A stretch of 64,000 bases of DNA, taken from positions 62,001 through 126,000 of IMG/VR virus record IMGVR_UViG_3300005976_000005; one strand, given 5' to 3'. The notes beneath the pieces were generated by a model. That model saw only the letters and a list, made by a program, of their open reading frames with translations, searched no databases and had not been told where the DNA came from. Shown here one piece after another: positions 1 to 64,000 of this stretch. Made by a program: the position numbers and the translations under genes. This DNA comes from a virus. Position 1 is the first letter of the stretch, and every line of letters starts with the position of its first letter.

Positions 1-930
1 ACCTCCTGCCCAACGTGATTCCATCTTGTCAAGCCTTTCCCAAACATCTTTGGCTGTTATGTACTCTGATTGTACTTTACCAAAATTATCAAAGCTACCA
101 TACCAACTCTCAATACATTCTGCGAGAAGAACTTTTAGTTCTCCAAGACGAGGCTTTGGTGAAATAGCATTTTGAGTTAGTGCCTTCTTCTCAAGAGCTT
201 CAAGTCTTTCACTTACAACTCTTTCAAATGTCTTCCATTCGCCCCATTCACCCTTTCTCATTGCCTTACACTCTTCCTTGTTTCTCATAAGGTCAATGGT
301 TCCCTCGTCAAGAAGTTGGTTGAGTTGGTCAAGAAGTCTCAATGAATGATAAGCCATCTTGGTATCGTAACCCCACTTGTCAAGGTACTCCTGTCTTTTA
401 GGAGTCTCTGCTTTACCTCTTTCAACACAACGACGGATTCGAGCAACTTGCTGAAATAAGTATCCTTTGAAGGCATTGAATGTCCTCATAGAAAGAAACT
501 TATGCTTGTTATCTCTGAGCATCCAAGCAATGTCAGTTCCAAATGTAACAAGATGTCTCCTTACAAAAAGAACTTCAATAAGGTTTGGAGAACCCTTTAC
601 TCCAGCAAGATAGAAAAATCTTACGAGACTGTTCCATTCACCTTCAACATCTGAATGAGTACTATCTGGAATAACAATACGCTTGTTCTCACCCTTGACT
701 TCCTTGAACTCAAAGTTTGGAACAGTCTCAAATCCAGGAATGTATCCGTACCTTTGAGGCCATAGATGTTCCTCTTTTGGCATAACAAGAGCAACAATGT
801 CAACGTCTGATTCTGGAGTTGCCAATCCGTAAGCCTGGCTTCCCATAATACATTCGTAAAGAAGATTTGACGAAAGCCATTGCTCGTCCTTATTGAATCT
901 CTCTCTTGCGAAGAGTTCAGTATAAATCAT
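1..930 (-). CDS. RlaP-like nucleotidyltransferase (RNA repair), 3' end off window
   Basis: Open reading frame running off the left edge; at least 310 residues are present. The start ATG at 930 is preceded by AAAGGAGTGG. The N-terminal part has GSQAYGLATPESDVDIVAL, the G-S...D-x-D signature of a DNA polymerase beta-type nucleotidyltransferase, like the COG3541/RlaP family. That family is known to co-occur with RNA ligases in RNA-repair operons, and an RNA ligase gene lies immediately upstream (1018-1653). The likely role is nucleotide addition to damaged RNA ends; the substrate is inferred. The leader MIYTELFARE loosely resembles the head-targeting leader seen elsewhere in the window, but this may be chance. 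No frameshift seen. Confidence 0.8.
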   Translation of the reverse strand, partial: MIYTELFARERFNKDEQWLSSNLLYECIMGSQAYGLATPESDVDIVALVMPKEEHLWPQRYGYIPGFETVPNFEFKEVKGENKRIVIPDSTHSDVEGEWNSLVRFFYLAGVKGSPNLIEVLFVRRHLVTFGTDIAWMLRDNKHKFLSMRTFNAFKGYLFQQVARIRRCVERGKAETPKRQEYLDKWGYDTKMAYHSLRLLDQLNQLLDEGTIDLMRNKEECKAMRKGEWGEWKTFERVVSERLEALEKKALTQNAISPKPRLGELKVLLAECIESWYGSFDNFGKVQSEYITAKDVWERLDKMESRWAGG

Positions 931-952
931 TTTTTACCACTCCTTTTATCAT

Positions 953-1015
953 TTAATCCAATAGTTCCTCAGCATCTCCTCCATATATACTTCTTATCAT
1001 TTCTCTCAAAGTCAT
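953..1015 (-). CDS. possible 20-aa ORF
   Basis: A 20-codon ORF, MTLREMIRSIYGGDAEELLD, lies between the RNA ligase and the nucleotidyltransferase. A TGAGGTAG sequence sits upstream of its ATG. It fills an otherwise empty 87-base gap in a tightly packed operon. No family is recognised, and it could be a translational-coupling leader or chance. Confidence 0.3.
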   Translation of the reverse strand: MTLREMIRSIYGGDAEELLD

Positions 1016-1017
1016 TT

Positions 1018-1653
1018 CTACCTCAGTTCATTTCTAACAACCTTCTCATTCATCCAATGTGTTCCTGTCTGTACGTGGTTCTCTCTCACGTACTTTACTA
1101 CTGAGGTTCCAAAATCATCGATTCTGAACCTATCAAAAAGCCTCACAACATATCCTTCGACTTCATCCTTTGAAGTCCTAACATAATCATTGAAAGCTTT
1201 CTGGATTGCTGAGATGTTATATTCTCCCGTGTAAATTACGGGAACTGTAGCAAGCTCCAAAATATCTGAAATCAGTTTGGTTTCATTCCAATCAAGACAA
1301 ACGTCGTTTTCCCAAGCAGAAAAAACAAGGAAGTAGTCTTCTAAGTTCTTGTAATGAATGGAGTGCTTGGCATAAAGGTTCTCACCACATACCCTGACAT
1401 TCTCTCCAATAATACCCATTACTTTCTCTGCCCAAATCCTTTTTACAAATGTACGTGAAGGATGATTAGCAGAGTCCATAGAACGAGCATGGATACCTTT
1501 ATGATACATTGAAGTATTCTCACCATCCATCTTTATGGTTACAACAACTTCCTTATCAATAAAGTGCTCATCAGTGCTTAGCACCTTATCATCATTGGTT
1601 GCTCCCGGAGACCAAGGGAGATGAAATGTTCTCGGATACTTGTACGTTCTCAT
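1018..1653 (-). CDS. RNA ligase (Rnl2/DRB0094-like nucleotidyltransferase superfamily)
   Basis: 211 residues. The covalent nucleotidyltransferase motifs are visible: motif I KMDGEN with nucleophile Lys41, HARSMDSANHPSR just after it, GENLYAKHSIHY (motif III-like), EGYVVR (motif IV) and VKYV (motif V). This order and size match RNA ligases of the Rnl2/DRB0094 type, which seal RNA ends through ligase-AMP and RNA-adenylate intermediates. The gene is followed by an RlaP-like nucleotidyltransferase, the usual partner in RNA-repair operons, so the pair probably repairs tRNA or mRNA cut by host defence nucleases. It overlaps nothing and is spaced 10 bases from the Cys-rich ORF upstream. Confidence 0.85.
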   Translation of the reverse strand: MRTYKYPRTFHLPWSPGATNDDKVLSTDEHFIDKEVVVTIKMDGENTSMYHKGIHARSMDSANHPSRTFVKRIWAEKVMGIIGENVRVCGENLYAKHSIHYKNLEDYFLVFSAWENDVCLDWNETKLISDILELATVPVIYTGEYNISAIQKAFNDYVRTSKDEVEGYVVRLFDRFRIDDFGTSVVKYVRENHVQTGTHWMNEKVVRNELR

Positions 1654-1663
1654 AATGACAATC

Positions 1664-1936
1664 CTATTTGACCTTCAGATTCAATCCTCTCTTTTTCCAT
1701 TCTCCAGTACCAAAGCACCAATTACACAAAACCTTATTGGGACATGCTACAAAGCAATCGAAAAGTTCGCTGAACTCAACTTCAATAGCCATCCACCTTC
1801 CATCAAGTTTATAGCTACTATTCCAAAAAGTTTCAAGCTTTTTTCCACAACACATACAGATATGAATAATTTTGAAGTGTCTTATCTTATCAACCTTGTT
1901 CTTTCTTTCTTGCCAAGTAGTCGCATAGTCAAACAT
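1664..1936 (-). CDS. small Cys-rich, probably zinc-binding protein
   Basis: 90 residues with two Cys pairs, CMCCGK near residue 29 and CNWCFG near residue 72. This is the spacing expected of a zinc-ribbon or treble-clef fold. It is rich in aromatic and basic residues. No named family is recognised. It sits in the same operon as the RNA ligase, 10 bases upstream of it, so an RNA-related accessory role is possible but only inferred. Confidence 0.6.
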   Translation of the reverse strand: MFDYATTWQERKNKVDKIRHFKIIHICMCCGKKLETFWNSSYKLDGRWMAIEVEFSELFDCFVACPNKVLCNWCFGTGEWKKRGLNLKVK

Positions 1937-1942
1937 TGTATT

Positions 1943-2098
1943 CTATTCAAGACCGTGACCAAGAATAGTTCCTATCACACCCACAAATTCTACTTCACTG
2001 TCTGACCTATCAAAAGCTCTCACCATGTCTCCTATCATATCCATTACTCTGCGAAGGAAGAACAAACAAATGGCACACCACATAATGAAGGTAAGCAT
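1943..2098 (-). CDS. small membrane protein
   Basis: A 51-residue ORF that fills the gap between two clear genes. AAAGGATTAGAT precedes the ATG. The first 16 residues (MLTFIMWCAICLFFLR) form one hydrophobic membrane segment with a positive stop, and the rest is polar and soluble. Function unknown. The intact frame, ribosome site and snug packing support it as real. Confidence 0.55.
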   Translation of the reverse strand: MLTFIMWCAICLFFLRRVMDMIGDMVRAFDRSDSEVEFVGVIGTILGHGLE

Positions 2099-2111
2099 AT
2101 CTAATCCTTTC

Positions 2112-2948
2112 TTACTTTTGAAGATTTTCGCTCTCTTTGAGAATAAGCTCGATTACTTTACTAATCCTACTAACAAGAGGAATCACAGCATCGATTGGGT
2201 CCTTACTGAGATTGTCCGCGTACTTCTTGACATACTCATAGGTATTCTTGGTTCCTGCCTTCAGTCCAAACATTCTCATAAGTACAGAAGCTCCGAACTC
2301 TGCGACGATCTCCTGGACTTCGTCCTGACCAGTCTTAATTTTTCCCTGAACTTTGGCATCGGCAACATGAGCTAATTCGTGGAAAAATGTCTGTTGGTTA
2401 TCAGTCGCCATAACGATTTCTCCTTTTTCAGGAGAAAAGTAAGCATAAAACGATGGGTTATCGAAAGTCTGCTTGACTTTGATACCCCACTTCTCAGCGA
2501 CTTCCTTACACATGAACTCAGGTAAATCTTTATCGATTTTGTAGTCGACTTCCTTACCTTCAGTCTTCTCAACAGGCCAGACGGGAATTGGTTTGAAGCC
2601 AACCAGGATTACCTTTTTCTTTTCCTTTCCGTTACTGTCAAGAATAGGATTTCCGTTTTCATCCTTCTCAGGAATCTGAAACATCTTTGGAGCAATGATA
2701 CAGAATGATCCACCCTTCATTACCTTACGTCCAATTTTGAACCAGCTTTTAACACCCCTCGCATCAAAAGTATTGTGTCTCATCATAATAAGACGGTTGA
2801 GTACACTCCAGTTGTCGGAAGGAATGTCCCGACCACGACGAAACATTGACTTTGCGATTGTCTCAAGAGACTCAGGCTCCTTGAACATTTCAATGAGTCC
2901 GTTAATCTCAGCACGGACTTTGTCGTTAGTTAGCATTGATCTTGCCAT
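2112..2948 (-). CDS. ArdC-like protein with zincin metallopeptidase domain
   Basis: 278 residues. The N-terminal half (to about residue 125) resembles the ssDNA-binding domain of ArdC antirestriction proteins (FDARGVKSWFKIGRKVMKGG... and WPVEKTEG). The C-terminal half has an HELAH zinc-metallopeptidase site at residues 190-194 with a downstream EIVAEFGA that could give the third ligand. This is the usual ArdC arrangement of N-domain plus zincin. ArdC proteins protect incoming DNA from host restriction. The gene has its own sigma70-like promoter at 2978-3006, which fits early expression. The protease target is unknown. Confidence 0.75.
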   Translation of the reverse strand: MARSMLTNDKVRAEINGLIEMFKEPESLETIAKSMFRRGRDIPSDNWSVLNRLIMMRHNTFDARGVKSWFKIGRKVMKGGSFCIIAPKMFQIPEKDENGNPILDSNGKEKKKVILVGFKPIPVWPVEKTEGKEVDYKIDKDLPEFMCKEVAEKWGIKVKQTFDNPSFYAYFSPEKGEIVMATDNQQTFFHELAHVADAKVQGKIKTGQDEVQEIVAEFGASVLMRMFGLKAGTKNTYEYVKKYADNLSKDPIDAVIPLVSRISKVIELILKESENLQK

Positions 2949-2977
2949 TGGGAATTCTTTCTTTTGATTACATATAT

Positions 2978-3006
2978 AATATAATCAATTACGCAGTATT
3001 TGTCAA
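2978..3006 (-). promoter_or_regulatory. sigma70-like early promoter (ArdC-like gene)
   Basis: On the minus strand TTGACA (3006-3001), a 17-base spacer and TATATT (2983-2978), about 30 bases upstream of the ATG at 2948. The same box pair and exact spacing recur about ten times in the window. Confidence 0.8.
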
Positions 3007-3395
3007 GAGTTTTCTTTGCGAACTTCTAAAATTCTTCTCACGATCTCAATAAATCTCTCTGGCTTCATCTTGCTTGTAACATGAGGCTCAACAACATTAA
3101 TCAGTGACTGAGGAGCCTCTAGTCCATTCTTCTCAATGAATGACTTGATTGCTTTCTTCCTTGATTCTATGAGCTGAGGACCACGATTGTTGATTGTACC
3201 ATTCTGTATGGATTTCTTCTCTATCTTTTTTATCAGACCGAGCTTATTAGCTTCTGAAAAATGACGACAGTTCTTACGAAAACCAAATCCAGCACAAGAA
3301 CAACTATTCTTAGTGATAGTATATTTCTTTCCACTTGTGCTGGTACAGACCACGGCATTACCATCAATCTCGAATGAGTCTTTGTTTTCGTTCAT
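3003..3395 (-). CDS. SWIM zinc-finger protein
   Basis: 130 residues from the ATG at 3395. A longer frame reaches back to 3518, but that extension runs through a strong promoter (3402-3430), so the inner start is chosen. The core CSCAGFGFRKNCRHF is a SWIM-type finger (C-x-C...C-x-H), a fold that binds DNA, RNA or protein. The C-terminal half is helical and basic. The predicted transcription start falls on or within a base or two of the ATG, so the mRNA may be leaderless. Function beyond zinc and nucleic-acid binding is not known. Confidence 0.7.
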   Translation of the reverse strand: MNENKDSFEIDGNAVVCTSTSGKKYTITKNSCSCAGFGFRKNCRHFSEANKLGLIKKIEKKSIQNGTINNRGPQLIESRKKAIKSFIEKNGLEAPQSLINVVEPHVTSKMKPERFIEIVRRILEVRKENS

Positions 3396-3401
3396 ACATA
3401 T

Positions 3402-3430
3402 AATATAATCAATTACGAAGTCATTGTCAA
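3402..3430 (-). promoter_or_regulatory. sigma70-like early promoter (SWIM gene)
   Basis: TTGACA (3430-3425), 17 bases, TATATT (3407-3402) on the minus strand. The ATG follows the -10 box by only 6 bases, leaving almost no 5' leader. Confidence 0.8.
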
Positions 3431-3474
3431 TAGTTTTCTTCAACTCTTTTCTTAGGCTTCCATATAAAATGTTA

Positions 3475-3496
3475 GGGAAGGACCGAAGTCCTCCCC
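3475..3496 (-). terminator. intrinsic terminator after the lipoprotein gene
   Basis: A 9-bp stem (GGGGAGGAC / GTCCTTCCC, one G-T pair) with a TTCG tetraloop, GC-rich in an AT-rich region, followed on the minus strand by TAACATTTTATAT. It lies 9 bases past the lipoprotein stop and before the next promoter. The T-run is imperfect. Confidence 0.6.
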
Positions 3497-3504
3497 TATT
3501 ACAA

Positions 3505-4137
3505 TCACAACTCATCAATCATACTCATACCAGTTTTGACAAACATGTCTATCCTTTTATTCAAAATATTTCCAGATTGGATTGCTCCATCGATTTCTTC
3601 TATAATTTCATCTACACCATCCAATCCTTTATTGACCTGGAAATATCCAACCAAATCATCGTACTTCTGAACTGATTGAGCAACTTTTTCGCACACATCT
3701 TCTGCGATAACGATCTGAGTTTCAAATTGTTCTTGTTTATCTCTTATCTTGTCTTTCAAGATATTTCTCAAATTTTCAGTTTTGTTTTCGTTGGCTCTCC
3801 TTGTAAGCAATTTGAAAAGATGGGAACCGTCTGATTTACATTTATTAACAGTCCTAACCAATGATTTGTGTTTAGACTTTATACTATCTAAACGAGATTC
3901 AAGCCTTATAATGTTCTGATCGGCAAGATTTTTTTCAGAAATGTATTCTTTCATTTGCGTATAAGCATCTTTGATTTCTTCTCTTGTTTCTTCTGATTGA
4001 TCTTTGGTTTCTGTTAGAGAAGTGCCTAATGATTGTTTAGCCAAATTAATCAAAGACAAATTTACTTCTCCTCCACAACCAACCATAGAGATAAGAAAAC
4101 AAGACACCATCAACAACATAACAAGACGCTTCTTCAT
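3505..4137 (-). CDS. lipoprotein with long coiled coil (DUF2959-like)
   Basis: 210 residues. It starts with MKKR, a hydrophobic signal segment, then ISMVGCGG, a lipobox with Cys at about residue 21, so it is expected to be lipidated and membrane-anchored. The rest is long charged helix (coiled-coil pattern, residues 30-180) and resembles DUF2959-type lipoproteins in layout; that match is tentative. Phage-encoded lipoproteins often act in superinfection exclusion, but that is inference here. Two promoters in tandem precede it (4183-4211, 4267-4295) and a terminator follows, so it is a separate transcription unit, probably expressed early. Confidence 0.7.
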   Translation of the reverse strand: MKKRLVMLLMVSCFLISMVGCGGEVNLSLINLAKQSLGTSLTETKDQSEETREEIKDAYTQMKEYISEKNLADQNIIRLESRLDSIKSKHKSLVRTVNKCKSDGSHLFKLLTRRANENKTENLRNILKDKIRDKQEQFETQIVIAEDVCEKVAQSVQKYDDLVGYFQVNKGLDGVDEIIEEIDGAIQSGNILNKRIDMFVKTGMSMIDEL

Positions 4138-4182
4138 ACGTCAACTCCTTTGATAAGATTAAAGATTGTTTAGTCTACTTTT

Positions 4183-4211
4183 AATATAATATATTCTAAA
4201 ATAATTGTCAA
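4183..4211 (-). promoter_or_regulatory. sigma70-like promoter (lipoprotein gene)
   Basis: TTGACA (4211-4206), 17 bases, TATATT (4188-4183), about 45 bases upstream of the lipoprotein ATG. Confidence 0.75.
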
Positions 4212-4266
4212 GAAGTATAAATACATTTAGAAGTTAGAAGACATCATAGATTTCCTTTCTACATAT

Positions 4267-4295
4267 AATATAATGAATGTCAGACGAAATGTCAA
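4267..4295 (-). promoter_or_regulatory. second upstream sigma70-like promoter
   Basis: TTGACA (4295-4290), 17 bases, TATATT (4272-4267). Between it and the next promoter lies a ribosome-site-like AGAAAGGAAATCT followed by a six-codon ORF (MMSSNF), so it may make a short leader peptide or simply boost the lipoprotein gene. Confidence 0.7.
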
Positions 4296-4304
4296 TACCT
4301 GATT

Positions 4305-4445
4305 TCAGATATTCAACATTTCATCATAGTCCAAAATAAGTCCGATATAATTATCAACGTGGTTCTGGTATTTGTCCACAAATTCCGAAAAGGAATTATA
4401 AAGCTCAAGACACTCCATTGCCTTATTTTCATCACGGAGAATCAT
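4305..4445 (-). CDS. hypothetical 46-aa protein
   Basis: The chosen start is the ATG at 4445, which has AAAGGAATCG upstream and gives MILRDENKAMECLELYNSFS... An alternative GTG at 4532 would overlap the stop of the upstream small ORF but has a poor ribosome site. It is an acidic helical protein. No family is recognised. It shares the promoter at 4627-4655 with the 25-residue ORF upstream. Confidence 0.45.
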   Translation of the reverse strand: MILRDENKAMECLELYNSFSEFVDKYQNHVDNYIGLILDYDEMLNI

Positions 4446-4525
4446 TTCGATTCCTTTCTTTTGATTTGGTTGTAGACCAGAGCCATTAGGTTGGCTGAAA
4501 AGAAAAGTATTGAGGCAGTTAATGC

Positions 4526-4603
4526 TTACCACTTCCCGTCCAGATTACCTACAATCATGAAGAACGAAGCAGTGACAAGCATACATCTGATAAGAGTCTT
4601 CAT
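4526..4603 (-). CDS. 25-aa hydrophobic peptide
   Basis: MKTLIRCMLVTASFFMIVG... is preceded by the strong ribosome site GGAGGAGATTTCA and sits directly behind the promoter at 4627-4655. The hydrophobic core suggests a tiny membrane peptide or a truncated signal peptide. No homolog is recognised. Confidence 0.45.
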   Translation of the reverse strand: MKTLIRCMLVTASFFMIVGNLDGKW

Positions 4604-4626
4604 TGAAATCTCCTCCATTCATCTAT

Positions 4627-4655
4627 AATATAATGTATGGAGAGAAGATTGTCAA
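4627..4655 (-). promoter_or_regulatory. sigma70-like early promoter
   Basis: TTGACA (4655-4650), 17 bases, TATATT (4632-4627) on the minus strand. It drives the two small ORFs at 4526 and 4305. Confidence 0.75.
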
Positions 4656-4680
4656 TAGTTTTCTTCAAAAAAATATAAAT

Positions 4681-5175
4681 TTATGAATTCTGATTGTGAG
4701 GCATCTCATCCTTTATTAATTCACGACAATGCGTAAGCACAAAACCCAATCTATTTTGACCTTGCCACTGAGACATATCATTAGCTCTTGGGTCTTCCTT
4801 TCTTAGACCTATTCCCCAAACTCGGTCATATGGAGAAGCTTCTACGAGTATCGTATCTCCTGTGCTTAGTAAAGCTTCTCTATGCTTTTCATTTTGGCTG
4901 AACTTTAGTAAGTTTCCATCAAGCACTATCATCGTGGAATAGGTATCCCAAATAGTCTGATTGAAGTTCTTTACTTGTCTTCCCAGGTCTTTTTGCTCTC
5001 TTGGAGAAGTAGTTGACATAATCTTCTTGAATGTCTCACTATCACTAAAAAGTAATGCTTTCTGGGCCATCATGTACTGCTCGGCACAGTTATACATCAA
5101 ACCACTCAAGTCAGCGAATGGTGAAGTACTCCATTGCGTCAGGTACTTATCTTGCCAAAAAAATGTAAACTTCAT
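4681..5175 (-). CDS. NADAR-family protein (ADP-ribose N-glycosidase-like, YbiA fold)
   Basis: 164 residues from the ATG at 5175 (GAGAGGAATAAT upstream; an in-frame start at 5229 lacks this). It carries the NADAR/YbiA landmarks in order: WSTSPFADLSG, NCAEQYMMAQKA, KDLGRQVKNF, GNLLKFSQN, LLSTGDTILVEASPYDRVWGIGL and a W-x-G-x-N-x-LG end. Characterised NADAR enzymes hydrolyse N-glycosidic bonds, including removal of ADP-ribose from modified guanine. In a phage this would suit reversal of host ADP-ribosylation defences such as DarT-like toxins. It is followed closely by Nudix, NMNAT-relic and nicotinamidase genes, which suggests a joint role in NAD/ADP-ribose metabolism. Confidence 0.85.
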   Translation of the reverse strand: MKFTFFWQDKYLTQWSTSPFADLSGLMYNCAEQYMMAQKALLFSDSETFKKIMSTTSPREQKDLGRQVKNFNQTIWDTYSTMIVLDGNLLKFSQNEKHREALLSTGDTILVEASPYDRVWGIGLRKEDPRANDMSQWQGQNRLGFVLTHCRELIKDEMPHNQNS

Positions 5176-5281
5176 ATTATTCCTCTCAACAAATCTCTGA
5201 TTGTTGTGTTGTGGTTGTTTTACTTTCAACTTTTTTTCTTTCCAAAAAAGAAATTGTCAACTTTGTCAAGCAAATCTTTTA

Positions 5282-5869
5282 TCATATGATATCTCCATTA
5301 CGAGCGAAGTAATCAAGAACAATCCAAGCCTTGGCACTAAACTTCTTATTTGGTTCTTCAAGTAAATTGATTACATCTCGCTGGCTCATTACGAACGCTT
5401 CTATATCTTCCGATGATTCTAGGAATTCACTACTAACATCACCTTCACATTCAACATAAACCATAGACACAGATTCGTCTGTCATACCAGCAGAACTGTA
5501 AATGTAAGGACTGTGTTTTATGACTCTTCTAACTTTCAAACCAGTCTCTTCCGTTAGTTCTCTTTTAGCCGCTTCTATTGGACTCTCCCCTTCATTGACA
5601 AGACCAGCAGGAAATCCATACTCAAAGTCATTGAGTGGTATTCTTTTCTCTTTTATCACAACAATTCCCAGATTTCTTTTGTACCCAGTTTCGGTCCACG
5701 GTGGAACAAAACCTCGATCAACTACGGCCACTATCACAACAGCTTTCACTCCACCGGGACGTTGACACCAGACCCAATGCTTGGTGTTGCCAAGATTATC
5801 CTCATACTCAGTGTTATTGAATTTGAGAAAAGGTGTTTCTGAAATGACTTTATTATCTTTGATTCTCAT
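5282..5869 (-). CDS. Nudix hydrolase (ADP-ribose pyrophosphatase-like)
   Basis: 195 residues. A perfect Nudix box spans residues 89-111 (G-x5-E-x7-RELTEETGL). Upstream LNDFEYGFPAGL and the length resemble NudF-type ADP-ribose pyrophosphatases, though the substrate cannot be fixed by eye. The start ATG overlaps the stop of the broken NMNAT gene (TAATG), so translation was probably coupled to it. The neighbouring NADAR and nicotinamidase genes favour a substrate in NAD or ADP-ribose turnover. Confidence 0.85.
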   Translation of the reverse strand: MRIKDNKVISETPFLKFNNTEYEDNLGNTKHWVWCQRPGGVKAVVIVAVVDRGFVPPWTETGYKRNLGIVVIKEKRIPLNDFEYGFPAGLVNEGESPIEAAKRELTEETGLKVRRVIKHSPYIYSSAGMTDESVSMVYVECEGDVSSEFLESSEDIEAFVMSQRDVINLLEEPNKKFSAKAWIVLDYFARNGDII

Positions 5870-6163
5870 TACTTCTCCTGAATGTAAAGCGAATTTTTTG
5901 TAACATACCTAACTATCTTAGGACTTGTCAATAATGCTGCCAAATTGAAGTATCCTTTACTAAACATTCCCCTAAGATATGTAGAACTAAACCAGCATCC
6001 ATCAAGAGAGATAAACTTGTGTGGATTCTTTTTTATACCAATCTTGATAGAACAATTATTTTCCTTTGCTGTTTGTACTATTAGCTATACATCCGTCAGC
6101 AATATCTTTATGGGATATTGTTGGTGGATTAAAAGAGCCTCCAAATATTCCAACTTTTTTCAT
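5869..6163 (-). pseudogene. broken NMN/nicotinate-nucleotide adenylyltransferase (NMNAT)
   Basis: From an ATG at 6163 with AAGGAAATTGAG upstream, the frame reads MKKVGIFGGSFNPPTISHKD, the nucleotide-binding start of NadD/NMNAT enzymes (GIFGGSFNPPHxGH family). It stops after 35 codons. In another frame, up to the stop at 5871-5869, the sequence reads FSSTYLRGMFSKGYFNLAAL and VRYVTKNSLYI, matching the C-terminal SSTxxR and YIxxxxLY ends of the same enzymes. The central part, about 90-100 residues, is missing. So this is an internally deleted, frameshifted NMNAT. It sits next to Nudix, NADAR and nicotinamidase genes and shows that an NAD-synthesis step was once encoded here. Confidence 0.75.
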
Positions 6164-6173
6164 CTCAATTTCC

Positions 6174-6485
6174 TTATGGAAGGACTATTCCACCCTTTGT
6201 TCTTTGTCCACCAGGCATTCCCGGTTTTCCACCTTGTAGCACAGAAACAATCTGATTGAAGTTCTGATTGAGTACATTTGTATTGTGAGAGTTAATCTGT
6301 ACCATCTGAGATATTGATGCGAAATCTTCGAAAAGAAAATCGACTGCTTTTTTCAAATCACCCTTTGTTACCGGCTCATCTGGATTTGAATTCAAGTCTT
6401 CGTAAAATTCTTCCCATTCTTTCTTTCTCTTCTCAGCGTACTCCTTCATTTCTTCTTCAGTCATCTGATTTTTTTCTTCAGCCAT
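6174..6485 (-). CDS. hypothetical acidic protein
   Basis: 103 residues: a strongly charged Glu/Lys helical N-half, then a Gly-rich tail (GGKPGMPGGQRTKGGIVLP). No family recognised. It lies 10 bases upstream of the NMNAT relic and likely belongs to the same operon. Confidence 0.55.
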   Translation of the reverse strand: MAEEKNQMTEEEMKEYAEKRKKEWEEFYEDLNSNPDEPVTKGDLKKAVDFLFEDFASISQMVQINSHNTNVLNQNFNQIVSVLQGGKPGMPGGQRTKGGIVLP

Positions 6486-6494
6486 TTTAACTCC

Positions 6495-6664
6495 TTATTT
6501 CATTATGAGGTTTCTTGGAAACAAACTACCAATCTTTATGAAAGCAACGATTTTCTTGTGATATAGAAAGGCCAATCTCTCTTGAACTGGGAGCTTTCCA
6601 TCCTGGTAATAACGGGGTGCGACCTGAGCTTTTCAATCTTATCTTTGACAGTTAGATATTTCAT
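6495..6664 (-). pseudogene. small gene with probable frameshift
   Basis: An ATG at 6664 has a good ribosome site (GAAAGGAAGATTTAC) and reads MKYLTVKDKIEKLRS before continuing to a stop at 6536 (42 codons). A second frame over the same bases reads APRYYQDGKLPVQERLAFLY and continues to FPRNLIMK with a stop at 6495; this looks more protein-like but has no start. The simplest reading is a gene of about 57 codons broken by a small indel near 6615. No function recognised. Confidence 0.4.
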
Positions 6665-6700
6665 GTAAATCTTCCTTTCAAAATTTTTCAATCTTGTTTA

Positions 6701-7267
6701 TCAAAGTTTGGCCACAGCAATAAGCGCACCAGCTTTCTTCATACGTGCAATAGACTTTTCTCTATTGTCAATATCGTTACAGAAAATACCGTTCTCCATA
6801 TCCATCCATGTGATTGCGTTCTTGAAAATATAAACTCGAATACCTCTCTTGAGCAATCCCAAGACAGCAGCTTCCACACAGATGTTTCCAACAACGCCAT
6901 ATACCCAAGCTTCTGTCACGTTGTTTTCCTTCAACCATCTATCGACCTTCTTATTACCAAGGCTCGAATCAAACACATCATAAGTCTGCTTCTCGAAGAT
7001 GACAGCATTCTTACACGAAGTTTCTCGAATACTTGCGGCACCTTCAGTGCCACTCATACAGTGCCACGGAAAAGGCCCTCCATTGGCTTTCATTTCTGGC
7101 TCAGTCCCGTCATGTGAGTCATTGAATTTGAGAATTGGAATTTTTTGGCTCTTAGCGAATTTTGTTATCTTCGCAAGAGTAGGACGGATTTCGTCGGCAT
7201 CAGGGACGGGCAGTGCTCCACCCTCGAAAAAGTCACCAAGGGTGTCAACGTCAACAAAGACCTTCAT
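6701..7267 (-). CDS. nicotinamidase / isochorismatase-family hydrolase
   Basis: 188 residues from the ATG at 7267 (AAAAAGGAGTTGTTT upstream; a TTG two codons earlier is less likely). The cysteine-hydrolase triad is visible: Asp in FVDVD near the start, Lys in FEKQTYDVF and Cys in YGVVGNICVEAA. Candidate metal ligands are in NDSHDG and the FPWHCM segment. PncA-type nicotinamidases turn nicotinamide into nicotinate for NAD salvage, and the short length and motif order fit this subgroup. It has its own promoter at 7297-7325. With NADAR, Nudix and a relic NMNAT nearby, a role in NAD turnover during infection is likely. Confidence 0.8.
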   Translation of the reverse strand: MKVFVDVDTLGDFFEGGALPVPDADEIRPTLAKITKFAKSQKIPILKFNDSHDGTEPEMKANGGPFPWHCMSGTEGAASIRETSCKNAVIFEKQTYDVFDSSLGNKKVDRWLKENNVTEAWVYGVVGNICVEAAVLGLLKRGIRVYIFKNAITWMDMENGIFCNDIDNREKSIARMKKAGALIAVAKL

Positions 7268-7296
7268 AAACAACTCCTTTTTGATTGTTCAATTAT

Positions 7297-7325
7297 AATA
7301 TAACATATTACCGGATGTGTGTTAA
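7297..7325 (-). promoter_or_regulatory. sigma70-like promoter (nicotinamidase)
   Basis: TTAACA (7325-7320), 17 bases, TATATT (7302-7297), 30 bases before the ATG at 7267. The -35 box has one mismatch and overlaps the stop of the upstream gene. Confidence 0.65.
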
Positions 7326-7579
7326 GATATCAATTCAAAATACTTTTTGATGACTTTTGTTATTGTAGCCCAAAAAGCGATGCTCTCAGTCCTCTTAGCA
7401 GATTTTATTCTATTATCCACAAACCTTATGGCACTTTCTAAGGACATTGTTTCTCTCAATAATCCTTTTATTATTCTTTCAAGCTGATTAGCCAATGTCT
7501 CATCTGGGGTTTTACTTTGTAGTTCAGCAAGTTCTTTCATCATATCAAAGAACTCAAGCTTCTTCTCTTTATTCCTCAT
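7322..7579 (-). CDS. hypothetical helical protein
   Basis: 85 residues, all-helical charged pattern, no motif recognised. Its first codons overlap the end of the Cys-cluster gene upstream by 11 bases, so it is translated as part of that operon. Confidence 0.6.
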   Translation of the reverse strand: MRNKEKKLEFFDMMKELAELQSKTPDETLANQLERIIKGLLRETMSLESAIRFVDNRIKSAKRTESIAFWATITKVIKKYFELIS

Positions 7580-7934
7580 AGTAAGGATTTACCTCTCTAT
7601 CAAATTGGTTCTCTGTGTCGTAAGTCTTCCAATGAGAATTGTTCGCATTACCCATACAATTGTTCGGATCAAACATACGACATACTCCAAACCTGTCATT
7701 GTATATCGTACAAACGCCACTATATTCGTTTATCTTATCATAATACTTACAATCATCATTTACAATAATAGCCCACTCGTTTTTCTCATTTACAGCCAAA
7801 CTCATATTCTTATGAGCTATTATCCACTTACAGTAGTCAATAGTGTGTCCATCCATTATGTTTGGTTGTGGTATTGGTATTGCCACGAACTGACAGCATT
7901 TACCACACTTATTACATTTCTTCGTCAATCTCAT
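7569..7934 (-). CDS. YkgJ-like CxxCxxCC metal-cluster protein
   Basis: 121 residues. The N-terminus has CNKCGKCCQFVAIPI, the CxxCxxCC signature of the zinc/iron-chelating domain family (YkgJ, UPF0153). Further Cys residues (YCKWI, DDCKYY, GVCTIY, GVCRMF, NNCMG) follow the pattern used to bind the metal cluster. The biochemical role of the family is poorly known. It overlaps both neighbours (11 and 23 bases), in a run of overlapping small genes from 7.3 to 9.3 kb. Confidence 0.75.
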   Translation of the reverse strand: MRLTKKCNKCGKCCQFVAIPIPQPNIMDGHTIDYCKWIIAHKNMSLAVNEKNEWAIIVNDDCKYYDKINEYSGVCTIYNDRFGVCRMFDPNNCMGNANNSHWKTYDTENQFDREVNPYYEE

Positions 7935-8280
7935 CTACTCCTAATTCTGCCGCATATTTCTTTTGATTCTGTTTCTCTTCTTCAAAATGTGAATCACAGA
8001 GAGTTCTCTTCCAATCGAGAGAGCCTCTATATTTTCCAGGCTCTCCACAAAATTCACAAACTGTATAAGATTTATCTTCACATTCTCTAATAACTTCATA
8101 CATTTCTTCTGTTGGTTTATCTATCCAGATTCGCAGACCTCCAAACTTTTCTTTGATGTCAAGTATATTGACTTCAATATCCTCAGACAACGCAGCAATC
8201 TTTGTTATCATTTCTTCTATGATAGGATACCACCCTTCACCAACATGCCAATCGTTGTAGTTATATCTATATCTTACCAT
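7912..8280 (-). CDS. zinc-ribbon phage protein of unknown function
   Basis: 122 residues. The middle has IKEKFGGLRIWIDKP and then CEFCGEPGKYRG...LCDSH, four potential zinc ligands (CxxC...CxxH). Proteins with this GEGWYPII...FGGLR...CExCG pattern are common hypotheticals in large phages. No function assigned. It overlaps both neighbours. Confidence 0.65.
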   Translation of the reverse strand: MVRYRYNYNDWHVGEGWYPIIEEMITKIAALSEDIEVNILDIKEKFGGLRIWIDKPTEEMYEVIRECEDKSYTVCEFCGEPGKYRGSLDWKRTLCDSHFEEEKQNQKKYAAELGVDEIDEEM

Positions 8281-8485
8281 TTATTGATTCCTCTTTTTGT
8301 AACTTCATCTCTTGAGTCATGGCAGCTAACATTGTTGATAAGTCAACCAAAGATGTATCCCAAACAGTAACTCCACCACCAACTTCATCTGAATAATAAA
8401 TTCTTCCACCAACTTTATTATCATCCCAAAAAAGATAACACCCATTTGGTAAATCAATTCTATTATTCACCTTCTTCATCCTCAT
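8267..8485 (-). CDS. hypothetical small protein
   Basis: 72 residues with a probable small beta fold (GCYLFWDDNKVGGRIYYSDE). No motif recognised. It overlaps the genes on both sides by 14 and 23 bases. Confidence 0.55.
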   Translation of the reverse strand: MRMKKVNNRIDLPNGCYLFWDDNKVGGRIYYSDEVGGGVTVWDTSLVDLSTMLAAMTQEMKLQKEESINGKI

Positions 8486-9038
8486 CGTCTTTTAGATTCT
8501 CAATGTAATCCATCATTTCATCAACTGACTTGAATGACTTTCCTCTTTCTTCAGTCATATTCTCAATCTCTTTAACCTGGTTTTTCAAACCTTCAAGAGT
8601 CTCCTGAATTTCATCCTCATCATAACTAATAAATGTCATTTCCCAAAGACAACGAGCAACAATATCTGCTTTCATAAGTTGAATATTATTAGCAGTGTTC
8701 TCGTCAATTTCCATATTCAACCACTCACTCCAATTACTGAACTCAAGAGCACATTCTTCACTAGAGTTCGGAAAGAGTTCTGCGTCTTCAGTATCCTTAT
8801 GAAGAGTTCCATTCCTACCGAAAACATTCCAATACCCTTCCTCAATCAAGTTCCCATCTGGTTCAACAAACTCAATACAGATTCTCATTTTAGTATCTTC
8901 ATAAGATTCATAATTGATTAGTTTGAAGTAAGCATCTCTATAAGATTCTAATGAATCATCACTAATGTCAAAGTTTGACTTTAGAGAATTTGCTACACTA
9001 TCCCAATCTGTATCTGAAATCAATTCCTTAAACTTCAT
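8463..9038 (-). CDS. hypothetical acidic protein (possibly DUF6557)
   Basis: 191 residues. The start MKFKELISDTDWDSVANSL and the body recall DUF6557-type proteins, a tentative recollection. The C-terminus is a charged coiled coil ending in a Glu/Asp tail. Function unknown. It overlaps both neighbours by 11-23 bases. Confidence 0.55.
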   Translation of the reverse strand: MKFKELISDTDWDSVANSLKSNFDISDDSLESYRDAYFKLINYESYEDTKMRICIEFVEPDGNLIEEGYWNVFGRNGTLHKDTEDAELFPNSSEECALEFSNWSEWLNMEIDENTANNIQLMKADIVARCLWEMTFISYDEDEIQETLEGLKNQVKEIENMTEERGKSFKSVDEMMDYIENLKDDEDEEGE

Positions 9039-9330
9039 TGTTTTTGCTAAGCCTCTCGATTGATTTTATACCAAGTTCCATCTTCTGCCTTGCTGATGTG
9101 TTAGCAGAGTGGACTTTTATTACAGGTGGCTTGAATTCATCTAAAGCAACAGCCATTTCAATCCATCTAATTACATCATAACCAGTTCCTCTTTCGTCGT
9201 CACCAAGGTCATGATCCAAACTAATCTCTGTAACTTTGTTTGTCTTCAACAGTTCTATTGCTTCATCAGGCCAGTAAACTCTCTTCCAGCCTTCTGGTGT
9301 TTGTCTCTCATCATCTAAAAATACCTTTAT
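9028..9330 (-). CDS. cyclic-phosphate-processing receiver domain (cREC), non-AUG start
   Basis: The conserved N-terminus KVFLDDERQTPEGW is followed by VTEISLDHDLGDD and GYDVIRWIE, the acidic pocket of the stand-alone receiver-like cREC family. No ATG, GTG or TTG exists ahead of the conserved start. The frame begins at ATA (9330-9328), which overlaps the thioredoxin-like gene's TAA as ATAA, in the place of the usual ATGA overlap, with GGAGG nine bases upstream. Starting at the first TTG (9249) would delete the conserved DDER. The family is linked to RNA/DNA 2',3'-cyclic phosphate processing, which suits the RNA-repair genes nearby. Length is 100 residues from ATA. Confidence 0.7.
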   Translation of the reverse strand: MKVFLDDERQTPEGWKRVYWPDEAIELLKTNKVTEISLDHDLGDDERGTGYDVIRWIEMAVALDEFKPPVIKVHSANTSARQKMELGIKSIERLSKNNEV

Positions 9331-9644
9331 TTGTTTATTCCTCCATTTATCTTTCCAGCAATCTCAAACTGGCTCCACAAATGTCCAGCAAATCTACTCT
9401 TCTCTTCACCATCAACATAAATGATTGTTGTAGGCATGGCACTGACGTTAAGAGCTTTCTTTACTTCTGGAGTGTTTGTTATCTGGAAATAAGAAATTTC
9501 TTTTCCATGGCTCTCAAGTATTCTAATAGCTTGCCTTGCGTAGTTCATAAACTTTCTACAAGGAGCAGTGTTGAATGCTACAAACAGAACCGAAGCACCT
9601 TCTTTCTTTATATCACTTGGACTTGTTATTTCTAAAATACTCAT
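9327..9644 (-). CDS. thioredoxin-fold protein with single active-site Cys
   Basis: 105 residues from the ATG at 9644. The pattern VLFVAFNTAPCRKF...FQITNTPEVKKALNVSAMPTTIIYVDGEEKSRFAG matches thioredoxins, including the cis-Pro loop (AMPTT). The active site APCRKF keeps only one Cys of the CxxC pair, so ordinary disulfide exchange is unlikely; a monothiol or structural role is possible. The frame is open upstream into a membrane-like segment (see 9645-9784). Confidence 0.7.
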   Translation of the reverse strand: MSILEITSPSDIKKEGASVLFVAFNTAPCRKFMNYARQAIRILESHGKEISYFQITNTPEVKKALNVSAMPTTIIYVDGEEKSRFAGHLWSQFEIAGKINGGINK

Positions 9645-9784
9645 ATATTTTCCCAATCCTTTGACTGTTAGTCCGAAGATAATGATAAAATCAGTCAGTG
9701 GCCAGACGATTGATCCAGCAATTGCTGAAAGGATATCCTCATCTTATTACTATAATCAAAGTAATAGTAAATGTTCTCGATCAT
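9645..9784 (-). pseudogene. frameshifted small membrane segment fused in frame to the thioredoxin-like gene
   Basis: An ATG at 9784 just past the ligase stop starts MIENIYYYFDYSNK, then runs off into a 29-codon dead end. One base away, the next frame reads DEDILSAIAGSIVWPLTDF and then IIIFGLTVKGLGKYM, a clear membrane segment continuing without a stop into the thioredoxin-like protein. Adding one A to AATAAGATG would join both parts. So this is either a one-base-deleted gene or a frameshift-dependent membrane anchor. Confidence 0.45.
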
Positions 9785-9785
9785 A

Positions 9786-11729
9786 TCAATCTCCAATCAT
9801 TTTTATAAACTGATCCTCACTGAGAATCTTTGTTCCATAACTTCTTGCCTTGTTTGCTTTACTTGATGTAGAGTTTACATCTGCCATAACGAGATAGTCT
9901 GTGTCCTTTGACAATGAGCTTGGGCATTCCCCACCAACGGACTTTACAAGTGTTTGAGCATCCTTTCTCTTTATATTTAGAGCACCAGTGAACACAACCT
10001 TCTTTCCACTGAAAGGATTGCCTGTATTGGAATTCTCTTCTCTTGACTTTATATTTATTCCAACATCTAACAAATCTTCTATTATCTTAATCTTCTTCTG
10101 AAGACCTATAATAATTGCTCTTGCTGTTTCGATACCAATTCCCTTTATCTCTGTCAACTCATACTCCTGAGCATTCATCATCTTCTTTAATGAGTCGAAT
10201 CCATTCTTTTCGAGAAGCTCAGCAGTCTTACCAGAAAAGTTAGGAATATTCAAACCGGCAATGAACTCTGACAATGTAACTTCCTTCTTACTATTCAATG
10301 TCTCTATGATTCTACTAGCACTCCTTGTCTTGAATCCGTCAATCTCACAAATGAGATGTGGCTCAAGTCTGTAAAGATCAGCTGGAGTCTTAACATAATC
10401 AGCATCATACAACTTCTCAAGAGTTGCCTCAGCGATTCCCTTGAGGTCTAACTTCTTCACCCACTTCTTCAAATTTCCAATCTGTCCACCCTTACATTTG
10501 TCATTCTTACAGACAAGGAAAACTCCATCCTCATATGCCTTTTCTCCACAGACAGGACAGAATTCAGGGACCTCAAGCTTAGGTCCTCTCTCACAACCAG
10601 GATGGTCACTCAAGTTCTTCACAACCTTGGGAATGACATCATTGGCTCTCTCTATAAGAAGTATATCCCCTTCATGTAAATTAATACTTCTGAATATTTC
10701 CAAGTTGTGAACTGAAGCTCTCGAAACATTTACACCCATCAACTCAACAGTATTCATAATAGCAACAGGAGTTATCCTTCCACTATTACCAAGTTGCCAA
10801 ACAGAACTCTTTACTGGTGTTTTAGCCTTATCAGAAGTAAACTTCCAAGCAATCATTCCCTTCCAGTTCTCATGAAGCAATCCAAGGTTCTCAAGAATTT
10901 CAATTCTGTTTGGCTCTATTACAAGTCCATCTATTGCGTGGTCAAGACCAGCACGAATCTCTTCCTCGTACTCATTATAAACAATCTTGGCTGTCTCTGC
11001 GTTACCTACAAAGTGTTTACATGTCTTCAATCCAAGATCATGCTCTATAAAATCATATACATTTTTCTTTGTTGTGAAATCTCCACTTGCGTAGTAGTAC
11101 TCAACATACAGATATTCGCAGTACTTACCATCATAGTTTCTTGCGATACCAGAAGCACCATTCCTTACATTCTGATATGTCCTTTCACCACGAGATTCAC
11201 AAACAAGATTGACGGAATTGAAGTCATTATTCTTCAACATCACTTCACCACGAAGACTTCCAGTATAAGGAATTGGAAGCTTCCGCTTTACGTTTTGCAT
11301 CCTCAATACGTTGGTTGTTATATCCTCACCTATTGTACCATCACCACGAGTTGTTGCTCTAATGAGATTACCCTTCTGATAATCCAATGACAATGATATT
11401 CCGTCGAGCTTTTCTGAAATAACAATGTCCTGCTCCATCAAACCAACATTGGACAACCACTTCATGAACTCATCAACAGTGTTGACTTTATTACACGATC
11501 TCATTGGAATGAGATGCTTTACCTTATTCCACTTTGTATTCACTGGTACAGGAGCACCAATGGTTTTAATGAATGGATCATCTGGCCAATGTTCAGTGAA
11601 CTCATCCTTGAGCTTATCAAACTCAGCATCAGACATTATACTAAAAGACTTATTGTAGTACGCATCCGAAGCATTGATAAGTGCTCTTTTCATTTCTTCA
11701 TACGACATTGATGGTTCACAGTCTATCAT
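9786..11729 (-). CDS. ligA: NAD-dependent DNA ligase
   Basis: 647 residues, near full length for bacterial LigA. Domains in order: Ia (YY...S.MSDAEFDKL), adenylation domain with nucleophile Lys107 in SEKLDGISLSL, RATTRGDG and LRGEVML, OB fold, four-Cys zinc finger (CPVCGEKAY...CKNDKCKG), HhH region (LKGIAEATLEKLYDADY..., ITEIKGIG-type helix-hairpins) and a C-terminal BRCT domain (GNPFSGKKVVFTGALNIKR...). It seals nicks in duplex DNA using NAD+ and releases NMN. Start ATG with GAGGAGATCACG upstream. It ties DNA replication or repair to the NAD pool that the neighbouring genes act on. Confidence 0.95.
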   Translation of the reverse strand: MIDCEPSMSYEEMKRALINASDAYYNKSFSIMSDAEFDKLKDEFTEHWPDDPFIKTIGAPVPVNTKWNKVKHLIPMRSCNKVNTVDEFMKWLSNVGLMEQDIVISEKLDGISLSLDYQKGNLIRATTRGDGTIGEDITTNVLRMQNVKRKLPIPYTGSLRGEVMLKNNDFNSVNLVCESRGERTYQNVRNGASGIARNYDGKYCEYLYVEYYYASGDFTTKKNVYDFIEHDLGLKTCKHFVGNAETAKIVYNEYEEEIRAGLDHAIDGLVIEPNRIEILENLGLLHENWKGMIAWKFTSDKAKTPVKSSVWQLGNSGRITPVAIMNTVELMGVNVSRASVHNLEIFRSINLHEGDILLIERANDVIPKVVKNLSDHPGCERGPKLEVPEFCPVCGEKAYEDGVFLVCKNDKCKGGQIGNLKKWVKKLDLKGIAEATLEKLYDADYVKTPADLYRLEPHLICEIDGFKTRSASRIIETLNSKKEVTLSEFIAGLNIPNFSGKTAELLEKNGFDSLKKMMNAQEYELTEIKGIGIETARAIIIGLQKKIKIIEDLLDVGINIKSREENSNTGNPFSGKKVVFTGALNIKRKDAQTLVKSVGGECPSSLSKDTDYLVMADVNSTSSKANKARSYGTKILSEDQFIKMIGD

Positions 11730-11741
11730 ATCGTGATCTCC

Positions 11742-12071
11742 TCAATAATTATTCTTTTTTGAACTTAGATATATTTGGTCAACGAGAGCCTGAGCAAAGT
11801 CATCCAGAGAAATCTGTCCAAGAAAAACAACTCCTTTTTCATTGAGACTTCTTATTGCTTCTACTATTGCTTCCTTATTCAGGAATGCTTTTAGGTAATC
11901 TTGAACTTCAGTATGTGGTGGTAATTCTGTCAATCTACAAGATAGATTACTAAAACCTCTTGATCTATCACCGGACTTAAAAAGCCAAAGACCATCTGGC
12001 ATATAATCAGTATCCAGTCTAGTGCCTACCTTAATATATCTCTTGCCTTTTTTGATATACAACGTATCCAA
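11742..12071 (-). CDS. hypothetical protein
   Basis: 109 residues. A beta-rich N-half (YIKKGKRYIKVGTRLD, GLWLFKSGDRSRGFSN) is followed by a helical C-half. No motif recognised. It is the first gene behind the promoter at 12101-12129 and is followed by ligA 12 bases on. Confidence 0.55.
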   Translation of the reverse strand: MDTLYIKKGKRYIKVGTRLDTDYMPDGLWLFKSGDRSRGFSNLSCRLTELPPHTEVQDYLKAFLNKEAIVEAIRSLNEKGVVFLGQISLDDFAQALVDQIYLSSKKNNY

Positions 12072-12100
12072 ATTATTCTCCTGAAAAATATTCTATTATA

Positions 12101-12129
12101 AATATAACATATTCCAGAAAAAATGTCAA
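12101..12129 (-). promoter_or_regulatory. sigma70-like promoter (ligA operon)
   Basis: TTGACA (12129-12124), 17 bases, TATATT (12106-12101), 30 bases before the ATG at 12071. It probably drives 11742-12071 and ligA. Confidence 0.75.
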
Positions 12130-12164
12130 TATCTTTCTTCTCCAACTACACATGGTTGAAAGTC

Positions 12165-12240
12165 AAGAGTTCCATCTGACGTACTCCCACGACTGAAGTC
12201 GTGGGTTTCCCGCTCACTCTCGTAAACCTTTATCGTATTT
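12165..12240 (-). mobile_element. IS200/IS605-type end relic with hairpin
   Basis: A perfect 9-bp stem (CCCACGACT / AGTCGTGGG, two-base loop, 12186-12205) is preceded on the minus strand by GAGCGGGAAAC. This arrangement is typical of the right end of IS200/IS605 (TnpB) elements and the 3' part of their omegaRNA. No transposase ORF remains. It follows the truncated leader ORF at 12248-12349 and probably truncated it. Confidence 0.6.
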
Positions 12241-12247
12241 TTTGGGG

Positions 12248-12349
12248 TCAAAAAAAGAACTTCATGTTAAACGTCTTTGCTGGATAGACATTAACATTAG
12301 TTCTTTTCTTTTTCTTTTCTATAAAGTAGTACTCTACAAAATTCATCAT
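12248..12349 (-). pseudogene. truncated head-leader protein
   Basis: ATG at 12349 overlapping the upstream stop (TAATG), with a second ATG at 12346. It reads MNFVEYYFIEKKKKRTNVNV... and stops after 34 codons, close to the IS605-type end. The first ten residues match the leader shared by the neighbouring genes (M-x-F-x-x-Y-Y-F-x-E). It is probably the N-terminal stump of a gene cut by the insertion. Confidence 0.5.
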
Positions 12350-12591
12350 TATGCCTTTGGAAGAGGGCACCACTCAGGAATTCTCCATTCAAAGTCCTTC
12401 ACACAAATACGGTTTGGACTGTCTGGATGCTTACATCCTCTTGTTCCAAAATCCATAATGTCAACATAATATGGACAATCACGAACGCTATGTATTACCT
12501 TGACGTCACCGTCAACATTTACAAGTCTTTTGTCAGCTTCTTTTCTCACATGCCCAAGTTTCTCTTGAAGATATTTTTTATACTCTTTCAT
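12349..12591 (-). CDS. Cys-rich protein with head-type leader
   Basis: 80 residues. The leader MKEYKKYLQE|KLG matches the T4 capsid-targeting type with an LxE cleavage site. The body has CPYY...RGCKHPDSPNRICVKDF...EWCPLP, four Cys plus His that could bind zinc. Function unknown. It overlaps the upstream gene by 14 bases. Confidence 0.65.
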   Translation of the reverse strand: MKEYKKYLQEKLGHVRKEADKRLVNVDGDVKVIHSVRDCPYYVDIMDFGTRGCKHPDSPNRICVKDFEWRIPEWCPLPKA

Positions 12592-13759
12592 TATGATTCG
12601 CCCCCCATTCGTCTATAGATAGAACAGCAACTAATCTACCATCAAAGTCTTTACGAATTTCGTAAATTTCACCATTATCCATTTCTACTGTATCTATAAC
12701 TTCATCAGAAACATTAGACAAATCTTTTTCTACAGGTATTTCTCCATGATCTAATGTATTAATTGAGTCATGATCTTCAGCAAGTCTTCTTGCCTTGAAC
12801 TCAGAAAATGATTCTTCTTTCTTTACAGGAAGATTAAGTCTCTTCTTTATCTTATTCTTGTCTTCTTTTGATATGCCTTTTATACCATCTACCCAGCCGA
12901 CAGCAGTCTTGGTAGAAGAACCCTTCATCTTATCCTTGAACTTCTTTACATACATATCAACCTTATCTTCAGTTGACTCTGAGAGATTGAGTCCTTTCTT
13001 TTTTGCGTACTCCTTTGCCTTCTCCTTAGAGTCAAATTCCATGTCTACCATCTTAGAACCATCTTTTGTATTCAATACATAAACTGCGGTTTCACCCTTA
13101 CCTTTCTTGGCAATCTTTACTGAGTCGCCCTTCTTGCCCATATAACCTTCTGTCTTCAGATCATATGATCCTTCACCCTTATCAAGCTTATCATCTTTCT
13201 TGTATGTCATGTACTTCTTATTAGGCTTGATATCCTTTGGTTCTTCGTATGGTGTCTCAAATTCATCGGAGACCAATGCTTCTCTTTCTTCTGTGTCAAC
13301 AGCTTCCTGAGGAACCATCTTTGTCCAAGTTATCTTACCAACAGGATTACCAGGAATGGTTTCACCTGTTGCCTCAAACTTCTGGTCAGCAGTATCGTCA
13401 ATAAGGTTGTAACCCTTGACCTTCTTTTTGACTGCTTCTATGATTGACTTGATGGACTCAATCTCAGAACCATATGTGTAGAAGTTTAATGGTTGCTTCT
13501 CTTTTACCCATTGGTCAACTGCTTCAGCAAATGCCTTGTAAATCTTCGGATCGTTGTCACCAACACCAATCCTGTGGGATTTGATGTTTTCGAACTCAAG
13601 CATCCAACTAGTGTTGTCATCACAACCACCAGCTATTGATGTAGCAAGAAAAGCATAAGTCACTCCATTAACATCAAATCTTGTCTCATATTTTCCCATT
13701 AAACCATCATAGATTTGCTGAGCTTCAAGCTTTTCACTAAGTTGATTTAAAAATCCCAT
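12578..13759 (-). CDS. large lysine-rich protein with head-type leader
   Basis: 393 residues, leader MGFLNQLSE|KLE. A folded N-terminal domain (about 1-150) has VNGVTYAFLATSIAGG and SWMLEFENIKSHR. It is followed by a long Lys/Asp/Glu-rich region (residues 170-330) containing KTEGYMGKKGDSVKIAKKG and GWVDGIKGISKEDKNK. No family recognised. Similar N-domains occur in hypothetical structural proteins of large phages, but that is recollection, not a search. Position and leader suggest an internal virion protein. Confidence 0.6.
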   Translation of the reverse strand: MGFLNQLSEKLEAQQIYDGLMGKYETRFDVNGVTYAFLATSIAGGCDDNTSWMLEFENIKSHRIGVGDNDPKIYKAFAEAVDQWVKEKQPLNFYTYGSEIESIKSIIEAVKKKVKGYNLIDDTADQKFEATGETIPGNPVGKITWTKMVPQEAVDTEEREALVSDEFETPYEEPKDIKPNKKYMTYKKDDKLDKGEGSYDLKTEGYMGKKGDSVKIAKKGKGETAVYVLNTKDGSKMVDMEFDSKEKAKEYAKKKGLNLSESTEDKVDMYVKKFKDKMKGSSTKTAVGWVDGIKGISKEDKNKIKKRLNLPVKKEESFSEFKARRLAEDHDSINTLDHGEIPVEKDLSNVSDEVIDTVEMDNGEIYEIRKDFDGRLVAVLSIDEWGANHNERV

Positions 13760-13770
13760 GTTTTATCCCC

Positions 13771-14082
13771 TTATCTTCTTAGTGCGTCGGCACTAGTGTC
13801 TCTTACGTTTCTATCTGCAAACTCTACAACAGCACCATAAAAATTGTCAAGAGCAGCTTTGATAGGTTCATAATCATCGTCACCATGAGCATTTATGAAA
13901 TCCACAAACGCTCCTTCTATATCTTGCAACATCTTAGCTGTGCTTCCACCAAGACCACCATAGTTATCTGAAATCTTTTGAATAGCGGCCATGTAATCTC
14001 TACCTTCTATATTCTCGTTGACGTATGAAGAAACATCATCTTCGCCAAGAAGATTATCTAAATTGTATTTTAGATTTTTCAT
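13771..14082 (-). CDS. small acidic helical protein
   Basis: 103 residues, start MKNLKYNLDNLLGE|DDV, a looser version of the shared leader. The remainder is helical with a Gly-rich turn (DNYGGLGGSTAKML). No family recognised. First of a cassette of four small helical proteins (13771-14991) that may be paralogous in design. Confidence 0.55.
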   Translation of the reverse strand: MKNLKYNLDNLLGEDDVSSYVNENIEGRDYMAAIQKISDNYGGLGGSTAKMLQDIEGAFVDFINAHGDDDYEPIKAALDNFYGAVVEFADRNVRDTSADALRR

Positions 14083-14088
14083 AATGTA

Positions 14089-14331
14089 TTACTCCACTAT
14101 AGACTGAAGTGTTCTAACAACTTCTCTTGGGTCAACTCTCATTTCACCAAGAATGTGAATCATGAATTTAGCAAAATCGTTAGAATTCAATTCACTAATC
14201 TGACTCTTAAAGCTATCTATATCGTTATCTACGAAAGTATTGTAAATACCAGCAAACCTTTCCGATAAATGTTCCTGAGATGTGTATTCAGTAACTTCAT
14301 CTTCGCCTAAAAATCTTTCATAATTGCTCAT
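14089..14331 (-). CDS. small acidic helical protein with head-type leader
   Basis: 80 residues, leader MSNYERFLGE|DEV. The remainder is acidic helices (FKSQISELNSNDFAKFMIHI). No family recognised. It is spaced 6 bases from the next gene in the cassette. Confidence 0.55.
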   Translation of the reverse strand: MSNYERFLGEDEVTEYTSQEHLSERFAGIYNTFVDNDIDSFKSQISELNSNDFAKFMIHILGEMRVDPREVVRTLQSIVE

Positions 14332-14350
14332 AATATTCTATCTCCCATTA

Positions 14351-14650
14351 TTAAATTTTCCCGTCACCAATGTCCTTATAAACTTCGTCTGAAAGTTCAT
14401 GCATCTTAGTCAATGCTTTCCTCAATGACATTTCAGCATCGAATGCTGCTTCAGCATTTTTACCAGGAGTGAGTCCGTCGATATAATCAGCGGCAGCCTG
14501 GACAGCTTCTATATGCTTGACAATATCATCTACACCAGCATCGATGTCCTTTTCGTCACCATCATCATTTACTTTTGCGGCAATCTTCTCAGCAGATGCC
14601 TTTTCTTCATCGTCAACCATCTTGTCAAGTTCGTACAAAATCTTTCCCAT
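14351..14650 (-). CDS. small acidic helical protein
   Basis: 99 residues, start MGKILYELDKMVDD, a weak match to the leader. Acidic, Ala-rich helices (HIEAVQAAADYIDGL). No family recognised. Member of the same four-gene cassette. Confidence 0.55.
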   Translation of the reverse strand: MGKILYELDKMVDDEEKASAEKIAAKVNDDGDEKDIDAGVDDIVKHIEAVQAAADYIDGLTPGKNAEAAFDAEMSLRKALTKMHELSDEVYKDIGDGKI

Positions 14651-14661
14651 AGTTACGCTCC

Positions 14662-14991
14662 TTATCTTAAATCTATAAGTCTGTCTTCCAATGCTTTTAC
14701 AACCACATTCTTTATTTCCTGAAAGTTGTAATTCCTTTCTCTATTCCAATCCTCAAGAGTTTTACTGACAATCGCAACGATACTTTCAACATCTCTTCTG
14801 TCCATTTCCAAGTTATTCTTTTCTATGAACTTGTCAACGGCATCATAATCCATTTCTTCTTCAGCATCACCAGGAACTCTCTTGAGAGTTGGATACTTAC
14901 GGATACCCGCAACATTTCCAACATTAGCATTGTCTGATGAATATGATGGGTCTGCCATCATCTCTTCCAAAAATTTAGTAAATCTACTCAT
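14662..14991 (-). CDS. small helical protein with head-type leader
   Basis: 109 residues, leader MSRFTKFLEE|MMA. It then has a low-complexity linker and two helical segments (ESIVAIVSKTLEDW, EIKNVVVKALEDRL). No family recognised. It is the first gene of its cassette, and a TATAAATA box lies 68 bases upstream. Confidence 0.6.
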   Translation of the reverse strand: MSRFTKFLEEMMADPSYSSDNANVGNVAGIRKYPTLKRVPGDAEEEMDYDAVDKFIEKNNLEMDRRDVESIVAIVSKTLEDWNRERNYNFQEIKNVVVKALEDRLIDLR

Positions 14992-15058
14992 TGTTTCTTT
15001 CCTCAGGCTTTCATTATAAGCTCTTTGATCTTTTCCTTAGATAATTATAATCTATGAG

Positions 15059-15066
15059 TATTTATA
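15059..15066 (-). promoter_or_regulatory. T4-late-like promoter box TATAAATA
   Basis: Exact TATAAATA on the minus strand, 68 bases upstream of the ATG at 14991. T4-type late promoters consist of this box alone. Whether this phage uses a gp55-like sigma is not shown in the window. Confidence 0.45.
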
Positions 15067-15161
15067 GTTTAAGTAACTAAAAATTCAATACATTTACGTA
15101 TTGTCTCATTCTCATTTTTATCAAAATCCTTTCCAAACAACTAATAAGGAAGTATTTTACA

Positions 15162-15493
15162 TCAAACTTTTACATTTTGAATAAATTGCTTTACTTTATT
15201 CAAGTCTTTTTCCAAATCTATATTATTGTTCAATACAAAATCCACAGCAGATTGTATCACATCTCCTAGCTTTGGTCCTGGTTTAATGTCACTTCTTAAA
15301 GACATTACCATTTTACCGTTAACAATTTTCCTAATACTTTCAGTGACACTCCACGGGGCAAGCCCCGTGGCTTCTGCTTAGTTTTCTAAGCATTCTTTTT
15401 CTTGCTTCAACGACAGTTCTATTGAACCATCTCCACATATTTCTCATCATCTTGATAAAAACTTTCTTTTAAATAATATTCATCGAATATCAT
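15162..15493 (-). pseudogene. head-leader gene split by an IS605 relic
   Basis: The ATG at 15493 overlaps the stop of the upstream ADP-ribosyltransferase-like gene by four bases (ATGA), so this was a real gene. It reads MIFDEYYLKE|SFYQDDEKY and then runs into the 95-base TnpB relic at 15343-15437 and stops. Beyond the relic a second frame reads LRSDIKPGPKLGDVIQSAVD and FVLNNNIDLEKDLNKVKQF to a stop at 15162. KPGPKLG followed by helices recalls the C-terminal region of tRNA nucleotidyltransferase-like proteins, a weak match. Further relic coding (GKDFDKNENETIRKCIEFLV) lies at 15070-15140. The rest of 15067-15161 shows nothing. Confidence 0.65.
15343..15437 (-). mobile_element. IS200/IS605 TnpB C-terminal relic, copy 1
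   Basis: 95 bases identical to 46199-46293. On the minus strand it reads GDGSIELSLKQEKECLEN and a stop, the C-terminal end of TnpB. It is followed by a perfect 9-bp hairpin (CCACGGGGC / GCCCCGTGG, loop TT on this strand, 15351-15370), typical of IS605 right ends. It disrupts the leader-bearing gene at 15162-15493. Confidence 0.8.
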
Positions 15494-16563
15494 TTGTATA
15501 CTCCATTACTAAATGATAAGTCTCTTGTCGCATAGAAATAGTTTCCATCAAAAGCTAATCCGTCTGCTTTCACAACAGCAATGGTTGTCACAGGATTACT
15601 TCCAGTCATTTGTGCGTATCTATATGCTGTTTCTCTATCAGGAGCAAAGTATGTGTTTGTTTTGAATTTTTCCGATCTAAGTATCTTATTTAGATTTGAC
15701 TTTGATGTTCCGTGGTGAAGTGTTAGATAAAGTTCACCGTCTATGTAATTCTTGGGAACATTAAACTTTTCTACACCCTTCAAAACCGAATCCATAAATG
15801 CGTCGTTGGATTCGTGGAACTTTGCCGTAAGAGAAGGTTCTCTCAGTTGCCCGGCAAAGTACTGGTCTATCTTTCTTATTATGTTTGTTGGATTGATTGG
15901 TTGGTCAAACTCTTCATAATATCTTCCACCCTTACCATTTAGCTCCAACAACACCTGGTCAACACTGTTTATATATCTTCTCAAAGCATTTCTTTGTTGT
16001 TGTGTTACCGGTGATTCAATATCAATGAGACCAACATTAGCATCAATTCTAATAGGACCAAGTTTCTGAAAAGCAATCATTCCATCAGAGCCACCTTGAG
16101 CAGCCGGGTGATCTATATTCTCTAATGCTCTTCCAATTTCTCTATGATCCATTTCTCTACCACGAGCGTATGTATTACCGAACTTTCTGCCTGATAAATC
16201 GAGAAGCTTACCGTCTCTCATTATATATCCTGCGAACTTTAGATTGTTTGTCAAACCGAATCTTCTTCTCACCTCATTGAGAACTTGTTCATCGGTGGAT
16301 ACTTCCTTCTTCTCAACAGCTCTTTTTATAGCTTCATAATGATGCGGTAATGCTTCCTTATTGATTGGTTTATTTCTGTCAAAAAAGTTCCTTTTCAAAA
16401 TTGCCTTGACATCATCAGGACCTCTCCAATCAAATCCCTTACGCTTCATGTAAGTGTTTATCTTACTGAAAACTGTTTTAGGAACGTCATCCAAACTGTT
16501 GATTATTATTTTGTCATCAAGGACCTCAAAGTCCTCTCTTATATAGAAAGCTTCGAATCTCAT
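15490..16563 (-). CDS. putative packaged ADP-ribosyltransferase-fold protein
   Basis: 357 residues. The leader MRFEAFYIRE|DFE has an IxE site. The C-terminal 80 residues read LYLTLHHGTSKSNLNKILRS, then TYFAPDRETAYRYAQ and further strands. The HHGTS turn, helix and downstream Ala-rich helix follow the ART/PARP/KptA pattern, in which the His binds NAD. T4 packages and injects the ADP-ribosyltransferase Alt, which carries a comparable leader (MELITELFDE), so an Alt-like role is likely. The middle part (KLLDLSGRKFGNTYARGREMDH) is unassigned. The stop overlaps the next start as ATGA. Confidence 0.6.
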   Translation of the reverse strand: MRFEAFYIREDFEVLDDKIIINSLDDVPKTVFSKINTYMKRKGFDWRGPDDVKAILKRNFFDRNKPINKEALPHHYEAIKRAVEKKEVSTDEQVLNEVRRRFGLTNNLKFAGYIMRDGKLLDLSGRKFGNTYARGREMDHREIGRALENIDHPAAQGGSDGMIAFQKLGPIRIDANVGLIDIESPVTQQQRNALRRYINSVDQVLLELNGKGGRYYEEFDQPINPTNIIRKIDQYFAGQLREPSLTAKFHESNDAFMDSVLKGVEKFNVPKNYIDGELYLTLHHGTSKSNLNKILRSEKFKTNTYFAPDRETAYRYAQMTGSNPVTTIAVVKADGLAFDGNYFYATRDLSFSNGVYK

Positions 16564-16572
16564 TGTATCCTC

Positions 16573-16905
16573 TTACATAGCATGTGTTGGTACTTCTTCA
16601 AATTCTACTTCTTCTGGATTTTCACCCATCTCTCTGAGTTTTCTAATAGCGAACTTCTTTGGCATTTCAGTAGGTGTATATCCCCAACGAACTTCTCTTT
16701 CTTCCATAGGTTTATGACTGGTATCAAAAACGAACTCAAGATATCTACCTTGTGGATTAGGAACATCTCTTGAAACCTTTACAACAATATCACCACTATC
16801 CTGGATTTCCTTTCTCCATTTGAAAGTTCTACCTATTTCCATTTCATCGTCTTTCCAATCTCGATCTCTTCCAAGAGCCTCTTTAAGATATTCATTAAAA
16901 GCCAT
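16573..16905 (-). CDS. hypothetical protein with head-type leader
   Basis: 110 residues, leader MAFNEYLKE|ALG. A beta-rich middle (DIVVKVSRDVPNPQGRYLEF) and the end EVEFEEVPTHAM are unassigned. The ATG overlaps the stop of the cupin gene upstream, so the two are coupled. Confidence 0.6.
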   Translation of the reverse strand: MAFNEYLKEALGRDRDWKDDEMEIGRTFKWRKEIQDSGDIVVKVSRDVPNPQGRYLEFVFDTSHKPMEEREVRWGYTPTEMPKKFAIRKLREMGENPEEVEFEEVPTHAM

Positions 16906-17318
16906 TATTCTTCTCCTTCATCTTCCATTGCTTCTTCTTTAGTATCGTGAACAGTTCCTTCCGGATGTTGTGGTGGTGAGTATATTGCGTAGAGCTTTAT
17001 ACCTTCTTCTCCAGCAATAATGTTATGTTTCACACCACCTGGAACTATAAAAGCCGAACCGTCTTTTATGTCATACTTCTTACCGTCCATAACCAGTTTA
17101 CCAGAACCACCATCAATTCTGAAGAACTGATCTGGATCATGAATCTCTTCTCCAATATCTTCGTTGGGTTTTAGTGACATTAGTACTAATTGCATGTTGT
17201 CACCAGTAAATAATGACTTTCTGAATTTGTCATTATCAACAGTATCTTTCTCGATATCTGTAACAAATCCAACTTCTTGACTCTCTTCTGCTTCTCTTAC
17301 AAAATCTCTAAAACTCAT
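16905..17318 (-). CDS. cupin-domain protein with head-type leader
   Basis: 137 residues, leader MSFRDFVRE|AEE. The body is a single cupin barrel: MSLKPNEDIGEEIHDPDQFF (first cupin motif with H and E), GSGKLVMDGKKYDIKDG, then FIVPGGVKHNI (second motif, P-G-x-x-H). Cupins bind metals or small molecules and sometimes act as dioxygenases or epimerases; the ligand cannot be told here. A cupin carrying the same leader as its unrelated neighbours suggests that the leader is a sorting tag. The acidic tail (EEAMEDEGEE) is unusual. Confidence 0.75.
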   Translation of the reverse strand: MSFRDFVREAEESQEVGFVTDIEKDTVDNDKFRKSLFTGDNMQLVLMSLKPNEDIGEEIHDPDQFFRIDGGSGKLVMDGKKYDIKDGSAFIVPGGVKHNIIAGEEGIKLYAIYSPPQHPEGTVHDTKEEAMEDEGEE

Positions 17319-17944
17319 TTTGATTCTCTCACTTTACCTGGTATGAAAACCTCAAGATGATCTCTTGACATTGTTATTGTTTCGCTTCTTCCTCTCTTGT
17401 ATGGATCGAAGACTTTAGATTTGTAAGCTTCCTTGTTCCAACTAGAGGGAGTTCTCAAATACTTTCTATCCATAGCTATAACTTTTTTCAGAAGTTTGGG
17501 TAAATCCTTTGTGTGGACTTTTACCCAAGAACCCTTATATTCTTTACCAACTCCCATCTTCTTTGCTGGTTCAACAAAGTGAGTCCAGATATCTCCGTGG
17601 TGCTGAAACTTCTTTATTGGAGGAAATCTCATTGTTTCCTCTCCACTTTTGTCAACACCCTTGACCATTATATCCTTATTCCAAGCAGCAAGAAACGGCT
17701 CCACATAAGGCCAGATGAAAGCATAAATCCCCTTCTTCTCTGGTGGTGTATGGAACCCTGCTACTGGATTTTCAGAATCCACGAATTTTCTTTCCTTCTT
17801 TTTGTCCCTCTTAGGGTTCATGTGTCCCCATCGAGTAAACATAATCTTTGGATCAGATTTCTTATCTCTTGCCTTTACTTTGACAACAGAATCATCTTCA
17901 TCGCCTATATAGTAATGTGCCTCAAATTTATTTTCCGTCTTCAT
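17315..17944 (-). CDS. hypothetical protein
   Basis: 209 residues from the ATG at 17944 (AGAAGGAAATTCGG upstream; a longer frame from 18001 has no ribosome site). Basic beta-rich N-half (FEAHYYIGDEDDSVVKVKAR) and an aromatic segment (AFIWPYVEPFLAAW). No family recognised. It lacks the shared leader. The start overlaps the upstream gene's end, and the stop overlaps the cupin start by four bases. Confidence 0.6.
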   Translation of the reverse strand: MKTENKFEAHYYIGDEDDSVVKVKARDKKSDPKIMFTRWGHMNPKRDKKKERKFVDSENPVAGFHTPPEKKGIYAFIWPYVEPFLAAWNKDIMVKGVDKSGEETMRFPPIKKFQHHGDIWTHFVEPAKKMGVGKEYKGSWVKVHTKDLPKLLKKVIAMDRKYLRTPSSWNKEAYKSKVFDPYKRGRSETITMSRDHLEVFIPGKVRESK

Positions 17945-18517
17945 CCGAATTTCCTTCTGGGTCTGAAAGCTGGAAACTAATTTGATCTTTGTACTTAGCA
18001 AAGTCTACAAGATAAACGTCATTTTCAGAAAACTTTATTAGCTCAAATTTCTTTTCATCTTCTATATCTTTTGGAAACTTCTCCCATTTCTTATCTTCAT
18101 AATTCCAAAATCTCTTTATTGCGTCGAGCGGAACTTGGTGAGCCGCTGCGACTTTATGTCCTGCCTTTTCAATTTCGATTGCTTTAGCAGAATCATCTGT
18201 TGCTACAACAAGTTTACCTTCATCAAATTCGTCAAAGGATTTTGGTCTGTCAGCAGAGTAATAGAAAGTTAAAACTCTCTTCTCTTCTGTTTGTGGCTTA
18301 GGGACATCGGTCTTGACATGTGGGTCCTTTTGCTTCCTTTTAATCTTTACTTCAAGAGGAGCATACTTCCACTGCTCATCTGAAGGAAGACTCTTTACCT
18401 TGACCTTATTTCTTTGACCAGTAGAAGTTCTATGCCATATTTTTTTTTTTGCCGCCAATCATCATTCTGACTGCCGGTATCATATTCCGTTATCAAATAA
18501 AAAAAAGAAAAATTCAT
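17928..18517 (-). CDS. head-leader protein with a one-base slip at an A11 tract
   Basis: An ATG at 18517 with AAGGAGG upstream reads MNFSFFYLITE|YDTG... and then DDWRQKKK, where an 11-A tract (about 18430-18441) is one A short for the frame to continue. The following frame, IWHRTSTGQRNKVKVKSLPS to the stop at 17928, is a clear basic protein of 170 residues with no good start of its own (only a TTG). One extra A gives 196 codons with the shared leader. So it is a slippage-dependent gene, a recent mutation or an assembly error. The body (FYYSADRPKSFDEFDEGKLV) is unassigned. Confidence 0.6.
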
Positions 18518-18613
18518 AGCAATAGCGCCTCCTTAAGAACAAAAACATTATATAAATTCATAATATGTCTCCTAAAACTTTTATAAATACAAATTCTGCT
18601 GTCTCCCTTATTA

Positions 18614-18621
18614 TATTTATA
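18614..18621 (-). promoter_or_regulatory. T4-late-like promoter box TATAAATA
   Basis: Exact TATAAATA on the minus strand, about 97 bases upstream of the ATG at 18517. A second copy on the plus strand (18582-18589) faces the relic at 18647. Confidence 0.4.
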
Positions 18622-18646
18622 TTTTTTATTAAAAAAGGAATTCAAA

Positions 18647-18790
18647 ATGTCTAAAAAATTAACCAATCAAGAAGTCATTCAAAGAATTCAGAAAACTTTT
18701 CCAAATCACAATTATGACTATTCTCAAATTAACTGGCAAGGATTTGATAAACCCTTAAAAGTTCTTAATCAGAATCTCTTCTCTTTTTGA
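18647..18790 (+). pseudogene. truncated zinc-ribbon homing endonuclease (plus strand)
   Basis: The only convincing plus-strand coding relic. AAAAAAGGAATTCAAA precedes an ATG that reads MSKKLTNQEVIQRIQKTFPN and then HNYDYSQINWQG, and stops after 47 codons. The H-x-x-Y-D-Y-S phrase is the same repeat start found four times in the intact endonuclease at 39340-40458 (HKNKYDYSLVNY). It is cut before its first Cys pair, overlaps the 3' end of the methyltransferase gene, and a plus-strand TATAAATA lies 58 bases upstream. The gap 18518-18646 otherwise holds only these promoter boxes. Confidence 0.6.
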
Positions 18791-19561
18791 TGAATGTTTC
18801 TTTAGTCTATTTCCATTCTGACAGTTTATACCATACTTTACAAAATTGAACTTGTCAGAAGAGTACATCTTTCTCAAACCATCAAATTCATAATAGCTTA
18901 TTATAACTTTACCCTTAACTGTATTTATACATTCTGATAATCTATTGTGAATATCCTTTTTACCAATAGTGTAATATCGCTCACAGTCGAAGTATGGCGG
19001 GTCTATATAAAACAACATTCCATCTCTATCATGCTTCCTAATACAATCTTCAAAGTCAAGGTTTTCAAAATCAGTAATCTTAGACAAACTATTCAAAATT
19101 TTTGGGTTCTTAAGCTTATCTATCAATTGCTCATATTTTGAACGGTACTTACTTCTATCAAGAATTGTTATCTTGCTTTTATTACTCAAAGTGTTGCCAG
19201 CAAATATTTGAGTCTGTATATAAGCAAATTTAGCGGCAATATCAAAATCAGGCTCATCAATTCTACTCTCTATGCCAATGTTAAAAATTTCATCTCTGAA
19301 TCTAATAAACAATTCTGGGTCCTGTGGTCTGTGCTTTTCAAGCTCTTTCTTCATTCTGTGAGGATTTATAGAGCAACATTTGAACAAATTGACCATTTGC
19401 GAATTCACATCGTTATAAATGATGCTGCTTTTAGTCATTTCAGACTGAATATAAATCCAAAAAGCACCTGAAAAAGGTTCACAATATCCGTCAAAGTGAT
19501 TTGGAAACTCTGGTAAAATATACTTAGCGTGAAACTTCTTTCCACCAATATACGAAATCAT
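18755..19561 (-). CDS. D12-class (Dam-like) adenine-N6 DNA methyltransferase
   Basis: 268 residues from the ATG at 19561 (CGAGGAGTCTGT upstream; a longer frame to 19624 crosses the leader). Motif X region SYIGGKKFHAKYILPEF, motif I YCEPFSGAF and motif IV DPPYFDCERYY are clear, in the order seen in Dam/DpnM-type D12 enzymes. It transfers methyl from S-adenosylmethionine to adenine N6, probably protecting phage DNA from host restriction. The recognition site is unknown. It has an early promoter at 19607-19635 with an inverted repeat in the leader. Confidence 0.85.
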   Translation of the reverse strand: MISYIGGKKFHAKYILPEFPNHFDGYCEPFSGAFWIYIQSEMTKSSIIYNDVNSQMVNLFKCCSINPHRMKKELEKHRPQDPELFIRFRDEIFNIGIESRIDEPDFDIAAKFAYIQTQIFAGNTLSNKSKITILDRSKYRSKYEQLIDKLKNPKILNSLSKITDFENLDFEDCIRKHDRDGMLFYIDPPYFDCERYYTIGKKDIHNRLSECINTVKGKVIISYYEFDGLRKMYSSDKFNFVKYGINCQNGNRLKKHSSKREEILIKNF

Positions 19562-19606
19562 ACAGACTCCTCGACAAAAATAGACATACCTTACCAATAT
19601 GTCTAT

Positions 19607-19635
19607 AATATAATAAATTACCAAGTATATGTCAA
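19607..19635 (-). promoter_or_regulatory. sigma70-like promoter (methyltransferase) with downstream inverted repeat
   Basis: TTGACA (19635-19630), 17 bases, TATATT (19612-19607). Right behind the -10 box lies a perfect 7-bp inverted repeat AGACATA...TATGTCT (19582-19588 and 19598-19604), placed like an operator over the transcription start, or able to fold in the mRNA leader. Confidence 0.7.
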
Positions 19636-19638
19636 ATA

Positions 19639-20898
19639 TTATTCTACGAAGAAAGGTTTAAAATCCATCCAAAGATTTAGTTTACCTTCTTCCTTAATTG
19701 GTATCTTGAGTCTTAGAAACTCAACATCATTGTTTCCATAGAATACAAGCGAGAAAGAATTTGTTTTCTCTGAAATTTTTTCCATTCTCATATAGAACTT
19801 GTCATTGAAATTATCTACCAGCTTTTTGAACCCTTTACTTGTTTTTGTTGAAATAACCCTTGTATTGTTAGATTGAGTTACAGCTAAATAAATTTCTTCA
19901 CTACCAAGACCTATAGAATTAACAAAGCTTTCGTTTATTCTATCACCATTATCTTTATATACTTCGTTAAAAATATCTATAACGAAGTCTCTAATTATCT
20001 GGTATCTGGATTTACCACCTTCTTCCATTGGCTGGTTCATAAATTCGGTTGCTAATGTGCTATAATCAGGAACTTTTTTCTTTTTAAGACTTCTTTTCAG
20101 TTTACTAAACTCCGAAGCTAACTTAGATATTTCTGGAATTCTTCTAATAACATCTTTTGCTTCTGTAGACAATTCATCATCCTCTATCTTATCCAACAAA
20201 TTTTTCACAAACTTAGCTCCAGTACCTTCAACATTAGGAAACATAACTTTCTTTATGAAGCTAATAAATGTAGAATTTACGAGGTTGATACTAAAACCAC
20301 TGTATGCTTTCAACGAAGCAAAAATCTCCTGAACAACCTTCTGCTCTGACATCTTCGTAACAATCAAGTCAGCAGTTGTCTCAAACTTCCTAGACTCACC
20401 AGCAAGCTCAATATCAAAAAGACAAAGAGCACTATCTTCCGATGATGAAATTTCTGTAAAGATTTTCTCAGCCAATGCCTCACCTTGTTGCTCTGATGTT
20501 CTTATCTTTCCACTTAGATTTTTCTGTTCTTTCTCCCCCCACTTAACATTCTCAATTTTTTCTGTTCTATACCTATTCATTTCATTGTTAAGTTCTTCAA
20601 GTAGATTTTTACTCTTGATTTTAAACCCACTATCCAACAAGTTCTTACATAGATTATACGCAGTTACTCTTTCCACATAATAACCTATTCTCGACTTGAG
20701 GTCCGACTTTCTGTCTTCACCATTTGATTCTTTCATGTTATTGGATACTCCTAAACTAATTCTTTTGGTTTGACCAAAATTCAACATAGAAAATAGCTTC
20801 TTTATACTATTAACAATTTTTCTAAATGAACTCTTGATCCATTGAGTTATGTTAGGTATAGTGATGTTCTCATGAAAGTAAAAATCATCGAACCTCAT
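19639..20898 (-). CDS. unknown protein with head-type leader
   Basis: 419 residues from the ATG at 20898, which has GGAG eight bases upstream (the ATG at 20904 has only two). Leader MRFDDFYFHE|NITI. The body is mostly helical with LKSRIGYYVERVTAYNLCKN and CLFDIELAGESRKFETTADL. The last phrase has spaced D/E residues that recall a PD-(D/E)xK nuclease core, a weak guess. The gene is translationally coupled to the GP88-like gene upstream. Confidence 0.6.
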   Translation of the reverse strand: MRFDDFYFHENITIPNITQWIKSSFRKIVNSIKKLFSMLNFGQTKRISLGVSNNMKESNGEDRKSDLKSRIGYYVERVTAYNLCKNLLDSGFKIKSKNLLEELNNEMNRYRTEKIENVKWGEKEQKNLSGKIRTSEQQGEALAEKIFTEISSSEDSALCLFDIELAGESRKFETTADLIVTKMSEQKVVQEIFASLKAYSGFSINLVNSTFISFIKKVMFPNVEGTGAKFVKNLLDKIEDDELSTEAKDVIRRIPEISKLASEFSKLKRSLKKKKVPDYSTLATEFMNQPMEEGGKSRYQIIRDFVIDIFNEVYKDNGDRINESFVNSIGLGSEEIYLAVTQSNNTRVISTKTSKGFKKLVDNFNDKFYMRMEKISEKTNSFSLVFYGNNDVEFLRLKIPIKEEGKLNLWMDFKPFFVE

Positions 20899-20900
20899 TT

Positions 20901-22433
20901 TCATATCTCCTTTTTGAGTCTTCTAAAAACTCCAGCATGTTGTTTAGCAACTGCCTTTGAAACTTTTGGCGTTTCTCCCTTCTTAGCCATCTCTATTGAC
21001 TTGTTCAAAGCATTTAGGAGAGAAGACCACTTTTTAGCAGCAGGAGCCTGTCCCTGCGCTCTTGCTCTCTCAAGTTCTGCTTCAAACTTTCCAGTCAAAG
21101 CATCCACACTCTTTACCAAACCTTCAGTACTATCCTGTTGAGTAATCTCTATATTCGCGTCACCATTCTGAATTCTTCCAACTTCAACATACTTCTCAAT
21201 TGCGTTTATGAGATTTTCTGATTGACCCTTTGATTTGAATATATCAGCAAATAAGTCTATCCTATCCTGACGAATAGGAACGAGTCTCTGATACTGCTTC
21301 TTCAAGTTATCAGGAACAAGATTCATTGCCATCTGTCCCTTCTCCTTTGGATTTCCTTCACCCGCCATTATCTCAGCAAACTCTGGCATCTCTATAACAG
21401 TTGTAAGAATTTTATTCAACTGAACTTGATATTCTGTTCCAGAACCGTGAATTGGAAGAAAGATATGCTTCTTCGTCTTTTCCTTACAATATCTACATTT
21501 TCTACAATCACCCAAACAATGAACTCCCTTGTTCACAGTAACTCCATTGAATTCATGTAGCTCGTTTCTTTCTACCAAATCCATGACCTCGTTGAACTCA
21601 TTGAGTTCAAGAGGAACAAAAGCATTGTCCAACATGAATCCAGAACCATTGACACAAATGTTTGGTCCCAAGTCTCCAATGTTGAGGTCTGTTCTGTGGG
21701 TGTATGTGTAGAGCTTCAAGTCAGAACCCATACTTATAAGTTCCTTTCCAACTTGTCTGAGCTTTTCAACATCATCAACACCAGCCATCTGCGCTTTCTT
21801 CTCTTCTGGAACTCTTGCCAAAAGCTCTGGGTCAGATGGAAGATTTCTAAATTCACCAGCTTCATTGATTCTGATGTACTTTATTCTTGGCATTACCTCT
21901 GTAATATTGACAAGACCCTGAGCAATTCCTCTTGGTGTCAAACAAGCCCATTGTTCTTCGTGTCTGATATTTTTCTCCATTGATCCTTTCCACTGCTTCT
22001 CAAATCTCAAAGCATAACACTGACCATTAGGACCAAGTTTACAAGTACCGAGAATAGCGGACATACAGTTACCGGCAGTTGACATATTGAGAAGAACAGT
22101 ATCACCACCAATCTTCGCATTACCAGCGGCAACTTCAAAATCTCTGACTTCACCAGTCTCCGGGTCTGTTACCTTTGTTCTTGTTCTGTTCTCTTTCTTA
22201 CTCTTTTTTTCTTGCTCGTTCAAACTGTCATAATGCTCATATGCTTCTTTCAGTGACTTGAATGTCTTCCCATCTCTGGAAAGTCTTATTACATCATGTT
22301 CTACTAATTGAGGAAGATACTTCAAAGGAATGCCAATTTCCATTTCACCCCTCTCATTGATCGAACAGAGGTCCAAATCAATTGGCATCATGAAAGTATT
22401 ATCTTCAAAATAGTGGTCAATGAATCTGTCCAT
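20901..22433 (-). CDS. GP88-like Cys-rich protein with head-type leader
   Basis: 510 residues. Start MDRFIDHYFED is leader-like, though the E site is less clear. The core reads LLNMSTAGNCMSAILGTCKL then GPNGQCYALRFEKQW, followed by KYIRINEAGEFRNL, LKLYTYTHRTDL and CLGDCRKCRYCKEK. This matches the gene-product-88 family found in phages and plasmids, whose Cys clusters probably bind iron-sulfur or zinc; the reaction is unknown. The C-terminal third is helical (GQSENLINAIEKYVEVGRI) and may be a separate domain. It is an odd protein to find in a putative packaged set. Confidence 0.65.
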   Translation of the reverse strand: MDRFIDHYFEDNTFMMPIDLDLCSINERGEMEIGIPLKYLPQLVEHDVIRLSRDGKTFKSLKEAYEHYDSLNEQEKKSKKENRTRTKVTDPETGEVRDFEVAAGNAKIGGDTVLLNMSTAGNCMSAILGTCKLGPNGQCYALRFEKQWKGSMEKNIRHEEQWACLTPRGIAQGLVNITEVMPRIKYIRINEAGEFRNLPSDPELLARVPEEKKAQMAGVDDVEKLRQVGKELISMGSDLKLYTYTHRTDLNIGDLGPNICVNGSGFMLDNAFVPLELNEFNEVMDLVERNELHEFNGVTVNKGVHCLGDCRKCRYCKEKTKKHIFLPIHGSGTEYQVQLNKILTTVIEMPEFAEIMAGEGNPKEKGQMAMNLVPDNLKKQYQRLVPIRQDRIDLFADIFKSKGQSENLINAIEKYVEVGRIQNGDANIEITQQDSTEGLVKSVDALTGKFEAELERARAQGQAPAAKKWSSLLNALNKSIEMAKKGETPKVSKAVAKQHAGVFRRLKKEI

Positions 22434-22448
22434 ATTATTCTCTCCTGT

Positions 22449-22605
22449 TTATCTGTTTAGAACTTCTTGTATTTCGTCGTATGCTTGTGACTGGTCACTT
22501 ACAGAACCAGTAATCTCTCTGCGAATTTCGTCAGGACTTACTACTGTATATTTTGTTTTTGTTATTTATCCAAGTTGACTTACCTGAACCAGGTATTTAA
22601 ATAAG
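22449..22605 (-). pseudogene. P-loop kinase relic (polynucleotide-kinase-like)
   Basis: No start codon. One frame reads IPGSGKSTWINNKNKIY, a Walker A motif. One base later the next frame continues TVVSPDEIRREITGSVSDQS then QAYDEIQEVLNR and a stop. P-loop followed by SPDE-x-R matches the N-terminal kinase module of PseT-like polynucleotide kinases and related phage kinases. Both the start and the C-terminal two thirds are missing. With the RNA ligase and nucleotidyltransferase elsewhere in the window, it could be a lost RNA-repair kinase. Confidence 0.6.
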
Positions 22606-22617
22606 CATTATGAAATC

Positions 22618-23148
22618 TTAAAATCCCAATTGCTTTAACTGTTTAATTGTATCATCTGCGTTTTGATGGTGTATACCAATACCATCCCCAAGATTTATCC
22701 AGTCATTGATTTTCTTATCATAATCATCTATGAGTATACTTTCTGTATCTGCGTGCTCATATTTATCCTTAGAAAAGATATAGTGCACATCTTCTCCAAG
22801 TTCTCTCTCAATCCAGATTTTTTTACCTTCTTTACAGAACTTGCTTCTTGTGGGAGTTGTTAATATCGTAGGATTATATTTTTTGATGTAGTTCCAAAGT
22901 TTCTTACCGTCAGGTGTCCAGGGCATCTCACTCCAGAATTCAAGCTTACCGTTTTCTGCTATGACTTTCCAAAGCTCTTCTCTTCCATACTTATCTTCGA
23001 ACTTATGCCCTTCCAATCCCTTGGTTACTTCACTTCCAAGATTTTCAAATGCTTTTTCCCACCAACAGATTACACCATCCATATCACAAAAGATTTTCAA
23101 TTGACTTTCCTCATTCTCATACAAATAAAGCATTTCAAGAATTCCCAT
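22618..23148 (-). CDS. HAD-family 5'-nucleotidase-like protein with head-type leader
   Basis: 176 residues from the ATG at 23148 (AAGGAGCGAATTG upstream). The leader MGILEMLYLYE|NEESQ is followed directly by KIFCDMDGVICWW, the D-x-D-G catalytic loop of HAD phosphatases, in the form typical of 5'(3')-deoxyribonucleotidases. TTPTRSKFCKEGK supplies motif II/III residues and ESILIDDYDKKI the final acidic pair. It probably dephosphorylates nucleotides. The leader and the enzyme core abut with almost no linker. Confidence 0.75.
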   Translation of the reverse strand: MGILEMLYLYENEESQLKIFCDMDGVICWWEKAFENLGSEVTKGLEGHKFEDKYGREELWKVIAENGKLEFWSEMPWTPDGKKLWNYIKKYNPTILTTPTRSKFCKEGKKIWIERELGEDVHYIFSKDKYEHADTESILIDDYDKKINDWINLGDGIGIHHQNADDTIKQLKQLGF

Positions 23149-23237
23149 CAATTCGCTCCTTGGTTTCTATACATTCTCATTTTATTGGTTATTTCTTCTT
23201 CTGTATTAGCAAGGAAAGTATCATTTGTGTCAGGCAT
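23148..23237 (-). CDS. possible 29-aa ORF
   Basis: MPDTNDTFLANTEEEITNKM... overlaps the next gene's start codon (TGATGG). Charged, no motif, weak ribosome site. It fills the gap between the tmRNA-side gene and the HAD gene and may serve only for translational coupling. Confidence 0.3.
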   Translation of the reverse strand: MPDTNDTFLANTEEEITNKMRMYRNQGAN

Positions 23238-23255
23238 AGTGAATGTGTATGCTAT

Positions 23256-23399
23256 CTACCACCATCCATTGAAATTTAGTCCATACTTATTGGCGAGAGA
23301 TTGACCTCTTCTCATTAGTTTTTTATCCTCTTTGGATAAATTAGTATCCTTTAACTTGATCGTTTTCTCTATCATATAAAATTCTCTAAATTGTAACAT
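23256..23399 (-). CDS. small basic protein with head-type leader
   Basis: 47 residues from the ATG at 23399 (GGGAGAAAAA upstream). Leader-like start MLQFREFYMIE|KTI, then a basic helix (KEDKKLMRRGQSLANKYGLN) and the end FNGWW. A longer frame to 23477 runs through the tmRNA and is not real. The gene begins 17 bases after the tmRNA 3' end. Function unknown. Confidence 0.55.
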   Translation of the reverse strand: MLQFREFYMIEKTIKLKDTNLSKEDKKLMRRGQSLANKYGLNFNGWW

Positions 23400-23415
23400 T
23401 TTTTCTCCCAAAATG

Positions 23416-23780
23416 TGGTGGAGCTGACGGGGACTTGAACCCCGTGTCCTGAATACGTCGCTGAAAACCTCGTTCACATGGTTAGTCTCTTTCTAATCAG
23501 TCATCATAATCGTAAAAAAGACAAAGACAATTATGATGACCCAACAAAGTCAATTCGGTCCCCTTCTCTATGTTGGCTTCGGTTGTCCTATCCTTCTGTC
23601 TTTTCCCTAATCCATCTTAGAAGGAGTCAGATGTTTCGGGCGCTACTTTAATTAAGCAGCTTGTGCGTAAGCGTAATCTTCTGCGCTTGTCTTTCGGTCA
23701 GCTTTTTTTCGTGGCCAACTGACCAACCACGCCATGCAGCTTTTCAACTAACACACCCAGTCGAAAACCATTACAGCCCC
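23416..23780 (-). ncRNA. ssrA: transfer-messenger RNA (tmRNA)
   Basis: 365 bases. The 5' end GGGGCUG pairs with CAGCUCC ahead of ACCA at the 3' end, forming the tRNA-like acceptor; the CCA is encoded. A tRNA-type T arm (GGGGTTCAAGTCCCC) lies near the 3' end. The tag frame starts at GCA (23684-23682) and reads AEDYAYAQAA followed by TAA TTA A (stop at 23654-23652). GC-rich pairing segments downstream (for example TGACCGAAAG upstream and CATCATAATTGTC...ACGATTATGATG) fit pseudoknots and helix 2. tmRNA rescues stalled ribosomes and tags the peptide for proteolysis. The gene starts 7 bases after the stop of 23787-24173, so it is cotranscribed and processed. No smpB is visible in the window. Confidence 0.95.
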
Positions 23781-23786
23781 ATATTT

Positions 23787-24173
23787 TTAGTCTTCGGATG
23801 ATGCCTTGAAAGTTGGTCTTCCCAAAGGTTCTCCACCGATAGCACTTGGTTCGTATTCGTTCTGTCTTATTTGCTCAGCTCTTACGTACTTCCAATCCTT
23901 TCCTTTGAGACCAATCTGGTCTTCAACCTTGGAAAGTAATCCCTCTACACCCTCTGATGGAATGCCTTCAAACTTACCAATCTTGGTAATTGTACAAGCA
24001 TCTGAGTAATACTTTGACCATTCTACGACACCCTTCTCTGCTCTACAAAGATTAAGGAATTTCTTTGGTTCGCCAGCATTATGTCTTTCTACATTGATAA
24101 TTGCTACTTCCTGAGAAAGTCTCTCCAATTGTTGCTTGGATAGCATTTCGCTAAGCACTTCTACAAAAGCCAT
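23787..24173 (-). CDS. hypothetical protein with head-type leader
   Basis: 128 residues, leader MAFVEVLSE|MLSKQ. The middle (VVEWSKYYSDACTITKIGKF) and C-terminal tail (EYEPSAIGGEPLGRPTFKAS) are unassigned. Transcription starts at the repeated promoter at 24207-24235. Its stop lies 7 bases before the tmRNA, so protein and tmRNA share a transcript. Confidence 0.6.
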   Translation of the reverse strand: MAFVEVLSEMLSKQQLERLSQEVAIINVERHNAGEPKKFLNLCRAEKGVVEWSKYYSDACTITKIGKFEGIPSEGVEGLLSKVEDQIGLKGKDWKYVRAEQIRQNEYEPSAIGGEPLGRPTFKASSED

Positions 24174-24247
24174 TTTAGGTTTCTCCTGTTAGATACGATT
24201 TATTACAATATAACATAATTATTTATAGTTGTCAAATGTTTTTCTAA
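24157..24247. repeat. 91-bp direct repeat, copy A (promoter plus first codons)
   Basis: Identical over 91 bases to 25429-25519. It contains, on the minus strand, the TAG stop of the preceding gene, a promoter, a ribosome site (CAGGAGAAACC) and the first codons MAFVE. Copy A is the working promoter of 23787-24173. Confidence 0.85.
24207..24235 (-). promoter_or_regulatory. sigma70-like promoter with a nested TATAAATA box
   Basis: TTGACA (24235-24230), 17 bases, TATATT (24212-24207). The spacer contains TATAAATA (24227-24220), the T4-late box, so early and late RNA polymerases might both start here. It drives 23787-24173 and the tmRNA. Confidence 0.65.
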
Positions 24248-25026
24248 ATTTCCTTTTCTTTAATTTTTTCAAATATGAAATTAGCAATTGATTTTTCACT
24301 ACAAATACGATTCCACCAATCTAAAGTTTTATTTTGATATTCTTGTTGTATATTCTCATCTAATATTATATCATAAACTTTTGCAACAATTTCTTTATCA
24401 TTAATGTTTAACATAGGACATTCTTCATAAATGTAATTTTGGGGCTGATTAACCGACAAAACAATACATCCACTTTTGGCAGCCTCAAAAAATCTGAAAG
24501 TTTCGCTATTAATATTACCAGTTGGACAAAAAGCAATTTTTGTATTCATCAAAAAATTGGAATAATCTTTTCCAGAAAGTCCTTTTGCAAATCCATTACT
24601 AATATTCAACTTAACCAAATCTGCAAAGTTATTTGTAATAAAATTAAGAAGATTTCTTCTATGATTTGTTGGTACTTGACCGGAGAAACCGATATAGATG
24701 TTTCTATCTTTAATACTTTTCATTTCAATATCTTGAAAATTTTTAGTATAACCCAAAGGAATTTCAAAAATATTTTCTTGATTTCTGTTATAGTGTCTAA
24801 ATCCTAAAAATATATCATTATTAAAACTAATAGGTCTTCTCCATTCATCACTAAGAATTAAAGCAATTGTTTTTTTACAATTATGTGATTGACATGATAA
24901 TTGTTCTAAACTACCAATCAAAAAATCATATTTTTCAAAATCTAAATCTTTTTTTGAAAGCTCATTTAAAATTTTGTCTATGTATTTTTTTTCATAAAAA
25001 TTTTCAGCAAGCCATTGTATTTTCAT
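24244..25026 (-). CDS. glycosyltransferase (exostosin/GT1-like)
   Basis: 260 residues. The C-terminal half has YIGFSGQVPTNHRRNLLNFI, then AFCPTGNINSETFRFFEAAK and SGCIVLSVN, the E-x-x-R-x-x-E-A nucleotide-sugar site of exostosin-like and GT-B glycosyltransferases. It transfers an activated sugar to an unknown acceptor. First gene of the glycan cluster (24.2-36.4 kb). It is more AT-rich than the leader-gene region and lies between the two copies of the 91-bp repeat, so the segment could have been inserted or duplicated. Confidence 0.75.
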   Translation of the reverse strand: MKIQWLAENFYEKKYIDKILNELSKKDLDFEKYDFLIGSLEQLSCQSHNCKKTIALILSDEWRRPISFNNDIFLGFRHYNRNQENIFEIPLGYTKNFQDIEMKSIKDRNIYIGFSGQVPTNHRRNLLNFITNNFADLVKLNISNGFAKGLSGKDYSNFLMNTKIAFCPTGNINSETFRFFEAAKSGCIVLSVNQPQNYIYEECPMLNINDKEIVAKVYDIILDENIQQEYQNKTLDWWNRICSEKSIANFIFEKIKEKEI

Positions 25027-25027
25027 T

Positions 25028-25446
25028 TAATTATCCTCCCACAATTTCTTCAACTGGTTTTTTTAGAGACCAATCCGCGTCCATAATGTTCTTTGGAAAT
25101 TTTAATTCGCCTGCTTTTATCAAAGGAATTTTATCAGTCTCTCCCCTCCAAACAATATACCTCCATTGTTGTTCATTCAACTTTGATCTTGAAATATATT
25201 TATTCGAACGAGAATGCCATAAATGATAAGTATTAAATTCATCTAAATCAACTTCAAATTGATTTCTTGTTTACAATTATATTGTAATGATTCAAAATCT
25301 ATTCTATTCTTTTGTGCCGGAGTAATTTGTGATAAAATACTACTCAATTCTTTAGAGTATCCACTTATTTCTAAAAAATCAACTAATCCCTCGTCACAAT
25401 TGCTAATACAGGTTTGTTCACAAATGCAACTTCTACAAAAGCCATT
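25028..25446 (-). pseudogene. broken glycan-cluster gene
   Basis: Two overlapping frames with no start. The first reads GFCRSCICEQTCISNCDEGL then VDFLEISGYSKELSSILSQI, a Cys-rich segment. After a frameshift near 25265 the second reads DEFNTYHLWHSRSNKYISRS and KLNEQQWRYIVWRGE to a stop at 25028. The WHSRSNKYISRSKL phrase looks like the end of a sugar-transfer or sulfotransfer enzyme, but I cannot name it. The 5' side joins the repeated promoter at microhomology around AATGGCTTTTGTAGAAGT, which in copy A encodes MAFVE. Confidence 0.5.
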
Positions 25447-25519
25447 TTAGGTTTCTCCTGTTAGATACGATTTATTACAATATAACATAATTATTTATAG
25501 TTGTCAAATGTTTTTCTAA
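25429..25519. repeat. 91-bp direct repeat, copy B
   Basis: Same 91 bases as 24157-24247. The promoter (TTGACA 25507-25502, TATATT 25484-25479) and the MAFVE start are intact, but the reading frame then ends after about 20 codons (MAFVEVAFVNKP...), leaving the broken gene at 25028-25446 downstream. Confidence 0.85.
25479..25507 (-). promoter_or_regulatory. duplicated sigma70-like/TATAAATA promoter
   Basis: Identical to the promoter at 24207-24235. It now reads into the broken gene and the glycosyltransferase at 24244. Confidence 0.65.
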
Positions 25520-26385
25520 TTCGTTCTTTCCAATATTTGAGTTATTCTTATAGCATCATCAATATTACTTTCTACTTTATCATCTAACAAATCTTTAAAA
25601 TAACCAATTGAATTATTTAAGTTATTCATTTCATCAAACGCAATATTTTGTTTGGACTTAATCATTTCGTCAGGAAGAGCCGAATACTTCTTATCATATC
25701 TAACTATCGAAACTGGAATGCTATTAGTCGTATCATATCTTGCAAATCCTTTACTTCCATAGACATTGACACAAAATTCTTTTTGATAAAAATTCAGACT
25801 AACATCTAATCTAGCTTTAAACTTTTTATCAATCTTAGAAATACATTCTATCGAACCATTTGTACATTTTCCGTCATAATACATGTATTCTTTGAAACTA
25901 AAATCAAGTTCATATAAACTAAAAAATCTAGGAAGAACTGATAAGTGATGAGATGCTAGTAACCAAAACACATCATAGTTCATAAATCTACCCAAATGTT
26001 TAGTTGACATTTCAATAAACTCTATTTCACCAATATCCTGAGATTGAATATAATCTAAACCTTTTGAGAACATTTGAGTATATTCAACAGCAATTTTCAA
26101 ATTTCTCTCTTGTGCTAATTCTGCCAATTCTTTTGCTTCTTCATATTTTAGAGTTATTGGTTTTTCTACAAATACATTTTTACCAGCAAGAAGAGCTTTC
26201 TTTGTCAATTCATAATGTGTCTGTATTGGAGTTACTATAATCACAGAATGAATAGATTTGTCATTCCAAATAATGTTTAAATCCGTCTTAGAATCTGCCG
26301 CAATAACTAAATCAAAATATTTAGGAATGTATTTTATTATTTTACTTCCCCAATAACCTTTTCCAATTAACGCTACTCTATTCAT
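25516..26385 (-). CDS. Gfo/Idh/MocA-family oxidoreductase
   Basis: 289 residues. N-terminal Rossmann fold with VALIGKGYWGSKIIKYIP and VIIVTPIQTHYELTKKALLA, then the family signature FVEKPITL, and a C-terminal alpha/beta substrate domain (IGEIEFIEMSTKHLGRFMNY). It oxidises or reduces a sugar or nucleotide sugar with NAD(P); WlbA-like UDP-sugar 3-dehydrogenases are the closest idea. It overlaps the next gene by four bases and probably makes a modified sugar for the surrounding transferases. Confidence 0.85.
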   Translation of the reverse strand: MNRVALIGKGYWGSKIIKYIPKYFDLVIAADSKTDLNIIWNDKSIHSVIIVTPIQTHYELTKKALLAGKNVFVEKPITLKYEEAKELAELAQERNLKIAVEYTQMFSKGLDYIQSQDIGEIEFIEMSTKHLGRFMNYDVFWLLASHHLSVLPRFFSLYELDFSFKEYMYYDGKCTNGSIECISKIDKKFKARLDVSLNFYQKEFCVNVYGSKGFARYDTTNSIPVSIVRYDKKYSALPDEMIKSKQNIAFDEMNNLNNSIGYFKDLLDDKVESNIDDAIRITQILERTN

Positions 26386-27335
26386 AATTTTGATAACATC
26401 CTTTTAAATTGTTCAAACCTATGATACTCTGTATGATTTGATAAAACAAACTTTCTTCCGTTAAATCTTATATGGTCAAAGCTTCCTGGATAACTTATTA
26501 TCGCACTCATCACTTCCCCAAAATTCAAAGCATCTACATGAATATAATTGACTGAATGAACGAATCCAAGTTTCTTCATATCTTCACAAGAATCCGATAA
26601 CAATAAAGAACCAACAGAAGGAATCTCAAAATGTTTCATCAAAGTATATCTCACAATCGCACACGAAGACAAACAACATCTATATTGATAAAGTGTATTT
26701 AAAAAGTCATACTTAAATTTAAAACCAGCTCGAAGCGCTTCTTCTGTTTTAATTTTGTAACCGGGGTGGTTAAGATTTTCAACAAAATTTCCATATTTTT
26801 TTAAAACCGTTTGTCTTAAAGGATAGTAAAAACCCAACGCACCAGATACTAAACACTTATTTTTAGGATTTTCATTCATAGGAAGTCTTCTTGAATAATC
26901 TGAATTACCAACAAATTGAGGAAACCATTCTGCCTTTTTTACAAACTGAGGCCACATATTTCTAAAAGCTTCATCATACGCATACATTATTCTGTCACAT
27001 CTTTCCATTAACTTTTCACTTGCTTCAAAAAATTTGTTATTTTCCTCTTCCCTTTTAAATTTTTCATGCCAAGGATGAAGATCAATAAAATATCCAATAA
27101 GTTTTTGGCTTTTAGGTAATTTGTATAAACTCTTCATCAAATCTGGTTCGTTCTTTTGGGGACTCTTGAATGTCATAACAACATCATATTTCTTCAATTT
27201 AGTCGGACTAATATCATTACATACAATTCTATCAAACCCAAGATTATTCTCAATCAACTCAAACAAAGGCAAATATGTTTCAAATGAAGCAAAGTTACCA
27301 CTATAAACTTCTGGAATCAACAGACACCCTTTCAT
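26382..27335 (-). CDS. glycosyltransferase (CgeB-like)
   Basis: 317 residues. The layout and phrases KKYDVVMTFKSPQKNE, LIGYFIDLHPWHEKF, RIMYAYDEAF, WFPQFVGNSDYSRR and FEIPSVGSLLLSDSCEDMKK match the GT-B CgeB-type family, in which the last segment contacts the nucleotide sugar. Acceptor unknown. It overlaps both neighbours by four bases, so it is part of one operon. Confidence 0.7.
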   Translation of the reverse strand: MKGCLLIPEVYSGNFASFETYLPLFELIENNLGFDRIVCNDISPTKLKKYDVVMTFKSPQKNEPDLMKSLYKLPKSQKLIGYFIDLHPWHEKFKREEENNKFFEASEKLMERCDRIMYAYDEAFRNMWPQFVKKAEWFPQFVGNSDYSRRLPMNENPKNKCLVSGALGFYYPLRQTVLKKYGNFVENLNHPGYKIKTEEALRAGFKFKYDFLNTLYQYRCCLSSCAIVRYTLMKHFEIPSVGSLLLSDSCEDMKKLGFVHSVNYIHVDALNFGEVMSAIISYPGSFDHIRFNGRKFVLSNHTEYHRFEQFKRMLSKL

Positions 27336-28468
27336 TTATTCAACTCCTGATATGCTTTATTTATCTCAAGACCCATTCTGTTACAACGCAGATTACAACC
27401 AAAACAACTTTTCTGAGCATTCCAATTCGGATTATAGTTTTTCATAATCATATCCTTGAATTTATCCAAGTCAGAAGTTACTTTACCTATCCGGCATTGC
27501 TTACCTGTAGGGGTAGCCGTCGTGCTACACTTATACACATATCCATCAGCACCATAAGTAATCTGATAATATCCATAAACACACTTCTCAAAGTCAAACT
27601 TATCAACATCTGTAAACTCTGGTCCTGTATAAAATATATATGGCTTCTCTGATTTACTTCTTGAAAGATAAGGACTCAAGCGATTATAATAATCTTCATC
27701 GTCTGGAAGTTCTCTTTTGTATTTGTATTCTCTAACCTTATCAAAAGTCTGATTATAGTTGGCAAACGGAATAGAGAATCGCAAACTATCGACTCCTATT
27801 CTTCTAGCATGTTTAACAATGGCTTCAAAATTTTCATCGTTATCACTATCATGAGATATCAAATAACACATTCTGATAGCATGACTCGGCTTACCTACTT
27901 TACGACGAATCTCGGTTGCCATCTCCAAACCTTTTAAAATCTCGTCAGTAAATAGCTCTTTATGCTTAGTCCCCTTTGTTTTAGCCCAAGAGTCGGGCAA
28001 ACCGGCATCAACGCTCACTGAGAGATAATCAACATCGTCAGTAGAGATTCTATTCAACTCCGTCAAGAAACCCGTTTTCTCTTCAAGAGTTGCTAGTAGA
28101 CTTCCGTTTGTGTGAATACCGAAATGATTTCCATACATTTTAGTAGTTGCCAGATAAGCCATACAGTATGGATTCATCAAGGGTTCCGTGTATGCTCCAC
28201 CATAAATATGAAAAGGAATTGCTCCTTCAAGTTTGTGTAGTAAAGCGAGACCATCAGATTCCCAGGTTCCTAATGATTTATCAAACAATTTACCAGCACA
28301 ATGAGGACAGTGAAGATTACATGCTTTTTTATGGTCACCAGGAAGATGTATTTCAAATTGCCTTGGAAATATGAAATCTCCATTAAAAAAGACTTTAGGG
28401 TCTTTTATATGAGCAATTAACTGGTCATAATAATGATAAGGCGGTAGTCTCATGTCAATTCTTTTCAT
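27332..28468 (-). CDS. radical SAM / SPASM enzyme
   Basis: 378 residues. The radical SAM cluster CNLHCPHC starts at Cys50 (a CxxxCxxC motif), followed by the GGAYTEPL glycine-rich SAM contact and a TIM-barrel pattern. The C-terminal third has Cys in EKCVYGYYQI, YKCSTTATPTGKQC and KSCFGCNLRC, as in SPASM/twitch auxiliary iron-sulfur domains. Such enzymes do radical chemistry on sugars, peptides or cofactors. In this cluster a sugar (deoxygenation or epimerisation) is the likely substrate, which is inferred. Four-base overlap with the next gene. Confidence 0.85.
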   Translation of the reverse strand: MKRIDMRLPPYHYYDQLIAHIKDPKVFFNGDFIFPRQFEIHLPGDHKKACNLHCPHCAGKLFDKSLGTWESDGLALLHKLEGAIPFHIYGGAYTEPLMNPYCMAYLATTKMYGNHFGIHTNGSLLATLEEKTGFLTELNRISTDDVDYLSVSVDAGLPDSWAKTKGTKHKELFTDEILKGLEMATEIRRKVGKPSHAIRMCYLISHDSDNDENFEAIVKHARRIGVDSLRFSIPFANYNQTFDKVREYKYKRELPDDEDYYNRLSPYLSRSKSEKPYIFYTGPEFTDVDKFDFEKCVYGYYQITYGADGYVYKCSTTATPTGKQCRIGKVTSDLDKFKDMIMKNYNPNWNAQKSCFGCNLRCNRMGLEINKAYQELNK

Positions 28469-28469
28469 A

Positions 28470-29147
28470 TCAATTCTCCAAATAAAAATGTGGATATTTT
28501 TCTCTCAACTTCTGTTTATTATTTTCTTTATTTATTGTTGCTCTATTTGAATTAAAATTTGTCCCAATCCGATAATACAAAAAAGTATCTGGACATTTCT
28601 TGAACTTAAAACCATGGTAAGCACAATTTAACCAAAAATCATAGTCGGAAGAACCGTTAATAAACGATTCATCAAAACCACCAACAGACTTCCAAACATT
28701 CCTTTTAAACATTGCAGAACAATGAATGAAAGGTCCGCGACGAATTCTTTCAATATCAAATTCTGGCCAGTTGAACATTCTATTTAATTCTCCAAAACAT
28801 TGAGAATTTGAGTAAGAAATGTCGACTTCATTTTCAACAATGTTGTCATAGTTTGATTGTATGTAGTTACTTGGAATCTTATCGTCAGCATCAAGACAAA
28901 TTATATATTCACCTTTAGTATTTGCGATTCCAATATTTCTTGTACTTGGTGTCTGTAGATTATTTTTGTTTCTAATAACTTTACAACCCAAACTTCTCGC
29001 AATATCATATGAACCATCTGAACTACAATCATCTACAACCAAAATATCATAGTACAAACTTGTCTGATTACGATTAATGGATTCAACACACTCACTAATA
29101 TACTGTTCTTTATTATAACAAGTAACTACAATAGAAACCATTTCCAA
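28470..29147 (-). CDS. family 2 glycosyltransferase
   Basis: 225 residues. VSIVVTCYNKEQYISECVES, ILVVDDCSSDGS and EYIICLDADDKIP give the GT-A fold with the D-x-D metal site, and GGFDESFINGSSDYDFWL is the usual acceptor loop with catalytic Asp. Uses a nucleotide-diphosphate sugar. Ribosome site weak; it ends next to the radical SAM gene. Confidence 0.85.
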   Translation of the reverse strand: MEMVSIVVTCYNKEQYISECVESINRNQTSLYYDILVVDDCSSDGSYDIARSLGCKVIRNKNNLQTPSTRNIGIANTKGEYIICLDADDKIPSNYIQSNYDNIVENEVDISYSNSQCFGELNRMFNWPEFDIERIRRGPFIHCSAMFKRNVWKSVGGFDESFINGSSDYDFWLNCAYHGFKFKKCPDTFLYYRIGTNFNSNRATINKENNKQKLREKYPHFYLEN

Positions 29148-29201
29148 TTCATCCTTTACAATAGGTTTTCATCAAGTCTTCTAAAATTAACTCAACAATT
29201 T

Positions 29202-29830
29202 CTATATATTTTGATTTATAATTTCAATCAGTTCTGATGATCTATTATCATAAGTATGTTTCGACTTTACAGTTTTATGTCCGTGTTGACTGATCTTCAT
29301 CATCTCTAATGGATTATCAAGGTAAAAATAAAGCTTTTCAAAAAAATCTTCCAAAGAATTATATATAACCAAATCCTTTTCTAAATCAAATAAGTTATCA
29401 ATTTTGTCAGTCTTGTTAGTAAACAACAAAGTATTACATCCTAATGTTTCGAAAGTCCTATAGTTTATGTCATTACTAATATTTCTATTCCAATGTATTT
29501 TGTATGAATTCACTGCTCTAACCATTTCCTCACCTATTACAAATATATCCTTCTTAATAGGAAAATGTTTAGATATGTTATCCAACCAATTTTTACGATT
29601 ACAATAATTGCCACAAAAACCCAAATCAACATTCTTTTCAACTTCATCCATTGGAAAAATTAAGTCGCATGGGTACGCATTTGGAAACCAATACTTTTTT
29701 GGAACTCTAAACTTGGGGATGTATTCTGAAGTAGAATTCAGCAAAACATCAATATTTTGTCTCTTACAAGTTGATATATGTTGATTCAGAACAGTTAGAT
29801 ATTTTATGTACAAATATGCAACATGATGTT
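29202..29830 (-). pseudogene. glycosyltransferase lacking an intact N-terminus
   Basis: The main frame holds 203 residues from a TTG at 29813 (YIKYLTVLNQHIS..., PMDEVEKNVDLGFCGNY, NYRTFETLGCNTLLFTN), the C-terminal domain of a CgeB/GT1-like glycosyltransferase. There is no ATG or ribosome site. Upstream, 29814-29964 holds another frame (IKSWIELYNVFKKSKSSYRF...) that looks like its missing N-terminal part after one or more frameshifts. So the gene is probably broken, though the C-terminal domain could still be made. Confidence 0.55.
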
Positions 29831-29976
29831 GCTATTGTGAGAAAATAACCTAAAAGAATTTCCAAAGAATTTATCTTTGGAAAAAAGAAACCTATAACTG
29901 GATTTAGATTTCTTAAAAACATTATATAGTTCTATCCATGATTTAATATTGTTTGATTTTAATCATTTATATATCC

Positions 29977-30777
29977 CTATTTAAAATCTTTTAATCCAGC
30001 ATTCCATAAGTTATTCTCAAGACTACAATATGATAAAGCCTTTTTATAGTTTTCAACAACAGCATCTTTCATTCGGTTATACTTCTCAAATGACAAACCC
30101 TCTATGATTCTTCCCACTTCATCAATTGATTCAATCAATATCATCCCATCTGTATTGAAGAACTTTTCTATCTCTGGACAACCCCAATAAATCGGAACCG
30201 TGCCTGTAATGAAACAATCTATCAACTTTTCAGTAAAGTAATATTTCAGAGATGAGTTCTCAATAGCAAAAGAAAAACAATATTCTCCCAAACCGTCTGC
30301 TTTATTATCTATTGGTTTGAATTCTCGACCATATAAGTCCATCTGAGAACCATATCTATCCATGATTTCGATTCTTTTTCTTTGACCAATGGTATTCTTT
30401 TTCAGAGAAGTAACCATTGATAATAGTTTACTCTTTTGGTGTATTTTCCTATCTTCAGTAAAGACCCAAGAACCACCCAGAGGATAAAAGGAAGCGTTCT
30501 CATATCTCTGTGCCAAATCGTAATCGAAAGTCAATACCAAATCGAACAATCCAATATGCTGTTCAACAAATTCGTATTGGGCAGGAATAATGATTGGTGG
30601 TTCAACAAGCCAAGCAATCTTAACATCTACATCATCCTTCATTGCTTCGGCAAACCTTCTATCAGTATAGACAACAGGAGAGACATTCAAATCCCATTCC
30701 CAACGAAAATAGTCTCCAAGTCTCTTATAACTATTGCGGTCAAAATTAGAATCTTTAATTGAAATCTTAGGAAGCAT
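29977..30777 (-). CDS. GT10 alpha-1,3-fucosyltransferase-like
   Basis: 266 residues. C-terminal signature SFAIENSSLKYYFTEKLIDC then FITGTVPIYWGCPEIEKFF matches the GDP-fucose site of GT10 fucosyltransferases (FExNS...Y.TEK...GTVPVYxG). N-half VKIAWLVEPPIIIPAQYEFV fits the acceptor domain. It transfers fucose or a similar 6-deoxysugar. Its start overlaps the end of the upstream gene by 11 bases. Confidence 0.85.
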   Translation of the reverse strand: MLPKISIKDSNFDRNSYKRLGDYFRWEWDLNVSPVVYTDRRFAEAMKDDVDVKIAWLVEPPIIIPAQYEFVEQHIGLFDLVLTFDYDLAQRYENASFYPLGGSWVFTEDRKIHQKSKLLSMVTSLKKNTIGQRKRIEIMDRYGSQMDLYGREFKPIDNKADGLGEYCFSFAIENSSLKYYFTEKLIDCFITGTVPIYWGCPEIEKFFNTDGMILIESIDEVGRIIEGLSFEKYNRMKDAVVENYKKALSYCSLENNLWNAGLKDFK

Positions 30778-31309
30778 GTATCAGTTCCTTGACGTTTTCC
30801 AAGTTCGTATATTGATTGAGAACTTCAATAAAATCATCACCTCTATTCCTGAGATAGACTAAGTGCTTAATCTTATCTGGTCTACTACTAATGTATTCTC
30901 TATACTCTACAAATCTTAATGCGTCTTCATAGACTGGAAGCGGAACATAAACATTTCTGTCGTTCAGCACACGAGTCTCCAATAAGACTTGTTTCAATAA
31001 CGGGTCAATGTAAGTCTTTGAATAAATTTCAAAGCTATCAAATAAGTCAAACTTGATGTCCAATTGTCTTGGACTAGAATAATAGTCCACATGAATTCTT
31101 CCCGGTAAATGACTAACACGAATATCACCATAAAAAGATATTACGTTTTGAATTAAAGAAGCCATTCTTGATTTGTCTTCACAGAAGATATCTAAGTCAG
31201 AATATTCCCTATAGTTTGGATAGTATTTCGGCAACCTAACTATAACATAACGCAATTCTTTCAGTTGTTCAAATAAATGTCTCAAGTCAATAATATTAGA
31301 AAATTTCAT
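30767..31309 (-). CDS. nucleotidyltransferase-fold protein
   Basis: 180 residues from the ATG at 31309 (AAAGGATTGAAG upstream). EYSDLDIFCEDKSRM is a D-x-D acidic pair in the position used by minimal nucleotidyltransferases, and VDYYSSPRQLDIKFDLFDSF supplies a possible third Asp. Substrate unknown. Such proteins occur in surface-glycan clusters. It is coupled to the ParB-like gene upstream (10 bases). Confidence 0.55.
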   Translation of the reverse strand: MKFSNIIDLRHLFEQLKELRYVIVRLPKYYPNYREYSDLDIFCEDKSRMASLIQNVISFYGDIRVSHLPGRIHVDYYSSPRQLDIKFDLFDSFEIYSKTYIDPLLKQVLLETRVLNDRNVYVPLPVYEDALRFVEYREYISSRPDKIKHLVYLRNRGDDFIEVLNQYTNLENVKELIHAS

Positions 31310-31319
31310 CTTCAATCCT

Positions 31320-32180
31320 TTATTGAATTACAGCAACATTAACTTTATCAAATCCTTTTGATAATAGAATGGCTGCTCGGTGAGCCCCGTCCAATATCCT
31401 ATATTTATTTCCTTCACGGCGAACCACAATCAAATTAGGTAGTTGACCAGAATATTCAAACCTATTTATCAATCTGTCAAATGCTTGTGGAGAGTGGTCC
31501 TCTAAAAGAAAAATTCCCCAATGAGTATTCCAATAATCTTCATACATTTTCTTAGCTTGAAAGTCTCCTGTCACATATCCATAATGAAAACTTTGTTCAA
31601 CAGGAACACAACCAGCATTCACATGAGAAACCAATAAGTCATTTAGACTGACTTCTTGAACATCAAAATTAAAAGGACTTAAATATGGAGAAGTGTCAAT
31701 AGCAGGATTTGGTTTGAAAATAAATTTTTCCTTTGTTTGTAAACCCAATACTTTCAAAGTATGGTCTACTTGAGTTTCATAGTCAGAACTATGTATGACA
31801 TGTTCTTCAGTACGAGTACCGTCTGGTCTCCTTGGATTAAACTTATTACGTATTGCCTCTTTTAAATCTTTGACCTTCTTACATTGTATGTGTCCAAAAA
31901 CTCCTTCACCATACCAACGTTCGTCTGGGTTTTTATTCGTAACAAAAACAAAGACAACTCGTGGTGGATACTTTAACAAATAACGACTTTTTGCAACCAA
32001 GTGGGGCCACGGAACCGTATCACAAACATACACATTTTTAATAAAATTCTCCGTAGATGTTTCAAATTTCTTTCTAATGATTGCATGAATAATAAAGTTC
32101 TCGTCTTTTCTTATCTCGTCAACAATATCTAAGGCTTTATCATATCCATTGCCCCAAATCATAAAATAATCAAATCTTGA
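31320..32180 (-). CDS. protein with C-terminal ParB/Srx-like domain, glycan cluster
   Basis: 286 residues from the ATG at 32180 (GGAG eight bases upstream; a longer frame to 32255 overlaps the fucosyltransferase). The N-part (FMIWGNGYDKALDIVDEIRK, HVIHSSDYETQVDHTLKVLG) belongs to a family I cannot name. The C-part LIVVRREGNKYRILDGAHRAA and then ILLSKGF is a ParB/sulfiredoxin-like nucleotide-binding motif (RILDGAHRAA). The role is unclear: perhaps a kinase or nucleotide-dependent enzyme acting on glycans. Confidence 0.55.
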   Translation of the reverse strand, partial: SRFDYFMIWGNGYDKALDIVDEIRKDENFIIHAIIRKKFETSTENFIKNVYVCDTVPWPHLVAKSRYLLKYPPRVVFVFVTNKNPDERWYGEGVFGHIQCKKVKDLKEAIRNKFNPRRPDGTRTEEHVIHSSDYETQVDHTLKVLGLQTKEKFIFKPNPAIDTSPYLSPFNFDVQEVSLNDLLVSHVNAGCVPVEQSFHYGYVTGDFQAKKMYEDYWNTHWGIFLLEDHSPQAFDRLINRFEYSGQLPNLIVVRREGNKYRILDGAHRAAILLSKGFDKVNVAVIQ

Positions 32181-32196
32181 CATATACATTTCTCCG

Positions 32197-32958
32197 TTAT
32201 AATAAAATCCAATTCTTACGAAATACGTCTTTATATTCTTCATACTTTCTATCAATCAACCAATTCTTCGGAGCAATAACCTTAGTCTTTTCCTTTATTA
32301 AGAAAGAAGACCACCACGAAAAACTACTATTACAAAGTACAAGAGAGTCGCATTTAGAAAGCAAACATAAGTCTTCAATTTCATTCTTAAATGGCGACTT
32401 CACTGCGTTTGAAAAACTCATTTCCTTGTTAACTGAAGTCCAATCATCAGTGCAAACAACAGCCGAACTTTTTCCAACAATCTTTGAAGCTTCGCTATAA
32501 TATTTTGCGTCCTGTATTGCGTGAACATTTGAAAATTTAATATAATCACCACGGCGAATATGCACACCAACAACTGGTCTTGCCAATGTGTTCAAAAAAG
32601 AGTCAACCATTTCTTCAATATCTTTTGGAAAAACAAACAGACTTCTAATAATATCTGTAGCATCTTCAAAATATTTCTCTGATTGGAAATATCCGTCAAA
32701 CAAAACTCCATCCATCTTTGGAATTTGGTGATATTTCATTCCAAATTCTTGATAAACTTTCGTTGGTAATTCCGTAGTTGTATGAATATTCCGAAACAAA
32801 TTATCTTTATATTTGCTGGCTGTAAATCCCTGGTTTGGACAAAAACTTAATCCGTAGTTAATACCCCAGTCCAATCCATATCTCTTTGCATACGCACATG
32901 CGTTCGCAATCTGAAACATTTGATTTCCTAGACCACCTGCTAATTTTGGAACAACCAT
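32197..32958 (-). CDS. GT11 alpha-1,2-fucosyltransferase-like
   Basis: 253 residues. LAGGLGNQMFQIANACAYAK and VVGVHIRRGDYIKF are the GT11 signature motifs; the arginines contact GDP-fucose. ALVLCNSSFSWWSSFL-like end motif (LCNSSFSWWSSFL) is also typical. It adds fucose in alpha-1,2 linkage to a galactose-type acceptor in known members. Two different fucosyltransferase families in one phage cluster point to a fucosylated or 6-deoxy-sugar glycan. Confidence 0.9.
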   Translation of the reverse strand: MVVPKLAGGLGNQMFQIANACAYAKRYGLDWGINYGLSFCPNQGFTASKYKDNLFRNIHTTTELPTKVYQEFGMKYHQIPKMDGVLFDGYFQSEKYFEDATDIIRSLFVFPKDIEEMVDSFLNTLARPVVGVHIRRGDYIKFSNVHAIQDAKYYSEASKIVGKSSAVVCTDDWTSVNKEMSFSNAVKSPFKNEIEDLCLLSKCDSLVLCNSSFSWWSSFLIKEKTKVIAPKNWLIDRKYEEYKDVFRKNWILL

Positions 32959-32973
32959 AAAAATATCCTTATA

Positions 32974-33054
32974 TCAATTATTTATTATGTGTTCCAACAT
33001 ATAAGTATAAAATGCTCTAACATTGATATTATCAAACTTCTTATAAATATCCAT
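32974..33054 (-). CDS. possible 26-aa ORF
   Basis: MDIYKKFDNINVRAFYTYML... starts two bases after the stop of the upstream glycosyltransferase, with AAGGAGATATGAG upstream. Charged helical peptide, no family. Could be the stump of a deleted gene. Confidence 0.4.
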   Translation of the reverse strand: MDIYKKFDNINVRAFYTYMLEHIINN

Positions 33055-33055
33055 C

Positions 33056-33814
33056 TCATATCTCCTTATATTGTTGTAATGATTTTATGTATCTTGCTGT
33101 TAACAATTGTAAATTAACATTCTTCTTAGAATCTCCAATAGGATTTTGGTTGTTGTATATATAGAGAATTTTATCAATGTATCTAATACGGTTGTTTCCA
33201 GCCATTTCTATCATAGGATACATTATGGCTAAATCCCATGCCATTGCAAAATATTTTCCATCAAGACCTCTCAAGTCATTGTTTTTCACTTTTGTCCAAA
33301 TTTTATATTTGAATGTCCTCAAATGTGAAGTAAACCACGGAAACTCCTTCCTATATCTTTGTGTATGAAAGTCCATAAATCTACCAATACCCTTTCTACC
33401 ATTACTCAAATCTGAATAACTTCCATACGTCAACCACACACTATCGTTTTGATACACACCATTCAGATGCTCAAAAACATCATGTGATGCCAACCAATCG
33501 TCACCATCAAGAAGAACAATAATATCTTCTGGATTATCACAAATAAGTTTCGTACCATAAACAATATTCTCAAGAGCACCAACATTTTCAGTTCTTTGTA
33601 GAACCCTAAACTTTTTTTTCTTGTGTTGCTCTTCTTTCGGTATATCCAACATGAACTTCTTTATTTTCTCAAGGGTTTCATCAGTGGAGCAGTCATCTAT
33701 AATAACACACTCCCAATTCTCATAGCTTTGATTGTACAAAGACCTGATACACTTTTCTATCCAGTTCTCTGAATTGTAAACTGGAATAACTACTTTGAAT
33801 TTGTTATCTTTCAT
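33056..33814 (-). CDS. family 2 glycosyltransferase
   Basis: 252 residues. FKVVIPVYNSENWIEKCIRS, VIIDDCSTDETLEKI and IIVLLDGDDWLAS show the GT-A fold and D-x-D site; DLAIMYPMIEMAGNNRIRYI lies near the acceptor site. Overlaps the upstream transferase by four bases. Confidence 0.85.
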   Translation of the reverse strand: MKDNKFKVVIPVYNSENWIEKCIRSLYNQSYENWECVIIDDCSTDETLEKIKKFMLDIPKEEQHKKKKFRVLQRTENVGALENIVYGTKLICDNPEDIIVLLDGDDWLASHDVFEHLNGVYQNDSVWLTYGSYSDLSNGRKGIGRFMDFHTQRYRKEFPWFTSHLRTFKYKIWTKVKNNDLRGLDGKYFAMAWDLAIMYPMIEMAGNNRIRYIDKILYIYNNQNPIGDSKKNVNLQLLTARYIKSLQQYKEI

Positions 33815-34617
33815 TCCATCTCACTCCAAAATAATTCAGTTTCTTCACAAATCTTTCTGTATGTTTTACCCTTCTGTCTGTCCCAGTAGCAGATTTTCCA
33901 ATCCTGATATTTCTTGTTATCCCATGTACCAGGATGTATAACAAATACGTTCTCAAGCACATAGTATCCGAATTTATGTTTATACATATCTTGAATAAGG
34001 ATAGCATCGTCATAACCGTAAACTCCTATTATCTGATAACCATTTATCTTTTTCCATGCTTCCATGCTTATGAACAAACAGCATCCTTGAATTCCACCAG
34101 GAGCGCTTGCCCATGAAAGAGTATTTTTACCAATGTTCATCCTATTATCAAACTGTTTTATCCAGTGCCCGTTATCCTTTTCAATATTAGGAGCAATCAT
34201 TCCTGTCTTCTTTCCTGTAACTTTTTCAGCGCTTTTAGCACAATCTATTAGATTTTGAATGAAGTTATGTTCATTCTCCTTGAATATTATGTCAGAGTCG
34301 CATGTCAACATATATTCTTTACTATTAGACTTTTCCCACTTCCTAGTCATGTTATTTACATAATATGCCTTACCAAAGTTCTTTTCAAATTTGAAAAGCT
34401 TTATTTCAGAAGCATATGGCTTTATCTCTTCTTTTATTATTTTGATAATCTTTTCCCAATAATCGTCTTTACAGAACCCTCCAAAGATACAGTCAATCTC
34501 TATATTCTGCGTTCTAAGCAATCTACCAAGCGACTTCAAAGATTCTGCGTTCTGATTAAACATATATTCGTTCGGGGAAAATATAGGATAGCAGCCAAAC
34601 ACATTGTCAATTTTCAT
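33811..34617 (-). CDS. GT-A glycosyltransferase
   Basis: 268 residues from the ATG at 34617 (AAGGAGATTGGCT upstream). KNFGKAYYVNNM, EYMLTCDSDIIFKE (D-x-D) and PGGIQGCCLFISMEAWKKIN with GVYGYDDAILIQDM give a GT2/GT7-like layout. It uses an NDP-sugar. Acceptor unknown. Confidence 0.8.
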   Translation of the reverse strand: MKIDNVFGCYPIFSPNEYMFNQNAESLKSLGRLLRTQNIEIDCIFGGFCKDDYWEKIIKIIKEEIKPYASEIKLFKFEKNFGKAYYVNNMTRKWEKSNSKEYMLTCDSDIIFKENEHNFIQNLIDCAKSAEKVTGKKTGMIAPNIEKDNGHWIKQFDNRMNIGKNTLSWASAPGGIQGCCLFISMEAWKKINGYQIIGVYGYDDAILIQDMYKHKFGYYVLENVFVIHPGTWDNKKYQDWKICYWDRQKGKTYRKICEETELFWSEME

Positions 34618-35407
34618 AGCCAATCTCCTTGACCCAGTTTTTAACTATTTCTTTCTTGTCCATCTCCCAGTAACCATCGGTGGAACTGTTACCGTGGTAT
34701 TCTGTATTTGTCATTTTACATTCACCCTTTATGTATCCCCATGTCTCTAACTTTGATGAATGGTAAACATCTGTTACAGAATCGTATATCTTCTGTTTAT
34801 TCTCTTCAAAACCCATAAAAACAACTTTGTCACCATCAACCATATGCTGGACTTTGGTTTGCCAATACCACGGGTCTGCAATAACTCCATATATAAGAAC
34901 CTTATCACAACCATCATCAAGCGCCCTTTTAATGGAAATATGGACTCTTTTGTTTTTGTCAATGGAACCAACTATTCCAGCAATCTTACCACTTGGTTTT
35001 TTGTTTGGTTTCAGATCGTCAAGAACATTTGGAAGTATGAAGTGTGGATGATCTATGGAATGGAAATCTCTCTGGTGCTCACTGACATAATGAATCTTGT
35101 CAAAAATCTCGTACTTGATATCTTTCAATGGAAATATATCCTGTTCATGACATGACAAGAAGAACCCTTTTATCGGTGGTCTCTGTATGAAGTTATTTCT
35201 GAAGTGTACTATTAGAATGTCTTCTTTCTTTATTTTCAGCTTTTCACCTGGTTTACAACATATAGATTTACACTTGTCAAGATGAAATGGATGAGGACCC
35301 ATAAAGACAGTCTCATACCCAAATTCATTCAGCGCGTTTGTCAGATTTATGAATGCTGTTGTAGAACCACCAGGATTTGACCAACCAGATAATATACGAA
35401 TCATCAA
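34607..35407 (-). CDS. GT4-like glycosyltransferase
   Basis: 266 residues. SGWSNPGGSTTAFINLTNAL is the glycine-rich N-terminal loop of GT-B enzymes; KIAGIVGSIDKNKRVHISIK and DKVLIYGVIADPWYWQTKV form the donor half, with YHSSKLETWGYIKGE in place of the usual E-x-x-GxxxxE. It overlaps the GT61 gene by four bases. Confidence 0.75.
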   Translation of the reverse strand: MMIRILSGWSNPGGSTTAFINLTNALNEFGYETVFMGPHPFHLDKCKSICCKPGEKLKIKKEDILIVHFRNNFIQRPPIKGFFLSCHEQDIFPLKDIKYEIFDKIHYVSEHQRDFHSIDHPHFILPNVLDDLKPNKKPSGKIAGIVGSIDKNKRVHISIKRALDDGCDKVLIYGVIADPWYWQTKVQHMVDGDKVVFMGFEENKQKIYDSVTDVYHSSKLETWGYIKGECKMTNTEYHGNSSTDGYWEMDKKEIVKNWVKEIGYEN

Positions 35408-36441
35408 ACCTCCAACATCGCTTTAATTTTACTTTCTAGTTTATTAACATCAACAAAAAAATTTTGGTTTGTATCCTTACCAAAACCGATAATAGCATTG
35501 TAGTAAATTCCTTTTTGTTTTGATAACCAATAATAATGTGGTGGGAAATCGATGTCCGTATGAACTTCTAACATTTTACATTCACTTCTACAAAAAGCCA
35601 AATTTGCTAAAGAAGCCCCATGAATACCTATAATATTCTTGGCATTTTTGAAGTAAGAAATTTGCTTTTCTATGGATTCATCATCAAACTCAACATACTT
35701 GAAACCATTCTTTGTCAGAACTTTTTTAACTTCGTCAATGTTCTTTATATGCCTTCTTGTAGAATGACTTCTTCCAACAAATATATTCATAGGAGTTTTT
35801 TCTAATTCAAGTATACTGTTAGCATTCGTATCTATAAATTCCCAATTTAGCTTCGTATTTATAGAATTTCTAATCAATATAAGTTTGTCACATTCAACTA
35901 TTTCGTTTCCCTGAAAATAGAAATTCAACGTTTTACCAAAGTCAGTCCTTCTAAAAAAATCAAAAGCTTTACTATTTCTTAAATAATCTGGAATAAGTAT
36001 AGTAATATTTTTGTCAATCCATTCCCTTAGTTTTATAAGTTGTCCTATTAGATCATTATAAAAATGCCAATAGTTATTAGAAGCGTATCTTAAATTAAAA
36101 GAGTATGCTATATCAAACTTTTTACCAGATTCTATTCTGTTGATATTATTACAAATTTCATAACTTGGGATTCTGAGGGATTCCAAAGAGTCGCAGTTTT
36201 CCCAGTAATAAAGAACCGATGCCTCCAAAACATCATTATCTTCAGATACCGCCCATCCGACAGGTGTTACCTTGGTTCTCTTGTCAAAAAAGAAAAAGTA
36301 TCCTTCTTGAGCTTTTAGACTATTGAGTTCAACCATTCTATCAGAAATTGCCTTTTCATCAGAATAAGTGTCAAACAACTTGAAAGGATAACTCTTTTCG
36401 TAATGTAAACAATATGGTTTTTTATTAACAGGAATAATCAT
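35404..36441 (-). CDS. GT61-family glycosyltransferase
   Basis: 345 residues from the ATG at 36441 (GAAGGAGGTTTG upstream). NNYWHFYNDLIGQLIKLREW, MNIFVGRSHSTRRHIKNIDE, then NIIGIHGASLANLAFCR and CKMLEVHTDIDFPPHYYWLS are the DUF563/GT61 hallmarks. First gene of the glycan operon, read from the promoter at 36468-36496. Confidence 0.85.
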   Translation of the reverse strand: MIIPVNKKPYCLHYEKSYPFKLFDTYSDEKAISDRMVELNSLKAQEGYFFFFDKRTKVTPVGWAVSEDNDVLEASVLYYWENCDSLESLRIPSYEICNNINRIESGKKFDIAYSFNLRYASNNYWHFYNDLIGQLIKLREWIDKNITILIPDYLRNSKAFDFFRRTDFGKTLNFYFQGNEIVECDKLILIRNSINTKLNWEFIDTNANSILELEKTPMNIFVGRSHSTRRHIKNIDEVKKVLTKNGFKYVEFDDESIEKQISYFKNAKNIIGIHGASLANLAFCRSECKMLEVHTDIDFPPHYYWLSKQKGIYYNAIIGFGKDTNQNFFVDVNKLESKIKAMLEV

Positions 36442-36467
36442 CAAACCTCCTTCAAACTTTATTTTCA

Positions 36468-36496
36468 ATTATATCATGTTATTCATTTTTCGTCAA
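36468..36496 (-). promoter_or_regulatory. sigma70-like promoter of the glycan operon
   Basis: TTGACG (36496-36491), 17 bases, TATAAT (36473-36468), 27 bases before the GT61 start codon. The -10 differs from the TATATT used in the left region. It overlaps the end of the J-domain relic. Confidence 0.7.
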
Positions 36497-36612
36497 TCAT
36501 AAAAATTTTTCTAACTGTCGCCTTACAAATTGTAGTTTGTTAAAATCTTCTACTGAACCACCAGGTTTATCAGGGTGGTATTTCAAACATAGAATATCAA
36601 AAATAGAATATC
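36497..36612 (-). pseudogene. J-domain (DnaJ-like) relic
   Basis: No start codon. The frame reads YSIFDILCLKYHPDKPGGSV then EDFNKLQFVRRQLEKFL and a stop. YHPDKPGG contains the HPD motif that activates DnaK, and the following helix fits a J domain. A 14-base tandem repeat (TTTGATATTCTAT) sits at its 5' end. The rest of 36613-36682 is AT-rich with nothing recognised. Confidence 0.6.
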
Positions 36613-36682
36613 AAAAGAAATATGTCAAAGAAAATAAAAAAAATAAACACAAGACTTAGAAAATATCAAAAAACATAATAAA

Positions 36683-37201
36683 CTAATTTAAAATTTCGTC
36701 AATATTTTTCGGAGTAAAATTTATCATTTCAACTGAACAATTAAACATATTACTTTTTAATTTATCGTTCTCTGAATTGTTATGAATGTGACCACATAAT
36801 TCATAATCTTGTTCAAATTCATAAATTGGTTCATGACACAGAAGAATACTTTTACCTTTATATTCAAGATAGACTGGTTCTTCATAAGCATTTATATTTG
36901 TAAATTTGTTAAGGTGTGTATCGTGATTTCCTAAAAGAAATTTTTTGATTCCGGGAAGACTATCAAATAATATTTGAGCAGTTTCATATTTATTTGGATG
37001 TCCAATAACCCAATCACCCAAATGAAATATAACATCATTTTCTGAAACTGTTTCGCACCAGTTACTAAAAATAGTCTCATTCATCTCATCAATAGAACTA
37101 AATTGAGTTCTTAAACCAAAATCAAAAGCTAATCTACTATGAAACCAATGACAATCTGAAATAACATAAAAAGGTTTTTCAAAATTTCCTATAAACTTCA
37201 T
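36683..37201 (-). CDS. calcineurin-like metallophosphoesterase
   Basis: 172 residues with all five metal motifs in order: SDCHWFH (D-x-H), IFHLGDWV (GD), LLGNHDTH (GNHD), LLCHEPIY (H) and CGHIHNN (GHxH). Short single-domain size is typical of phage phosphoesterases, which act on phosphodiesters or phosphomonoesters of unknown nature. No leader. Start ATG, ribosome site moderate. Confidence 0.85.
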   Translation of the reverse strand: MKFIGNFEKPFYVISDCHWFHSRLAFDFGLRTQFSSIDEMNETIFSNWCETVSENDVIFHLGDWVIGHPNKYETAQILFDSLPGIKKFLLGNHDTHLNKFTNINAYEEPVYLEYKGKSILLCHEPIYEFEQDYELCGHIHNNSENDKLKSNMFNCSVEMINFTPKNIDEILN

Positions 37202-37220
37202 TTAATTATAAACTCCTTCT

Positions 37221-37778
37221 TCAATATTTTTTATAATGTACGTAAAAATCTACAATGTCATTGTCCTTTATCAATGTCTTGAATGTATTTAGAGCATCTT
37301 CATGCGACTGGATTATTCTTTCCATTGGTATTGGATTTCTCTCGCCGGTCTCTACTCTCTTCTGTGCTTGTTTAGATGCTATCTCTGGTTTGGTATCGAT
37401 CAGTACAAGTACTGTTGTGAAGTTATTTTCTTTGGCTCTTTGTATTCTTTTTCTTGCGGCATTCACATTTTGGTTAGTTCCCATATGTACAAATGATTTA
37501 TCACCTTCTAATGCTTTATTCAATGCCTTATTGAACTTGGCTCTTCCTGCTCCTAGGTTGGCTCTACTATATTTACCACCACCAACTTCAGAAACGTAAT
37601 CGTCAACATCTATAATAGGAAGTTCTACAATTTTCTTTGTCAAGAATGTTTTTCCTGCTCCAATTCCACCACCAACACTAACAAACAACTTATCGTCTTT
37701 GATGTTGTTGATTTGGTCAAGTTCTATCTGTGTTGACTCGTTAATACTGTAGTAATTGTAAAAACTAGTAATTGACAC
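37221..37778 (-). CDS. P-loop kinase (zeta-toxin-like) with head-type leader
   Basis: 185 residues from a GTG at 37778 with AGGAGAATCACCGG upstream; the ATG at 37805 lies inside the upstream gene and lacks a site. This start gives the leader-like MSITSFYNYYSINE|STQ. The Walker A VGGGIGAGKTFLTKK and Walker B-like LPIIDVDDYVSEV, then TTVLVLIDTKPEIASKQAQK with an R-rich lid, match zeta-toxin/PezT-type small kinases. Substrate unknown. It overlaps the upstream stop. Confidence 0.7.
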   Translation of the reverse strand: MSITSFYNYYSINESTQIELDQINNIKDDKLFVSVGGGIGAGKTFLTKKIVELPIIDVDDYVSEVGGGKYSRANLGAGRAKFNKALNKALEGDKSFVHMGTNQNVNAARKRIQRAKENNFTTVLVLIDTKPEIASKQAQKRVETGERNPIPMERIIQSHEDALNTFKTLIKDNDIVDFYVHYKKY

Positions 37779-38178
37779 CCGGTGATTCTCCTGCTGTTGG
37801 TTCATCGCTCATTAAGGGATTACCACCCATTGGAGGTGGTTGTTGTGGTTTACGTTTTGGTTGAATCTTTATCTTCTCAACTTTATTATATACGTCGTGA
37901 AGAAACTTACTCTTAGCTTTGGTTATTATTTCGTGTATTCTTTTCTTCACTTTCTTTACGTAACTATTATCACCAACCATATGCTTGCGAATCTCATTAC
38001 CTACAGCAACATCAAAATCACCATAATTTGGAAAACACTTCTCCAAATAATTACACATACCAGCTATGAAAGCAGAATCTATTCCAATAGAAGGAGACTC
38101 ATCCTCAAGGATAATTCTTACTTCATTTGCAAATTGCTTTGCTTCACTTTCTCTAAAATAGTATTCTGTAAATTTCAT
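37765..38178 (-). CDS. hypothetical protein with head-type leader
   Basis: 137 residues from the ATG at 38178 (a GTG three codons earlier is also possible). Leader MKFTEYYFRE|SEAK. A helical body follows (FIAGMCNYLEKCFPNYGDFD) and a Pro-rich basic tail (KPQQPPPMGGNPLMSDEPTA). No family recognised. Confidence 0.6.
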   Translation of the reverse strand: MKFTEYYFRESEAKQFANEVRIILEDESPSIGIDSAFIAGMCNYLEKCFPNYGDFDVAVGNEIRKHMVGDNSYVKKVKKRIHEIITKAKSKFLHDVYNKVEKIKIQPKRKPQQPPPMGGNPLMSDEPTAGESPGVNY

Positions 38179-38192
38179 ATAATACACGCGCT

Positions 38193-38387
38193 TTAAGACA
38201 TTATTCTTTCTATTTTATCACTAATATCTTTAACAATATTGTTAGCCATTCTACCAATAGCTTCGTCTGAAAATCTCTGATCTACTCCACTACTCATCAT
38301 ATAGTTAATAATTGAATTAGTCAACTCATCAACATCAGTTTCTACATTTCCACCAATATTTTCTTTTAGATATTTATTGAAACTCAT
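38193..38387 (-). CDS. small helical protein with head-type leader
   Basis: 64 residues, leader MSFNKYLKE|NIG, very close to the T4 MKTYQEFIAE pattern. The rest is acidic and helical (ELTNSIINYMMSSGVD). No family recognised. Its ATG overlaps the stop of the ligase-like gene. Confidence 0.65.
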   Translation of the reverse strand: MSFNKYLKENIGGNVETDVDELTNSIINYMMSSGVDQRFSDEAIGRMANNIVKDISDKIERIMS

Positions 38388-39365
38388 TTCTTGTACTCCT
38401 GATTGTAAGCTTTCTTTGCTTCCTTAAAACGGTCACTAACTACTTTGAACATAACATTGTTTGATAACTCAAATACAAGACCTTCGTACTCATCACCAAA
38501 CTTACCTGACTTTATTAGACTACCAAGCTTCTTTGAGAAGTCCTTCTGCATCTGGAGCAATTCTTGTTTGATTCTTCTCTTTTGTTCCATAGCGGGTTTC
38601 TTTCTGCTTGGATTCATAATGATTTCATCAATCTTCTGTCCATATTCCTTCTCAATGTTATTTATAAATTTCTCAACTCTCTGAATTTCAGGAGTCAAAT
38701 CAACTTCATTGAAATCCGAAATATCACCATAGTCAAATCTTATTCCATTGGTGCTCAAATTCTTCAAGTCTTCTTTTATCTTCTGGACCTTTTCCTGCTC
38801 TAAAGGTCTTCCCTTTCCATCCGTCGCATTTATAACAACGAATGTTGCCCACTCACCAAGCTTTTCCTTTTTGTACCAAGTAGCAACAAACTTTACAAGC
38901 GAGCTATCTTCTTCCGAACCTTTTCCAATTGGAAGATAAAAAGCCTCTGTTTGGATTTTTATTCCACTTGGTGTGTTTATTGACTTGAGATATTTCTGAA
39001 GCTTATCATAATTCTTCAATCTTTTCAGAATATCCTCATAACCTTCTGTAACTGGGTCTGTCTGTCCCCTCTTACCAATAGTAAACTGTCTGAATTTTCC
39101 CTCGTCAAATATAGGTCCCGAATGCGATGACTCAACAAAGAACTTACCGTCTTTATCAACTCCAAAAAAAAAAACGAAAACCGTCCATTTTTTCACTCAA
39201 ATTAGTATTCACTCTATTTAATTTTCCTTCATTTGAAGATTTAATAAATCTAATAATATCTAAAAAATCTTTAGGTTTCATACTATACTTATCATGATAA
39301 ATATGTTGGATTCCAGTTCTCGGTGAAGATGAAACTTCACTAAAATAATGTTTGATAAAATTCAT
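38384..39365 (-). CDS. ligase-like nucleotidyltransferase, frame broken at a T11 tract
   Basis: From the ATG at 39365 the frame reads MNFIKHYFSE|VSSS..., then SMKPKDFLDIIRFIK and LSEKMDGFRFFF, where an 11-T tract shifts it to a stop. Removing one T continues as GVDKDGKFFVESSHSGPIF to the stop at 38384, 326 residues in all. KMDG (Lys59) is a covalent-nucleotidyltransferase motif I; IQTEAFYLP, YEGLVFEL and MFKVV fit motifs III to V, as in ATP-dependent DNA/RNA ligases. It may be a packaged ligase. Slippage, mutation or an assembly error explains the tract. It overlaps the inserted endonuclease by 26 bases. Confidence 0.7.
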
Positions 39366-40458
39366 TTTCCAAGACCTCATTAATATTTTCATTAAAATCA
39401 ATTCTCAATAATTTTATATTATTATCCTTACAATATTTATTCTTAATTTCATCTTTAACTTTCTGATTTAAAAAATCTTCTTTTGTCGTTTGATATTTTC
39501 CAATAAATGAAAAAGGTTTAAAATGTTGTTCTCCATCATATTCAATACAAGTATTATATTTTGGAAGATAAAAGTCAAACGGCAATGGTAATTTATACCT
39601 ACAATCTTTAAATCGTTTTTGACAAACAAACTTAATATTGTTTTTAATTAGCCAACTCTCTATTTTTCTTTCACCGTTTGAGTTTTGACATTTTGGACAA
39701 CCTCTAGCATTATTCTTGTGATTATTAGGAGTTTGCCAAAATTCACCATGTTTCGGACAAATGATACAAACTTTCGTAAAAATATCCTTAAATTGAACTT
39801 TACTATAATCGTATTTATTATTATGAACCATATTACAAATATTTATAAAATCTTCATTTGTTAAATGTTGTCCGGCACATTTTGGACAACCTTTACCAGC
39901 TAAATGATTGTCCGGTATTTGTTCAAAAACTCCATGTTCTTTACAAATAATTTTGATTGATAAATTTGTTCTTTTGTAATTAACTAAAGAGTAGTCATAT
40001 TTATTTTTATGTACCTTTTGAAATTTCTCTAACATTTCATCCAATGAATTTCTATGACTATTTGCTCTTTTGATTTTTCCACAAAAAGGACATCCTATTC
40101 CAGAAACATGAGAAGATGGTATTTGTTCAAAAACTCCATGTTCTTTACAAATAATTTTTATTTTTAAATTATTCTTTAATTTTTCAAAGTTAACTAAAGA
40201 ATATTCATATTTGTTCTTATGTGTTTTTAAAACTTTCCTTACAAAATCTTCTATGCTATTTATTCTACCGGCACATTTTGGACATCCTTGACCTTTCCAA
40301 TGTTTTTGAGGTGATTGTTCAAAAACTCCATGTTCTTTACAAATAATTTTTACCTTAGAACGATTATTTTTATATTTAACTAAAGAATATTCATATAAAT
40401 CTCTATGAACTTTTATAGCTTTTTGAATAAAAATATCGTTTGTAATAATTTTTGGCAT
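39340..40458 (-). CDS. zinc-ribbon homing endonuclease (EDxHD/Vsr-like nuclease)
   Basis: 372 residues. Four tandem repeats of about 60-65 residues, each H-x-N-K-Y-x-Y-S...KIICKEHGVFEQ...GCPKC, bind zinc and probably DNA. The C-terminal domain, LPFDFYLPKYNTCIEYDGEQH then KEDFLNQKVKDEIKNKYC and IKLLRIDF, is a Vsr/PD-(D/E)xK-type nuclease of the freestanding homing kind. It is AT-richer than its neighbours. It lies between a relic (40474-40603) and an intact paralogous module (39365 on), and its end overlaps the next gene's start by 26 bases, which suggests a mobile insertion. Confidence 0.85.
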   Translation of the reverse strand: MPKIITNDIFIQKAIKVHRDLYEYSLVKYKNNRSKVKIICKEHGVFEQSPQKHWKGQGCPKCAGRINSIEDFVRKVLKTHKNKYEYSLVNFEKLKNNLKIKIICKEHGVFEQIPSSHVSGIGCPFCGKIKRANSHRNSLDEMLEKFQKVHKNKYDYSLVNYKRTNLSIKIICKEHGVFEQIPDNHLAGKGCPKCAGQHLTNEDFINICNMVHNNKYDYSKVQFKDIFTKVCIICPKHGEFWQTPNNHKNNARGCPKCQNSNGERKIESWLIKNNIKFVCQKRFKDCRYKLPLPFDFYLPKYNTCIEYDGEQHFKPFSFIGKYQTTKEDFLNQKVKDEIKNKYCKDNNIKLLRIDFNENINEVLENEFYQTLF

Positions 40459-40473
40459 TCAGTTTACCTCTAA

Positions 40474-40603
40474 TTAGAGATCACTTATGTCTCCTAAGAA
40501 TCTAATAATCTCAAGAAAGTCATTAGGCTTCATAGAATCTGGACTAAAATAAACAACAGCTTCGTCAAAATGATCTTCGTTTAATTTTTCCTTCGAAACT
40601 TAT
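40474..40603 (-). pseudogene. relic of a head-leader gene, paralog of the ligase-like gene
   Basis: Starting from ATA (in place of ATG) at 40603 and skipping one base, it reads SFKEKLNE|DHFDEAVVYF and SPDSMKPNDFLEIIRFLGDI, then a stop. SMKPNDFLEIIRF matches SMKPKDFLDIIRF of the gene at 38384-39365. GGAG lies just ahead of the start. So it is a leader-bearing paralog that lost its start and body, probably when the homing endonuclease arrived. Confidence 0.6.
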
Positions 40604-40607
40604 TCTC

Positions 40608-40883
40608 CTATGCTGGACGCTTACCAAGGTCTGGTTTTGTTTTGCTTGCCAATGTAGAAAGTTCATTTCTAACTCTACCAAAAGCCTTATCTGCCGCCTG
40701 GTTGAAAGATTGATAAGCATAATCTATAGCGAGTACATCATCAACTTTGGTAGAATCCATATACTCCCAAAAAGCACTGTACGCTTTGTCTACAGCTCTC
40801 TCTACTGCTTCTTGAAAAGAATATGGTCTAACCTCTATACCTTTGTTAAATTCTTCTGATAGATACTTCTGATATTCTTTCAT
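40608..40883 (-). CDS. small helical protein with head-type leader
   Basis: 91 residues, leader MKEYQKYLSE|EFN. Helical body with repeated AxxxAF pattern (SFQEAVERAVDKAYSAFWEY, SFNQAADKAFGRVR). No family recognised. Four-base overlap with the fused adenylyltransferase gene upstream. Confidence 0.6.
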   Translation of the reverse strand: MKEYQKYLSEEFNKGIEVRPYSFQEAVERAVDKAYSAFWEYMDSTKVDDVLAIDYAYQSFNQAADKAFGRVRNELSTLASKTKPDLGKRPA

Positions 40884-42742
40884 TTTTTAATCCCCTTCTT
40901 TCTTTTTAAGTCTTGATAGAATGGTAACACGAAATCTCTCAATTGCTCATCACTCATTTTGAATTGAGGAAAGACTTTCGCAAACTCGTCATAAGCAGCT
41001 TTCTTTGCCTCAAAGTCATTCATTTGTATTCCGTCTTTCCAAGCATCTGGTCCTTGTTCTATTTCCTGTCCCTTTCTCCATATAATGTCCATAAAGTTAT
41101 TATATACCATCTTTATAGTGTCGTTGTCAAGATATTTTTTCATTAACTTCAAAATACCTACAAACGAATGGAAGTCTTTCTTTTCTACTGGTGTAGGCTT
41201 CTTCTCAAAAACAAAAGCAAAAATATCTTCAATATCTCTTTCGTAGTTTGAAACTTTCGTTGGAATTTCCTTATATATTGGCTTTCCTTCAGGTGTTCTT
41301 TGAATCTCACCCTTATCATCAAGGACTGGCTCAAAAGCAACTCTCATTCCCTTATCAACAGAGAACTTTCTCATTGCTGGGTTGTCATATTTAGTGCTTG
41401 TTGAAATCTTACCAGTTGGTGTTTGAATAGCAATATCTCCAAGTCTTTGCTTTGCTGATACAAGCGATCTCATAAGAAGCTTTGAGAAAGCTCCCTTTAC
41501 CTTATTCTTTATGTCCTGCCAAGAACTGTAGTGAGCAAATGTTGAAAATTCGTTTGGTACACCGTCCTCAAAAAATGTTGGCTCAAAGTCAATCTGAATA
41601 TTCTTCACTAAGTCGGGAACAACAGATGAAACGAATATTGTGTTTTCCTGTGTTTGTGATTTACCACCTTTACCTAAGAAAGTCATCTTACCAAACTTCT
41701 GTCCTTCATTATCCTTGAGGAATTCCTTAAGAAGAGGTCTTAGCTCTTCTGGATATTGTAAATCCATATCTCCAACTGCCTTTTTATGCTTACTGAATTC
41801 ATCATAAGGCTTGGAAAAGAACAATCTTGTAGAACCAGAGAATAGTTTTCCACTCTTAACATTCTCTTCAAATTTTGGGAACAATGGTTTGTTGTATTTC
41901 TTCTCGAATTCTTTATTGAATGCTCTTAGTGCGTCGACTATTTCCTTCTGTAATTCTCTAAACTGTTTTGCGGAAATCTTATCCATCGGAATTTTTTCTG
42001 CTGGAACTTCTTTACCATCTTTAGTGATAACCTTTACATTACCACCTTCTTTCAAATAGTAAAATTTATCAAATCTCATTGTATTATGGCTCTCTATAAT
42101 ATTGTTCTTTTTTAGCATATCAATCATCATATCATATACTGACTCTTCATAACCAGTAAGTCTCAAAAACTCTTCCTTGTTTTTATCAAGGAGAGCCCTT
42201 CTAACTTTTGTACCAGAAGTATCTTCTTCTCCACGACTTTCAAGAAAGAAGTATTCACCCTTTCCGAAATCAGAATCAGATGGATCAGTAGTTCCTTCGT
42301 TCTTTGGATCATACTCAACGAAATATCTCTGGAAGTCCTTTATTCTGTCTGGACCTACTATGAATACTGGTCTATCAACACCAGCCTGAACTACTCTTGT
42401 AAACATTCTAATTGGAATTGAGGAGTCCACACGAATAAATCTTGCTCCGGTAGCCTCCTCAATTATCTTCTTTTTCTGTTCATCAGTAAAAATGTCGACC
42501 TTTGGGTCGACTTTCTTTCTGGTTGGAGAAACGATTACAACGTCATCAAAATGTTGCTTAGCAAAATCAACAAGCCTACCGTGCCCCTTTTTTCCAGTCC
42601 AGGGAGCAAATTTCCCAAAGATGACAGCGGTAGGCTTCTCATTCTTGTCAATTACATAACGATTTAGTTCAACCGTTTTAGATGGGTCGTTCCTATCTGG
42701 AACTTCAACTGTTATCATTCCTTCCAGAATTGTAGAAAACAT
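40880..42742 (-). CDS. fusion: NMNAT-like adenylyltransferase plus nucleotidyltransferase, with an internal leader
   Basis: 620 residues from the ATG at 42742 (GGAG seven bases upstream), leader MFSTILE|GMI. Residues about 35-215 hold a cytidylyltransferase-like fold: TAVIFGKFAPWTGKKGHGRL (GxFxPxxxGH type) and TSGTKVRRALLDKN (SxTxxR), most like NMN adenylyltransferases. Then a second leader, MRFDKFYYLKE|GGN, lies inside the protein (near residue 223) and begins another domain with GSTRLFF...VGDMDLQYPEEL, a G-S...D-x-D nucleotidyltransferase site. This looks like two cargo genes fused, with a protease site left between them. Confidence 0.7.
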   Translation of the reverse strand: MFSTILEGMITVEVPDRNDPSKTVELNRYVIDKNEKPTAVIFGKFAPWTGKKGHGRLVDFAKQHFDDVVIVSPTRKKVDPKVDIFTDEQKKKIIEEATGARFIRVDSSIPIRMFTRVVQAGVDRPVFIVGPDRIKDFQRYFVEYDPKNEGTTDPSDSDFGKGEYFFLESRGEEDTSGTKVRRALLDKNKEEFLRLTGYEESVYDMMIDMLKKNNIIESHNTMRFDKFYYLKEGGNVKVITKDGKEVPAEKIPMDKISAKQFRELQKEIVDALRAFNKEFEKKYNKPLFPKFEENVKSGKLFSGSTRLFFSKPYDEFSKHKKAVGDMDLQYPEELRPLLKEFLKDNEGQKFGKMTFLGKGGKSQTQENTIFVSSVVPDLVKNIQIDFEPTFFEDGVPNEFSTFAHYSSWQDIKNKVKGAFSKLLMRSLVSAKQRLGDIAIQTPTGKISTSTKYDNPAMRKFSVDKGMRVAFEPVLDDKGEIQRTPEGKPIYKEIPTKVSNYERDIEDIFAFVFEKKPTPVEKKDFHSFVGILKLMKKYLDNDTIKMVYNNFMDIIWRKGQEIEQGPDAWKDGIQMNDFEAKKAAYDEFAKVFPQFKMSDEQLRDFVLPFYQDLKRKKGIKK

Positions 42743-42753
42743 TCCCATTCTCC

Positions 42754-44763
42754 TTATCCTCTTGCTCCACCCTTCTTGTATTCAGATGGTATTTGAGGAG
42801 ATGGAACTTTCTCAATCTTCTCCTTTGGCTTTGAAGGAGACTTTGTGTAGTTTCCAGATGGTGCTGCCTTCTTGTCACTCTTTGGAACTTTACCAGCAGG
42901 TTCCATCTTATGCTTTGGCTTAGATGGAGACTTTGTGTAGTTTCCAGATGGTGCTGGTTTAGATGGAGACTTTGGTGCCGATGGAACCTTCTCAATCTTT
43001 TCCTTTGGTTTCGAAGGATTCGATGTGAAGCCGTCAGCACTATGGTCAGATGCGTTGTAAATTTCTTCCTCGTCCATCTCCATATATCTGTTTGCTAACT
43101 TAGCAAAACTCAATCCTTCTTCTGCCATTTCTTCCATTTCTTCTTCACTTCTATTCAGTGCGTTCTTCCACTGACTCTTGAATTTAGATGAGTAATCGTC
43201 TTCACTTCTACTCTTATTTCTCTTCAACGCATCCTTCCACTGACTCTTGAATTTAGATTGGTAGTCCATTTCTTCTTCACCATCTATAGCGACACTTATA
43301 GCAGCGTGGATCACATCTATTTCTTCGTCGGAAAGTCTTTCTCCAGAATGAAGCTTATCCATTACGTTGTCAAGAACCGCTGTGTCAGATTTTCCTTCTT
43401 TAGCGGCGGCGATAGCTCCGGCAATTATATCTCTTTCTGGTTCTGAAAGATTTTCACCGTCACGAACCTTTGCCATAACATCTTCCAAGCCACCGTCGTC
43501 TTCCATTTCTTCTTCAGCATATTCCATTTCTTCTTCAGCATATTCCATCTCTTCTTCAGAAGTTCCTGGTCCAATAACCTCAAGCTGTTCAATAGGTGCC
43601 TCATACTCCTCACCATCCTGGTCAGTAACATAAGCAATATCACCTTCAAATCCAGCAACCATACAAGGCATTCCCTTGTAAAGAACTTCCTGACCATTCT
43701 TCAATGGGCAACCCATTTCTTCTTCACTGTATTTCATACCACACTCTTCTTCAGCATCATATTCCATTTCTTCAACTTCATCAATAGTAAACTTAGACTT
43801 CTTCTTGTTGATATCCACACCAACAATCTCTTTATCTTTGGTAACTGAAACAACATTATACCAATCTTCGTTGACTTTTACAAGTTTACCAACAAGCTTA
43901 TTGAGGTCAAGGCTTTCTAAGTCATACATAGAAGAACCAGCATAACCTCTCTTTCTCATTGTCATTTCTTCTTCTGCTTCTTCATCATCACCACCAAGAT
44001 CAGCGATGTCTTCCCAGTTTATAGCATCAGCATCTTCAGGTTCTTCTCCTGCGTCTTCTGACTCTTCACCAGCATCTTCAGGTTCTTCTCCTGCGTCTTC
44101 TGGCTCTTCACCAGCATCCTCAGGTTCTTCTTCCTCTGCTTCTCTAATGCTCTTGGATTCTGGATACATCTCTTCTTCAGCTTCTCCACCTTCTTCTGGC
44201 TCTTCCATCTGAACTGTAAATCCTTTGAAAAGAGTCTCAAGAGAATCTGTAAATGCCTTTAATTCTTCTTCACTATCAAATTCGTGTTCTGACTTTTCAA
44301 GACCAGTTCCATCAGAAGGCTCTACCATTACCTTCATTCCTTCAACAGAAACCTTTACAATCTTTTCTTCCTCTGGTTCTTCTGTTTCCTCTTCAACAAC
44401 GTCCTTTCTCGGTCTTCCTCTTTTCTTACCAGTAGATTCCATACCAAGACCAGACGATCTGTTTTTATCAACGTCATTATTGATAGTGATTCTGATTTCA
44501 CCTTCATCAAGTGAGTTGACCTTCTCAACAACGTAATCCATATTGTTCTTAAGGAATTCAACGTCAATTGTTGAAGGAGCAATTCTTTCATCTACGAATT
44601 CATTCTGAATTCTGTGAAGTGCTGTCTTCTTGTCTGAGTAATCATCATCAAAAGCTTCTCTGACGATGGATACAACCTTATCCCATCTTTCCTTAATTAT
44701 CTTCTCAGAAGCGGAAACATCCTCATTGAAGTTTTCTTTAAGATACTTTGTAAATTCTAACAT
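42754..44763 (-). CDS. long acidic AT-hook protein with head-type leader
   Basis: 669 residues, leader MLEFTKYLKE|NFN. A helical N-part is followed by GKKRGRPRKD, a classical AT-hook. Then come Glu-rich low-complexity regions with tandem repeats (EEPEDAG five times, EEEMEYA three times), two copies of SKFKSQWK(D/N)AL, and a Pro/Lys/Ser-rich basic tail with repeats of SPSKPKEKIEKVPS. Several [LI]xE sites lie inside. It resembles a phage internal head or scaffold-type protein: acidic centre, DNA-binding hook, basic tail. No family named. Repeats make copy-number changes likely. Confidence 0.65.
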   Translation of the reverse strand: MLEFTKYLKENFNEDVSASEKIIKERWDKVVSIVREAFDDDYSDKKTALHRIQNEFVDERIAPSTIDVEFLKNNMDYVVEKVNSLDEGEIRITINNDVDKNRSSGLGMESTGKKRGRPRKDVVEEETEEPEEEKIVKVSVEGMKVMVEPSDGTGLEKSEHEFDSEEELKAFTDSLETLFKGFTVQMEEPEEGGEAEEEMYPESKSIREAEEEEPEDAGEEPEDAGEEPEDAGEESEDAGEEPEDADAINWEDIADLGGDDEEAEEEMTMRKRGYAGSSMYDLESLDLNKLVGKLVKVNEDWYNVVSVTKDKEIVGVDINKKKSKFTIDEVEEMEYDAEEECGMKYSEEEMGCPLKNGQEVLYKGMPCMVAGFEGDIAYVTDQDGEEYEAPIEQLEVIGPGTSEEEMEYAEEEMEYAEEEMEDDGGLEDVMAKVRDGENLSEPERDIIAGAIAAAKEGKSDTAVLDNVMDKLHSGERLSDEEIDVIHAAISVAIDGEEEMDYQSKFKSQWKDALKRNKSRSEDDYSSKFKSQWKNALNRSEEEMEEMAEEGLSFAKLANRYMEMDEEEIYNASDHSADGFTSNPSKPKEKIEKVPSAPKSPSKPAPSGNYTKSPSKPKHKMEPAGKVPKSDKKAAPSGNYTKSPSKPKEKIEKVPSPQIPSEYKKGGARG

Positions 44764-44790
44764 ATCTTCTCTCCTATAATTATGTGAAAA

Positions 44791-44937
44791 TCAATCATCA
44801 TCTGTTTTAATAAATATTGTTTCTCCAAAGTCCAATTCTTCTGGCTCTTCATCTTCATCTTCAAAGCCATAGAAATCTTTGAAATCTTCGAAATCTTCAA
44901 TGTCATTCTCGTCCCTAATATAATCATTGTTAGACAT
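44791..44937 (-). CDS. small very acidic protein
   Basis: 48 residues, MSNNDYIRDENDIEDFEDFK..., nearly half Asp/Glu. AAGGAGTCGTTAG precedes the ATG and a TATAAATA box lies about 20 bases upstream. DNA mimicry is one idea for such acidity, unproven. Too short for a family call. Confidence 0.6.
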   Translation of the reverse strand: MSNNDYIRDENDIEDFEDFKDFYGFEDEDEEPEELDFGETIFIKTDDD

Positions 44938-45334
44938 CTAACGACTCCTTATTTGTATTTATAGTCTTAAAATTAAATTTATGACTTATCTTCCATTCCA
45001 TCTTCTGGTTATGAGGCAAGACAAATACAAACTTATTATGAGGTTCTATTTCTTCATCACCAACTTCAATCAAACCCCAATTTTTAAGACAGAAAGCAAT
45101 TGCGTTTCTTCTTAGTAAGTCATCTTCACATACTGAGTTATAGGCTGAATCTCTTGTCAAAAGAAACATCTGTTTAAAATGTACCAAAAAGGTCTTTCCA
45201 TCCTGCTCATAAAGATAACAACTTGGATACAAAATCTTTTTCTTCTTGTTTGCGATTCCGATTCTATTAAGAGTTTCCTTTATTACCTTATCATCAACAA
45301 GAACTTTCACTTCAAGCAAATCATTAAAAGTCAT
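44930..45334 (-). CDS. regA: RegA-like translational repressor
   Basis: 134 residues. Matches T4 RegA over its length: VIKETLNRIGIANKKKKILY (T4 VKETLTRMGIANNKDKVLY), SCYLYEQDGKTFLVHFKQMF and EDDLLRRNAIAFCLKNWGLIE (T4 EDLVRRDSIAWLLQDWGL). RegA binds the translation start of many early mRNAs in T4 and shuts them down. Targets here are unknown. It marks the phage as a distant relative of the T4 supergroup. Its end overlaps the small acidic gene by 8 bases. Confidence 0.9.
   Translation of the reverse strand: MTFNDLLEVKVLVDDKVIKETLNRIGIANKKKKILYPSCYLYEQDGKTFLVHFKQMFLLTRDSAYNSVCEDDLLRRNAIAFCLKNWGLIEVGDEEIEPHNKFVFVLPHNQKMEWKISHKFNFKTINTNKESLDV
44956..44963 (-). promoter_or_regulatory. T4-late-like promoter box TATAAATA
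   Basis: Exact TATAAATA on the minus strand inside the 3' end of regA, 19 bases upstream of the ATG at 44937. It could start late transcription of the acidic protein and the AT-hook gene. Confidence 0.5.
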
Positions 45335-45392
45335 ATTTCCTCCTTTATATTAACTCTACAAACTTCCCAACCCTTATATTTCCTCTGTTGTT

Positions 45393-45576
45393 TTATTGAT
45401 TGTTGTTTGATAAACTATCCTTAAATTTTATCAAAATAGGTTCTAATCCACATTTCAATAATTTCCTAATCTTATTTACCAACATAAAATGGTTCATAAT
45501 CAAACTCATACTCACCATACTTATATTTTCCTGGCTTTCTTGAATCCAAATAAACATATACATAATACTTATTCAT
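45393..45576 (-). pseudogene. GIY-YIG homing-endonuclease relic
   Basis: ATG at 45576 reads MNKYYVYVYLDSRKPGKYKY and GEYEFDYEPFYVGK before a stop at 45472, the standard N-terminus of GIY-YIG-like phage endonucleases. A second frame then reads NKIRKLLKCGLEPILIKFKD to a stop at 45393, matching a more C-terminal stretch of the same proteins. The middle is deleted. The remaining gap 45335-45392 holds a few decayed codons only. Confidence 0.6.
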
Positions 45577-45578
45577 AA

Positions 45579-46145
45579 TTAATATCCACAATTACCAGTA
45601 GTTGTTTTTGTTTCATATATTATTTCCTGATATGAGAAATTACCGGTAAAAGTAACTTCCTCACTTATACCAGCATTCAATGAAATAGAACCAAGTGTTA
45701 CTAGAAATGCTTCTGTAAATCTCCAAACAACAATTGGCCTTTTCTGGTTGTCAAGGATATTTAGGTTAATTGACTTTATGGTGTATTTTCTAAAAAAATC
45801 TTCCTCACTATTAAAATCACCAACCTGTCCATATTTAAGAGCCTGCATCCACTCAAAAAGATTTAGATAGTTCTTCATATCCTCCGACAGTTTGAACTCT
45901 ACCTGTAATTGTGACAAGTCTTCATTAGCCTTAACACCACCAATAGGATGCCTAATACGAAACCCTTTTATATCAGAATTGATTTCAAGAAGGTTATAAT
46001 CTGGAAATACAACACTCTTAACGTAGTTATCGTACATTCTCATATCCCTAATTGTTTCCAATGATGGTATGTTAGAAAAGCTAACCTGCCACTTATCATT
46101 ATGGAAAGTATTCGGGAAGTTTGCTGCTGGTGATGGATTAGTCAT
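45579..46145 (-). CDS. tail-tube-like protein (gp19-type)
   Basis: 188 residues. NDKWQVSFSNIPSLETIRDM, YVKSVVFPDYNLLE, IRHPIGGVKANEDLSQLQVE and FKLSEDMKNYLNLFEWMQAL resemble T4-like tail-tube or tube-initiator proteins (gp19/gp54 fold), with the beta-sheet end VTFTGNFSYQEIIYE. It would polymerise inside the contractile sheath or cap the baseplate. First structural gene of the tail region; its ATG overlaps a short relic end (46138-46200). Confidence 0.6.
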   Translation of the reverse strand: MTNPSPAANFPNTFHNDKWQVSFSNIPSLETIRDMRMYDNYVKSVVFPDYNLLEINSDIKGFRIRHPIGGVKANEDLSQLQVEFKLSEDMKNYLNLFEWMQALKYGQVGDFNSEEDFFRKYTIKSINLNILDNQKRPIVVWRFTEAFLVTLGSISLNAGISEEVTFTGNFSYQEIIYETKTTTGNCGY

Positions 46146-46198
46146 TTTTATTACCTAATTTTTTCATCAATCTTTTGGCGGTCTTTTCCATTTCTTCT

Positions 46199-46345
46199 GT
46201 GACACTCCACGGGGCAAGCCCCGTGGCTTCTGCTTAGTTTTCTAAGCATTCTTTTTCTTGCTTCAACGACAGTTCTATTGAACCATCTCCACAAGCGTTA
46301 ATTCCGCTGTGCCCCAGCGTATTTCCTATCATTCCTATATTTAGA
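46199..46345 (-). mobile_element. IS200/IS605 TnpB C-terminal relic, copy 2
   Basis: The first 95 bases (46199-46293) are identical to 15343-15437. This copy extends further: ILNIGMIGNTLGHSGINACG and DGSIELSLKQEKECLEN, a longer TnpB C-terminus, then the 9-bp hairpin CCACGGGGC / GCCCCGTGG (46207-46226). The sequence beyond, at 46138-46198, reads TEEMEKTAKRLMKKLGNKND, the end of a host gene, so it probably interrupted a tail-region gene. Confidence 0.8.
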
Positions 46346-46541
46346 ATTTGTCAAGTGTTTTTTGAAAATATTTTGCCAATTCATCCCCGCCGCAAGCGGG
46401 AGGGGTTTTCTTGGTGTTTCCTATAACAGTAATACAATCGTCCAAACATCCTTCATAGTGAAACTCTACAAATCCGTTACCATCGTCGTCTATTTTTGAA
46501 CTAGTCAATTTCAACATATGGTTTAAGAAATATTTTTCCAC
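46341..46541 (-). CDS. hypothetical short protein, possibly truncated
   Basis: 66 residues. IDDDGNGFVEFHYEGCLDDC looks like a normal beta-rich core, but the end, KKTPPACGGDELAKYFQ, is encoded by a GC-rich hairpin that resembles another IS605 end, and the frame stops at the TnpB relic. So the C-terminus is probably element-derived. Its GTG/ATG start overlaps the preceding gene's stop. Confidence 0.45.
   Translation of the reverse strand: MEKYFLNHMLKLTSSKIDDDGNGFVEFHYEGCLDDCITVIGNTKKTPPACGGDELAKYFQKTLDKF
46385..46405 (-). repeat. GC-rich hairpin, possible further IS605-type end
   Basis: On the minus strand CCCCTCCCGCTTGCGGCGGGG followed by ATGAATTGGC, in the middle of an ORF. Strong GC contrast and the GGGGATGAA ending recall IS200/IS605 right ends. 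It could also serve as a terminator for plus-strand transcription. Confidence 0.45.
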
Positions 46542-47032
46542 TATAGTAATTCCTCTATCTCCTCGTCGCTTTCTTTTACCAGAACTCTTAAAACATCAAA
46601 ATTGAAATTTGTAGGAAGAGCCTCAAATCTACATTGAATGATGTCAACTTCTACTTCCTCTTTCAGTATCTCATTGTAAATCTCAATTTCTTTTTCTCTT
46701 TCTTCTATAGCACTCTTAAATTTTTCTACCAACTTCATTACTTCATTCTGACATTCCAATTTTACTTCATCTGATGGAAATACAGGAATATTATCATTTA
46801 CAGAAGAAGCATATTTCTTTATAGTTTCTATCTTCTTTGACTCAAATTCTCTATATTCCTGAACACTACTTTCTCTTGACTTTACCAATTCGGAAGCGAT
46901 TGGTTGAATGTTTGATAATGTTCTTGAAACTGCAAAGTTAAACCTCTTGTCATACTTTGTCAAGTCAGGATAATTTGCTTTCAAAGAATAAACAATGTCA
47001 AAAATCTGTCGGTTTGTCAAATTAACTTTCAT
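46541..47032 (-). CDS. hypothetical coiled-coil protein, tail region
   Basis: 163 residues starting MKVNLTNRQIFDIVYSLKAN, then a coiled coil (residues 60-130, FESKKIETIKKYASSV and KFKSAIEEREKEIEIYNEIL). Small proteins of this kind beside fibre genes are often tail-fibre chaperones (DUF1617 type is one candidate), a guess. It lies 18 bases after the fibre gene. Confidence 0.5.
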   Translation of the reverse strand: MKVNLTNRQIFDIVYSLKANYPDLTKYDKRFNFAVSRTLSNIQPIASELVKSRESSVQEYREFESKKIETIKKYASSVNDNIPVFPSDEVKLECQNEVMKLVEKFKSAIEEREKEIEIYNEILKEEVEVDIIQCRFEALPTNFNFDVLRVLVKESDEEIEELL

Positions 47033-47049
47033 GTAATCCTCCTTAAACT

Positions 47050-49899
47050 CTATAAGAAAGCTCTATAAGTAATACAACAATTCAATAATCCTTTTTCTCC
47101 ACTTGTATTCCAATGATAACCATCTATACTAGCATCCGTTCTGTTAACGTATATAAAAGAAGTTGAAAATTTAATATATCCAACTAAATAATCTCCATTG
47201 AAATTTATAGGAACTGGCACAAACGAATTAACAGGAGGCTTTATTTCACTAGGTATACCACCAACTGCTACTAAAGCAAATAAAGAACTGTTACTTTCTC
47301 CTTCTATAATTGGTATTTCCCAAGTTACAACATCTCCAATTCTTGTATATAGTATGGTGTAAGTGATAGTATCAGTTGTCTCAAATACATCAGAGAATGG
47401 TTCTACTTCAAACGATCCTGTCTTATAATATGTCAAATTACTCTGTCCAAATGTTATAGAATCTGTTTCTATAGCATCTGTTTGTATAGAATCTGTTTGT
47501 ATAGCATCTGCTTGAATGAGATCAGCATCAACCTCCGTTGCGTGAACATCTATAGAATTTACATCATGAGCAAACACATTATTAAATCTTTTGTCAGAAG
47601 TACCAAGATTAGTCACTTCATCCTGAATAGGTGTTATTAAAAGAGATTCAAATCTAACTATACCTGCAACCAAAAACAAATCTGATGGTATTTCTATCAA
47701 ATCATCCATAGGGTCCGGCAAACCTTCTCCCATTTTTTCTACTATGTCTTCGTAAGAAACGTCCGACTTCACACCAGCCCCAATAAACATCCTATTCTGA
47801 GGGTCTCTCGAAATTATTATAGCATTATTTTCATCGCCATCATCATTCTTAACCAGACTCTGGATTTCTATCGGTCCACGCAAACTTATCTTGTCTTCAG
47901 CAGTAATGTCTAATTCTAACGATCTGGCACTTATAGAAGATACTTTTAAATCGAAGAAAGATGCTTCTTCTATAAACGCATTCTCAACGTTAATTTCTTC
48001 AATGTATAAATTTTTAAACTTATAGCCGGGAGTACCAAGTAAAGTTCTTCCATCCTGAAGTGGCATTATTGTATAAGCCTCAACTCTAATATCATTGGAA
48101 ACTAGATACAAAACTGAAATGTCATCTACCAAATCACTCATTGCGGGAATAAAGATACCGGAGCCCATTCTATTTGCTATTGTTTTGTGAGAAACGTCCG
48201 ACTTCACACCAGCCCCAATAAACATCAAATTCTGAGGGTCTCTCGAAAGTATTATAGCATTATTTTCATCGCCATCATCATTCTTAACCAGACTCTGGAT
48301 TTCTATTGGTCCGTGTAAACCTATTTCCCCCCTAGCAGCAATATGTAATTCTGCTTCTGGTGCCAATCCATCATCATCACCAGCAGAAATTAATCCATAT
48401 TGATCTATTCCGTTCATTATATTTTTATGAGTTGCACCAGATTGTCCATCAGTTATTGAGAAAGTGTAATCTAAATTTAGACCAGCAAACAAATATATGT
48501 TTTCTGCTTCATTATCTCCGCTTGTTGTATTGTAAATTAATAAATCCGTATTATCTCTTACAATATCCCCACCTTTGAAGGCTCCGTATAAATCATTACC
48601 ACTTGTAATTTCAACTCCAAGATCATTTAATCTCAAAGAGAATTTATCATCGCCCATTTGTCCATCTGATTTACCAATTAAAACCTGATTTCCATTGAAT
48701 TGTGCGGCGTAATTTTCTGAAAAATTCTCAACATTCAAAGTTATAATATCATCGAGACCACCATAGTTCCATAACCACAACTCCCTAAACGAATTATCAA
48801 ACGTTCCGAGAGAAATGGAAGAATCTATAAAAGGTTTTATAGCTAAAGCATCTCCAGTATATTCTTCCCAACCAGGATTAATAACCATATCACCACCATC
48901 AACCTCACCACTTCTAATGTCGTGCCCATCCGATACAACTTCTATTGTCCAATACTTATTATCATCCTGGTCAATTCTGAGTTGTGGAATATCATCATCT
49001 ATTTCTCCATCTTTTCTTTCTCTTCTAATGTGCATAGTAGCACTTATTTCTTTCTGTCCATCCTCAAAAACACCAACACCAATTCTACCAGGATAATAAA
49101 GTCCACCAGGGCTGTGACTCCAATAATCAGCGGAAGACGAATAAAACACATCGTTCCAATCAGCAGATACACCACTAAGATCAATTTGAACATCTGCCTC
49201 AAACAAATCATACCCAACACCAATGTCTGATCTAACAGCAACATTAGAAAGATATGCTTCACCAAAATATCCAATACTATTAGGTATGTCATCTCCATTA
49301 GCATCAACAGCAACAGCATACATTGCTATCTTGTTGAATTTTATATTTCCCCAATTACTATCAATTTGAAACTTGAATGATCCTCTCAATCTATCTTCAT
49401 CGGGACCATCGTATGTTGGGTAATATCCAACAGTAGTTCCAAATCCATCAGCACCAGTACCTGGTTGCGAATCATCCCCTTCTATACCTTGACCACCCGC
49501 AATTGCTTCCCAAGTCCAAAGAGATTCTCCGCCTGTTGCTGACCAGCTTGTGGCGCTAACTTGATTCGAAAGTGGGGTTCCACCATACAAGTTTGTTACA
49601 ACGGAAGATTTCTGGTACGTATTAGTCAATTTAGAAGAATTGAAATCAACAGCAGAAATCAAAAATGTAGAAGCGTCTCCAAGAGTATGCTTTCTTTTCC
49701 AAAGCTTTTCACCATAAGGCTCTGTTATAGTTTTGTCGGCAATATCTGAGAATGAAGAAAGTACTGGTGAATTTCTTACACTTGAGTCTATTCTATCATC
49801 ATAAACAGGGATAAAATATCGCAAGTCAATGTAGATACCATTGTCGTTTGCTGATGATACAAAGTCCATTCCCTTATCTGTAATGAGTACATTAGGCAT
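47050..49899 (-). CDS. large tail-fibre-like protein
   Basis: 949 residues. It starts MPNVLITDKGMDFVSSANDN, a virion-attachment style N-terminus, followed by long beta-rich segments (GIYIDLRYFIPVYDDR, TIEVVSDGHDIRSGEVDGG). A 130-bp near-identical internal repeat encodes GPIEIQSLVKNDDGDENNAI and SRDPQN.MFIGAGVKSDVS twice, as happens in trimeric fibre shafts. A heptad-like run (DAIQTDSIQTDAIETDSI) precedes the globular C-terminal tip. Probably a receptor-binding or long fibre protein. Confidence 0.65.
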   Translation of the reverse strand: MPNVLITDKGMDFVSSANDNGIYIDLRYFIPVYDDRIDSSVRNSPVLSSFSDIADKTITEPYGEKLWKRKHTLGDASTFLISAVDFNSSKLTNTYQKSSVVTNLYGGTPLSNQVSATSWSATGGESLWTWEAIAGGQGIEGDDSQPGTGADGFGTTVGYYPTYDGPDEDRLRGSFKFQIDSNWGNIKFNKIAMYAVAVDANGDDIPNSIGYFGEAYLSNVAVRSDIGVGYDLFEADVQIDLSGVSADWNDVFYSSSADYWSHSPGGLYYPGRIGVGVFEDGQKEISATMHIRRERKDGEIDDDIPQLRIDQDDNKYWTIEVVSDGHDIRSGEVDGGDMVINPGWEEYTGDALAIKPFIDSSISLGTFDNSFRELWLWNYGGLDDIITLNVENFSENYAAQFNGNQVLIGKSDGQMGDDKFSLRLNDLGVEITSGNDLYGAFKGGDIVRDNTDLLIYNTTSGDNEAENIYLFAGLNLDYTFSITDGQSGATHKNIMNGIDQYGLISAGDDDGLAPEAELHIAARGEIGLHGPIEIQSLVKNDDGDENNAIILSRDPQNLMFIGAGVKSDVSHKTIANRMGSGIFIPAMSDLVDDISVLYLVSNDIRVEAYTIMPLQDGRTLLGTPGYKFKNLYIEEINVENAFIEEASFFDLKVSSISARSLELDITAEDKISLRGPIEIQSLVKNDDGDENNAIIISRDPQNRMFIGAGVKSDVSYEDIVEKMGEGLPDPMDDLIEIPSDLFLVAGIVRFESLLITPIQDEVTNLGTSDKRFNNVFAHDVNSIDVHATEVDADLIQADAIQTDSIQTDAIETDSITFGQSNLTYYKTGSFEVEPFSDVFETTDTITYTILYTRIGDVVTWEIPIIEGESNSSLFALVAVGGIPSEIKPPVNSFVPVPINFNGDYLVGYIKFSTSFIYVNRTDASIDGYHWNTSGEKGLLNCCITYRAFL
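47757..48325 (-). repeat. direct repeat inside the fibre gene
   Basis: Two near-identical stretches of about 130 bases, 47757-47890 and 48190-48323, spaced 434 bases, encode the same 40 residues (GPIEIQSLVKNDDGDENN...). Shaft segments in fibres often grow this way. The short phrase GAGVKSDV also recurs in the neighbouring protein at 50209. Confidence 0.8.
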
Positions 49900-49992
49900 T
49901 TTACGTCTCCCAAATCAATTTATTAGATTTCTTCAAATTATTTTCTTTTATCAATATTTGTATTTTCAAAACATCATTCTTTTACTTTCAAT

Positions 49993-50000
49993 TATTTATA
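49993..50000 (-). promoter_or_regulatory. T4-late-like promoter boxes (49993 and 50194)
   Basis: Two exact TATAAATA boxes on the minus strand in the 309-base gap between 50209 and 49899, at 49993-50000 and 50194-50201. Either could drive the fibre gene at 47050-49899; the first leaves a leader of about 85 bases. Confidence 0.4.
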
Positions 50001-50018
50001 TTATCCGTTCTGAAAAAC

Positions 50019-50152
50019 TTATAGAATCTTTGCAAGACTCATGTTTTCTTCCTGCTTCGTAGAAACCGCCTCTTCAAAACCTAAATTTTGATTTGGTCTT
50101 ACGCTTTCTCCACAGGCTTTAATTCTACTTTATAGGCTTTATTTATTTTCAT
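50019..50152 (-). mobile_element. internally deleted TnpB relic in the intergenic gap
   Basis: From an ATG at 50152 it reads MKINKAYKVELKPVEKA, close to the usual start of TnpB (MKxNKAYKVELKPN...), then a stop. In another frame the sequence continues RPNQNLGFEEAVSTKQEENM and SLAKIL with a stop at 50019, like a TnpB C-terminus (xVxxKQExN). All of the middle is deleted, as in miniature IS605 derivatives. The rest of the 49900-50208 gap shows only promoter boxes. Confidence 0.55.
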
Positions 50153-50208
50153 TTTTATTAGATTTAGTTAGATTTTGCTAAATTTCTATAAATTATTTAT
50201 ATCTGCTA

Positions 50209-51852
50209 TTATCCCCAACCATTACTATATCCATCCGATTCAATGACGGCGTACCTTGTCATTCTAACATATCCACCAACATATATATTCAAAACTCTAT
50301 TTACATATCCGACAAGTTTCCTAAACACTGTATTTATTGGTCTGATTGATTCTATTGCTCTTATAACCTTTTGTCTTCTCTGTATATCTGTTGAGATATC
50401 CTCGCTTACGTCAAAATCAACACTCACTGCGAAATGCGGGGTCGGAAAAAAGTTATCCGGAATTGTACTCAAATCTCCATGTTGATCCAATATCCATTTT
50501 CCACCAGCACTTGTTGGTAAGTAGCTATCCGTAAAATATTCTAAAACTTCAGCAACCAATCCAAAGGAATAAAGCATAACCTTGATAGAATTTCTTGTTG
50601 TTTTTATCTTATACCAAGTTGGTAAGTTTCTCACAACAAATCTGAGATACTTATTTATGTCACTAGCAGAACAAGCACCACCAAACTCGGTAGTACCGAA
50701 TGTATCTGTTGAACCAACAACTTCTACTTCTTCTCTTGAGACATTTACGTTATACCCAAGATTGGCTGCGAAAAACTGAATGAATTCTATATCTATCAAG
50801 TCAGGATCGTGTAACTCCGTCAACCTATGTACTTTCTCAAGAATTGAAATCTTTTGAGCCGAAGTAGCATATTGAGCATTTGTTGGCCAATGAAGTTCTA
50901 TTTGCTCTGCGTCAGTAGATTCGGTTGGAGTATCAGTTCCACAAAGGTCATAAGTAAACTCCCTGTTTACTTCAGCAGAAACTGAACCTACAGATGACAC
51001 TGACCAGTCCTCAGTAATATTTAGTTCGTTTGCGCTTAACTGCCATCCACAAAGACCATTGAACATATTGTTGAGGAAGTCCTCAAAAAATATCACGAAG
51101 TCCTCTGTTTCTCCTCCCTTCAAGTAAAGAGGAAGGTAATCTCTGAGATTTATTCTTCTACAGTCACCGTACCTACCTAGCATATCAGGACCACATACAG
51201 TTATGTAATCCTCCTTTGCCTCGCAGACATCACCACCCAATATACTTATGGAAGCAGTATCCGATCCACCATTTCCACTAACATCGTAAGCCGTCACAGA
51301 AACAATATAAGTTCCTACTGAAGAATATGTATGCTCAAGAGTTGCCGTCAAGTCTGTTGTTGATGAAGTGGAACCATCTCCAAAATCCCAATCAGCACTA
51401 ACAACAGTGTTAGCAAAGTAGTTGGCTCCATTAGCATCACTGAAACCCAAAGCGGAGTTTGGTAAAGGAGTTCCTGAGAACTGAATATCTGGTAATGGGT
51501 TAATCTTCAGTGTCAATGAATAATCTGTGTCTGTTACAACAAGACTTCCATTTGCGTAAACATCACTCTTGACACCAGCACCAGCAAACGTCCCCTTGAC
51601 AGGATATTGGTACTGAAGCGAAGAACTATTAGTAGAAGATGTTTCTCCATTGTATACAAACTTGAACTCATTTTCTATTGTCCAAGTTGGATCAAATGAA
51701 TCAGAATCTGATAATGCCGAGAATGTAATATCGTTGTTTACGAAATTTATGTTGGAGTCTACGGCAGCAGAAATGCTGTAATCAAAACTTCCAAAGTAGA
51801 AAGCTCCTACACCATCTCTATCGTTTCCCCACAGTCCAGTATTATAACTCAT
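50209..51852 (-). CDS. baseplate/tail protein with PKD domain and gpI-like end
   Basis: 547 residues. It starts MSYNTGLWGNDRDGVGAFYF, a module shared with the next three genes. Residues about 120-210 form a PKD domain (SADWDFGDGSTSSTT...LEHTYSSVGTYIVSVTAYD). The C-terminal half, HWPTNAQYATSAQKISILEK, LRFVVRNLPTWYKIKTTRNS and IRPINTVFRKLVGYV, resembles phage tail protein I-type baseplate components. It probably links the baseplate wedge to fibres or surface modules. Confidence 0.65.
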   Translation of the reverse strand: MSYNTGLWGNDRDGVGAFYFGSFDYSISAAVDSNINFVNNDITFSALSDSDSFDPTWTIENEFKFVYNGETSSTNSSSLQYQYPVKGTFAGAGVKSDVYANGSLVVTDTDYSLTLKINPLPDIQFSGTPLPNSALGFSDANGANYFANTVVSADWDFGDGSTSSTTDLTATLEHTYSSVGTYIVSVTAYDVSGNGGSDTASISILGGDVCEAKEDYITVCGPDMLGRYGDCRRINLRDYLPLYLKGGETEDFVIFFEDFLNNMFNGLCGWQLSANELNITEDWSVSSVGSVSAEVNREFTYDLCGTDTPTESTDAEQIELHWPTNAQYATSAQKISILEKVHRLTELHDPDLIDIEFIQFFAANLGYNVNVSREEVEVVGSTDTFGTTEFGGACSASDINKYLRFVVRNLPTWYKIKTTRNSIKVMLYSFGLVAEVLEYFTDSYLPTSAGGKWILDQHGDLSTIPDNFFPTPHFAVSVDFDVSEDISTDIQRRQKVIRAIESIRPINTVFRKLVGYVNRVLNIYVGGYVRMTRYAVIESDGYSNGWG

Positions 51853-51865
51853 TCTATCTCCGTTA

Positions 51866-54112
51866 TCATATCAATTCCAATGTTACACAGCATTTGACAG
51901 AGTACTTCTGTCCTCTATATCCAGTGTAAACATGTGTGTATGGATTTTGTGTTGTCGTCACCCAAGGAATATTACAAGTCTCATTGTCGTAATCATAATC
52001 AAAACACCATCTATAGTTCTTTACTTTGTATTTACCTTTCAACTCAGGTGATAGATTTACTCTTGCAGTAAATTCAACAGACAGTGGAGAACTTCCTCTT
52101 AAAGGCGTTCCTACGAAATCTACCTCAAAATCCTGAGTAGCATACACATTCAGTGGTTGAAGCATCTGACAATTCACTATCAGTGAAACAGGAGTAACGG
52201 TCGCAGAAACAGCATTTTGTGCTGATATAGTTGGCTGTAACATAACAGCTGATAATTCCATCACATTAGCTGAGACTGTTTCGCTTATAGGACCGAAGTA
52301 GAATGCTCCAATATGACCATTTCCTGGTGTTGAATAGAAATAGAAAGCTCCAACACCATCTCTTGTCAATCCTCCAATACCATATGGAATATCGTCATAC
52401 CTATTGGAAGGAGTCACAGAAAATCCAAAGTCTTCGTATATATAGTTCTCTTTGTCAAAGCTGAGATACGTAGCGGATTGAATTGCTGTTACTGCGTCCG
52501 ACTCGTTTACGACAGCAGATACTTCATATGCGCTAGTATCATTGGCAGACATATTAGTCTCAACATTCATCAATTTAACGTAATCGTCTGGTAAAAATTG
52601 ATATGGATTTCCAGCTGGTCCACTATCAATATAAATCACTGTATCCTTTATTATCGTGTCAGCACTAAATGAATTCTCAGTTAATAGATTGTAATATCCT
52701 CGAATAGTAACTCCTTCAATAGTCAAACCATCTGTTGTGTCGTTACCAATAATGATCGATCCACCACTTTCTCCGAGTAGTATCATTGAGTTTAGGTATT
52801 TGAAACTCTTAGTTTTATGATTAGTAATGTAATATCTACCTATTCCTATTGCGGCATTAGAACCATCATTCGCAAGTATTACATTATCTCTTATTACAAA
52901 AGAAGCAGCTGAAGCTTCACCTCCCAAGTTTATTATATTATATTCGTCTGAATTTGCTGATGATGTATCAAATCCCCAAAGTCCATAATCACTTAAACTC
53001 CACGATTCGAACGTAACAGTTCCAGACAATCCCGACAATGTATATCCCGCTGGTCTTCCAAGAAGCTCATACGACCATATAGGATTTGTTGTAAAAACAT
53101 TCTCTATACCTCTCATCTTGAAAGTAGAATTTGGTGGAAGATAATTTGAAATAACTTCGTTCGATTGTCTTCCTGTCCAAGGACTTCCAGATGTTCCTAT
53201 TCCGCTTGTAGCAGAATCAGCCGAAAGATCAACATATAATACATCTGGAAAGTAGAAAGCTCCTATTCCGTATCTTCCATATCCCCAAAGTCCGGTTTCA
53301 TATTCATTATACCAGTCCCAAGTTCCATATGGATAATATGGTATGGTACTACTTGTTGCGATCAAAAACTGGTTGAAATTGAAACTCTCTTTTGCTAATG
53401 TCACTTCAGAAGGCCAAGCCGGATTGCTCCATCCAAAATAGCAATTGTTTGCTGTTACTGATGTGGAACCAGCGGAAACACTCGTAGCATCGTCGGTAAA
53501 TAAGCTGTTGTTTAGGTGAAGACTGTGACCAGTTCCCTGAACCGAGAAGCTTCCATCGACAACACAGTTCTCAATATATACAACATCTGAAGTCCCAACA
53601 TTAGTCTCTATTGTAGAAGCTACAATGGTACATCCATAAGCGCTCAATGGAACTGACTTTTCAAGTTGAACACTTCCTTGTAGCCAGCAATTGTACGTTT
53701 CATCAGCATAAAGATCACAAACAGAACCGTCAATCATGGCACCTTCAACTTTGTCAGTTGCCGCAGAAGTAGTTATACCAAAATCGATATTAGTACCACT
53801 CAATATCCAAGGACCATGAGCAGACAAACTCCAAGGCTCAAAATTAACAAAACCTTCTACAGAACCATTTGTAAGTGAAATAGTAGACGATTCATATGTC
53901 CCTTTTATCTTGTAAACGACTTGAACGTAGCTTACAAGATTATTAAGAGAGTCCTTGAAATCATTGTAATCGAATGGGTCTGCTAAAGTACCGGCATTAC
54001 CACTTGTACCAAGGTCCAAGTCAACATAGTAAGTCGTAGTGCTGACTGAACCAAAATAGAAAGCACCAACACCATCTCTTTCGCTTCCCCACAATCCTGT
54101 ATTATATGCCAT
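51866..54112 (-). CDS. modular tail surface protein (beta-helix plus GLWG modules)
   Basis: 748 residues. MAYNTGLWGSERDGVGAFYF, later YETGLWGYGRYGIGAFYF, GGLTRDGVGAFYF and GHIGAFYF repeat one module. Each is followed by a (Y/F)VDL...GTxxDPF or GTSGSPW segment opening a right-handed beta-helix of the polysaccharide-binding or lyase type. The C-terminus has a PKD-like FVGTPLRGSSPLSVEFTARV and ends CCVTLELI. Exposed tail or fibre protein, no catalytic site visible. Confidence 0.6.
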   Translation of the reverse strand: MAYNTGLWGSERDGVGAFYFGSVSTTTYYVDLDLGTSGNAGTLADPFDYNDFKDSLNNLVSYVQVVYKIKGTYESSTISLTNGSVEGFVNFEPWSLSAHGPWILSGTNIDFGITTSAATDKVEGAMIDGSVCDLYADETYNCWLQGSVQLEKSVPLSAYGCTIVASTIETNVGTSDVVYIENCVVDGSFSVQGTGHSLHLNNSLFTDDATSVSAGSTSVTANNCYFGWSNPAWPSEVTLAKESFNFNQFLIATSSTIPYYPYGTWDWYNEYETGLWGYGRYGIGAFYFPDVLYVDLSADSATSGIGTSGSPWTGRQSNEVISNYLPPNSTFKMRGIENVFTTNPIWSYELLGRPAGYTLSGLSGTVTFESWSLSDYGLWGFDTSSANSDEYNIINLGGEASAASFVIRDNVILANDGSNAAIGIGRYYITNHKTKSFKYLNSMILLGESGGSIIIGNDTTDGLTIEGVTIRGYYNLLTENSFSADTIIKDTVIYIDSGPAGNPYQFLPDDYVKLMNVETNMSANDTSAYEVSAVVNESDAVTAIQSATYLSFDKENYIYEDFGFSVTPSNRYDDIPYGIGGLTRDGVGAFYFYSTPGNGHIGAFYFGPISETVSANVMELSAVMLQPTISAQNAVSATVTPVSLIVNCQMLQPLNVYATQDFEVDFVGTPLRGSSPLSVEFTARVNLSPELKGKYKVKNYRWCFDYDYDNETCNIPWVTTTQNPYTHVYTGYRGQKYSVKCCVTLELI

Positions 54113-54122
54113 TTAAATTTCC

Positions 54123-55916
54123 TTACCAATCATTAGAGCCAGTGATTGTTATTCCTGCTCCCAAAATATCATCAGAATAGCTTACTTTTGTAGCACTAAA
54201 GCTTGGCCAACTGATGTTAGGTGTCCAACCGAACTGCATGTTATCGTTTGTATAATTCAGTACATCTCCTCTAAGAGTTGCTGAATTGGCTACATTAGTA
54301 GCAACGTAATTCAGGTCTGCCGATATATTATCACCTGCTGTTTTTCCATTGTTTGCCGATGTAGTTGCCATGGCAGAGCATTGTAAAACGGAATCCTTCA
54401 AGAACAAAGAAAATTCATGAGGAGATTCAAAAAGAACTTCTCTAAGAACATCATCTTTCTCACAAAGTATCGTACATCCTCTGAATGTTGAACTTACTGG
54501 TATATCAGGAACTTTATTTGAATCATTGTAACTATAATAACTAAAATAACCACAGAACTCATATGACCTGAAGGAGACTGTAGATGATCTCATAAACAAA
54601 TTATCTCCGCTCTTACAATACATTACTAATTTAGCAGCTGATGCGTCCACCGCAGAAGTATCATTATGTATTATTCCGTTTTCAAGTTCATAACCAGGAA
54701 AATGTAACTCGTTGTTATATTCGTAAATTCTCCAAGGTCCATATGCTGAAGTATCCCAAGCATACATCTTATATTTCTTTCTTGAGAAGAACTTACCATC
54801 ATTAGGGCTGTTCGTTATATCTATCTCTCCCCTTAGATAGAACTCGTCATTATCCACAACATCTACTGCCGGAGTTGTTTCTGCGTCATAGTAATCAGTT
54901 CCCGCTTTACCAGTAAACTCAAAAAAGTCGTCCCAGTTAAAAGGGTCTCCAGATGTTCCAGAATGACCACTAGTGGATGCCGACAAATCAACGTATATAC
55001 CAATGTCAGTAAAATAGAAAGAACCAGGTCCGAATCTAGGGGAGTAGTAAGAACCATGTTGGTAGTTATATAGTCCACTCGTATCCTCTCCAAAACTATC
55101 ATACCAGTCAAATCCACTATAGAACTCTCTTCTATCAAGACTTCTTTCAGGAAGACCGAAATCTTCATATCTTAAATTAGTTTTATCAGAACCGGATATC
55201 TCATGAAAACTTGGCATTGGTGCTGATGGTACCCATTCAAAAGTACATCCTGAGAAAATAGTTGTTCCATCAATATTACTGTCAATGCTTGCTGATGTGA
55301 CTGTAAAAACACAACTGTTAAACCTAACAACTTGGCCAGAATACACAGTATCTCCTGATATAGTATAATCATAGAAAACACAATCATTGAAAGTTGCTGA
55401 AGAGTTGTCGCTTTGAGGTTGTATGTCTAAATAACCATTATAAAACGTACATCCATCAAATTCTTGTATATTATAATAGTCTGCATAGGCTGTATCGGAA
55501 ACTGTTTCCACCTGAACGTCACCATAAAAAATACAGTTATAAAATTTTCTTCTAATTTGGCTTGATATATGCGTATAATATGGTGTTGTTGTTGAAACAG
55601 CAAGCCCTCTAAAAAATTCTAATGTTCCAGCGTCACTTACGTCAGTAAAAAATACACCAGAATCCACACCAGAAAGCTTCCAATAATTAAAATCTTCAAA
55701 ATCTCCCCAAGGCATAACAATATTAAAATTATTGTTATTAGCATTTTGAACAAAGAAATCACCGGATTCAAGTAAACCTAAACCTTTCGTCTTAAAATCA
55801 TGACCCTGAGATGCTGTTTGGTAAAAACTCTGAAAATCATATAAATTAAACGGTTGATCTTCTGTTCCATTTCCATTTGGAGTCCCACTATCAAAATTAC
55901 AGTAATAGGTTGCCAT
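54123..55916 (-). CDS. modular beta-helix tail protein
   Basis: 597 residues. Two beta-helix openers, YYCNFDSGTPNGNGTEDQPF and YVDLSASTSGHSGTSGDPFN, each start a run of parallel-strand repeats rich in N, S and D. Between them is a variant of the GLWG module (SPRFGPGSFYF). Start ATG with a stop-overlap to the upstream gene. Probably a fibre or decoration protein; enzymatic activity cannot be told. Confidence 0.6.
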   Translation of the reverse strand: MATYYCNFDSGTPNGNGTEDQPFNLYDFQSFYQTASQGHDFKTKGLGLLESGDFFVQNANNNNFNIVMPWGDFEDFNYWKLSGVDSGVFFTDVSDAGTLEFFRGLAVSTTTPYYTHISSQIRRKFYNCIFYGDVQVETVSDTAYADYYNIQEFDGCTFYNGYLDIQPQSDNSSATFNDCVFYDYTISGDTVYSGQVVRFNSCVFTVTSASIDSNIDGTTIFSGCTFEWVPSAPMPSFHEISGSDKTNLRYEDFGLPERSLDRREFYSGFDWYDSFGEDTSGLYNYQHGSYYSPRFGPGSFYFTDIGIYVDLSASTSGHSGTSGDPFNWDDFFEFTGKAGTDYYDAETTPAVDVVDNDEFYLRGEIDITNSPNDGKFFSRKKYKMYAWDTSAYGPWRIYEYNNELHFPGYELENGIIHNDTSAVDASAAKLVMYCKSGDNLFMRSSTVSFRSYEFCGYFSYYSYNDSNKVPDIPVSSTFRGCTILCEKDDVLREVLFESPHEFSLFLKDSVLQCSAMATTSANNGKTAGDNISADLNYVATNVANSATLRGDVLNYTNDNMQFGWTPNISWPSFSATKVSYSDDILGAGITITGSNDW

Positions 55917-55918
55917 TA

Positions 55919-58900
55919 TTATTCTCCTCTATCGTAGTCCTTTCTACTATATCCAAACAACCCTGTTTCATAATTAGGATATGTGTAGTAGTTTCGACCC
56001 GGATTTGGTGGCGCTGTTATTCCATCGAAAGGCTTTAGATACTTCTTGTTACTATTTATAAAGTCAATATCTTTGTTATAAAGAGCATTGCTCGGTGTAA
56101 ACGGATAATCAGTTGGTGGTATCCATCCAAACTGGTTCTCGTCGTTGGTTTCAACGGTAAAGTTTCCACTAATAGTAGAGTAAGAGTTGCTGAATGTGCT
56201 GTTCATCAAAATCAACCCACAAGCACTAAATTGTTCTGATGTCTCTTTTGTTAGATTAGTTATCACAGAGTCTATTATACTTACATCATAATCTGACTGG
56301 TCAAAAGCAGAGTATGTTGCTGAATTGAAATAGTCTGACCATCCATCACCACTCAAATAAATCGTAGAACCTATGATATTAGAACCGGCACTAGCTACAA
56401 TATAACCAGCAGAATCTACTCCAATAGTAGTTGAGCTTATTCCACTTGTCCATGTTTCAGGAAATCCATATTCTGCCTGCCAATACAGAGGTCCTGTTCC
56501 CCAAGCATTTTCTCCACTATCACCTGTTATATATGAGCAACCAGAATATTCAGCAGAACCAGCAAAGTAATATACACCAGTTGTTTCACCGACGGCGCTA
56601 ACTGTTTCATTAAAATCGTGTTTGTAGGATGCTGAAATTACATTGCTACCACTTTCTCTTTCTATCTTAAACCATATATAATATCCAGGTACCTCATTAA
56701 ATTGGGAAACAACTTCCGAATTATATTCTATTCGATCACCACCCTGAGTATTAAAGTCAAAAATTTCTGTGCCGTCTTGCTCATTCAATACAAGATGAAC
56801 CGATTTGTTTCCACCAGACTCTCCAATGAATATCTGAGTCTCTATTATAAATCCACCACTGAAGCACGTAGACGAAGTATTGTAATTAATTTCGTCAGTA
56901 CCGTATCTAACACATCCAGAAAAAGTAGATGTGTCCACAGCACTAAAACTTCCAGCAGAAACACCACTACTCCAGAAAGGATTTACATTACCACAACCCA
57001 AATCTTCGTAATTATAATCTTCAAAAATGTAAGTATCGTAATCTACCCAAGATGGTTTGTCAGAGCTTGTTCCTGTTACAATAACAGACTCCGTTGTTCC
57101 TGACAACATGTAATTCATCGGGTCTATCTGTATTCTACTATATTCACCCTGATACACTACAAACATATTATAAGTTCTACTAAGAATAATTTTACCACCA
57201 AAACCAGGAGAACTATATCTTTTATTGTATATGATACCGTTTCTCAATGTACATCCACCAGCAGAAAGAACTGAGTTTTCGTCAAAAACGGAAAAGTCTT
57301 CAACGATCCAAACCCAAGGTCCGTAAGCAGAAACATCCCAGTCTCTTATTGTAAAGTTCTTTCTTCTATCTACTGACAAAACATTCCTATTAGAAGTAGA
57401 GCCATAGTCAAGGTTTCTTGATCCTCTTAATCTATAAGTGTCGTTGTAATCTCCACTTGTCTCGACTCTTCCTCTAAATTCTCCCCAATTGAAAGGATCA
57501 GCGGAAGTTCCAACATTACTTCCACACACATCGTATGAAGAATTTATGTCCACAAAGTAAATAGCGGAAGTTGAAAATATACTCAATGTGGCGGTATCTG
57601 TTGAAGACACACTCGAATCATCTAAAGCATATCCTGATAGACCTATTGTAAAAGTTGCTCCACTTGTGTAATACTTTGTTTCAGTATCAGAGTCCCCGGA
57701 AGTACCATCTCCAAAATCCCATTTATATGAACCAGCAGCTAATCCTATAGTACTTGCTAAAAATGTTAAGTTGTCAAAAAATGTAGCACTGGAATTAGTT
57801 ATATCGTTACCGTTTTTGTAAATTGAAATAGTAACAATAAAATCGCCAACTAATATTTCAAAGGTATTCGTTGTAAATGTGTACCATTCATTTCTCGAAG
57901 TTATTGTAGCAAAAACATCAAATGAACCATTAGATGTAAACGAATGAGTCAGAGTATCATTGAAGTTTACAGCGGATGTGTAACCGTCATCAAAATTGTA
58001 AACCGCGGATGTCGCGCTAAATGCTGTAAACGGATCATTGCCACTCAAAACAAAATCTACACTAGAATCAATTGGTGAAGTTGCTGAGCTTGCCGAAATA
58101 GATATTCCTGATAATGATGGAAAGAAAAGAGCACCAATACCGTCTCTTGTTCCATTCCACCAAATACCATCATTATAAGAAGTATCCCCAGTAACAGAAA
58201 TATCTTCAAAACCACCAGATAAATAATTGAAATCATTAGGAGTCACTGCGCTAATATCTGCGCTAAGTGCTGCTGGTTGTGAGAAATTGAATTGACAATT
58301 AGTAACAGCAGACGATCCAATTTCGTAATATTCGCCAGCTGTGAATTCTGATGAATCAGTAATACAATTATCTATTGATACTGTTGTTTCACTATATCCA
58401 AAAAATGTCGTTGGTCCTATTATAATACTGTTGACAATATTTACAGCAGAAGATGAGAAAAAAATAAAACTACCCGGAGAACCTGACTTTTTAGAAAATG
58501 TACAGTTTATGATATTAATATTAGCGCAGTTTGATATATTAATGCTAATACCCATACCCTCATCAGCATTTTCTTTTCCAAGAAAATAGCAGTTATCATA
58601 TGTAAGATTTTGAGTAAAATCATATGCTCCTTCTCCACCCAATATATCACAAGGACTACCACTCGATTCGAACATTCCATTTTGAACCTTGAACGAATCG
58701 ATTCCTGAAAGATTAAAACCAAATGTGAAGTTATCATTATAAATCTTAAATGGCTCTGTTCCCCAGTTAGTTATAGTTATTGAATTTCCTTTTACATAAT
58801 ACAAGTTGTCAAAATTTATATTAACATTTCTATATCCTGAAAGATAGTATGTTTCAGTAGACGGAACACCATTCCCACCACTAAGCACGTTGGTAAATTC

Positions 58901-58981
58901 ATCCCAGTTTAGTGGATCAGACTCAGTACCAGCATTACCTGTATCAACGTAATCTTCATTTATGTTTACAAAAATGGCCAT
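55919..58981 (-). CDS. large modular tail protein, beta-helix and PKD modules
   Basis: 1020 residues. Begins FVNINEDYVDTGNAGTESDP (beta-helix opener), later FVDINSSYDVCGSNVGTSAD, with WNGTRDGIGALFF and GLFGYSRKDYDRGE as GLWG-type modules. Two PKD-like domains carry NFDDGYTSAVNFNDTLTHSF and YKWDFGDGTSGDSDTETKYY. Concanavalin/laminin-G-like strands occur near residue 650-800 (SGGFIIETQIFIGESGGN). It is the largest member of the four-gene series and lies next to the gp6-like protein. Confidence 0.6.
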   Translation of the reverse strand: MAIFVNINEDYVDTGNAGTESDPLNWDEFTNVLSGGNGVPSTETYYLSGYRNVNINFDNLYYVKGNSITITNWGTEPFKIYNDNFTFGFNLSGIDSFKVQNGMFESSGSPCDILGGEGAYDFTQNLTYDNCYFLGKENADEGMGISINISNCANINIINCTFSKKSGSPGSFIFFSSSAVNIVNSIIIGPTTFFGYSETTVSIDNCITDSSEFTAGEYYEIGSSAVTNCQFNFSQPAALSADISAVTPNDFNYLSGGFEDISVTGDTSYNDGIWWNGTRDGIGALFFPSLSGISISASSATSPIDSSVDFVLSGNDPFTAFSATSAVYNFDDGYTSAVNFNDTLTHSFTSNGSFDVFATITSRNEWYTFTTNTFEILVGDFIVTISIYKNGNDITNSSATFFDNLTFLASTIGLAAGSYKWDFGDGTSGDSDTETKYYTSGATFTIGLSGYALDDSSVSSTDTATLSIFSTSAIYFVDINSSYDVCGSNVGTSADPFNWGEFRGRVETSGDYNDTYRLRGSRNLDYGSTSNRNVLSVDRRKNFTIRDWDVSAYGPWVWIVEDFSVFDENSVLSAGGCTLRNGIIYNKRYSSPGFGGKIILSRTYNMFVVYQGEYSRIQIDPMNYMLSGTTESVIVTGTSSDKPSWVDYDTYIFEDYNYEDLGCGNVNPFWSSGVSAGSFSAVDTSTFSGCVRYGTDEINYNTSSTCFSGGFIIETQIFIGESGGNKSVHLVLNEQDGTEIFDFNTQGGDRIEYNSEVVSQFNEVPGYYIWFKIERESGSNVISASYKHDFNETVSAVGETTGVYYFAGSAEYSGCSYITGDSGENAWGTGPLYWQAEYGFPETWTSGISSTTIGVDSAGYIVASAGSNIIGSTIYLSGDGWSDYFNSATYSAFDQSDYDVSIIDSVITNLTKETSEQFSACGLILMNSTFSNSYSTISGNFTVETNDENQFGWIPPTDYPFTPSNALYNKDIDFINSNKKYLKPFDGITAPPNPGRNYYTYPNYETGLFGYSRKDYDRGE

Positions 58982-58984
58982 TTA

Positions 58985-61717
58985 TTACCTCTTATATTGA
59001 TAAGTCAAGTCTATATTCACCTTTACAATTTCGTTTCCAAGTGAATATCCACCTTTTATTGGTACTCCTTCGGAATCAACAGCAACGTCATCTGCTATAT
59101 TTCCCTGAGTATCTATCAAATTGTATCTTATTATTCTCAGGTAATCCTTTCTTATATCACTAATCAACTTCATAAAATTATCACTATCTACCCAAGAACT
59201 ATACACAGATTCTGTCTTCAAATCCACATAAAGCCCCTTAGCAAATTCTTCCAAGAAGGTCCTCTCGGTTATTCCTCTGCTCCACTCAAGACTGTAAGAC
59301 TGAACCTGTTTTGTGTTTTCATCTATTGTATAGCTAACATTTCTTTCACTTGCTCCAATAGTATCACTAAATGTAGCATTAGTAACATAGTTGTTCAATC
59401 TCGTATTGATATTATCATAAAGATCATTCTTTTGAGTAGTGCTAAATCCAGCAGTTTCAATAGATGAATGTGCTGAGAAGTTATAAAAATTTCCACCAGC
59501 AGGGTTCGTTGGATAACTTGGAGCAAATCTCACATCAGCATAAAGGACTGATGGGAACTGCTCTATAATTTCAACAACATTAGAAATATATATTTCCTCA
59601 TTGAAATCAGCATTGTTGTTGAACCACTCGTAAACAGCATCCTCTATTTTTACTTTTTCACTTTGTCTATCATACAAGTTCTTTATGTAAACATTTCCAA
59701 CCAAATCTATAGTCTGTATTATAGGACTTATGTAAATGTTTCTTATTGTTACCTGACTTCTAGCATCAAGATCGTCAACAACATCTATTATTTTACTACT
59801 AAGTTCTCTATTTGTTGTTACAAGAAATGCTGCAGCTGAGGAAATACCAATATCAGCAGCAGCGTCATCTGACTGGCCTGTCAATCCTTCTATTGAATAT
59901 ATGTAAGCAGGAGTATCAGGACTATGTGCTATTGTGAATTTATTGGTGTCAGAGTTGAATGATACTGTTACACTATCATCAACCTTCTGTCCAAAGTTAG
60001 CATTTTGAACATTATTGGTTCCTCTATTATCTACAAGATTTCTAAGCTCTGACTGAAGTCTTGAAGCAATTTCATCCATCGCGTTTGAGAATACGGTCTC
60101 TTCGCTTAGATTATCAACATCAATAGTCACGTCAGTAGTTCCACTCAATAACTTATTATTAGCAGCAACGTCTGTTGTATAATTCACGGAAAAAACCATA
60201 CTATCTCCATATGTATTGGAGAAGTAAACCCCGTCTTTACTTGTATCTACCTGATCTCCTCTCAACTTCCATACAAACGTTGATGTTTGGTAGTTCTTCA
60301 ATTGTTGAACAAGATTGCTACTATCCTCCGATCCCTTAATGTAAACATTGAAGTAGTTTCTTTGGTTCAATTCATCATCATCGTAGTTGAAATCAAGAAC
60401 TGATGTGTCCAGTCCCGTTGACTTATCCTTTACATAATATGGAGAAACTTCTGTCTGATAAAGAGGTCCAACTACACTAAAGAAAACAATGTTGAACATT
60501 CTTAGAAGTGCGTCGGTTCCTCTCTCATTCAATTCCTCCTGCTCTCCCCACGCTATTGCGTTCTTGATATCTATTGGACTTGTTAACGATTTCAAGTAGC
60601 TTACATAGTCTCTTCTGGAAACAAGTCTATCAAGAGAGTAATAAATGTTTGGGGCATTGACACGAATGGAATCAATACTCTCCATATCTGCTCCACCAGT
60701 AATATTACTTTCAAAGTAGAATTCTATTCTGTCAGTGACATCATTTCCATTGCTATCAAAAACTCTTCCAGAAAATTGTATTTTCTTATCCTTGGCACCA
60801 ACCTGGTTGGCTTTTGATCCCTTGGTAGCAAGATATTGGATGTAAACATTGTCATTAGAAGTGCCAGCACCCTGACCATATGTTGATGCTCCAACTTGAG
60901 CAAATCTTCCATCACCGAAAAGTACTTCAACACCTTCAGTAATAGCAGTTCTTACAACACATACCTTAGTAACCTCACCGGCATTGGCAGCGTCTATTAC
61001 TTCCCAGTCTATAAGAGACCTTCTGTTTATATTATATTCAGTTTCATCACTCTTTACATTTCCAACCCAAACCTTTGTTGTTGGAAAATCATAGTCTTCC
61101 TCACCATATCTATTACTGAATTCGGAATCATCTATTCTGTATAATTGAAAAGTTGAACCAATCTGTGGGTTTGTGTTTCCTTCAATAACCTTTTCCTTTA
61201 TTTCACCTTGAACAACTTCAATGCTATTGTTCTGATAGTCCTTTAGTATGAAGTTTGTTTCTGCGTTCTGAGATGTAAGTATAGTGCTATAATCAGCATA
61301 GTTCAATGTCAATGTTCTCTTCAAGACAAATTTCAATCCATTGTAAGAGAATACTGATTGAACAGGAATTTGTATAGTTGATTGATTGTTCAATCCAAGT
61401 CCAGTCCAATCACCTTTCAACTTTATCTTGATTTTAGCTTCTGCTGGAATAGGTCTTTGTGTCACATATCCTAAACCTCTAGCCAAGAGAATAACAGAAC
61501 TACGAAGTCTTGCGGTGTCAAAGAATGACTCTTCTGCGCGGCGTTCTAACATATAGGTAACTAAATCTGCTGTTCCGGCAAATATCTCTGCCATTGTTTG
61601 TGCTATTGCCGATTCTCTAAAGTTTGCGAATCGCTCATCAGAGTTAAACTTATCGTTTATCTGATTAAGAATTTCGTCATATGTAAGTCCAGAATATTTC
61701 AAAAAATTGTTGGCCAT
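58985..61717 (-). CDS. baseplate wedge protein (gp6/J-like)
   Basis: 910 residues. The N-terminus (YSGLTYDEILNQINDKFNSD, NFRESAIAQTMAEIFAGTAD) and LRSSVILLARGLGYVTQRPI are typical of T4 gp6 and Baseplate_J proteins; the C-part has IRNIYISPIIQTIDLVGNVY and VKIEDAVYEWFNNNADFNEE. In contractile tails this dimeric wedge protein forms the inner ring of the baseplate. It lies directly between the gp25-like and surface-protein genes, as in other myoviruses. Confidence 0.85.
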   Translation of the reverse strand: MANNFLKYSGLTYDEILNQINDKFNSDERFANFRESAIAQTMAEIFAGTADLVTYMLERRAEESFFDTARLRSSVILLARGLGYVTQRPIPAEAKIKIKLKGDWTGLGLNNQSTIQIPVQSVFSYNGLKFVLKRTLTLNYADYSTILTSQNAETNFILKDYQNNSIEVVQGEIKEKVIEGNTNPQIGSTFQLYRIDDSEFSNRYGEEDYDFPTTKVWVGNVKSDETEYNINRRSLIDWEVIDAANAGEVTKVCVVRTAITEGVEVLFGDGRFAQVGASTYGQGAGTSNDNVYIQYLATKGSKANQVGAKDKKIQFSGRVFDSNGNDVTDRIEFYFESNITGGADMESIDSIRVNAPNIYYSLDRLVSRRDYVSYLKSLTSPIDIKNAIAWGEQEELNERGTDALLRMFNIVFFSVVGPLYQTEVSPYYVKDKSTGLDTSVLDFNYDDDELNQRNYFNVYIKGSEDSSNLVQQLKNYQTSTFVWKLRGDQVDTSKDGVYFSNTYGDSMVFSVNYTTDVAANNKLLSGTTDVTIDVDNLSEETVFSNAMDEIASRLQSELRNLVDNRGTNNVQNANFGQKVDDSVTVSFNSDTNKFTIAHSPDTPAYIYSIEGLTGQSDDAAADIGISSAAAFLVTTNRELSSKIIDVVDDLDARSQVTIRNIYISPIIQTIDLVGNVYIKNLYDRQSEKVKIEDAVYEWFNNNADFNEEIYISNVVEIIEQFPSVLYADVRFAPSYPTNPAGGNFYNFSAHSSIETAGFSTTQKNDLYDNINTRLNNYVTNATFSDTIGASERNVSYTIDENTKQVQSYSLEWSRGITERTFLEEFAKGLYVDLKTESVYSSWVDSDNFMKLISDIRKDYLRIIRYNLIDTQGNIADDVAVDSEGVPIKGGYSLGNEIVKVNIDLTYQYKR

Positions 61718-61729
61718 TCAAACACCCCT

Positions 61730-62125
61730 TTATGCGTTACTAAATATCTTCTTTTTGAAGGTACTTTGTATATTAGTTCTTCTTATGATGTAAGGAATTA
61801 TCAAAATTACAAAATTCCTATCAACATCAGCGATGACTCTCATTTCACTTTCAAGAACCGTAATTCTATCTTCCCATATTCTCAGTACCTCAGCAATCTC
61901 ATCCAGAATAGATTCTGCTTCTTCCTGTGAAAAAAGATTGAATATTCTATACTGTAGTCCATATCCAAAAGAAGGATTGAACAATCTTTCACCAGGAAGT
62001 GTTCCAAGTATTAATTCAATACTTTGGTTTATAACATCAACATCCCAGATTTCACCAACGTCAATAGGGTTCTTGTCAATGTCGTATGCCCATCTTTCTG
62101 ATATGTTTCTTATTGTCTTAGCCAT
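61730..62125 (-). CDS. baseplate wedge protein (gp25-like, GPW family)
   Basis: 131 residues. NQSIELILGTLPGERLFNPS then FGYGLQYRIFNLFS, a strongly conserved GPW/gp25 pattern with the G-E-R...P core, and the usual size. It initiates the contractile sheath by giving the first strand for its mesh. A near match to the late box (TAATAAATA) lies about 20 bases upstream of its start. Next to the gp6-like gene. Confidence 0.9.
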   Translation of the reverse strand: MAKTIRNISERWAYDIDKNPIDVGEIWDVDVINQSIELILGTLPGERLFNPSFGYGLQYRIFNLFSQEEAESILDEIAEVLRIWEDRITVLESEMRVIADVDRNFVILIIPYIIRRTNIQSTFKKKIFSNA

Positions 62126-62149
62126 AATATCGTTCCTTATCTGTATTTA

Positions 62150-64000
62150 TTATAAATCAAATACACCTTGGTTGTTTTTTAGTCTTTCCAAAACATTCGA
62201 CGGGTCTATACTGTTTACTTCTGCAGTTATCGATGTTTTAATACCATTTGCATAGACTGAAAATGCGTTCTCAATAGATGAAGTTATTTGATTTTGAATT
62301 CCATAATCCGGGTCAGTGATATTGACATCTAACTGTGGTAAAGGTGTCGATTCTTTTAATAGATTATAAGATGCTTCGTTAGCGGCGAAAGCAGCCGCAG
62401 TCGATGGATTGTTTGCGTTTGTTTCATTTGATACTTTTATTGTTGCCAACAAAGAACTTGCGGCCGTAAGAGCCGCACTATTTGATGTCTTTTTTGACTC
62501 AGCAACAATCTTAACAGCATTCTGAACCAATAAAACCAAAGCCGATATACTCTCATAAGAACTTTCAACATCATCATATGAAAATACACTTTCGTCATTT
62601 GGAAAATATATTGGTTGAATAGCACCATTGACTAATTTACTTGAAGCAATTTCAATAATAGACTGAATTCCAACAATTCCCAAATTATCAGCCAAACCAT
62701 CAACAGAATTTACCATGTTTGTTATAGATGTATTTATATTAGGAATGGTATTTATGTATATTGGTAAAATTTCTTCTAGGTAAATAGAATACCCATAAGG
62801 TTGAATTGCTGTTAATGAAGTTCCCCAAACAACTATTCTTTGAGTCCTTGTCATTAGCTTAGTAGCATTCTCTATTGCTATTCCTATATTTGAAATTAAG
62901 TAATCAGCAACAGGATTAATCAAGCTTTCAAGAGTTCTCATAAGTTCAACAACATAATTAACTATCTCTAATTCTGATAGGTTAGAATCATTTGTTAACT
63001 TCATATATATAAAGTTAGATTCTTCATTGATAGACTGTTTTACTTCAGTTATTAAATTATCCAAAATATTTGTTGTGGAACCTTCAATTTTACCAATGGG
63101 AACATTAACATCTATAGTTGTTTCAGAACCTTTTGACAAATCACTATAAGTTATACTTGGGAAACCTGGATTAACTTTTACTGAATATGGTTGCTTCATA
63201 TCTGGTATTCCTAAAACACCAGGAACAACTATCATATCCAAGTTAACATAATAATCTGTTCCGAACGAAGCAACCCCTTCCGTATATCCCAAAGCGGGTG
63301 GTAATAGTGGAACAGGCGATGCCAACATAGTACCTGCGTAAACAGCACCAACACCAACATCCGCTTGGCTGGAGTAAACTTCATTTAAATTAATGAAGTC
63401 AACTATAGCAGAACCCAATACGTCCCAAAATATCTTTTGGTTAATATTTCCCTGGTTTATTAGGTTGTCAAACTTATTAAGAACTTTATCAATAGTATTA
63501 TCAATTTCATCATACGCAGAACCAAACCCAAATACTAAATCAATATCAAAATAAAACTTGTCGTCGAGATAATGGCTTTTTGCGGTCATAAAAGGAACAC
63601 TTAACCAAAGAAGAATAGTTCTTAAAAATTTCTCCATTCCTTCTTTTCTATCAGTAACGTATCCAGTTTCTGTTGGTCTAAGAATCATTGGCATCATATA
63701 AAGTGGAAAAAAATCCAAGTCTTTAGGATCAATCAAACCAACGGTTGGTGCGTTCTGTAAAGACCATCCTATTTCAACACCTTGAGCATAGCCGTTCTGA
63801 TTCAAATTAATATAGCAGTAATTATTGATGTATTCTTGTATACCATACACAACCGAGAAATGAGAGACAATACCATTTACTCTAGCAGATACAGAAGAAT
63901 TATCAGAAGCAGAAAAAACGTTATAAACATCTGAATCCGGTGTGTCATACTTTCTAAAATATTCTTCTACTCTATTTCTAACTATTGACGAAAGTTTTTC
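62150..64000 (-). CDS. large baseplate-region structural protein, 5' end off window
   Basis: Open to the right edge, at least 616 residues; no true start is inside the window (the GTG at 63850 is internal, because the frame continues upstream with EKLSSIVRNRVEEYFRKYDT). N-part: YINNYCYINLNQNGYAQGVE, LYMMPMILRPTETGYVTDRK. C-part is Ala/Asn-rich helical. No family recognised. Position before gp25 suggests a baseplate hub or wedge component. Confidence 0.55.
   Translation of the reverse strand, partial: EKLSSIVRNRVEEYFRKYDTPDSDVYNVFSASDNSSVSARVNGIVSHFSVVYGIQEYINNYCYINLNQNGYAQGVEIGWSLQNAPTVGLIDPKDLDFFPLYMMPMILRPTETGYVTDRKEGMEKFLRTILLWLSVPFMTAKSHYLDDKFYFDIDLVFGFGSAYDEIDNTIDKVLNKFDNLINQGNINQKIFWDVLGSAIVDFINLNEVYSSQADVGVGAVYAGTMLASPVPLLPPALGYTEGVASFGTDYYVNLDMIVVPGVLGIPDMKQPYSVKVNPGFPSITYSDLSKGSETTIDVNVPIGKIEGSTTNILDNLITEVKQSINEESNFIYMKLTNDSNLSELEIVNYVVELMRTLESLINPVADYLISNIGIAIENATKLMTRTQRIVVWGTSLTAIQPYGYSIYLEEILPIYINTIPNINTSITNMVNSVDGLADNLGIVGIQSIIEIASSKLVNGAIQPIYFPNDESVFSYDDVESSYESISALVLLVQNAVKIVAESKKTSNSAALTAASSLLATIKVSNETNANNPSTAAAFAANEASYNLLKESTPLPQLDVNITDPDYGIQNQITSSIENAFSVYANGIKTSITAEVNSIDPSNVLERLKNNQGVFDL

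Follow-up and report, generated by a model that had tools for sequence, protein, structure and literature searches.

A probable capsid-targeting leader on many accessory genes of a T4-type phage clade

Introduction

In phage T4, proteins are loaded into the head by means of a ten-residue tag. Few natural cargoes of a tag of this type are known, and those with an assigned function act by blocking GmrSD-type nucleases or by modifying RNA polymerase. Genetic mapping of the capsid-targeting sequence of the T4 internal protein IPIII has assigned residues 4 and 7 to targeting and residues 8 and 10 to processing (PMC9026906). There are three internal proteins (IPs) in T4, while approximately ten have been reported across the T-even phages (PMC12373910).

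The subject of this analysis is a 64,000-nucleotide stretch (the window; positions 62,001 to 126,000 of the viral record IMGVR_UViG_3300005976_000005). A first-pass annotation of the window proposed that more than 20 unrelated proteins, encoded in two blocks (cluster A, 12.2–24.2 kb; cluster B, 37.2–44.8 kb), begin with a common leader. The best explanation, with a probability of about 0.83, sees in this leader a capsid-targeting sequence like those of the T4 internal proteins; it would have spread through a large set of accessory genes in one T4-type clade, and the gene products would be trimmed by the prohead protease and injected.

The Leader and Its Distribution

The leader has the spacing [FY]xx[FYH][LIFY]xE, which by sequence comparison is that of the IPIII capsid-targeting sequence (Y4, F7, I8 and E10). 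The block leader genes are all on the minus strand, most are preceded by Shine–Dalgarno-like sites, and the N-termini listed in the first-pass annotation were recovered where it had placed them. Its count is amended as follows: about 20 block genes carry an IPIII-like leader and four more (12578, 13771, 14351 and 23787) a looser amphipathic variant, but a Dam-type methylase (18755) and a homing-endonuclease-like ORF (39340) within the blocks have none. A loose match that it had suggested at 1–930 (MIYTELFARE) was discarded, as this gene encodes an RlaP-like nucleotidyltransferase. Beyond the window, the same contig holds three further leader genes (134275, 148260 and 148492), the latter two in the head operon.

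An anchor profile was trained on relatives only, with the Glu left unscored. This held-out profile matched 17 of 31 in-block genes versus 7 of 206 in the rest of the 149-kb contig (p = 1.6e-12), with 9/688 internal Met positions matching as a null. The scan speaks against the pattern being equally frequent in early genes. The same profile picked up T4 IPI, IPII, IPIII and 61.1. One of the 17 matches, RegA (44930), is a false hit that sits barely inside the block limits. After the anchor, [LIFVM]xE is present in 16 of the 17. An anchor regular expression, M-x(1,4)-[FY]-x2-[FYH]-[LIFYV], matched 17/35 genes in the two blocks versus 5/227 in the rest of the record; the Fisher p of 4e-13 is post hoc, because the pattern itself guided the choice of blocks. 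A gene-order scan statistic, which like the held-out profile does not depend on that choice, gave 10 in 20 genes (permutation maximum 8). A stricter expression with E fixed two residues past the anchor was dropped in favour of anchor plus LxE, as many of the relatives’ leaders were missed (3/33 in G001).

Across six genomes, [LIFYVM]xE lies at most 15 residues past the anchor in 72 of 82 anchored proteins (shuffles 33 ± 4), and Glu is most frequent two to three residues past it. Strict L/I at P3 holds in part of the leaders; the F/M variants are paralleled by FTE and MTE capsid sites. A clean LxE is missing in several leaders, including 17315 and, in relatives, MRFDEFYDEP and MRFDDFYEFA. In an alignment of 70 leader proteins the first Phe (F4) alone is near-invariant and mean column identity is 7%, which upholds the claim of unrelated bodies under one leader. 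The features are listed in Table 1.

Table 1. Features of the two leader-gene clusters; the caret marks the predicted cut
Feature	Coordinates	Strand	Evidence or relatives
Leader ORF MNFVEYYFIE^KKKK, 32 aa	12248..12346	-	sequence
Leader gene MKEYKKYLQE^K	12349..12591	-	profile match
Variant leader MGFLNQLSEKLE^A, 393 aa	12578..13759	-	G001 ortholog at 263676, MGFISQLSEKLE
Variant leader MKNLKYNLDNLLGE^D	13771..14082	-	sequence
Leader gene MSNYERFLGE^D	14089..14331	-	G007 ortholog MKNNTYFNRFLGND
Variant leader MGKILYELDKMVDDEE	14351..14650	-	orthologs G001 MAILNELDKLV, G007 MSILNDLEKLV
Leader gene MSRFTKFLEE^M	14662..14991	-	TATAAATA 75 bp upstream
Leader gene MRFEAFYIRE^D, 357 aa	15490..16563	-	profile match
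Leader gene MAFNEYLKE^A	16573..16905	-	profile match
Leader MSFRDFVRE^A + cupin	16905..17318	-	G001 and G007 orthologs in head operon
Anchor, no clean LxE, MKTENKFEAHYYIGDE	17315..17944	-	G007 ortholog MINQFEAYYYDDEDEE
Leader gene MNFSFFYLITE^Y, frame broken	17928..18517	-	intact orthologs in G001, G002, G007
Leader gene MRFDDFYFHE^N, 419 aa	19639..20898	-	profile match
Leader MDRFIDHYFE^D + GP88-related body	20901..22433	-	profile match
Leader MGILEMLYLYE^N + HAD 5'-3' deoxyribonucleotidase	22618..23148	-	G002 ortholog in head operon
Leader ORF MLQFREFYMIE^K	23256..23399	-	profile match
First cluster A gene, with variant leader MAFVEVLSEML	23787..24173	-	TATAAATA 54 bp upstream
Leader MSITSFYNYYSINE^S + P-loop kinase (Zeta_toxin/AAA_33)	37221..37778	-	
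Leader gene MKFTEYYFRE^S	37765..38178	-	orthologs adjoin portal gene in G002, G006
Leader gene MSFNKYLKE^N	38193..38387	-	profile match
Leader MNFIKHYFSE^V + ligase-like body	38384..39365	-	motifs KxDGFR, EGLV
Leader gene MKEYQKYLSE^E	40608..40883	-	profile match
Fusion: short leader MFSTILE^G + NMNAT-like (PF01467) + internal leader + phrog_19290 nucleotidyltransferase-like domain	40880..42742	-	
Internal leader MRFDKFYYLKE^GGNVKV at fusion junction	42041..42073	-	
Leader MLEFTKYLKE^N, 669-aa acidic protein	42754..44763	-	leader orthologs in G001, G002, G003
RegA, T4-type translation repressor, no leader	44930..45334	-	flanks cluster B

The Tagged Proteins and Their Relatives

The names first given to the bodies fared unevenly. 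The cupin, HAD nucleotidase, Zeta/AAA_33 kinase and NMNAT-like assignments stood. The ligase-like label is drawn from motifs alone: comparison of the protein with the PDB returned chance matches only, and its AlphaFold model (pLDDT 45) is too poor for use. The ADP-ribosyltransferase (ART)-like reading of 15490 was left unconfirmed by the search, and the model of this protein (pLDDT 34) is likewise unusable. The AT-hook-like KRGRPRK is present in the 669-aa protein but falls under the Pfam cut-off. Searches of isolate genomes at the DNA and protein level, with this protein and 24 kb of the window, gave no match. Two genes have their frame broken at 11-nt homopolymers: the leader gene 18395/17928 (18440–18450), a scan with whose site gave no further copies, and the ligase-like gene 39156/38384 (39164–39174), which is intact in the sister contig L131.

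The leader-gene clusters are syntenic in the relatives G001, G002 and G007, and the load per genome is roughly 15–40 leader genes in the phage and its relatives. The distant relatives G008 and G009 have few anchored genes (15 and 18), and their clustering is not significant. Orthologous leader genes also recur within the head operon, adjoining the capsid gene; orthologs of the cupin, HAD and 37765 genes lie inside the relatives’ head operons. In G001, 258448 encodes a T4 PseT-type kinase with approximately ten additional N-terminal residues (MRFEEHYDEQ), an extension that marks the leader as an add-on, and 259368 encodes an ART-PolyVal protein with the leader MRFDEYYLTE. The leader-tagged set of the phage and its relatives includes a CCA-adding enzyme, a polynucleotide kinase, a ligase-like protein, an ADP-ribosyltransferase, NMNAT, a nucleotidase and a cupin, all putative cargo.

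The NMNAT Fusion and the Body Boundary

NMNAT and the nucleotidyltransferase are separate genes in relatives; the fusion in the window retains a leader at the junction, suggesting, from the sequence, a capsid polyprotein that may be cut by the prohead protease. In several phage lineages the nucleotidyltransferase body starts with GGN right past LKE, LTE, LFE, ILE, LLE or ISE, and in leaderless lineages GGN follows Met alone. This coincidence of body start and predicted cut supports the reading of the leader as a cleavage tag. The nucleotidyltransferases of L137, L138 and L141, with LLC^GG in place of LLE^GG, count against it. G002 58212, which also has LLEGG, was withdrawn as an ortholog at an alignment identity of 19%. 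A homolog of the nucleotidyltransferase (AEF56792.1) is encoded by a cultured relative, the Campylobacter phage isolate IBB_35, for which virion proteomics has been published (PMC3322345); in CP220, of the same family, the corresponding start is MKLSELMFILE^GGN.

Prohead Protease, Capsid Site and Lineage

The phage, which is uncultured, is T4-type. A PF03420 (S77, gp21-type) protease with conserved GELDHP/GMSTRG occurs in the relatives whose contigs span the head operon, and gp20/21/22/23 homologs are found in relatives and in the same-sample contigs L146–L148. The prohead protease was expected outside the window; it was found in these genomes and contigs, L148 included, but the window phage’s own contig stops short of its protease and capsid genes. 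The same-sample contigs probably belong with the window phage; this linkage is short of proof because the contigs are joined via a repeated homing-endonuclease sequence. Aligned with T4 FLTE^A, the major capsid cleavage site of relatives reads LGE, LAE, MTE or FTE^A, and contigs from the window phage’s own samples have ISE^A. Of these sites, FTE and MTE agree with leaders of the FxE and MxE forms. T4-type late promoters (TATAAATA) precede the cluster heads; tested gene by gene, they show no significant enrichment (p = 0.59, 0.10 and 0.91).

Interpretation of the Leader

The role of the leader as a sorting and cleavage tag, as first proposed, is well supported at the sequence level by the matched T4 positions, the S77 protease, the [LIFM]xE^A capsid site, the leader genes of head operons and the body boundary at the cut. 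We infer that the proteins are packaged and cleaved, and to what purpose; that they are injected is proposed by analogy with the T4 IPs and Alt. The aromatic, amphipathic N-terminus [FY]xx[FYH][LIFY] would dock freshly made cargo onto the prohead core. The S77 protease, switched on within the prohead, would cleave past [LIFM]xE and leave the mature cargo (small phage proteins and tRNA-repair, NAD/ADP-ribose and nucleotide enzymes) free in the head beside the DNA. As with T4 IPI–III and Alt, the cargo would enter the host at the onset of infection, where it may serve both to block or repair early defences of the host and to prepare metabolism.

It is possible that most of the set are instead assembly or core factors such as scaffold helpers, targeted to the prohead and trimmed, which stay in or leave the head rather than act as injected effectors. 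Many leader proteins are small, helical and acidic, and some are encoded between the genes for portal, protease and terminase (G006 5163 and 5736; G001 195541 and 198184); in T4, IPIII takes part in assembling the head as well (PMC9026906). Many bodies, however, are enzymes useless for assembly (CCA-adding enzyme, PNK, ART, cupin, nucleotidase), and roughly every second cluster gene has no ortholog in a relative sharing 90% of the structural genes, as would be expected of accessory arsenals; this alternative is rated unlikely. Amphipathic N-termini can also direct proteins elsewhere (a membrane, a replication compartment or a host organelle-like body), and those leaders without LxE would suit a signal in which this motif is incidental. 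The residue-by-residue match to the T4 sequence, the detection of T4 IPs by the same profile, the enrichment of LxE, the head-operon placement and the boundary at E in several lineages make such a destination improbable. Least credible is an artefact of AT-rich 5′ codons or of a recently duplicated family: G+C is 35% and G002 has six paralogues within one leader family, yet only the 7/206 genes match elsewhere in the contig, where early genes lack the leader, and differing codons encode the same residues ahead of unrelated bodies.

Under the capsid-targeting reading, a further proposal is somewhat short of even odds. The virion would be a first-response kit loaded in advance, with one packaging-and-cleavage tag bringing a complete set of enzymes for tRNA/RNA repair and NAD/nucleotide chemistry into the cell alongside the DNA, ahead of phage gene expression, and the NMNAT-leader-nucleotidyltransferase fusion would be a polyprotein of the head that the prohead protease splits. 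The members of such a kit are polynucleotide kinase, ligase, CCA-adding enzyme, nucleotidyltransferases, NMNAT, ART and nucleotidase.

If the tag is read here as in T4, the proteins injected by an entire phage clade can be predicted by scanning sequences, and each cargo has an exact mature N-terminus that can be checked by mass spectrometry. Repair and metabolic enzymes would then be delivered as protein, with no wait for gene expression, and the set would offer many new candidates for anti-defence proteins.

Comparison with Known Systems

The head propeptides of phiKZ and SPN3US (PMC10052503, PMC9026906) resemble the system proposed here in the many internal proteins and the diverged gp21-like protease. 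They differ in an S/A-X-E motif, in mostly long propeptides (111–254 residues in SPN3US) and in having no common short aromatic leader; here the leaders have L/I/F/M/V at P3, the capsid sites have L/M/F/I, and the core genes are T4-type. Polyvalent and MuF-fused effectors (PMC5512222, PMC9503650) also deliver ART and nucleotide/NAD enzymes with the DNA, as is proposed for the present set, and ART-PolyVal is common to both. Those effectors carry many domains per polypeptide or a MuF/portal fusion, whereas here separate genes have one leader each, the only fusion in the window being NMNAT-leader-nucleotidyltransferase.

T4 Alt (MELITELFDE), an ADP-ribosyltransferase packaged in the head, loses a short N-terminus by cleavage, and G001 259368, presumably packaged, is comparable to it; Alt is a single gene with a looser leader, and no Alt ortholog was found within the window. 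The closest likeness is to T4 IPI, IPII, IPIII and the 61.1-type ORFs (PMC9026906, PMC3012670, PMC12373910), which have an N-terminal leader of 10–19 residues with aromatics at 4 and 7, an LxE/IxE cut, unrelated bodies, a gp21-type protease and a T4-type head operon. In contrast to the T4 IPs, the genes here number about 15–40 per genome, are clustered and encode many enzymes, and P3 of the cut is widened to F/M/V. This suggests that the virion of the phage and its relatives carries a large ready-made toolkit along with its DNA, as opposed to the three or four proteins of T4. While the tag type itself is already known from the T4 IPs, the number (15–40) and enzymatic nature of the tagged proteins, from which the leader is probably removed, set the present system apart.

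The phage and its relatives

The window covers bases 62001-126000 of a viral record (G000) that is linear and 149,281 bp long. The phage is classed by sequence as T4-type because it encodes RegA, gp15, gp17, gp18, gp19/gp25-type and other T4 homologs. Its tail sheath shares <35% identity with any isolate listed, and the close relatives are environmental contigs only: G001 (264 kb; tail sheath 70%), G002 (124 kb), G007 (254 kb) and fragments. The terminase large subunit gene is split by several intein/homing-endonuclease-like insertions, the repeated copies of which also confuse assembly. Outside the window, a second N-terminal signature, M[IWL][RK]W[KE], starts small ORFs (roughly 45-100 aa) in tandem arrays of about 9-15 (see table).

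Coordinates of features in the window, the whole record (G000), relatives and T4
Feature	Sequence	Position	Strand
Protein with possible second leader	Window	12578-13759	
Protein annotated as ADP-ribosyltransferase-like	Window	15490	
Cupin	Window	16905	
11-nt A/T run, first	Window	18440-18450	
HAD deoxyribonucleotidase	Window	22618	
tmRNA	Window	23416-23780	-
11-nt A/T run, second	Window	39164-39174	
NMNAT-like/phrog_19290 fusion	Window	40880-42742	
RegA	Window	44930	
Split terminase gene	G000	138480-146781	
M[IWL][RK]W[KE] ORF array	G000	32430-35014	+
M[IWL][RK]W[KE] ORF array	G001	44012-47987	-
M[IWL][RK]W[KE] ORF array	G007	143910-146600	+
tmRNA	G001	253899-254258	
PseT-type kinase	G001	258448	
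Six leader proteins	G002	79341-87206	
Gene 61.1	T4 (L126)	18966-19130	

Enrichment and anatomy of the leader

Genes were called with one script over the whole record, and start codons in the two blocks (12.2-24.2 kb and 37.2-44.8 kb) were then corrected by hand. A profile covering the initial residues of the leader was trained exclusively on relatives and then run on the window genome. In its five-column version, which does not score Glu, it matched 17 of 31 block genes, against 7/206 other genes and 9/688 internal Met positions, bearing out the common leader proposed by the first-pass annotation. [LIFVM]xE follows the anchor in 16 of these 17. RegA, positioned just within the block limits used, is one of the 17 and a false hit. 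The same profile matched 8 of 281 called T4 genes, including all three internal proteins (IPs) and 61.1. A simple anchor regex gave 17/35 in the blocks versus 5/227 elsewhere, with 22/33 cluster genes versus 11/426 in G001 and 27/35 versus 2/124 in G002; its Fisher values are post hoc, as the blocks were chosen by eye. A scan statistic independent of that choice found 10, 12 and 17 of 20 neighbouring genes (window genome, G001, G002), where permutations reached at most 8, 9 and 11.

In T4 IPIII, whose N-terminus is MKTYQEFIAE, the residues that direct packaging are 4 and 7 and those that direct processing are 8 and 10; Asp at residue 10 stops processing while leaving packaging intact. The window leaders space aromatic, aromatic, aliphatic/aromatic and Glu residues in the same way (MSRFTKFLEE, MKEYKKYLQE), with Glu maximal at positions 2 and 3 past the anchor. 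One sub-type carries an extra aromatic (MKFTEYYFRE), and in some leaders Glu is displaced up to about ten residues further, as in T4 IPI (MKTFKEFTSTTTPVSTITE). By eye, ESFSEFKARRLAE in the C-terminal part of one window protein (12578-13759) looks like a second, internal leader. T4 61.1 has a leader resembling a capsid-targeting sequence (MKTFKEFIKE), and its body resembles gp23 immediately past the gp23 cleavage site (TTSGAVVNKGP versus QTSGAVTQIGP).

Putative cargo and the predicted cut

Across seventy aligned leader proteins, the first Phe alone is nearly invariant; the bodies are therefore unrelated by sequence, as had been suggested. Putative window cargo includes a cupin, a HAD deoxyribonucleotidase, a Zeta/AAA_33 kinase, an NMNAT-like protein and GP88. 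The names first given to the cupin, HAD nucleotidase, P-loop kinase and NMNAT-like bodies held. The ligase-like assignment is based on KxDGFR and EGLV motifs, with no match in family and fold searches, and attempts to confirm 15490 as an ADP-ribosyltransferase failed. Relatives add a CCA-adding tRNA nucleotidyltransferase (three members), a polynucleotide kinase, ART-PolyVal and an AAA+ ATPase; the G001 kinase is of the T4 PseT type with about ten residues added N-terminally.

The NMNAT-like protein is fused to a phrog_19290 nucleotidyltransferase-like domain; G001 encodes the two separately. Where they join, the window (MRFDKFYYLKE^GGNVKV; ^, predicted cut) and sister contig L131 (MRFDNFYYLTE^GGNVKV) differ in spacer residues and agree in motif residues. 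Across distant phages, the nucleotidyltransferase body starts GGN after LFE, ILE, LLE or ISE where a leader is present, and directly after Met in Va1 and L142-L144, so the predicted cut is the body boundary in most lineages. In L137, L138 and L141, LLC precedes the body in place of LLE.

Protease and capsid site

The first-pass annotation had placed the prohead protease gene outside the window. An S77 (PF03420, gp21-type) gene is encoded in relative contigs spanning the head operon, its GELDHP and GMSTRG motifs aligning with T4 gp21. At the position of the T4 capsid cut FLTE^A, the relatives' aligned capsid proteins read LGE^A, LAE^A, MTE^A and FTE^A. The window contig itself stops short of both genes, at a homing-endonuclease repeat. 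Same-sample contigs whose sheath is 98-100% identical share a single, identical protease-capsid set in which the site reads ISE^A; these are probably the window phage itself, the join running through repeated sequence.

Genome context

Both clusters recur in syntenic positions in G001, G002 and G007, one next to RegA and one beyond the glycan genes. Single orthologs relocate between the clusters and the head operon with the leader retained: that of the cupin adjoins the capsid gene in G001 and lies near it in G007, that of the HAD nucleotidase is within the G002 head operon, and those of window gene 37765 adjoin the portal gene in G002 and G006. As G007 has orthologs for half of the cluster genes versus 90% of structural genes, the clusters are, judging by gene content, an accessory set. 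Leaders are fewer and scattered in the more distant G008 and G009. A late-promoter-like sequence, TATAAATA, precedes the cluster heads; a per-gene test found no enrichment at leader genes, and late-promoter support for the clusters is weak.

A single stretch of G002 encodes six leader proteins, each about 385-465 aa long and with an MNFREHYF-like start; they are apparently paralogues, and a Pfam scan of one member found no family. A phage tmRNA (Rfam RF00023, 131.8 bits; tag AEDYAYAQAA) lies inside leader cluster A, and one with the identical tag sits just before the G001 cluster. The only two homopolymers of ≥10 in the 149-kb record, both 11-nt A/T runs, each disrupt the reading frame of a leader gene that has intact orthologs. 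Slippage, phase variation and assembly error are all possible causes; the run at 39164-39174 is unchanged in a contig from a second sample.

Proposed mechanism and comparison with T4

From the observed sequence, enrichment, conservation, protease, capsid site and context, we infer binding, cutting, packaging, injection and a purpose for the cargo. In the most likely mechanism (probability roughly 0.83), the leader would direct cargo to the prohead core, the S77 protease would cut the leader off and the cargo would be packaged along with the DNA. Injection into the host is proposed by analogy with the T4 IPs and Alt. The T4 IPs block GmrSD-type nucleases (PMC12373910).

The leader mechanism itself is already known in T4 and would be common to both phages. 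T4 has three IPs, and at least ten are reported across T-evens (PMC12373910). Compared with T4, what is new in the window phage clade is the scale and clustering of leader genes, the enzyme cargo, RNA-repair enzymes included, and the widened P3 (first residue of the [LIFVM]xE site), together with the fused, internally tagged protein pair.

Follow-up and report, generated by a model that had tools for sequence, protein, structure and literature searches.

A leader-like element between two enzyme domains of a phage fusion protein, with features of a prohead protease site

The window analysed here, a stretch of 64,000 nucleotides, comprises positions 62001-126000 of a 149-kb IMG/VR virus record (IMGVR_UViG_3300005976_000005). 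It contains a fusion gene (40880..42748) that lies, like all of its features and immediate neighbours given below, on the minus strand, and that encodes 622 amino acids from its first ATG or 620 from the better-supported ATG at 42742. The latter opens the sequence MFSTILEG and has the best-placed Shine-Dalgarno sequence (AAGGAG, 42750..42755; -9.3 kcal/mol, versus -5.8 for the first ATG and -3.3 for the third, which opens MITVEV). Since three further IMG/VR contigs (L005-L007) carry exactly this open reading frame and junction, an assembly artefact of a single contig is excluded. The preliminary description of this DNA had proposed, without giving a strand, a 620-residue protein with a leader between an NMNAT-like domain and a nucleotidyltransferase domain; this architecture is confirmed, and both domain labels hold, the first at the level of the superfamily.

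The N-terminal domain (residues 11-215, 42104..42718), which carries the motifs FGKFAPWTGKKGH and SGTKVR, belongs to the HIGH superfamily of nucleotidylyltransferases (NMNAT/PPAT-like) by profile (Pfam CTP_transf_like, PF01467, E 7.5e-7, 29.9 bits against a cut-off of 21) and by fold, with Z of 12-13 to PPAT, NadM and NadD in VIA-align. PPAT (5h16; Z 12.9, rmsd 3.3 A over 150 residues) and NadM (2r5w; Z 12.7, rmsd 3.2 A over 160) score similarly, and the first His of HxGH is replaced (FAPWTGKKGH). The C-terminal domain begins with GGN (residues 235-622, 40883..42046), includes the catalytic motif GDMD (residues 326-329, 41762..41773), and matches phrog_19290 (E 9e-49), the first profile position of which aligns to residue 224; GGN, GS, GDxD and QxDxE are invariant in the family alignment. 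The best Foldseek matches are all to Pol lambda and beta (E ~3e-4), and VIA gives middling Z of 7-7.6 over ~180 residues to DNA polymerases lambda, mu and beta. Because no match at the sequence level was found in Pfam or the PDB, this nucleotidyltransferase (NTase) is placed in the DNA polymerase X/Pol beta group at the superfamily level only. The AlphaFold model of the whole protein has a mean pLDDT of 89.5, and its only segments below 50 are residues 1-7 and 220-233, which correspond to two leaders discussed below; a model of the NTase alone (pLDDT 92.8, pTM 0.89) is low only in its first 10 residues, again the leader; this model leaves out L035, a distant row that is partly misaligned in one of the alignments. 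Both leaders would thus be exposed and open to cutting, disorder by itself being no proof of cutting.

Between the two domains stands MRFDKFYYLKE (residues 224-234, 42047..42079), which follows the CTP_transf_like domain and precedes the domain with the motifs GS...GDMD...QIDFE; the predicted cut, marked here and below by an arrow, falls between residues 234 and 235 (MRFDKFYYLKE↓GGN, residues 224-237, 42079..42038). Such leaders open no fewer than 18 further genes of the record, mostly clustered at 12349-45334 of the window (MSFNKYLKE, MKEYKKYLQE, MRFEAFYIRE, MRFDDFYFHE, MKFTEYYFRE and others), making a short aromatic leader common to unrelated proteins of this genome. Loose regular expressions for the leader are not significant alone (about 2.3-8.5 internal matches expected by shuffling), for which reason a PSSM and homologues were used. 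The PSSM was derived from 18 other N-terminal leaders of the record, with the candidate left out, and scored at all positions of 188 minus-strand ORFs. The internal site scores 19.8 and ranks ninth overall, the best other internal site reaching 12.5, and 19.8 was attained in 0 of 300 residue shuffles. LKE↓G also shows the L/I-x-E pattern at P3-P1, followed by a small residue. The T4 capsid targeting sequence (CTS) is located at the N-terminus and residues 224-234 are internal, a true N-terminus being found there only in unfused relatives; because of its internal position the element is called leader-like rather than a CTS proper.

By the ORF list and the PSSM, leaders also begin the next downstream gene (40608..40883, MKEYQKYLSE↓E) and the gene immediately upstream (42754..44763, MLEFTKYLKE↓N). 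A KxDG ligase-like gene that belongs to this set of enzymes as a partner (38384..39401, minus strand) has a leader of its own (MNFIKHYFSE↓VSSS). The ligase assignment is based on the KxDG, EG and K motifs, because no significant Pfam match was found and PDB matches were weak (RNA ligase 1, E 0.09). This gene is frameshifted (39156-39401 and 38384-39196, minus strand) at a run of 11 T just after its KMDG motif; the run also occurs in L005 and L006, the copy in a related contig (L018) is uninterrupted, and error, inactivation and slippage are candidate causes. Directly before the ligase-like gene and overlapping its start is a homing-endonuclease-like gene with repeated Cys-rich motifs (39340-40458, minus strand); L018 has the same insertion, and similar proteins are encoded close to the record's sheath and terminase. 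Elsewhere in the region of leader-bearing genes are a phage tmRNA gene (23416-23780, minus strand) with the tag peptide AEDYAYAQAA and a 5'-3' deoxyribonucleotidase homologue (22618-23151, minus strand; phrog_2643, E 3.6e-26) with a leader-like start, MGILEMLYLYE↓N.

Comparison of the whole protein with phages by tblastn gave matches to the NTase half only, beginning at residues 221-223 in Campylobacter phages; nothing was found among phages for the NMNAT-like half, the relatives of which all come from IMG/VR. The standalone NTase of Campylobacter phage CP220 begins MKLSELMFILE↓GGN, that of CP21 is alike, and two from IMG/VR begin MRSFKDFYMTLNE↓GGN (L020) and MIKFDNFYCLIE↓GGN (L021). That distantly related phages begin the homologous gene at exactly the same Met is, on the sequences compared, the decisive evidence for reading the element as a leader. 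In Vibrio phage pv27 and Xanthomonas phage X1 the NTase opens instead with MGGN, preceded by a purine-rich, Shine-Dalgarno-like stretch. A search of IMG/VR with the NTase domain alignment returned 69 loci; among non-redundant starts, 8 have MGGN, and in 32 GGN is preceded by other residues; of these 32, 30 have Glu at P1 and all have Leu, Ile or Val at P3, whereas 12 kinds of residue occur at P2. Because other homologues start with MGGN, the leader is an optional module that ends precisely at the natural N-terminus of the NTase domain. Its presence or absence changes about six times on the NTase tree, at least three times on starred branches, the exact number being unsure because the branches are long. 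The earlier proposal that the leader is a mobile, functional tag draws its support from this family survey and not from the single fusion. MGGN proteins should lose their Met and leader-bearing forms their leader by protease, so that both would arrive at the same GGN terminus. Two further arrangements were seen: in L019 (4001-4110) a second MGGN, resembling a start, comes after the leader (MDFFKFYYKNHHLIE↓GGNVSLRKEKE-MGGNVVV), as if the leader had been placed before an MGGN gene, and in L041 and L046 two MGGN-type NTase genes stand in tandem at one locus.

The invariance of GGN even in proteins that lack a leader raises the question of whether EGGN is instead a structural feature of the NTase fold, its E and L being conserved for folding and forming no protease site. 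This is hardly credible, since the leaderless homologues carry M, not LxE, before GGN, and the segment is predicted to be disordered.

Related phages with two separate genes, the existence of which was put forward earlier as a check, were found in L020, in L019 and in Xanthomonas phage X1, where the genes form one cluster. In L020 the stop codon of the NMNAT-like gene overlaps the ATG of the NTase gene (ATGA), which has the Shine-Dalgarno sequence AAGGAGG; in L019 the two genes are adjacent and separate, with TAG-AA between them. With homologues that begin at this point and separate genes in relatives, the idea that a gene fusion captured a leader in its entirety is well supported. Since the Met at 42079 is the exact ancestral start, translation might still begin there and give, in addition to the fusion, an NTase of its own with an ordinary leader at its N-terminus. 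The Shine-Dalgarno energy at this Met is -2.9 (-0.9 in L018), near the median of -1.9 for internal ATGs, versus -9.3 and -5.9 for the split NTase genes of L020 and L019. From this comparison, a small sample of two fused lineages and two separate-gene relatives, the internal ribosome-binding site appears to have been lost in both fused lineages. The argument is not absolute, as the Shine-Dalgarno sequence is weak (-2.4) in one genuine leader gene of the record too (MKFTEYYFRE); nevertheless, an internal start alongside the fusion seems very unlikely, and an internal start as the sole product, which had been named as a refutation of the proposal, is disfavoured because the signal at the internal Met is weak relative to that of the split relatives and no better than at ordinary internal ATGs.

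The second fused lineage, L018, is 77% identical and keeps MRFDNFYYLTE↓GGN, with 9 of 11 leader residues identical. Joining two adjacent genes requires no function of the leader, and the cutting itself is inferred, so the element could be a fusion relic, fossilised when the stop codon was lost and now serving as a linker in a protein that stays whole, whether packaged by way of MFSTILE or left in the cytoplasm. Against this, the leader of L018 was kept amid several synonymous codon changes while the preceding linker changed in length and sequence; synonymous divergence between the window and L018 is saturated, for which reason no dN/dS is given.

The fate of the same kind of site in other fusions bears on this question as well. 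Relatives repeatedly combine domains of the NMNAT-like, NTase and KxDG ligase-like types, separate or joined in varying orders: as separate genes in L020 and within four genes in X1; as NMNAT-ligase fusions (L035, L109 and L111); as NTase-ligase-NMNAT tri-fusions (e.g. L042, L043, L045, L047, L048, L057, L058 and L065); and as ligase-NMNAT-NTase-NTase chains (e.g. L066, L071, L074, L076, L077 and L083). An NTase is also fused to an unknown domain in L036 and to a CCA-adding-enzyme-like domain (GGAVRDEILGKQSNDIDL) in L109 (2054-3976) and L111 (2060-3976). Two large fusion alignments were filtered for columns with an invariant E, Leu, Ile or Phe at P3 throughout, and four or more different residues at P2. 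Four of the 39 invariant-E columns pass, and all of them mark the beginning of an NTase or a ligase domain: L[LDVIF]E↓GGN, L[DAKQ]E↓, [LF][NDGE]E↓GG and L[MVLITN]E↓SG. One of these is the boundary between the N-terminal leader and the NTase of the tri-fusion, and the other three are true internal junctions. The NMNAT-ligase junctions YKLLE↓A (L035) and EKYLNE↓G (L109) are leader-like, without Met. The junction of ligase and NMNAT in the tri-fusions has no conserved site, as a fusion relic would allow; the persistence of LxE sites with free P2 at the starts of NTase and ligase domains speaks against one, and we consider a relic rather unlikely. The same LxE pattern ahead of ligase domains, which have no GGN, is a further argument against a purely structural EGGN.

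The protein may have a second leader at its N-terminus, MFSTILE↓G (42722..42742), for which alignment, pLDDT and the fit to L/I-x-E give moderate support. The NMNAT-like half has about nine extra N-terminal residues compared with the genes of L020, L019 and L035, which begin with MP and to which this comparison is limited, the start of L018 falling off its contig; the segment does not rank among the 40 best-scoring sites under the leader PSSM of this genome. It was possibly gained by the fusion or its ancestor. The internal leader, for its part, would after cutting form the C-terminus of the NMNAT-like half (...MRFDKFYYLKE) and might act mainly as a tag there, as a variant of cargo processing that does not exclude it. 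The separate NMNAT-like gene of L019 (3309-3995) ends in ESLDFNKFYFVE and a stop codon, as a cut product would; leader-like tails also end the ligase of L020 (5128-6126, SLAEYLYMLEEF) and the product of 19639-20904 of the window (MDFKPFFVE), and T4 Alt is likewise processed C-terminally (PMC9026906). These few examples were noticed post hoc, without a chance estimate, and a candidate leader already stands at the N-terminus of the NMNAT-like half in the window, so that a C-terminal tag as the main role is distinctly doubtful. The tails of L019, L020 and the window are possible targeting or processing tags in their own right, as in Alt.

Neither Peptidase_S77 (PF03420) nor Gp23 (PF07068) was found in the 149-kb record, which ends just past the apparent terminase region, nor was the protease found in contigs that overlap the end of the record (L100-L102), which likewise stop near the terminase. 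A gp21-type protease (PF03420) is present in 17 of the 27 records of relatives, including every searched record above 120 kb, with or without a leader, and all larger relatives examined have both this protease and a gp23 MCP. The N-terminal regions of the relatives' MCPs contain motifs of the type LxE↓G/A/S, such as RLVNE↓GT in pv27 and ELFE↓GS in the record of L020, placed by analogy with T4 gp23. The 11 bands sequenced from a CP220 virion gel include no entry for CPT_0100, as the NTase homologue would presumably be named (PMC2853527), which counts against packaging.

The protein is probably a head-cargo polyprotein that a gp21-type prohead protease cuts between its enzymes in the head, a reading drawn from the leader, its match to the gene starts of relatives, its retention in two fused lineages, the internal ribosome-binding site that these have lost, and a signature of the protease type where NTase and ligase domains begin in other fusions. 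An ancestral adjacent pair, as in L020, would have consisted of an NMNAT-like gene followed by a Pol X-like NTase gene with a capsid-targeting leader, and loss of the intervening stop codon would have fused them in frame with the NTase leader retained inside. The leader or leaders may draw the precursor into the prohead core, where the gp21-type protease would cut after LKE (residue 234) and probably, at residue 9, after ILE; the products, an NMNAT-like fragment and an NTase with GGN at its N-terminus, would both be carried in the head and enter the next host with the DNA. Because their partners are ligase-like and Pol X/CCA-type enzymes, the best guess at their task is the repair of RNA or DNA ends, presumably early in infection; the NMNAT-like part could possibly act in NAD-related counter-defence (PMC9503650). 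More broadly, we lean towards the reading that T4-like phages build cargo polyproteins of NMNAT-, Pol X-, ligase- and CCA-like enzymes in varying orders, with sites kept at the starts of NTases and ligases, so that the prohead protease doubles as a polyprotein processor; the free GGN terminus of the NTase would then be reached by three routes, removal of Met from MGGN, removal of a leader, and internal cutting of a fusion.

If this is true, prohead proteases release separate injected enzymes from fused precursors, beyond trimming scaffolds and leaders; the sequence rule (P3 and P1 conserved, P2 free, at domain starts) could help to identify injected enzymes in phages yet to be characterised; and the repeated occurrence of these enzymes together suggests a kit, delivered by the head, for nucleic-acid-end repair or counter-defence. 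Since cultured Campylobacter phages (with the leader) and Vibrio phages (leaderless) have standalone homologues, packaging is testable.

In T4, gp21 cuts after L/I-X-E, and in IPIII positions 4 and 7 matter most for targeting, and 8 and 10 for processing; Asp in place of Glu at P1 is reported to stop processing while leaving targeting intact (PMC9026906). The P3 and P1 residues of the 32 leader-bearing NTase starts follow this L/I-X-E rule. The leaders described here resemble the T4 CTSs of IPI, IPII, IPIII and Alt, which are cut by gp21 and have about 10 residues ending in L/I-x-E (PMC9026906); several leaders of this genome, such as MKEYKKYLQE and MSRFTKFLEE, have aromatic residues at positions 4 and 7 and L and E at positions 8 and 10, the positions found to be important in IPIII. 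T4 CTSs act at the N-terminus (Alt being cut C-terminally as well), whereas one copy here is internal, between two enzyme domains, where a targeting role would be conjectural, which counts against the cargo reading. The T4 prohead core proteins gp22, gp67 and gp68 are likewise cut internally, by a protease of this kind, as the head matures (PMC9026906), but these are degraded to small pieces that mostly leave, whereas the site here separates two folded enzyme domains. The NTases of phrog_19290 (the Campylobacter phage CP220/CP21 group and others) are homologous over almost their entire length, with a leader at the start, but they have a single domain and no annotated function, and no description of their leader was found. 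Polyvalent proteins are multi-enzyme chains thought to be delivered with DNA and in some cases separated by proteolysis (Iyer et al. 2017, PMC5512222); they are freed by embedded peptidase domains, whereas the sites here match a separate prohead protease. No peptidase domain was found in the fusion protein by Pfam and PHROG scans, and not every polyvalent protein need have one. Internal gp21 cuts (gp22, gp67 and gp68) and the two-ended processing of Alt (PMC9026906) are thus already known, as are multi-enzyme injected proteins (PMC5512222). In the literature outside subscription journals no description was found of internal prohead-protease sites that free enzyme cargo, and a CTS-like element kept between two enzymes, with repeated sites of this kind in cargo fusions, appears to be new. 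If true, such processing resembles that of animal-virus polyproteins, but with the protease tied to head assembly and the enzymes freed only inside the particle.
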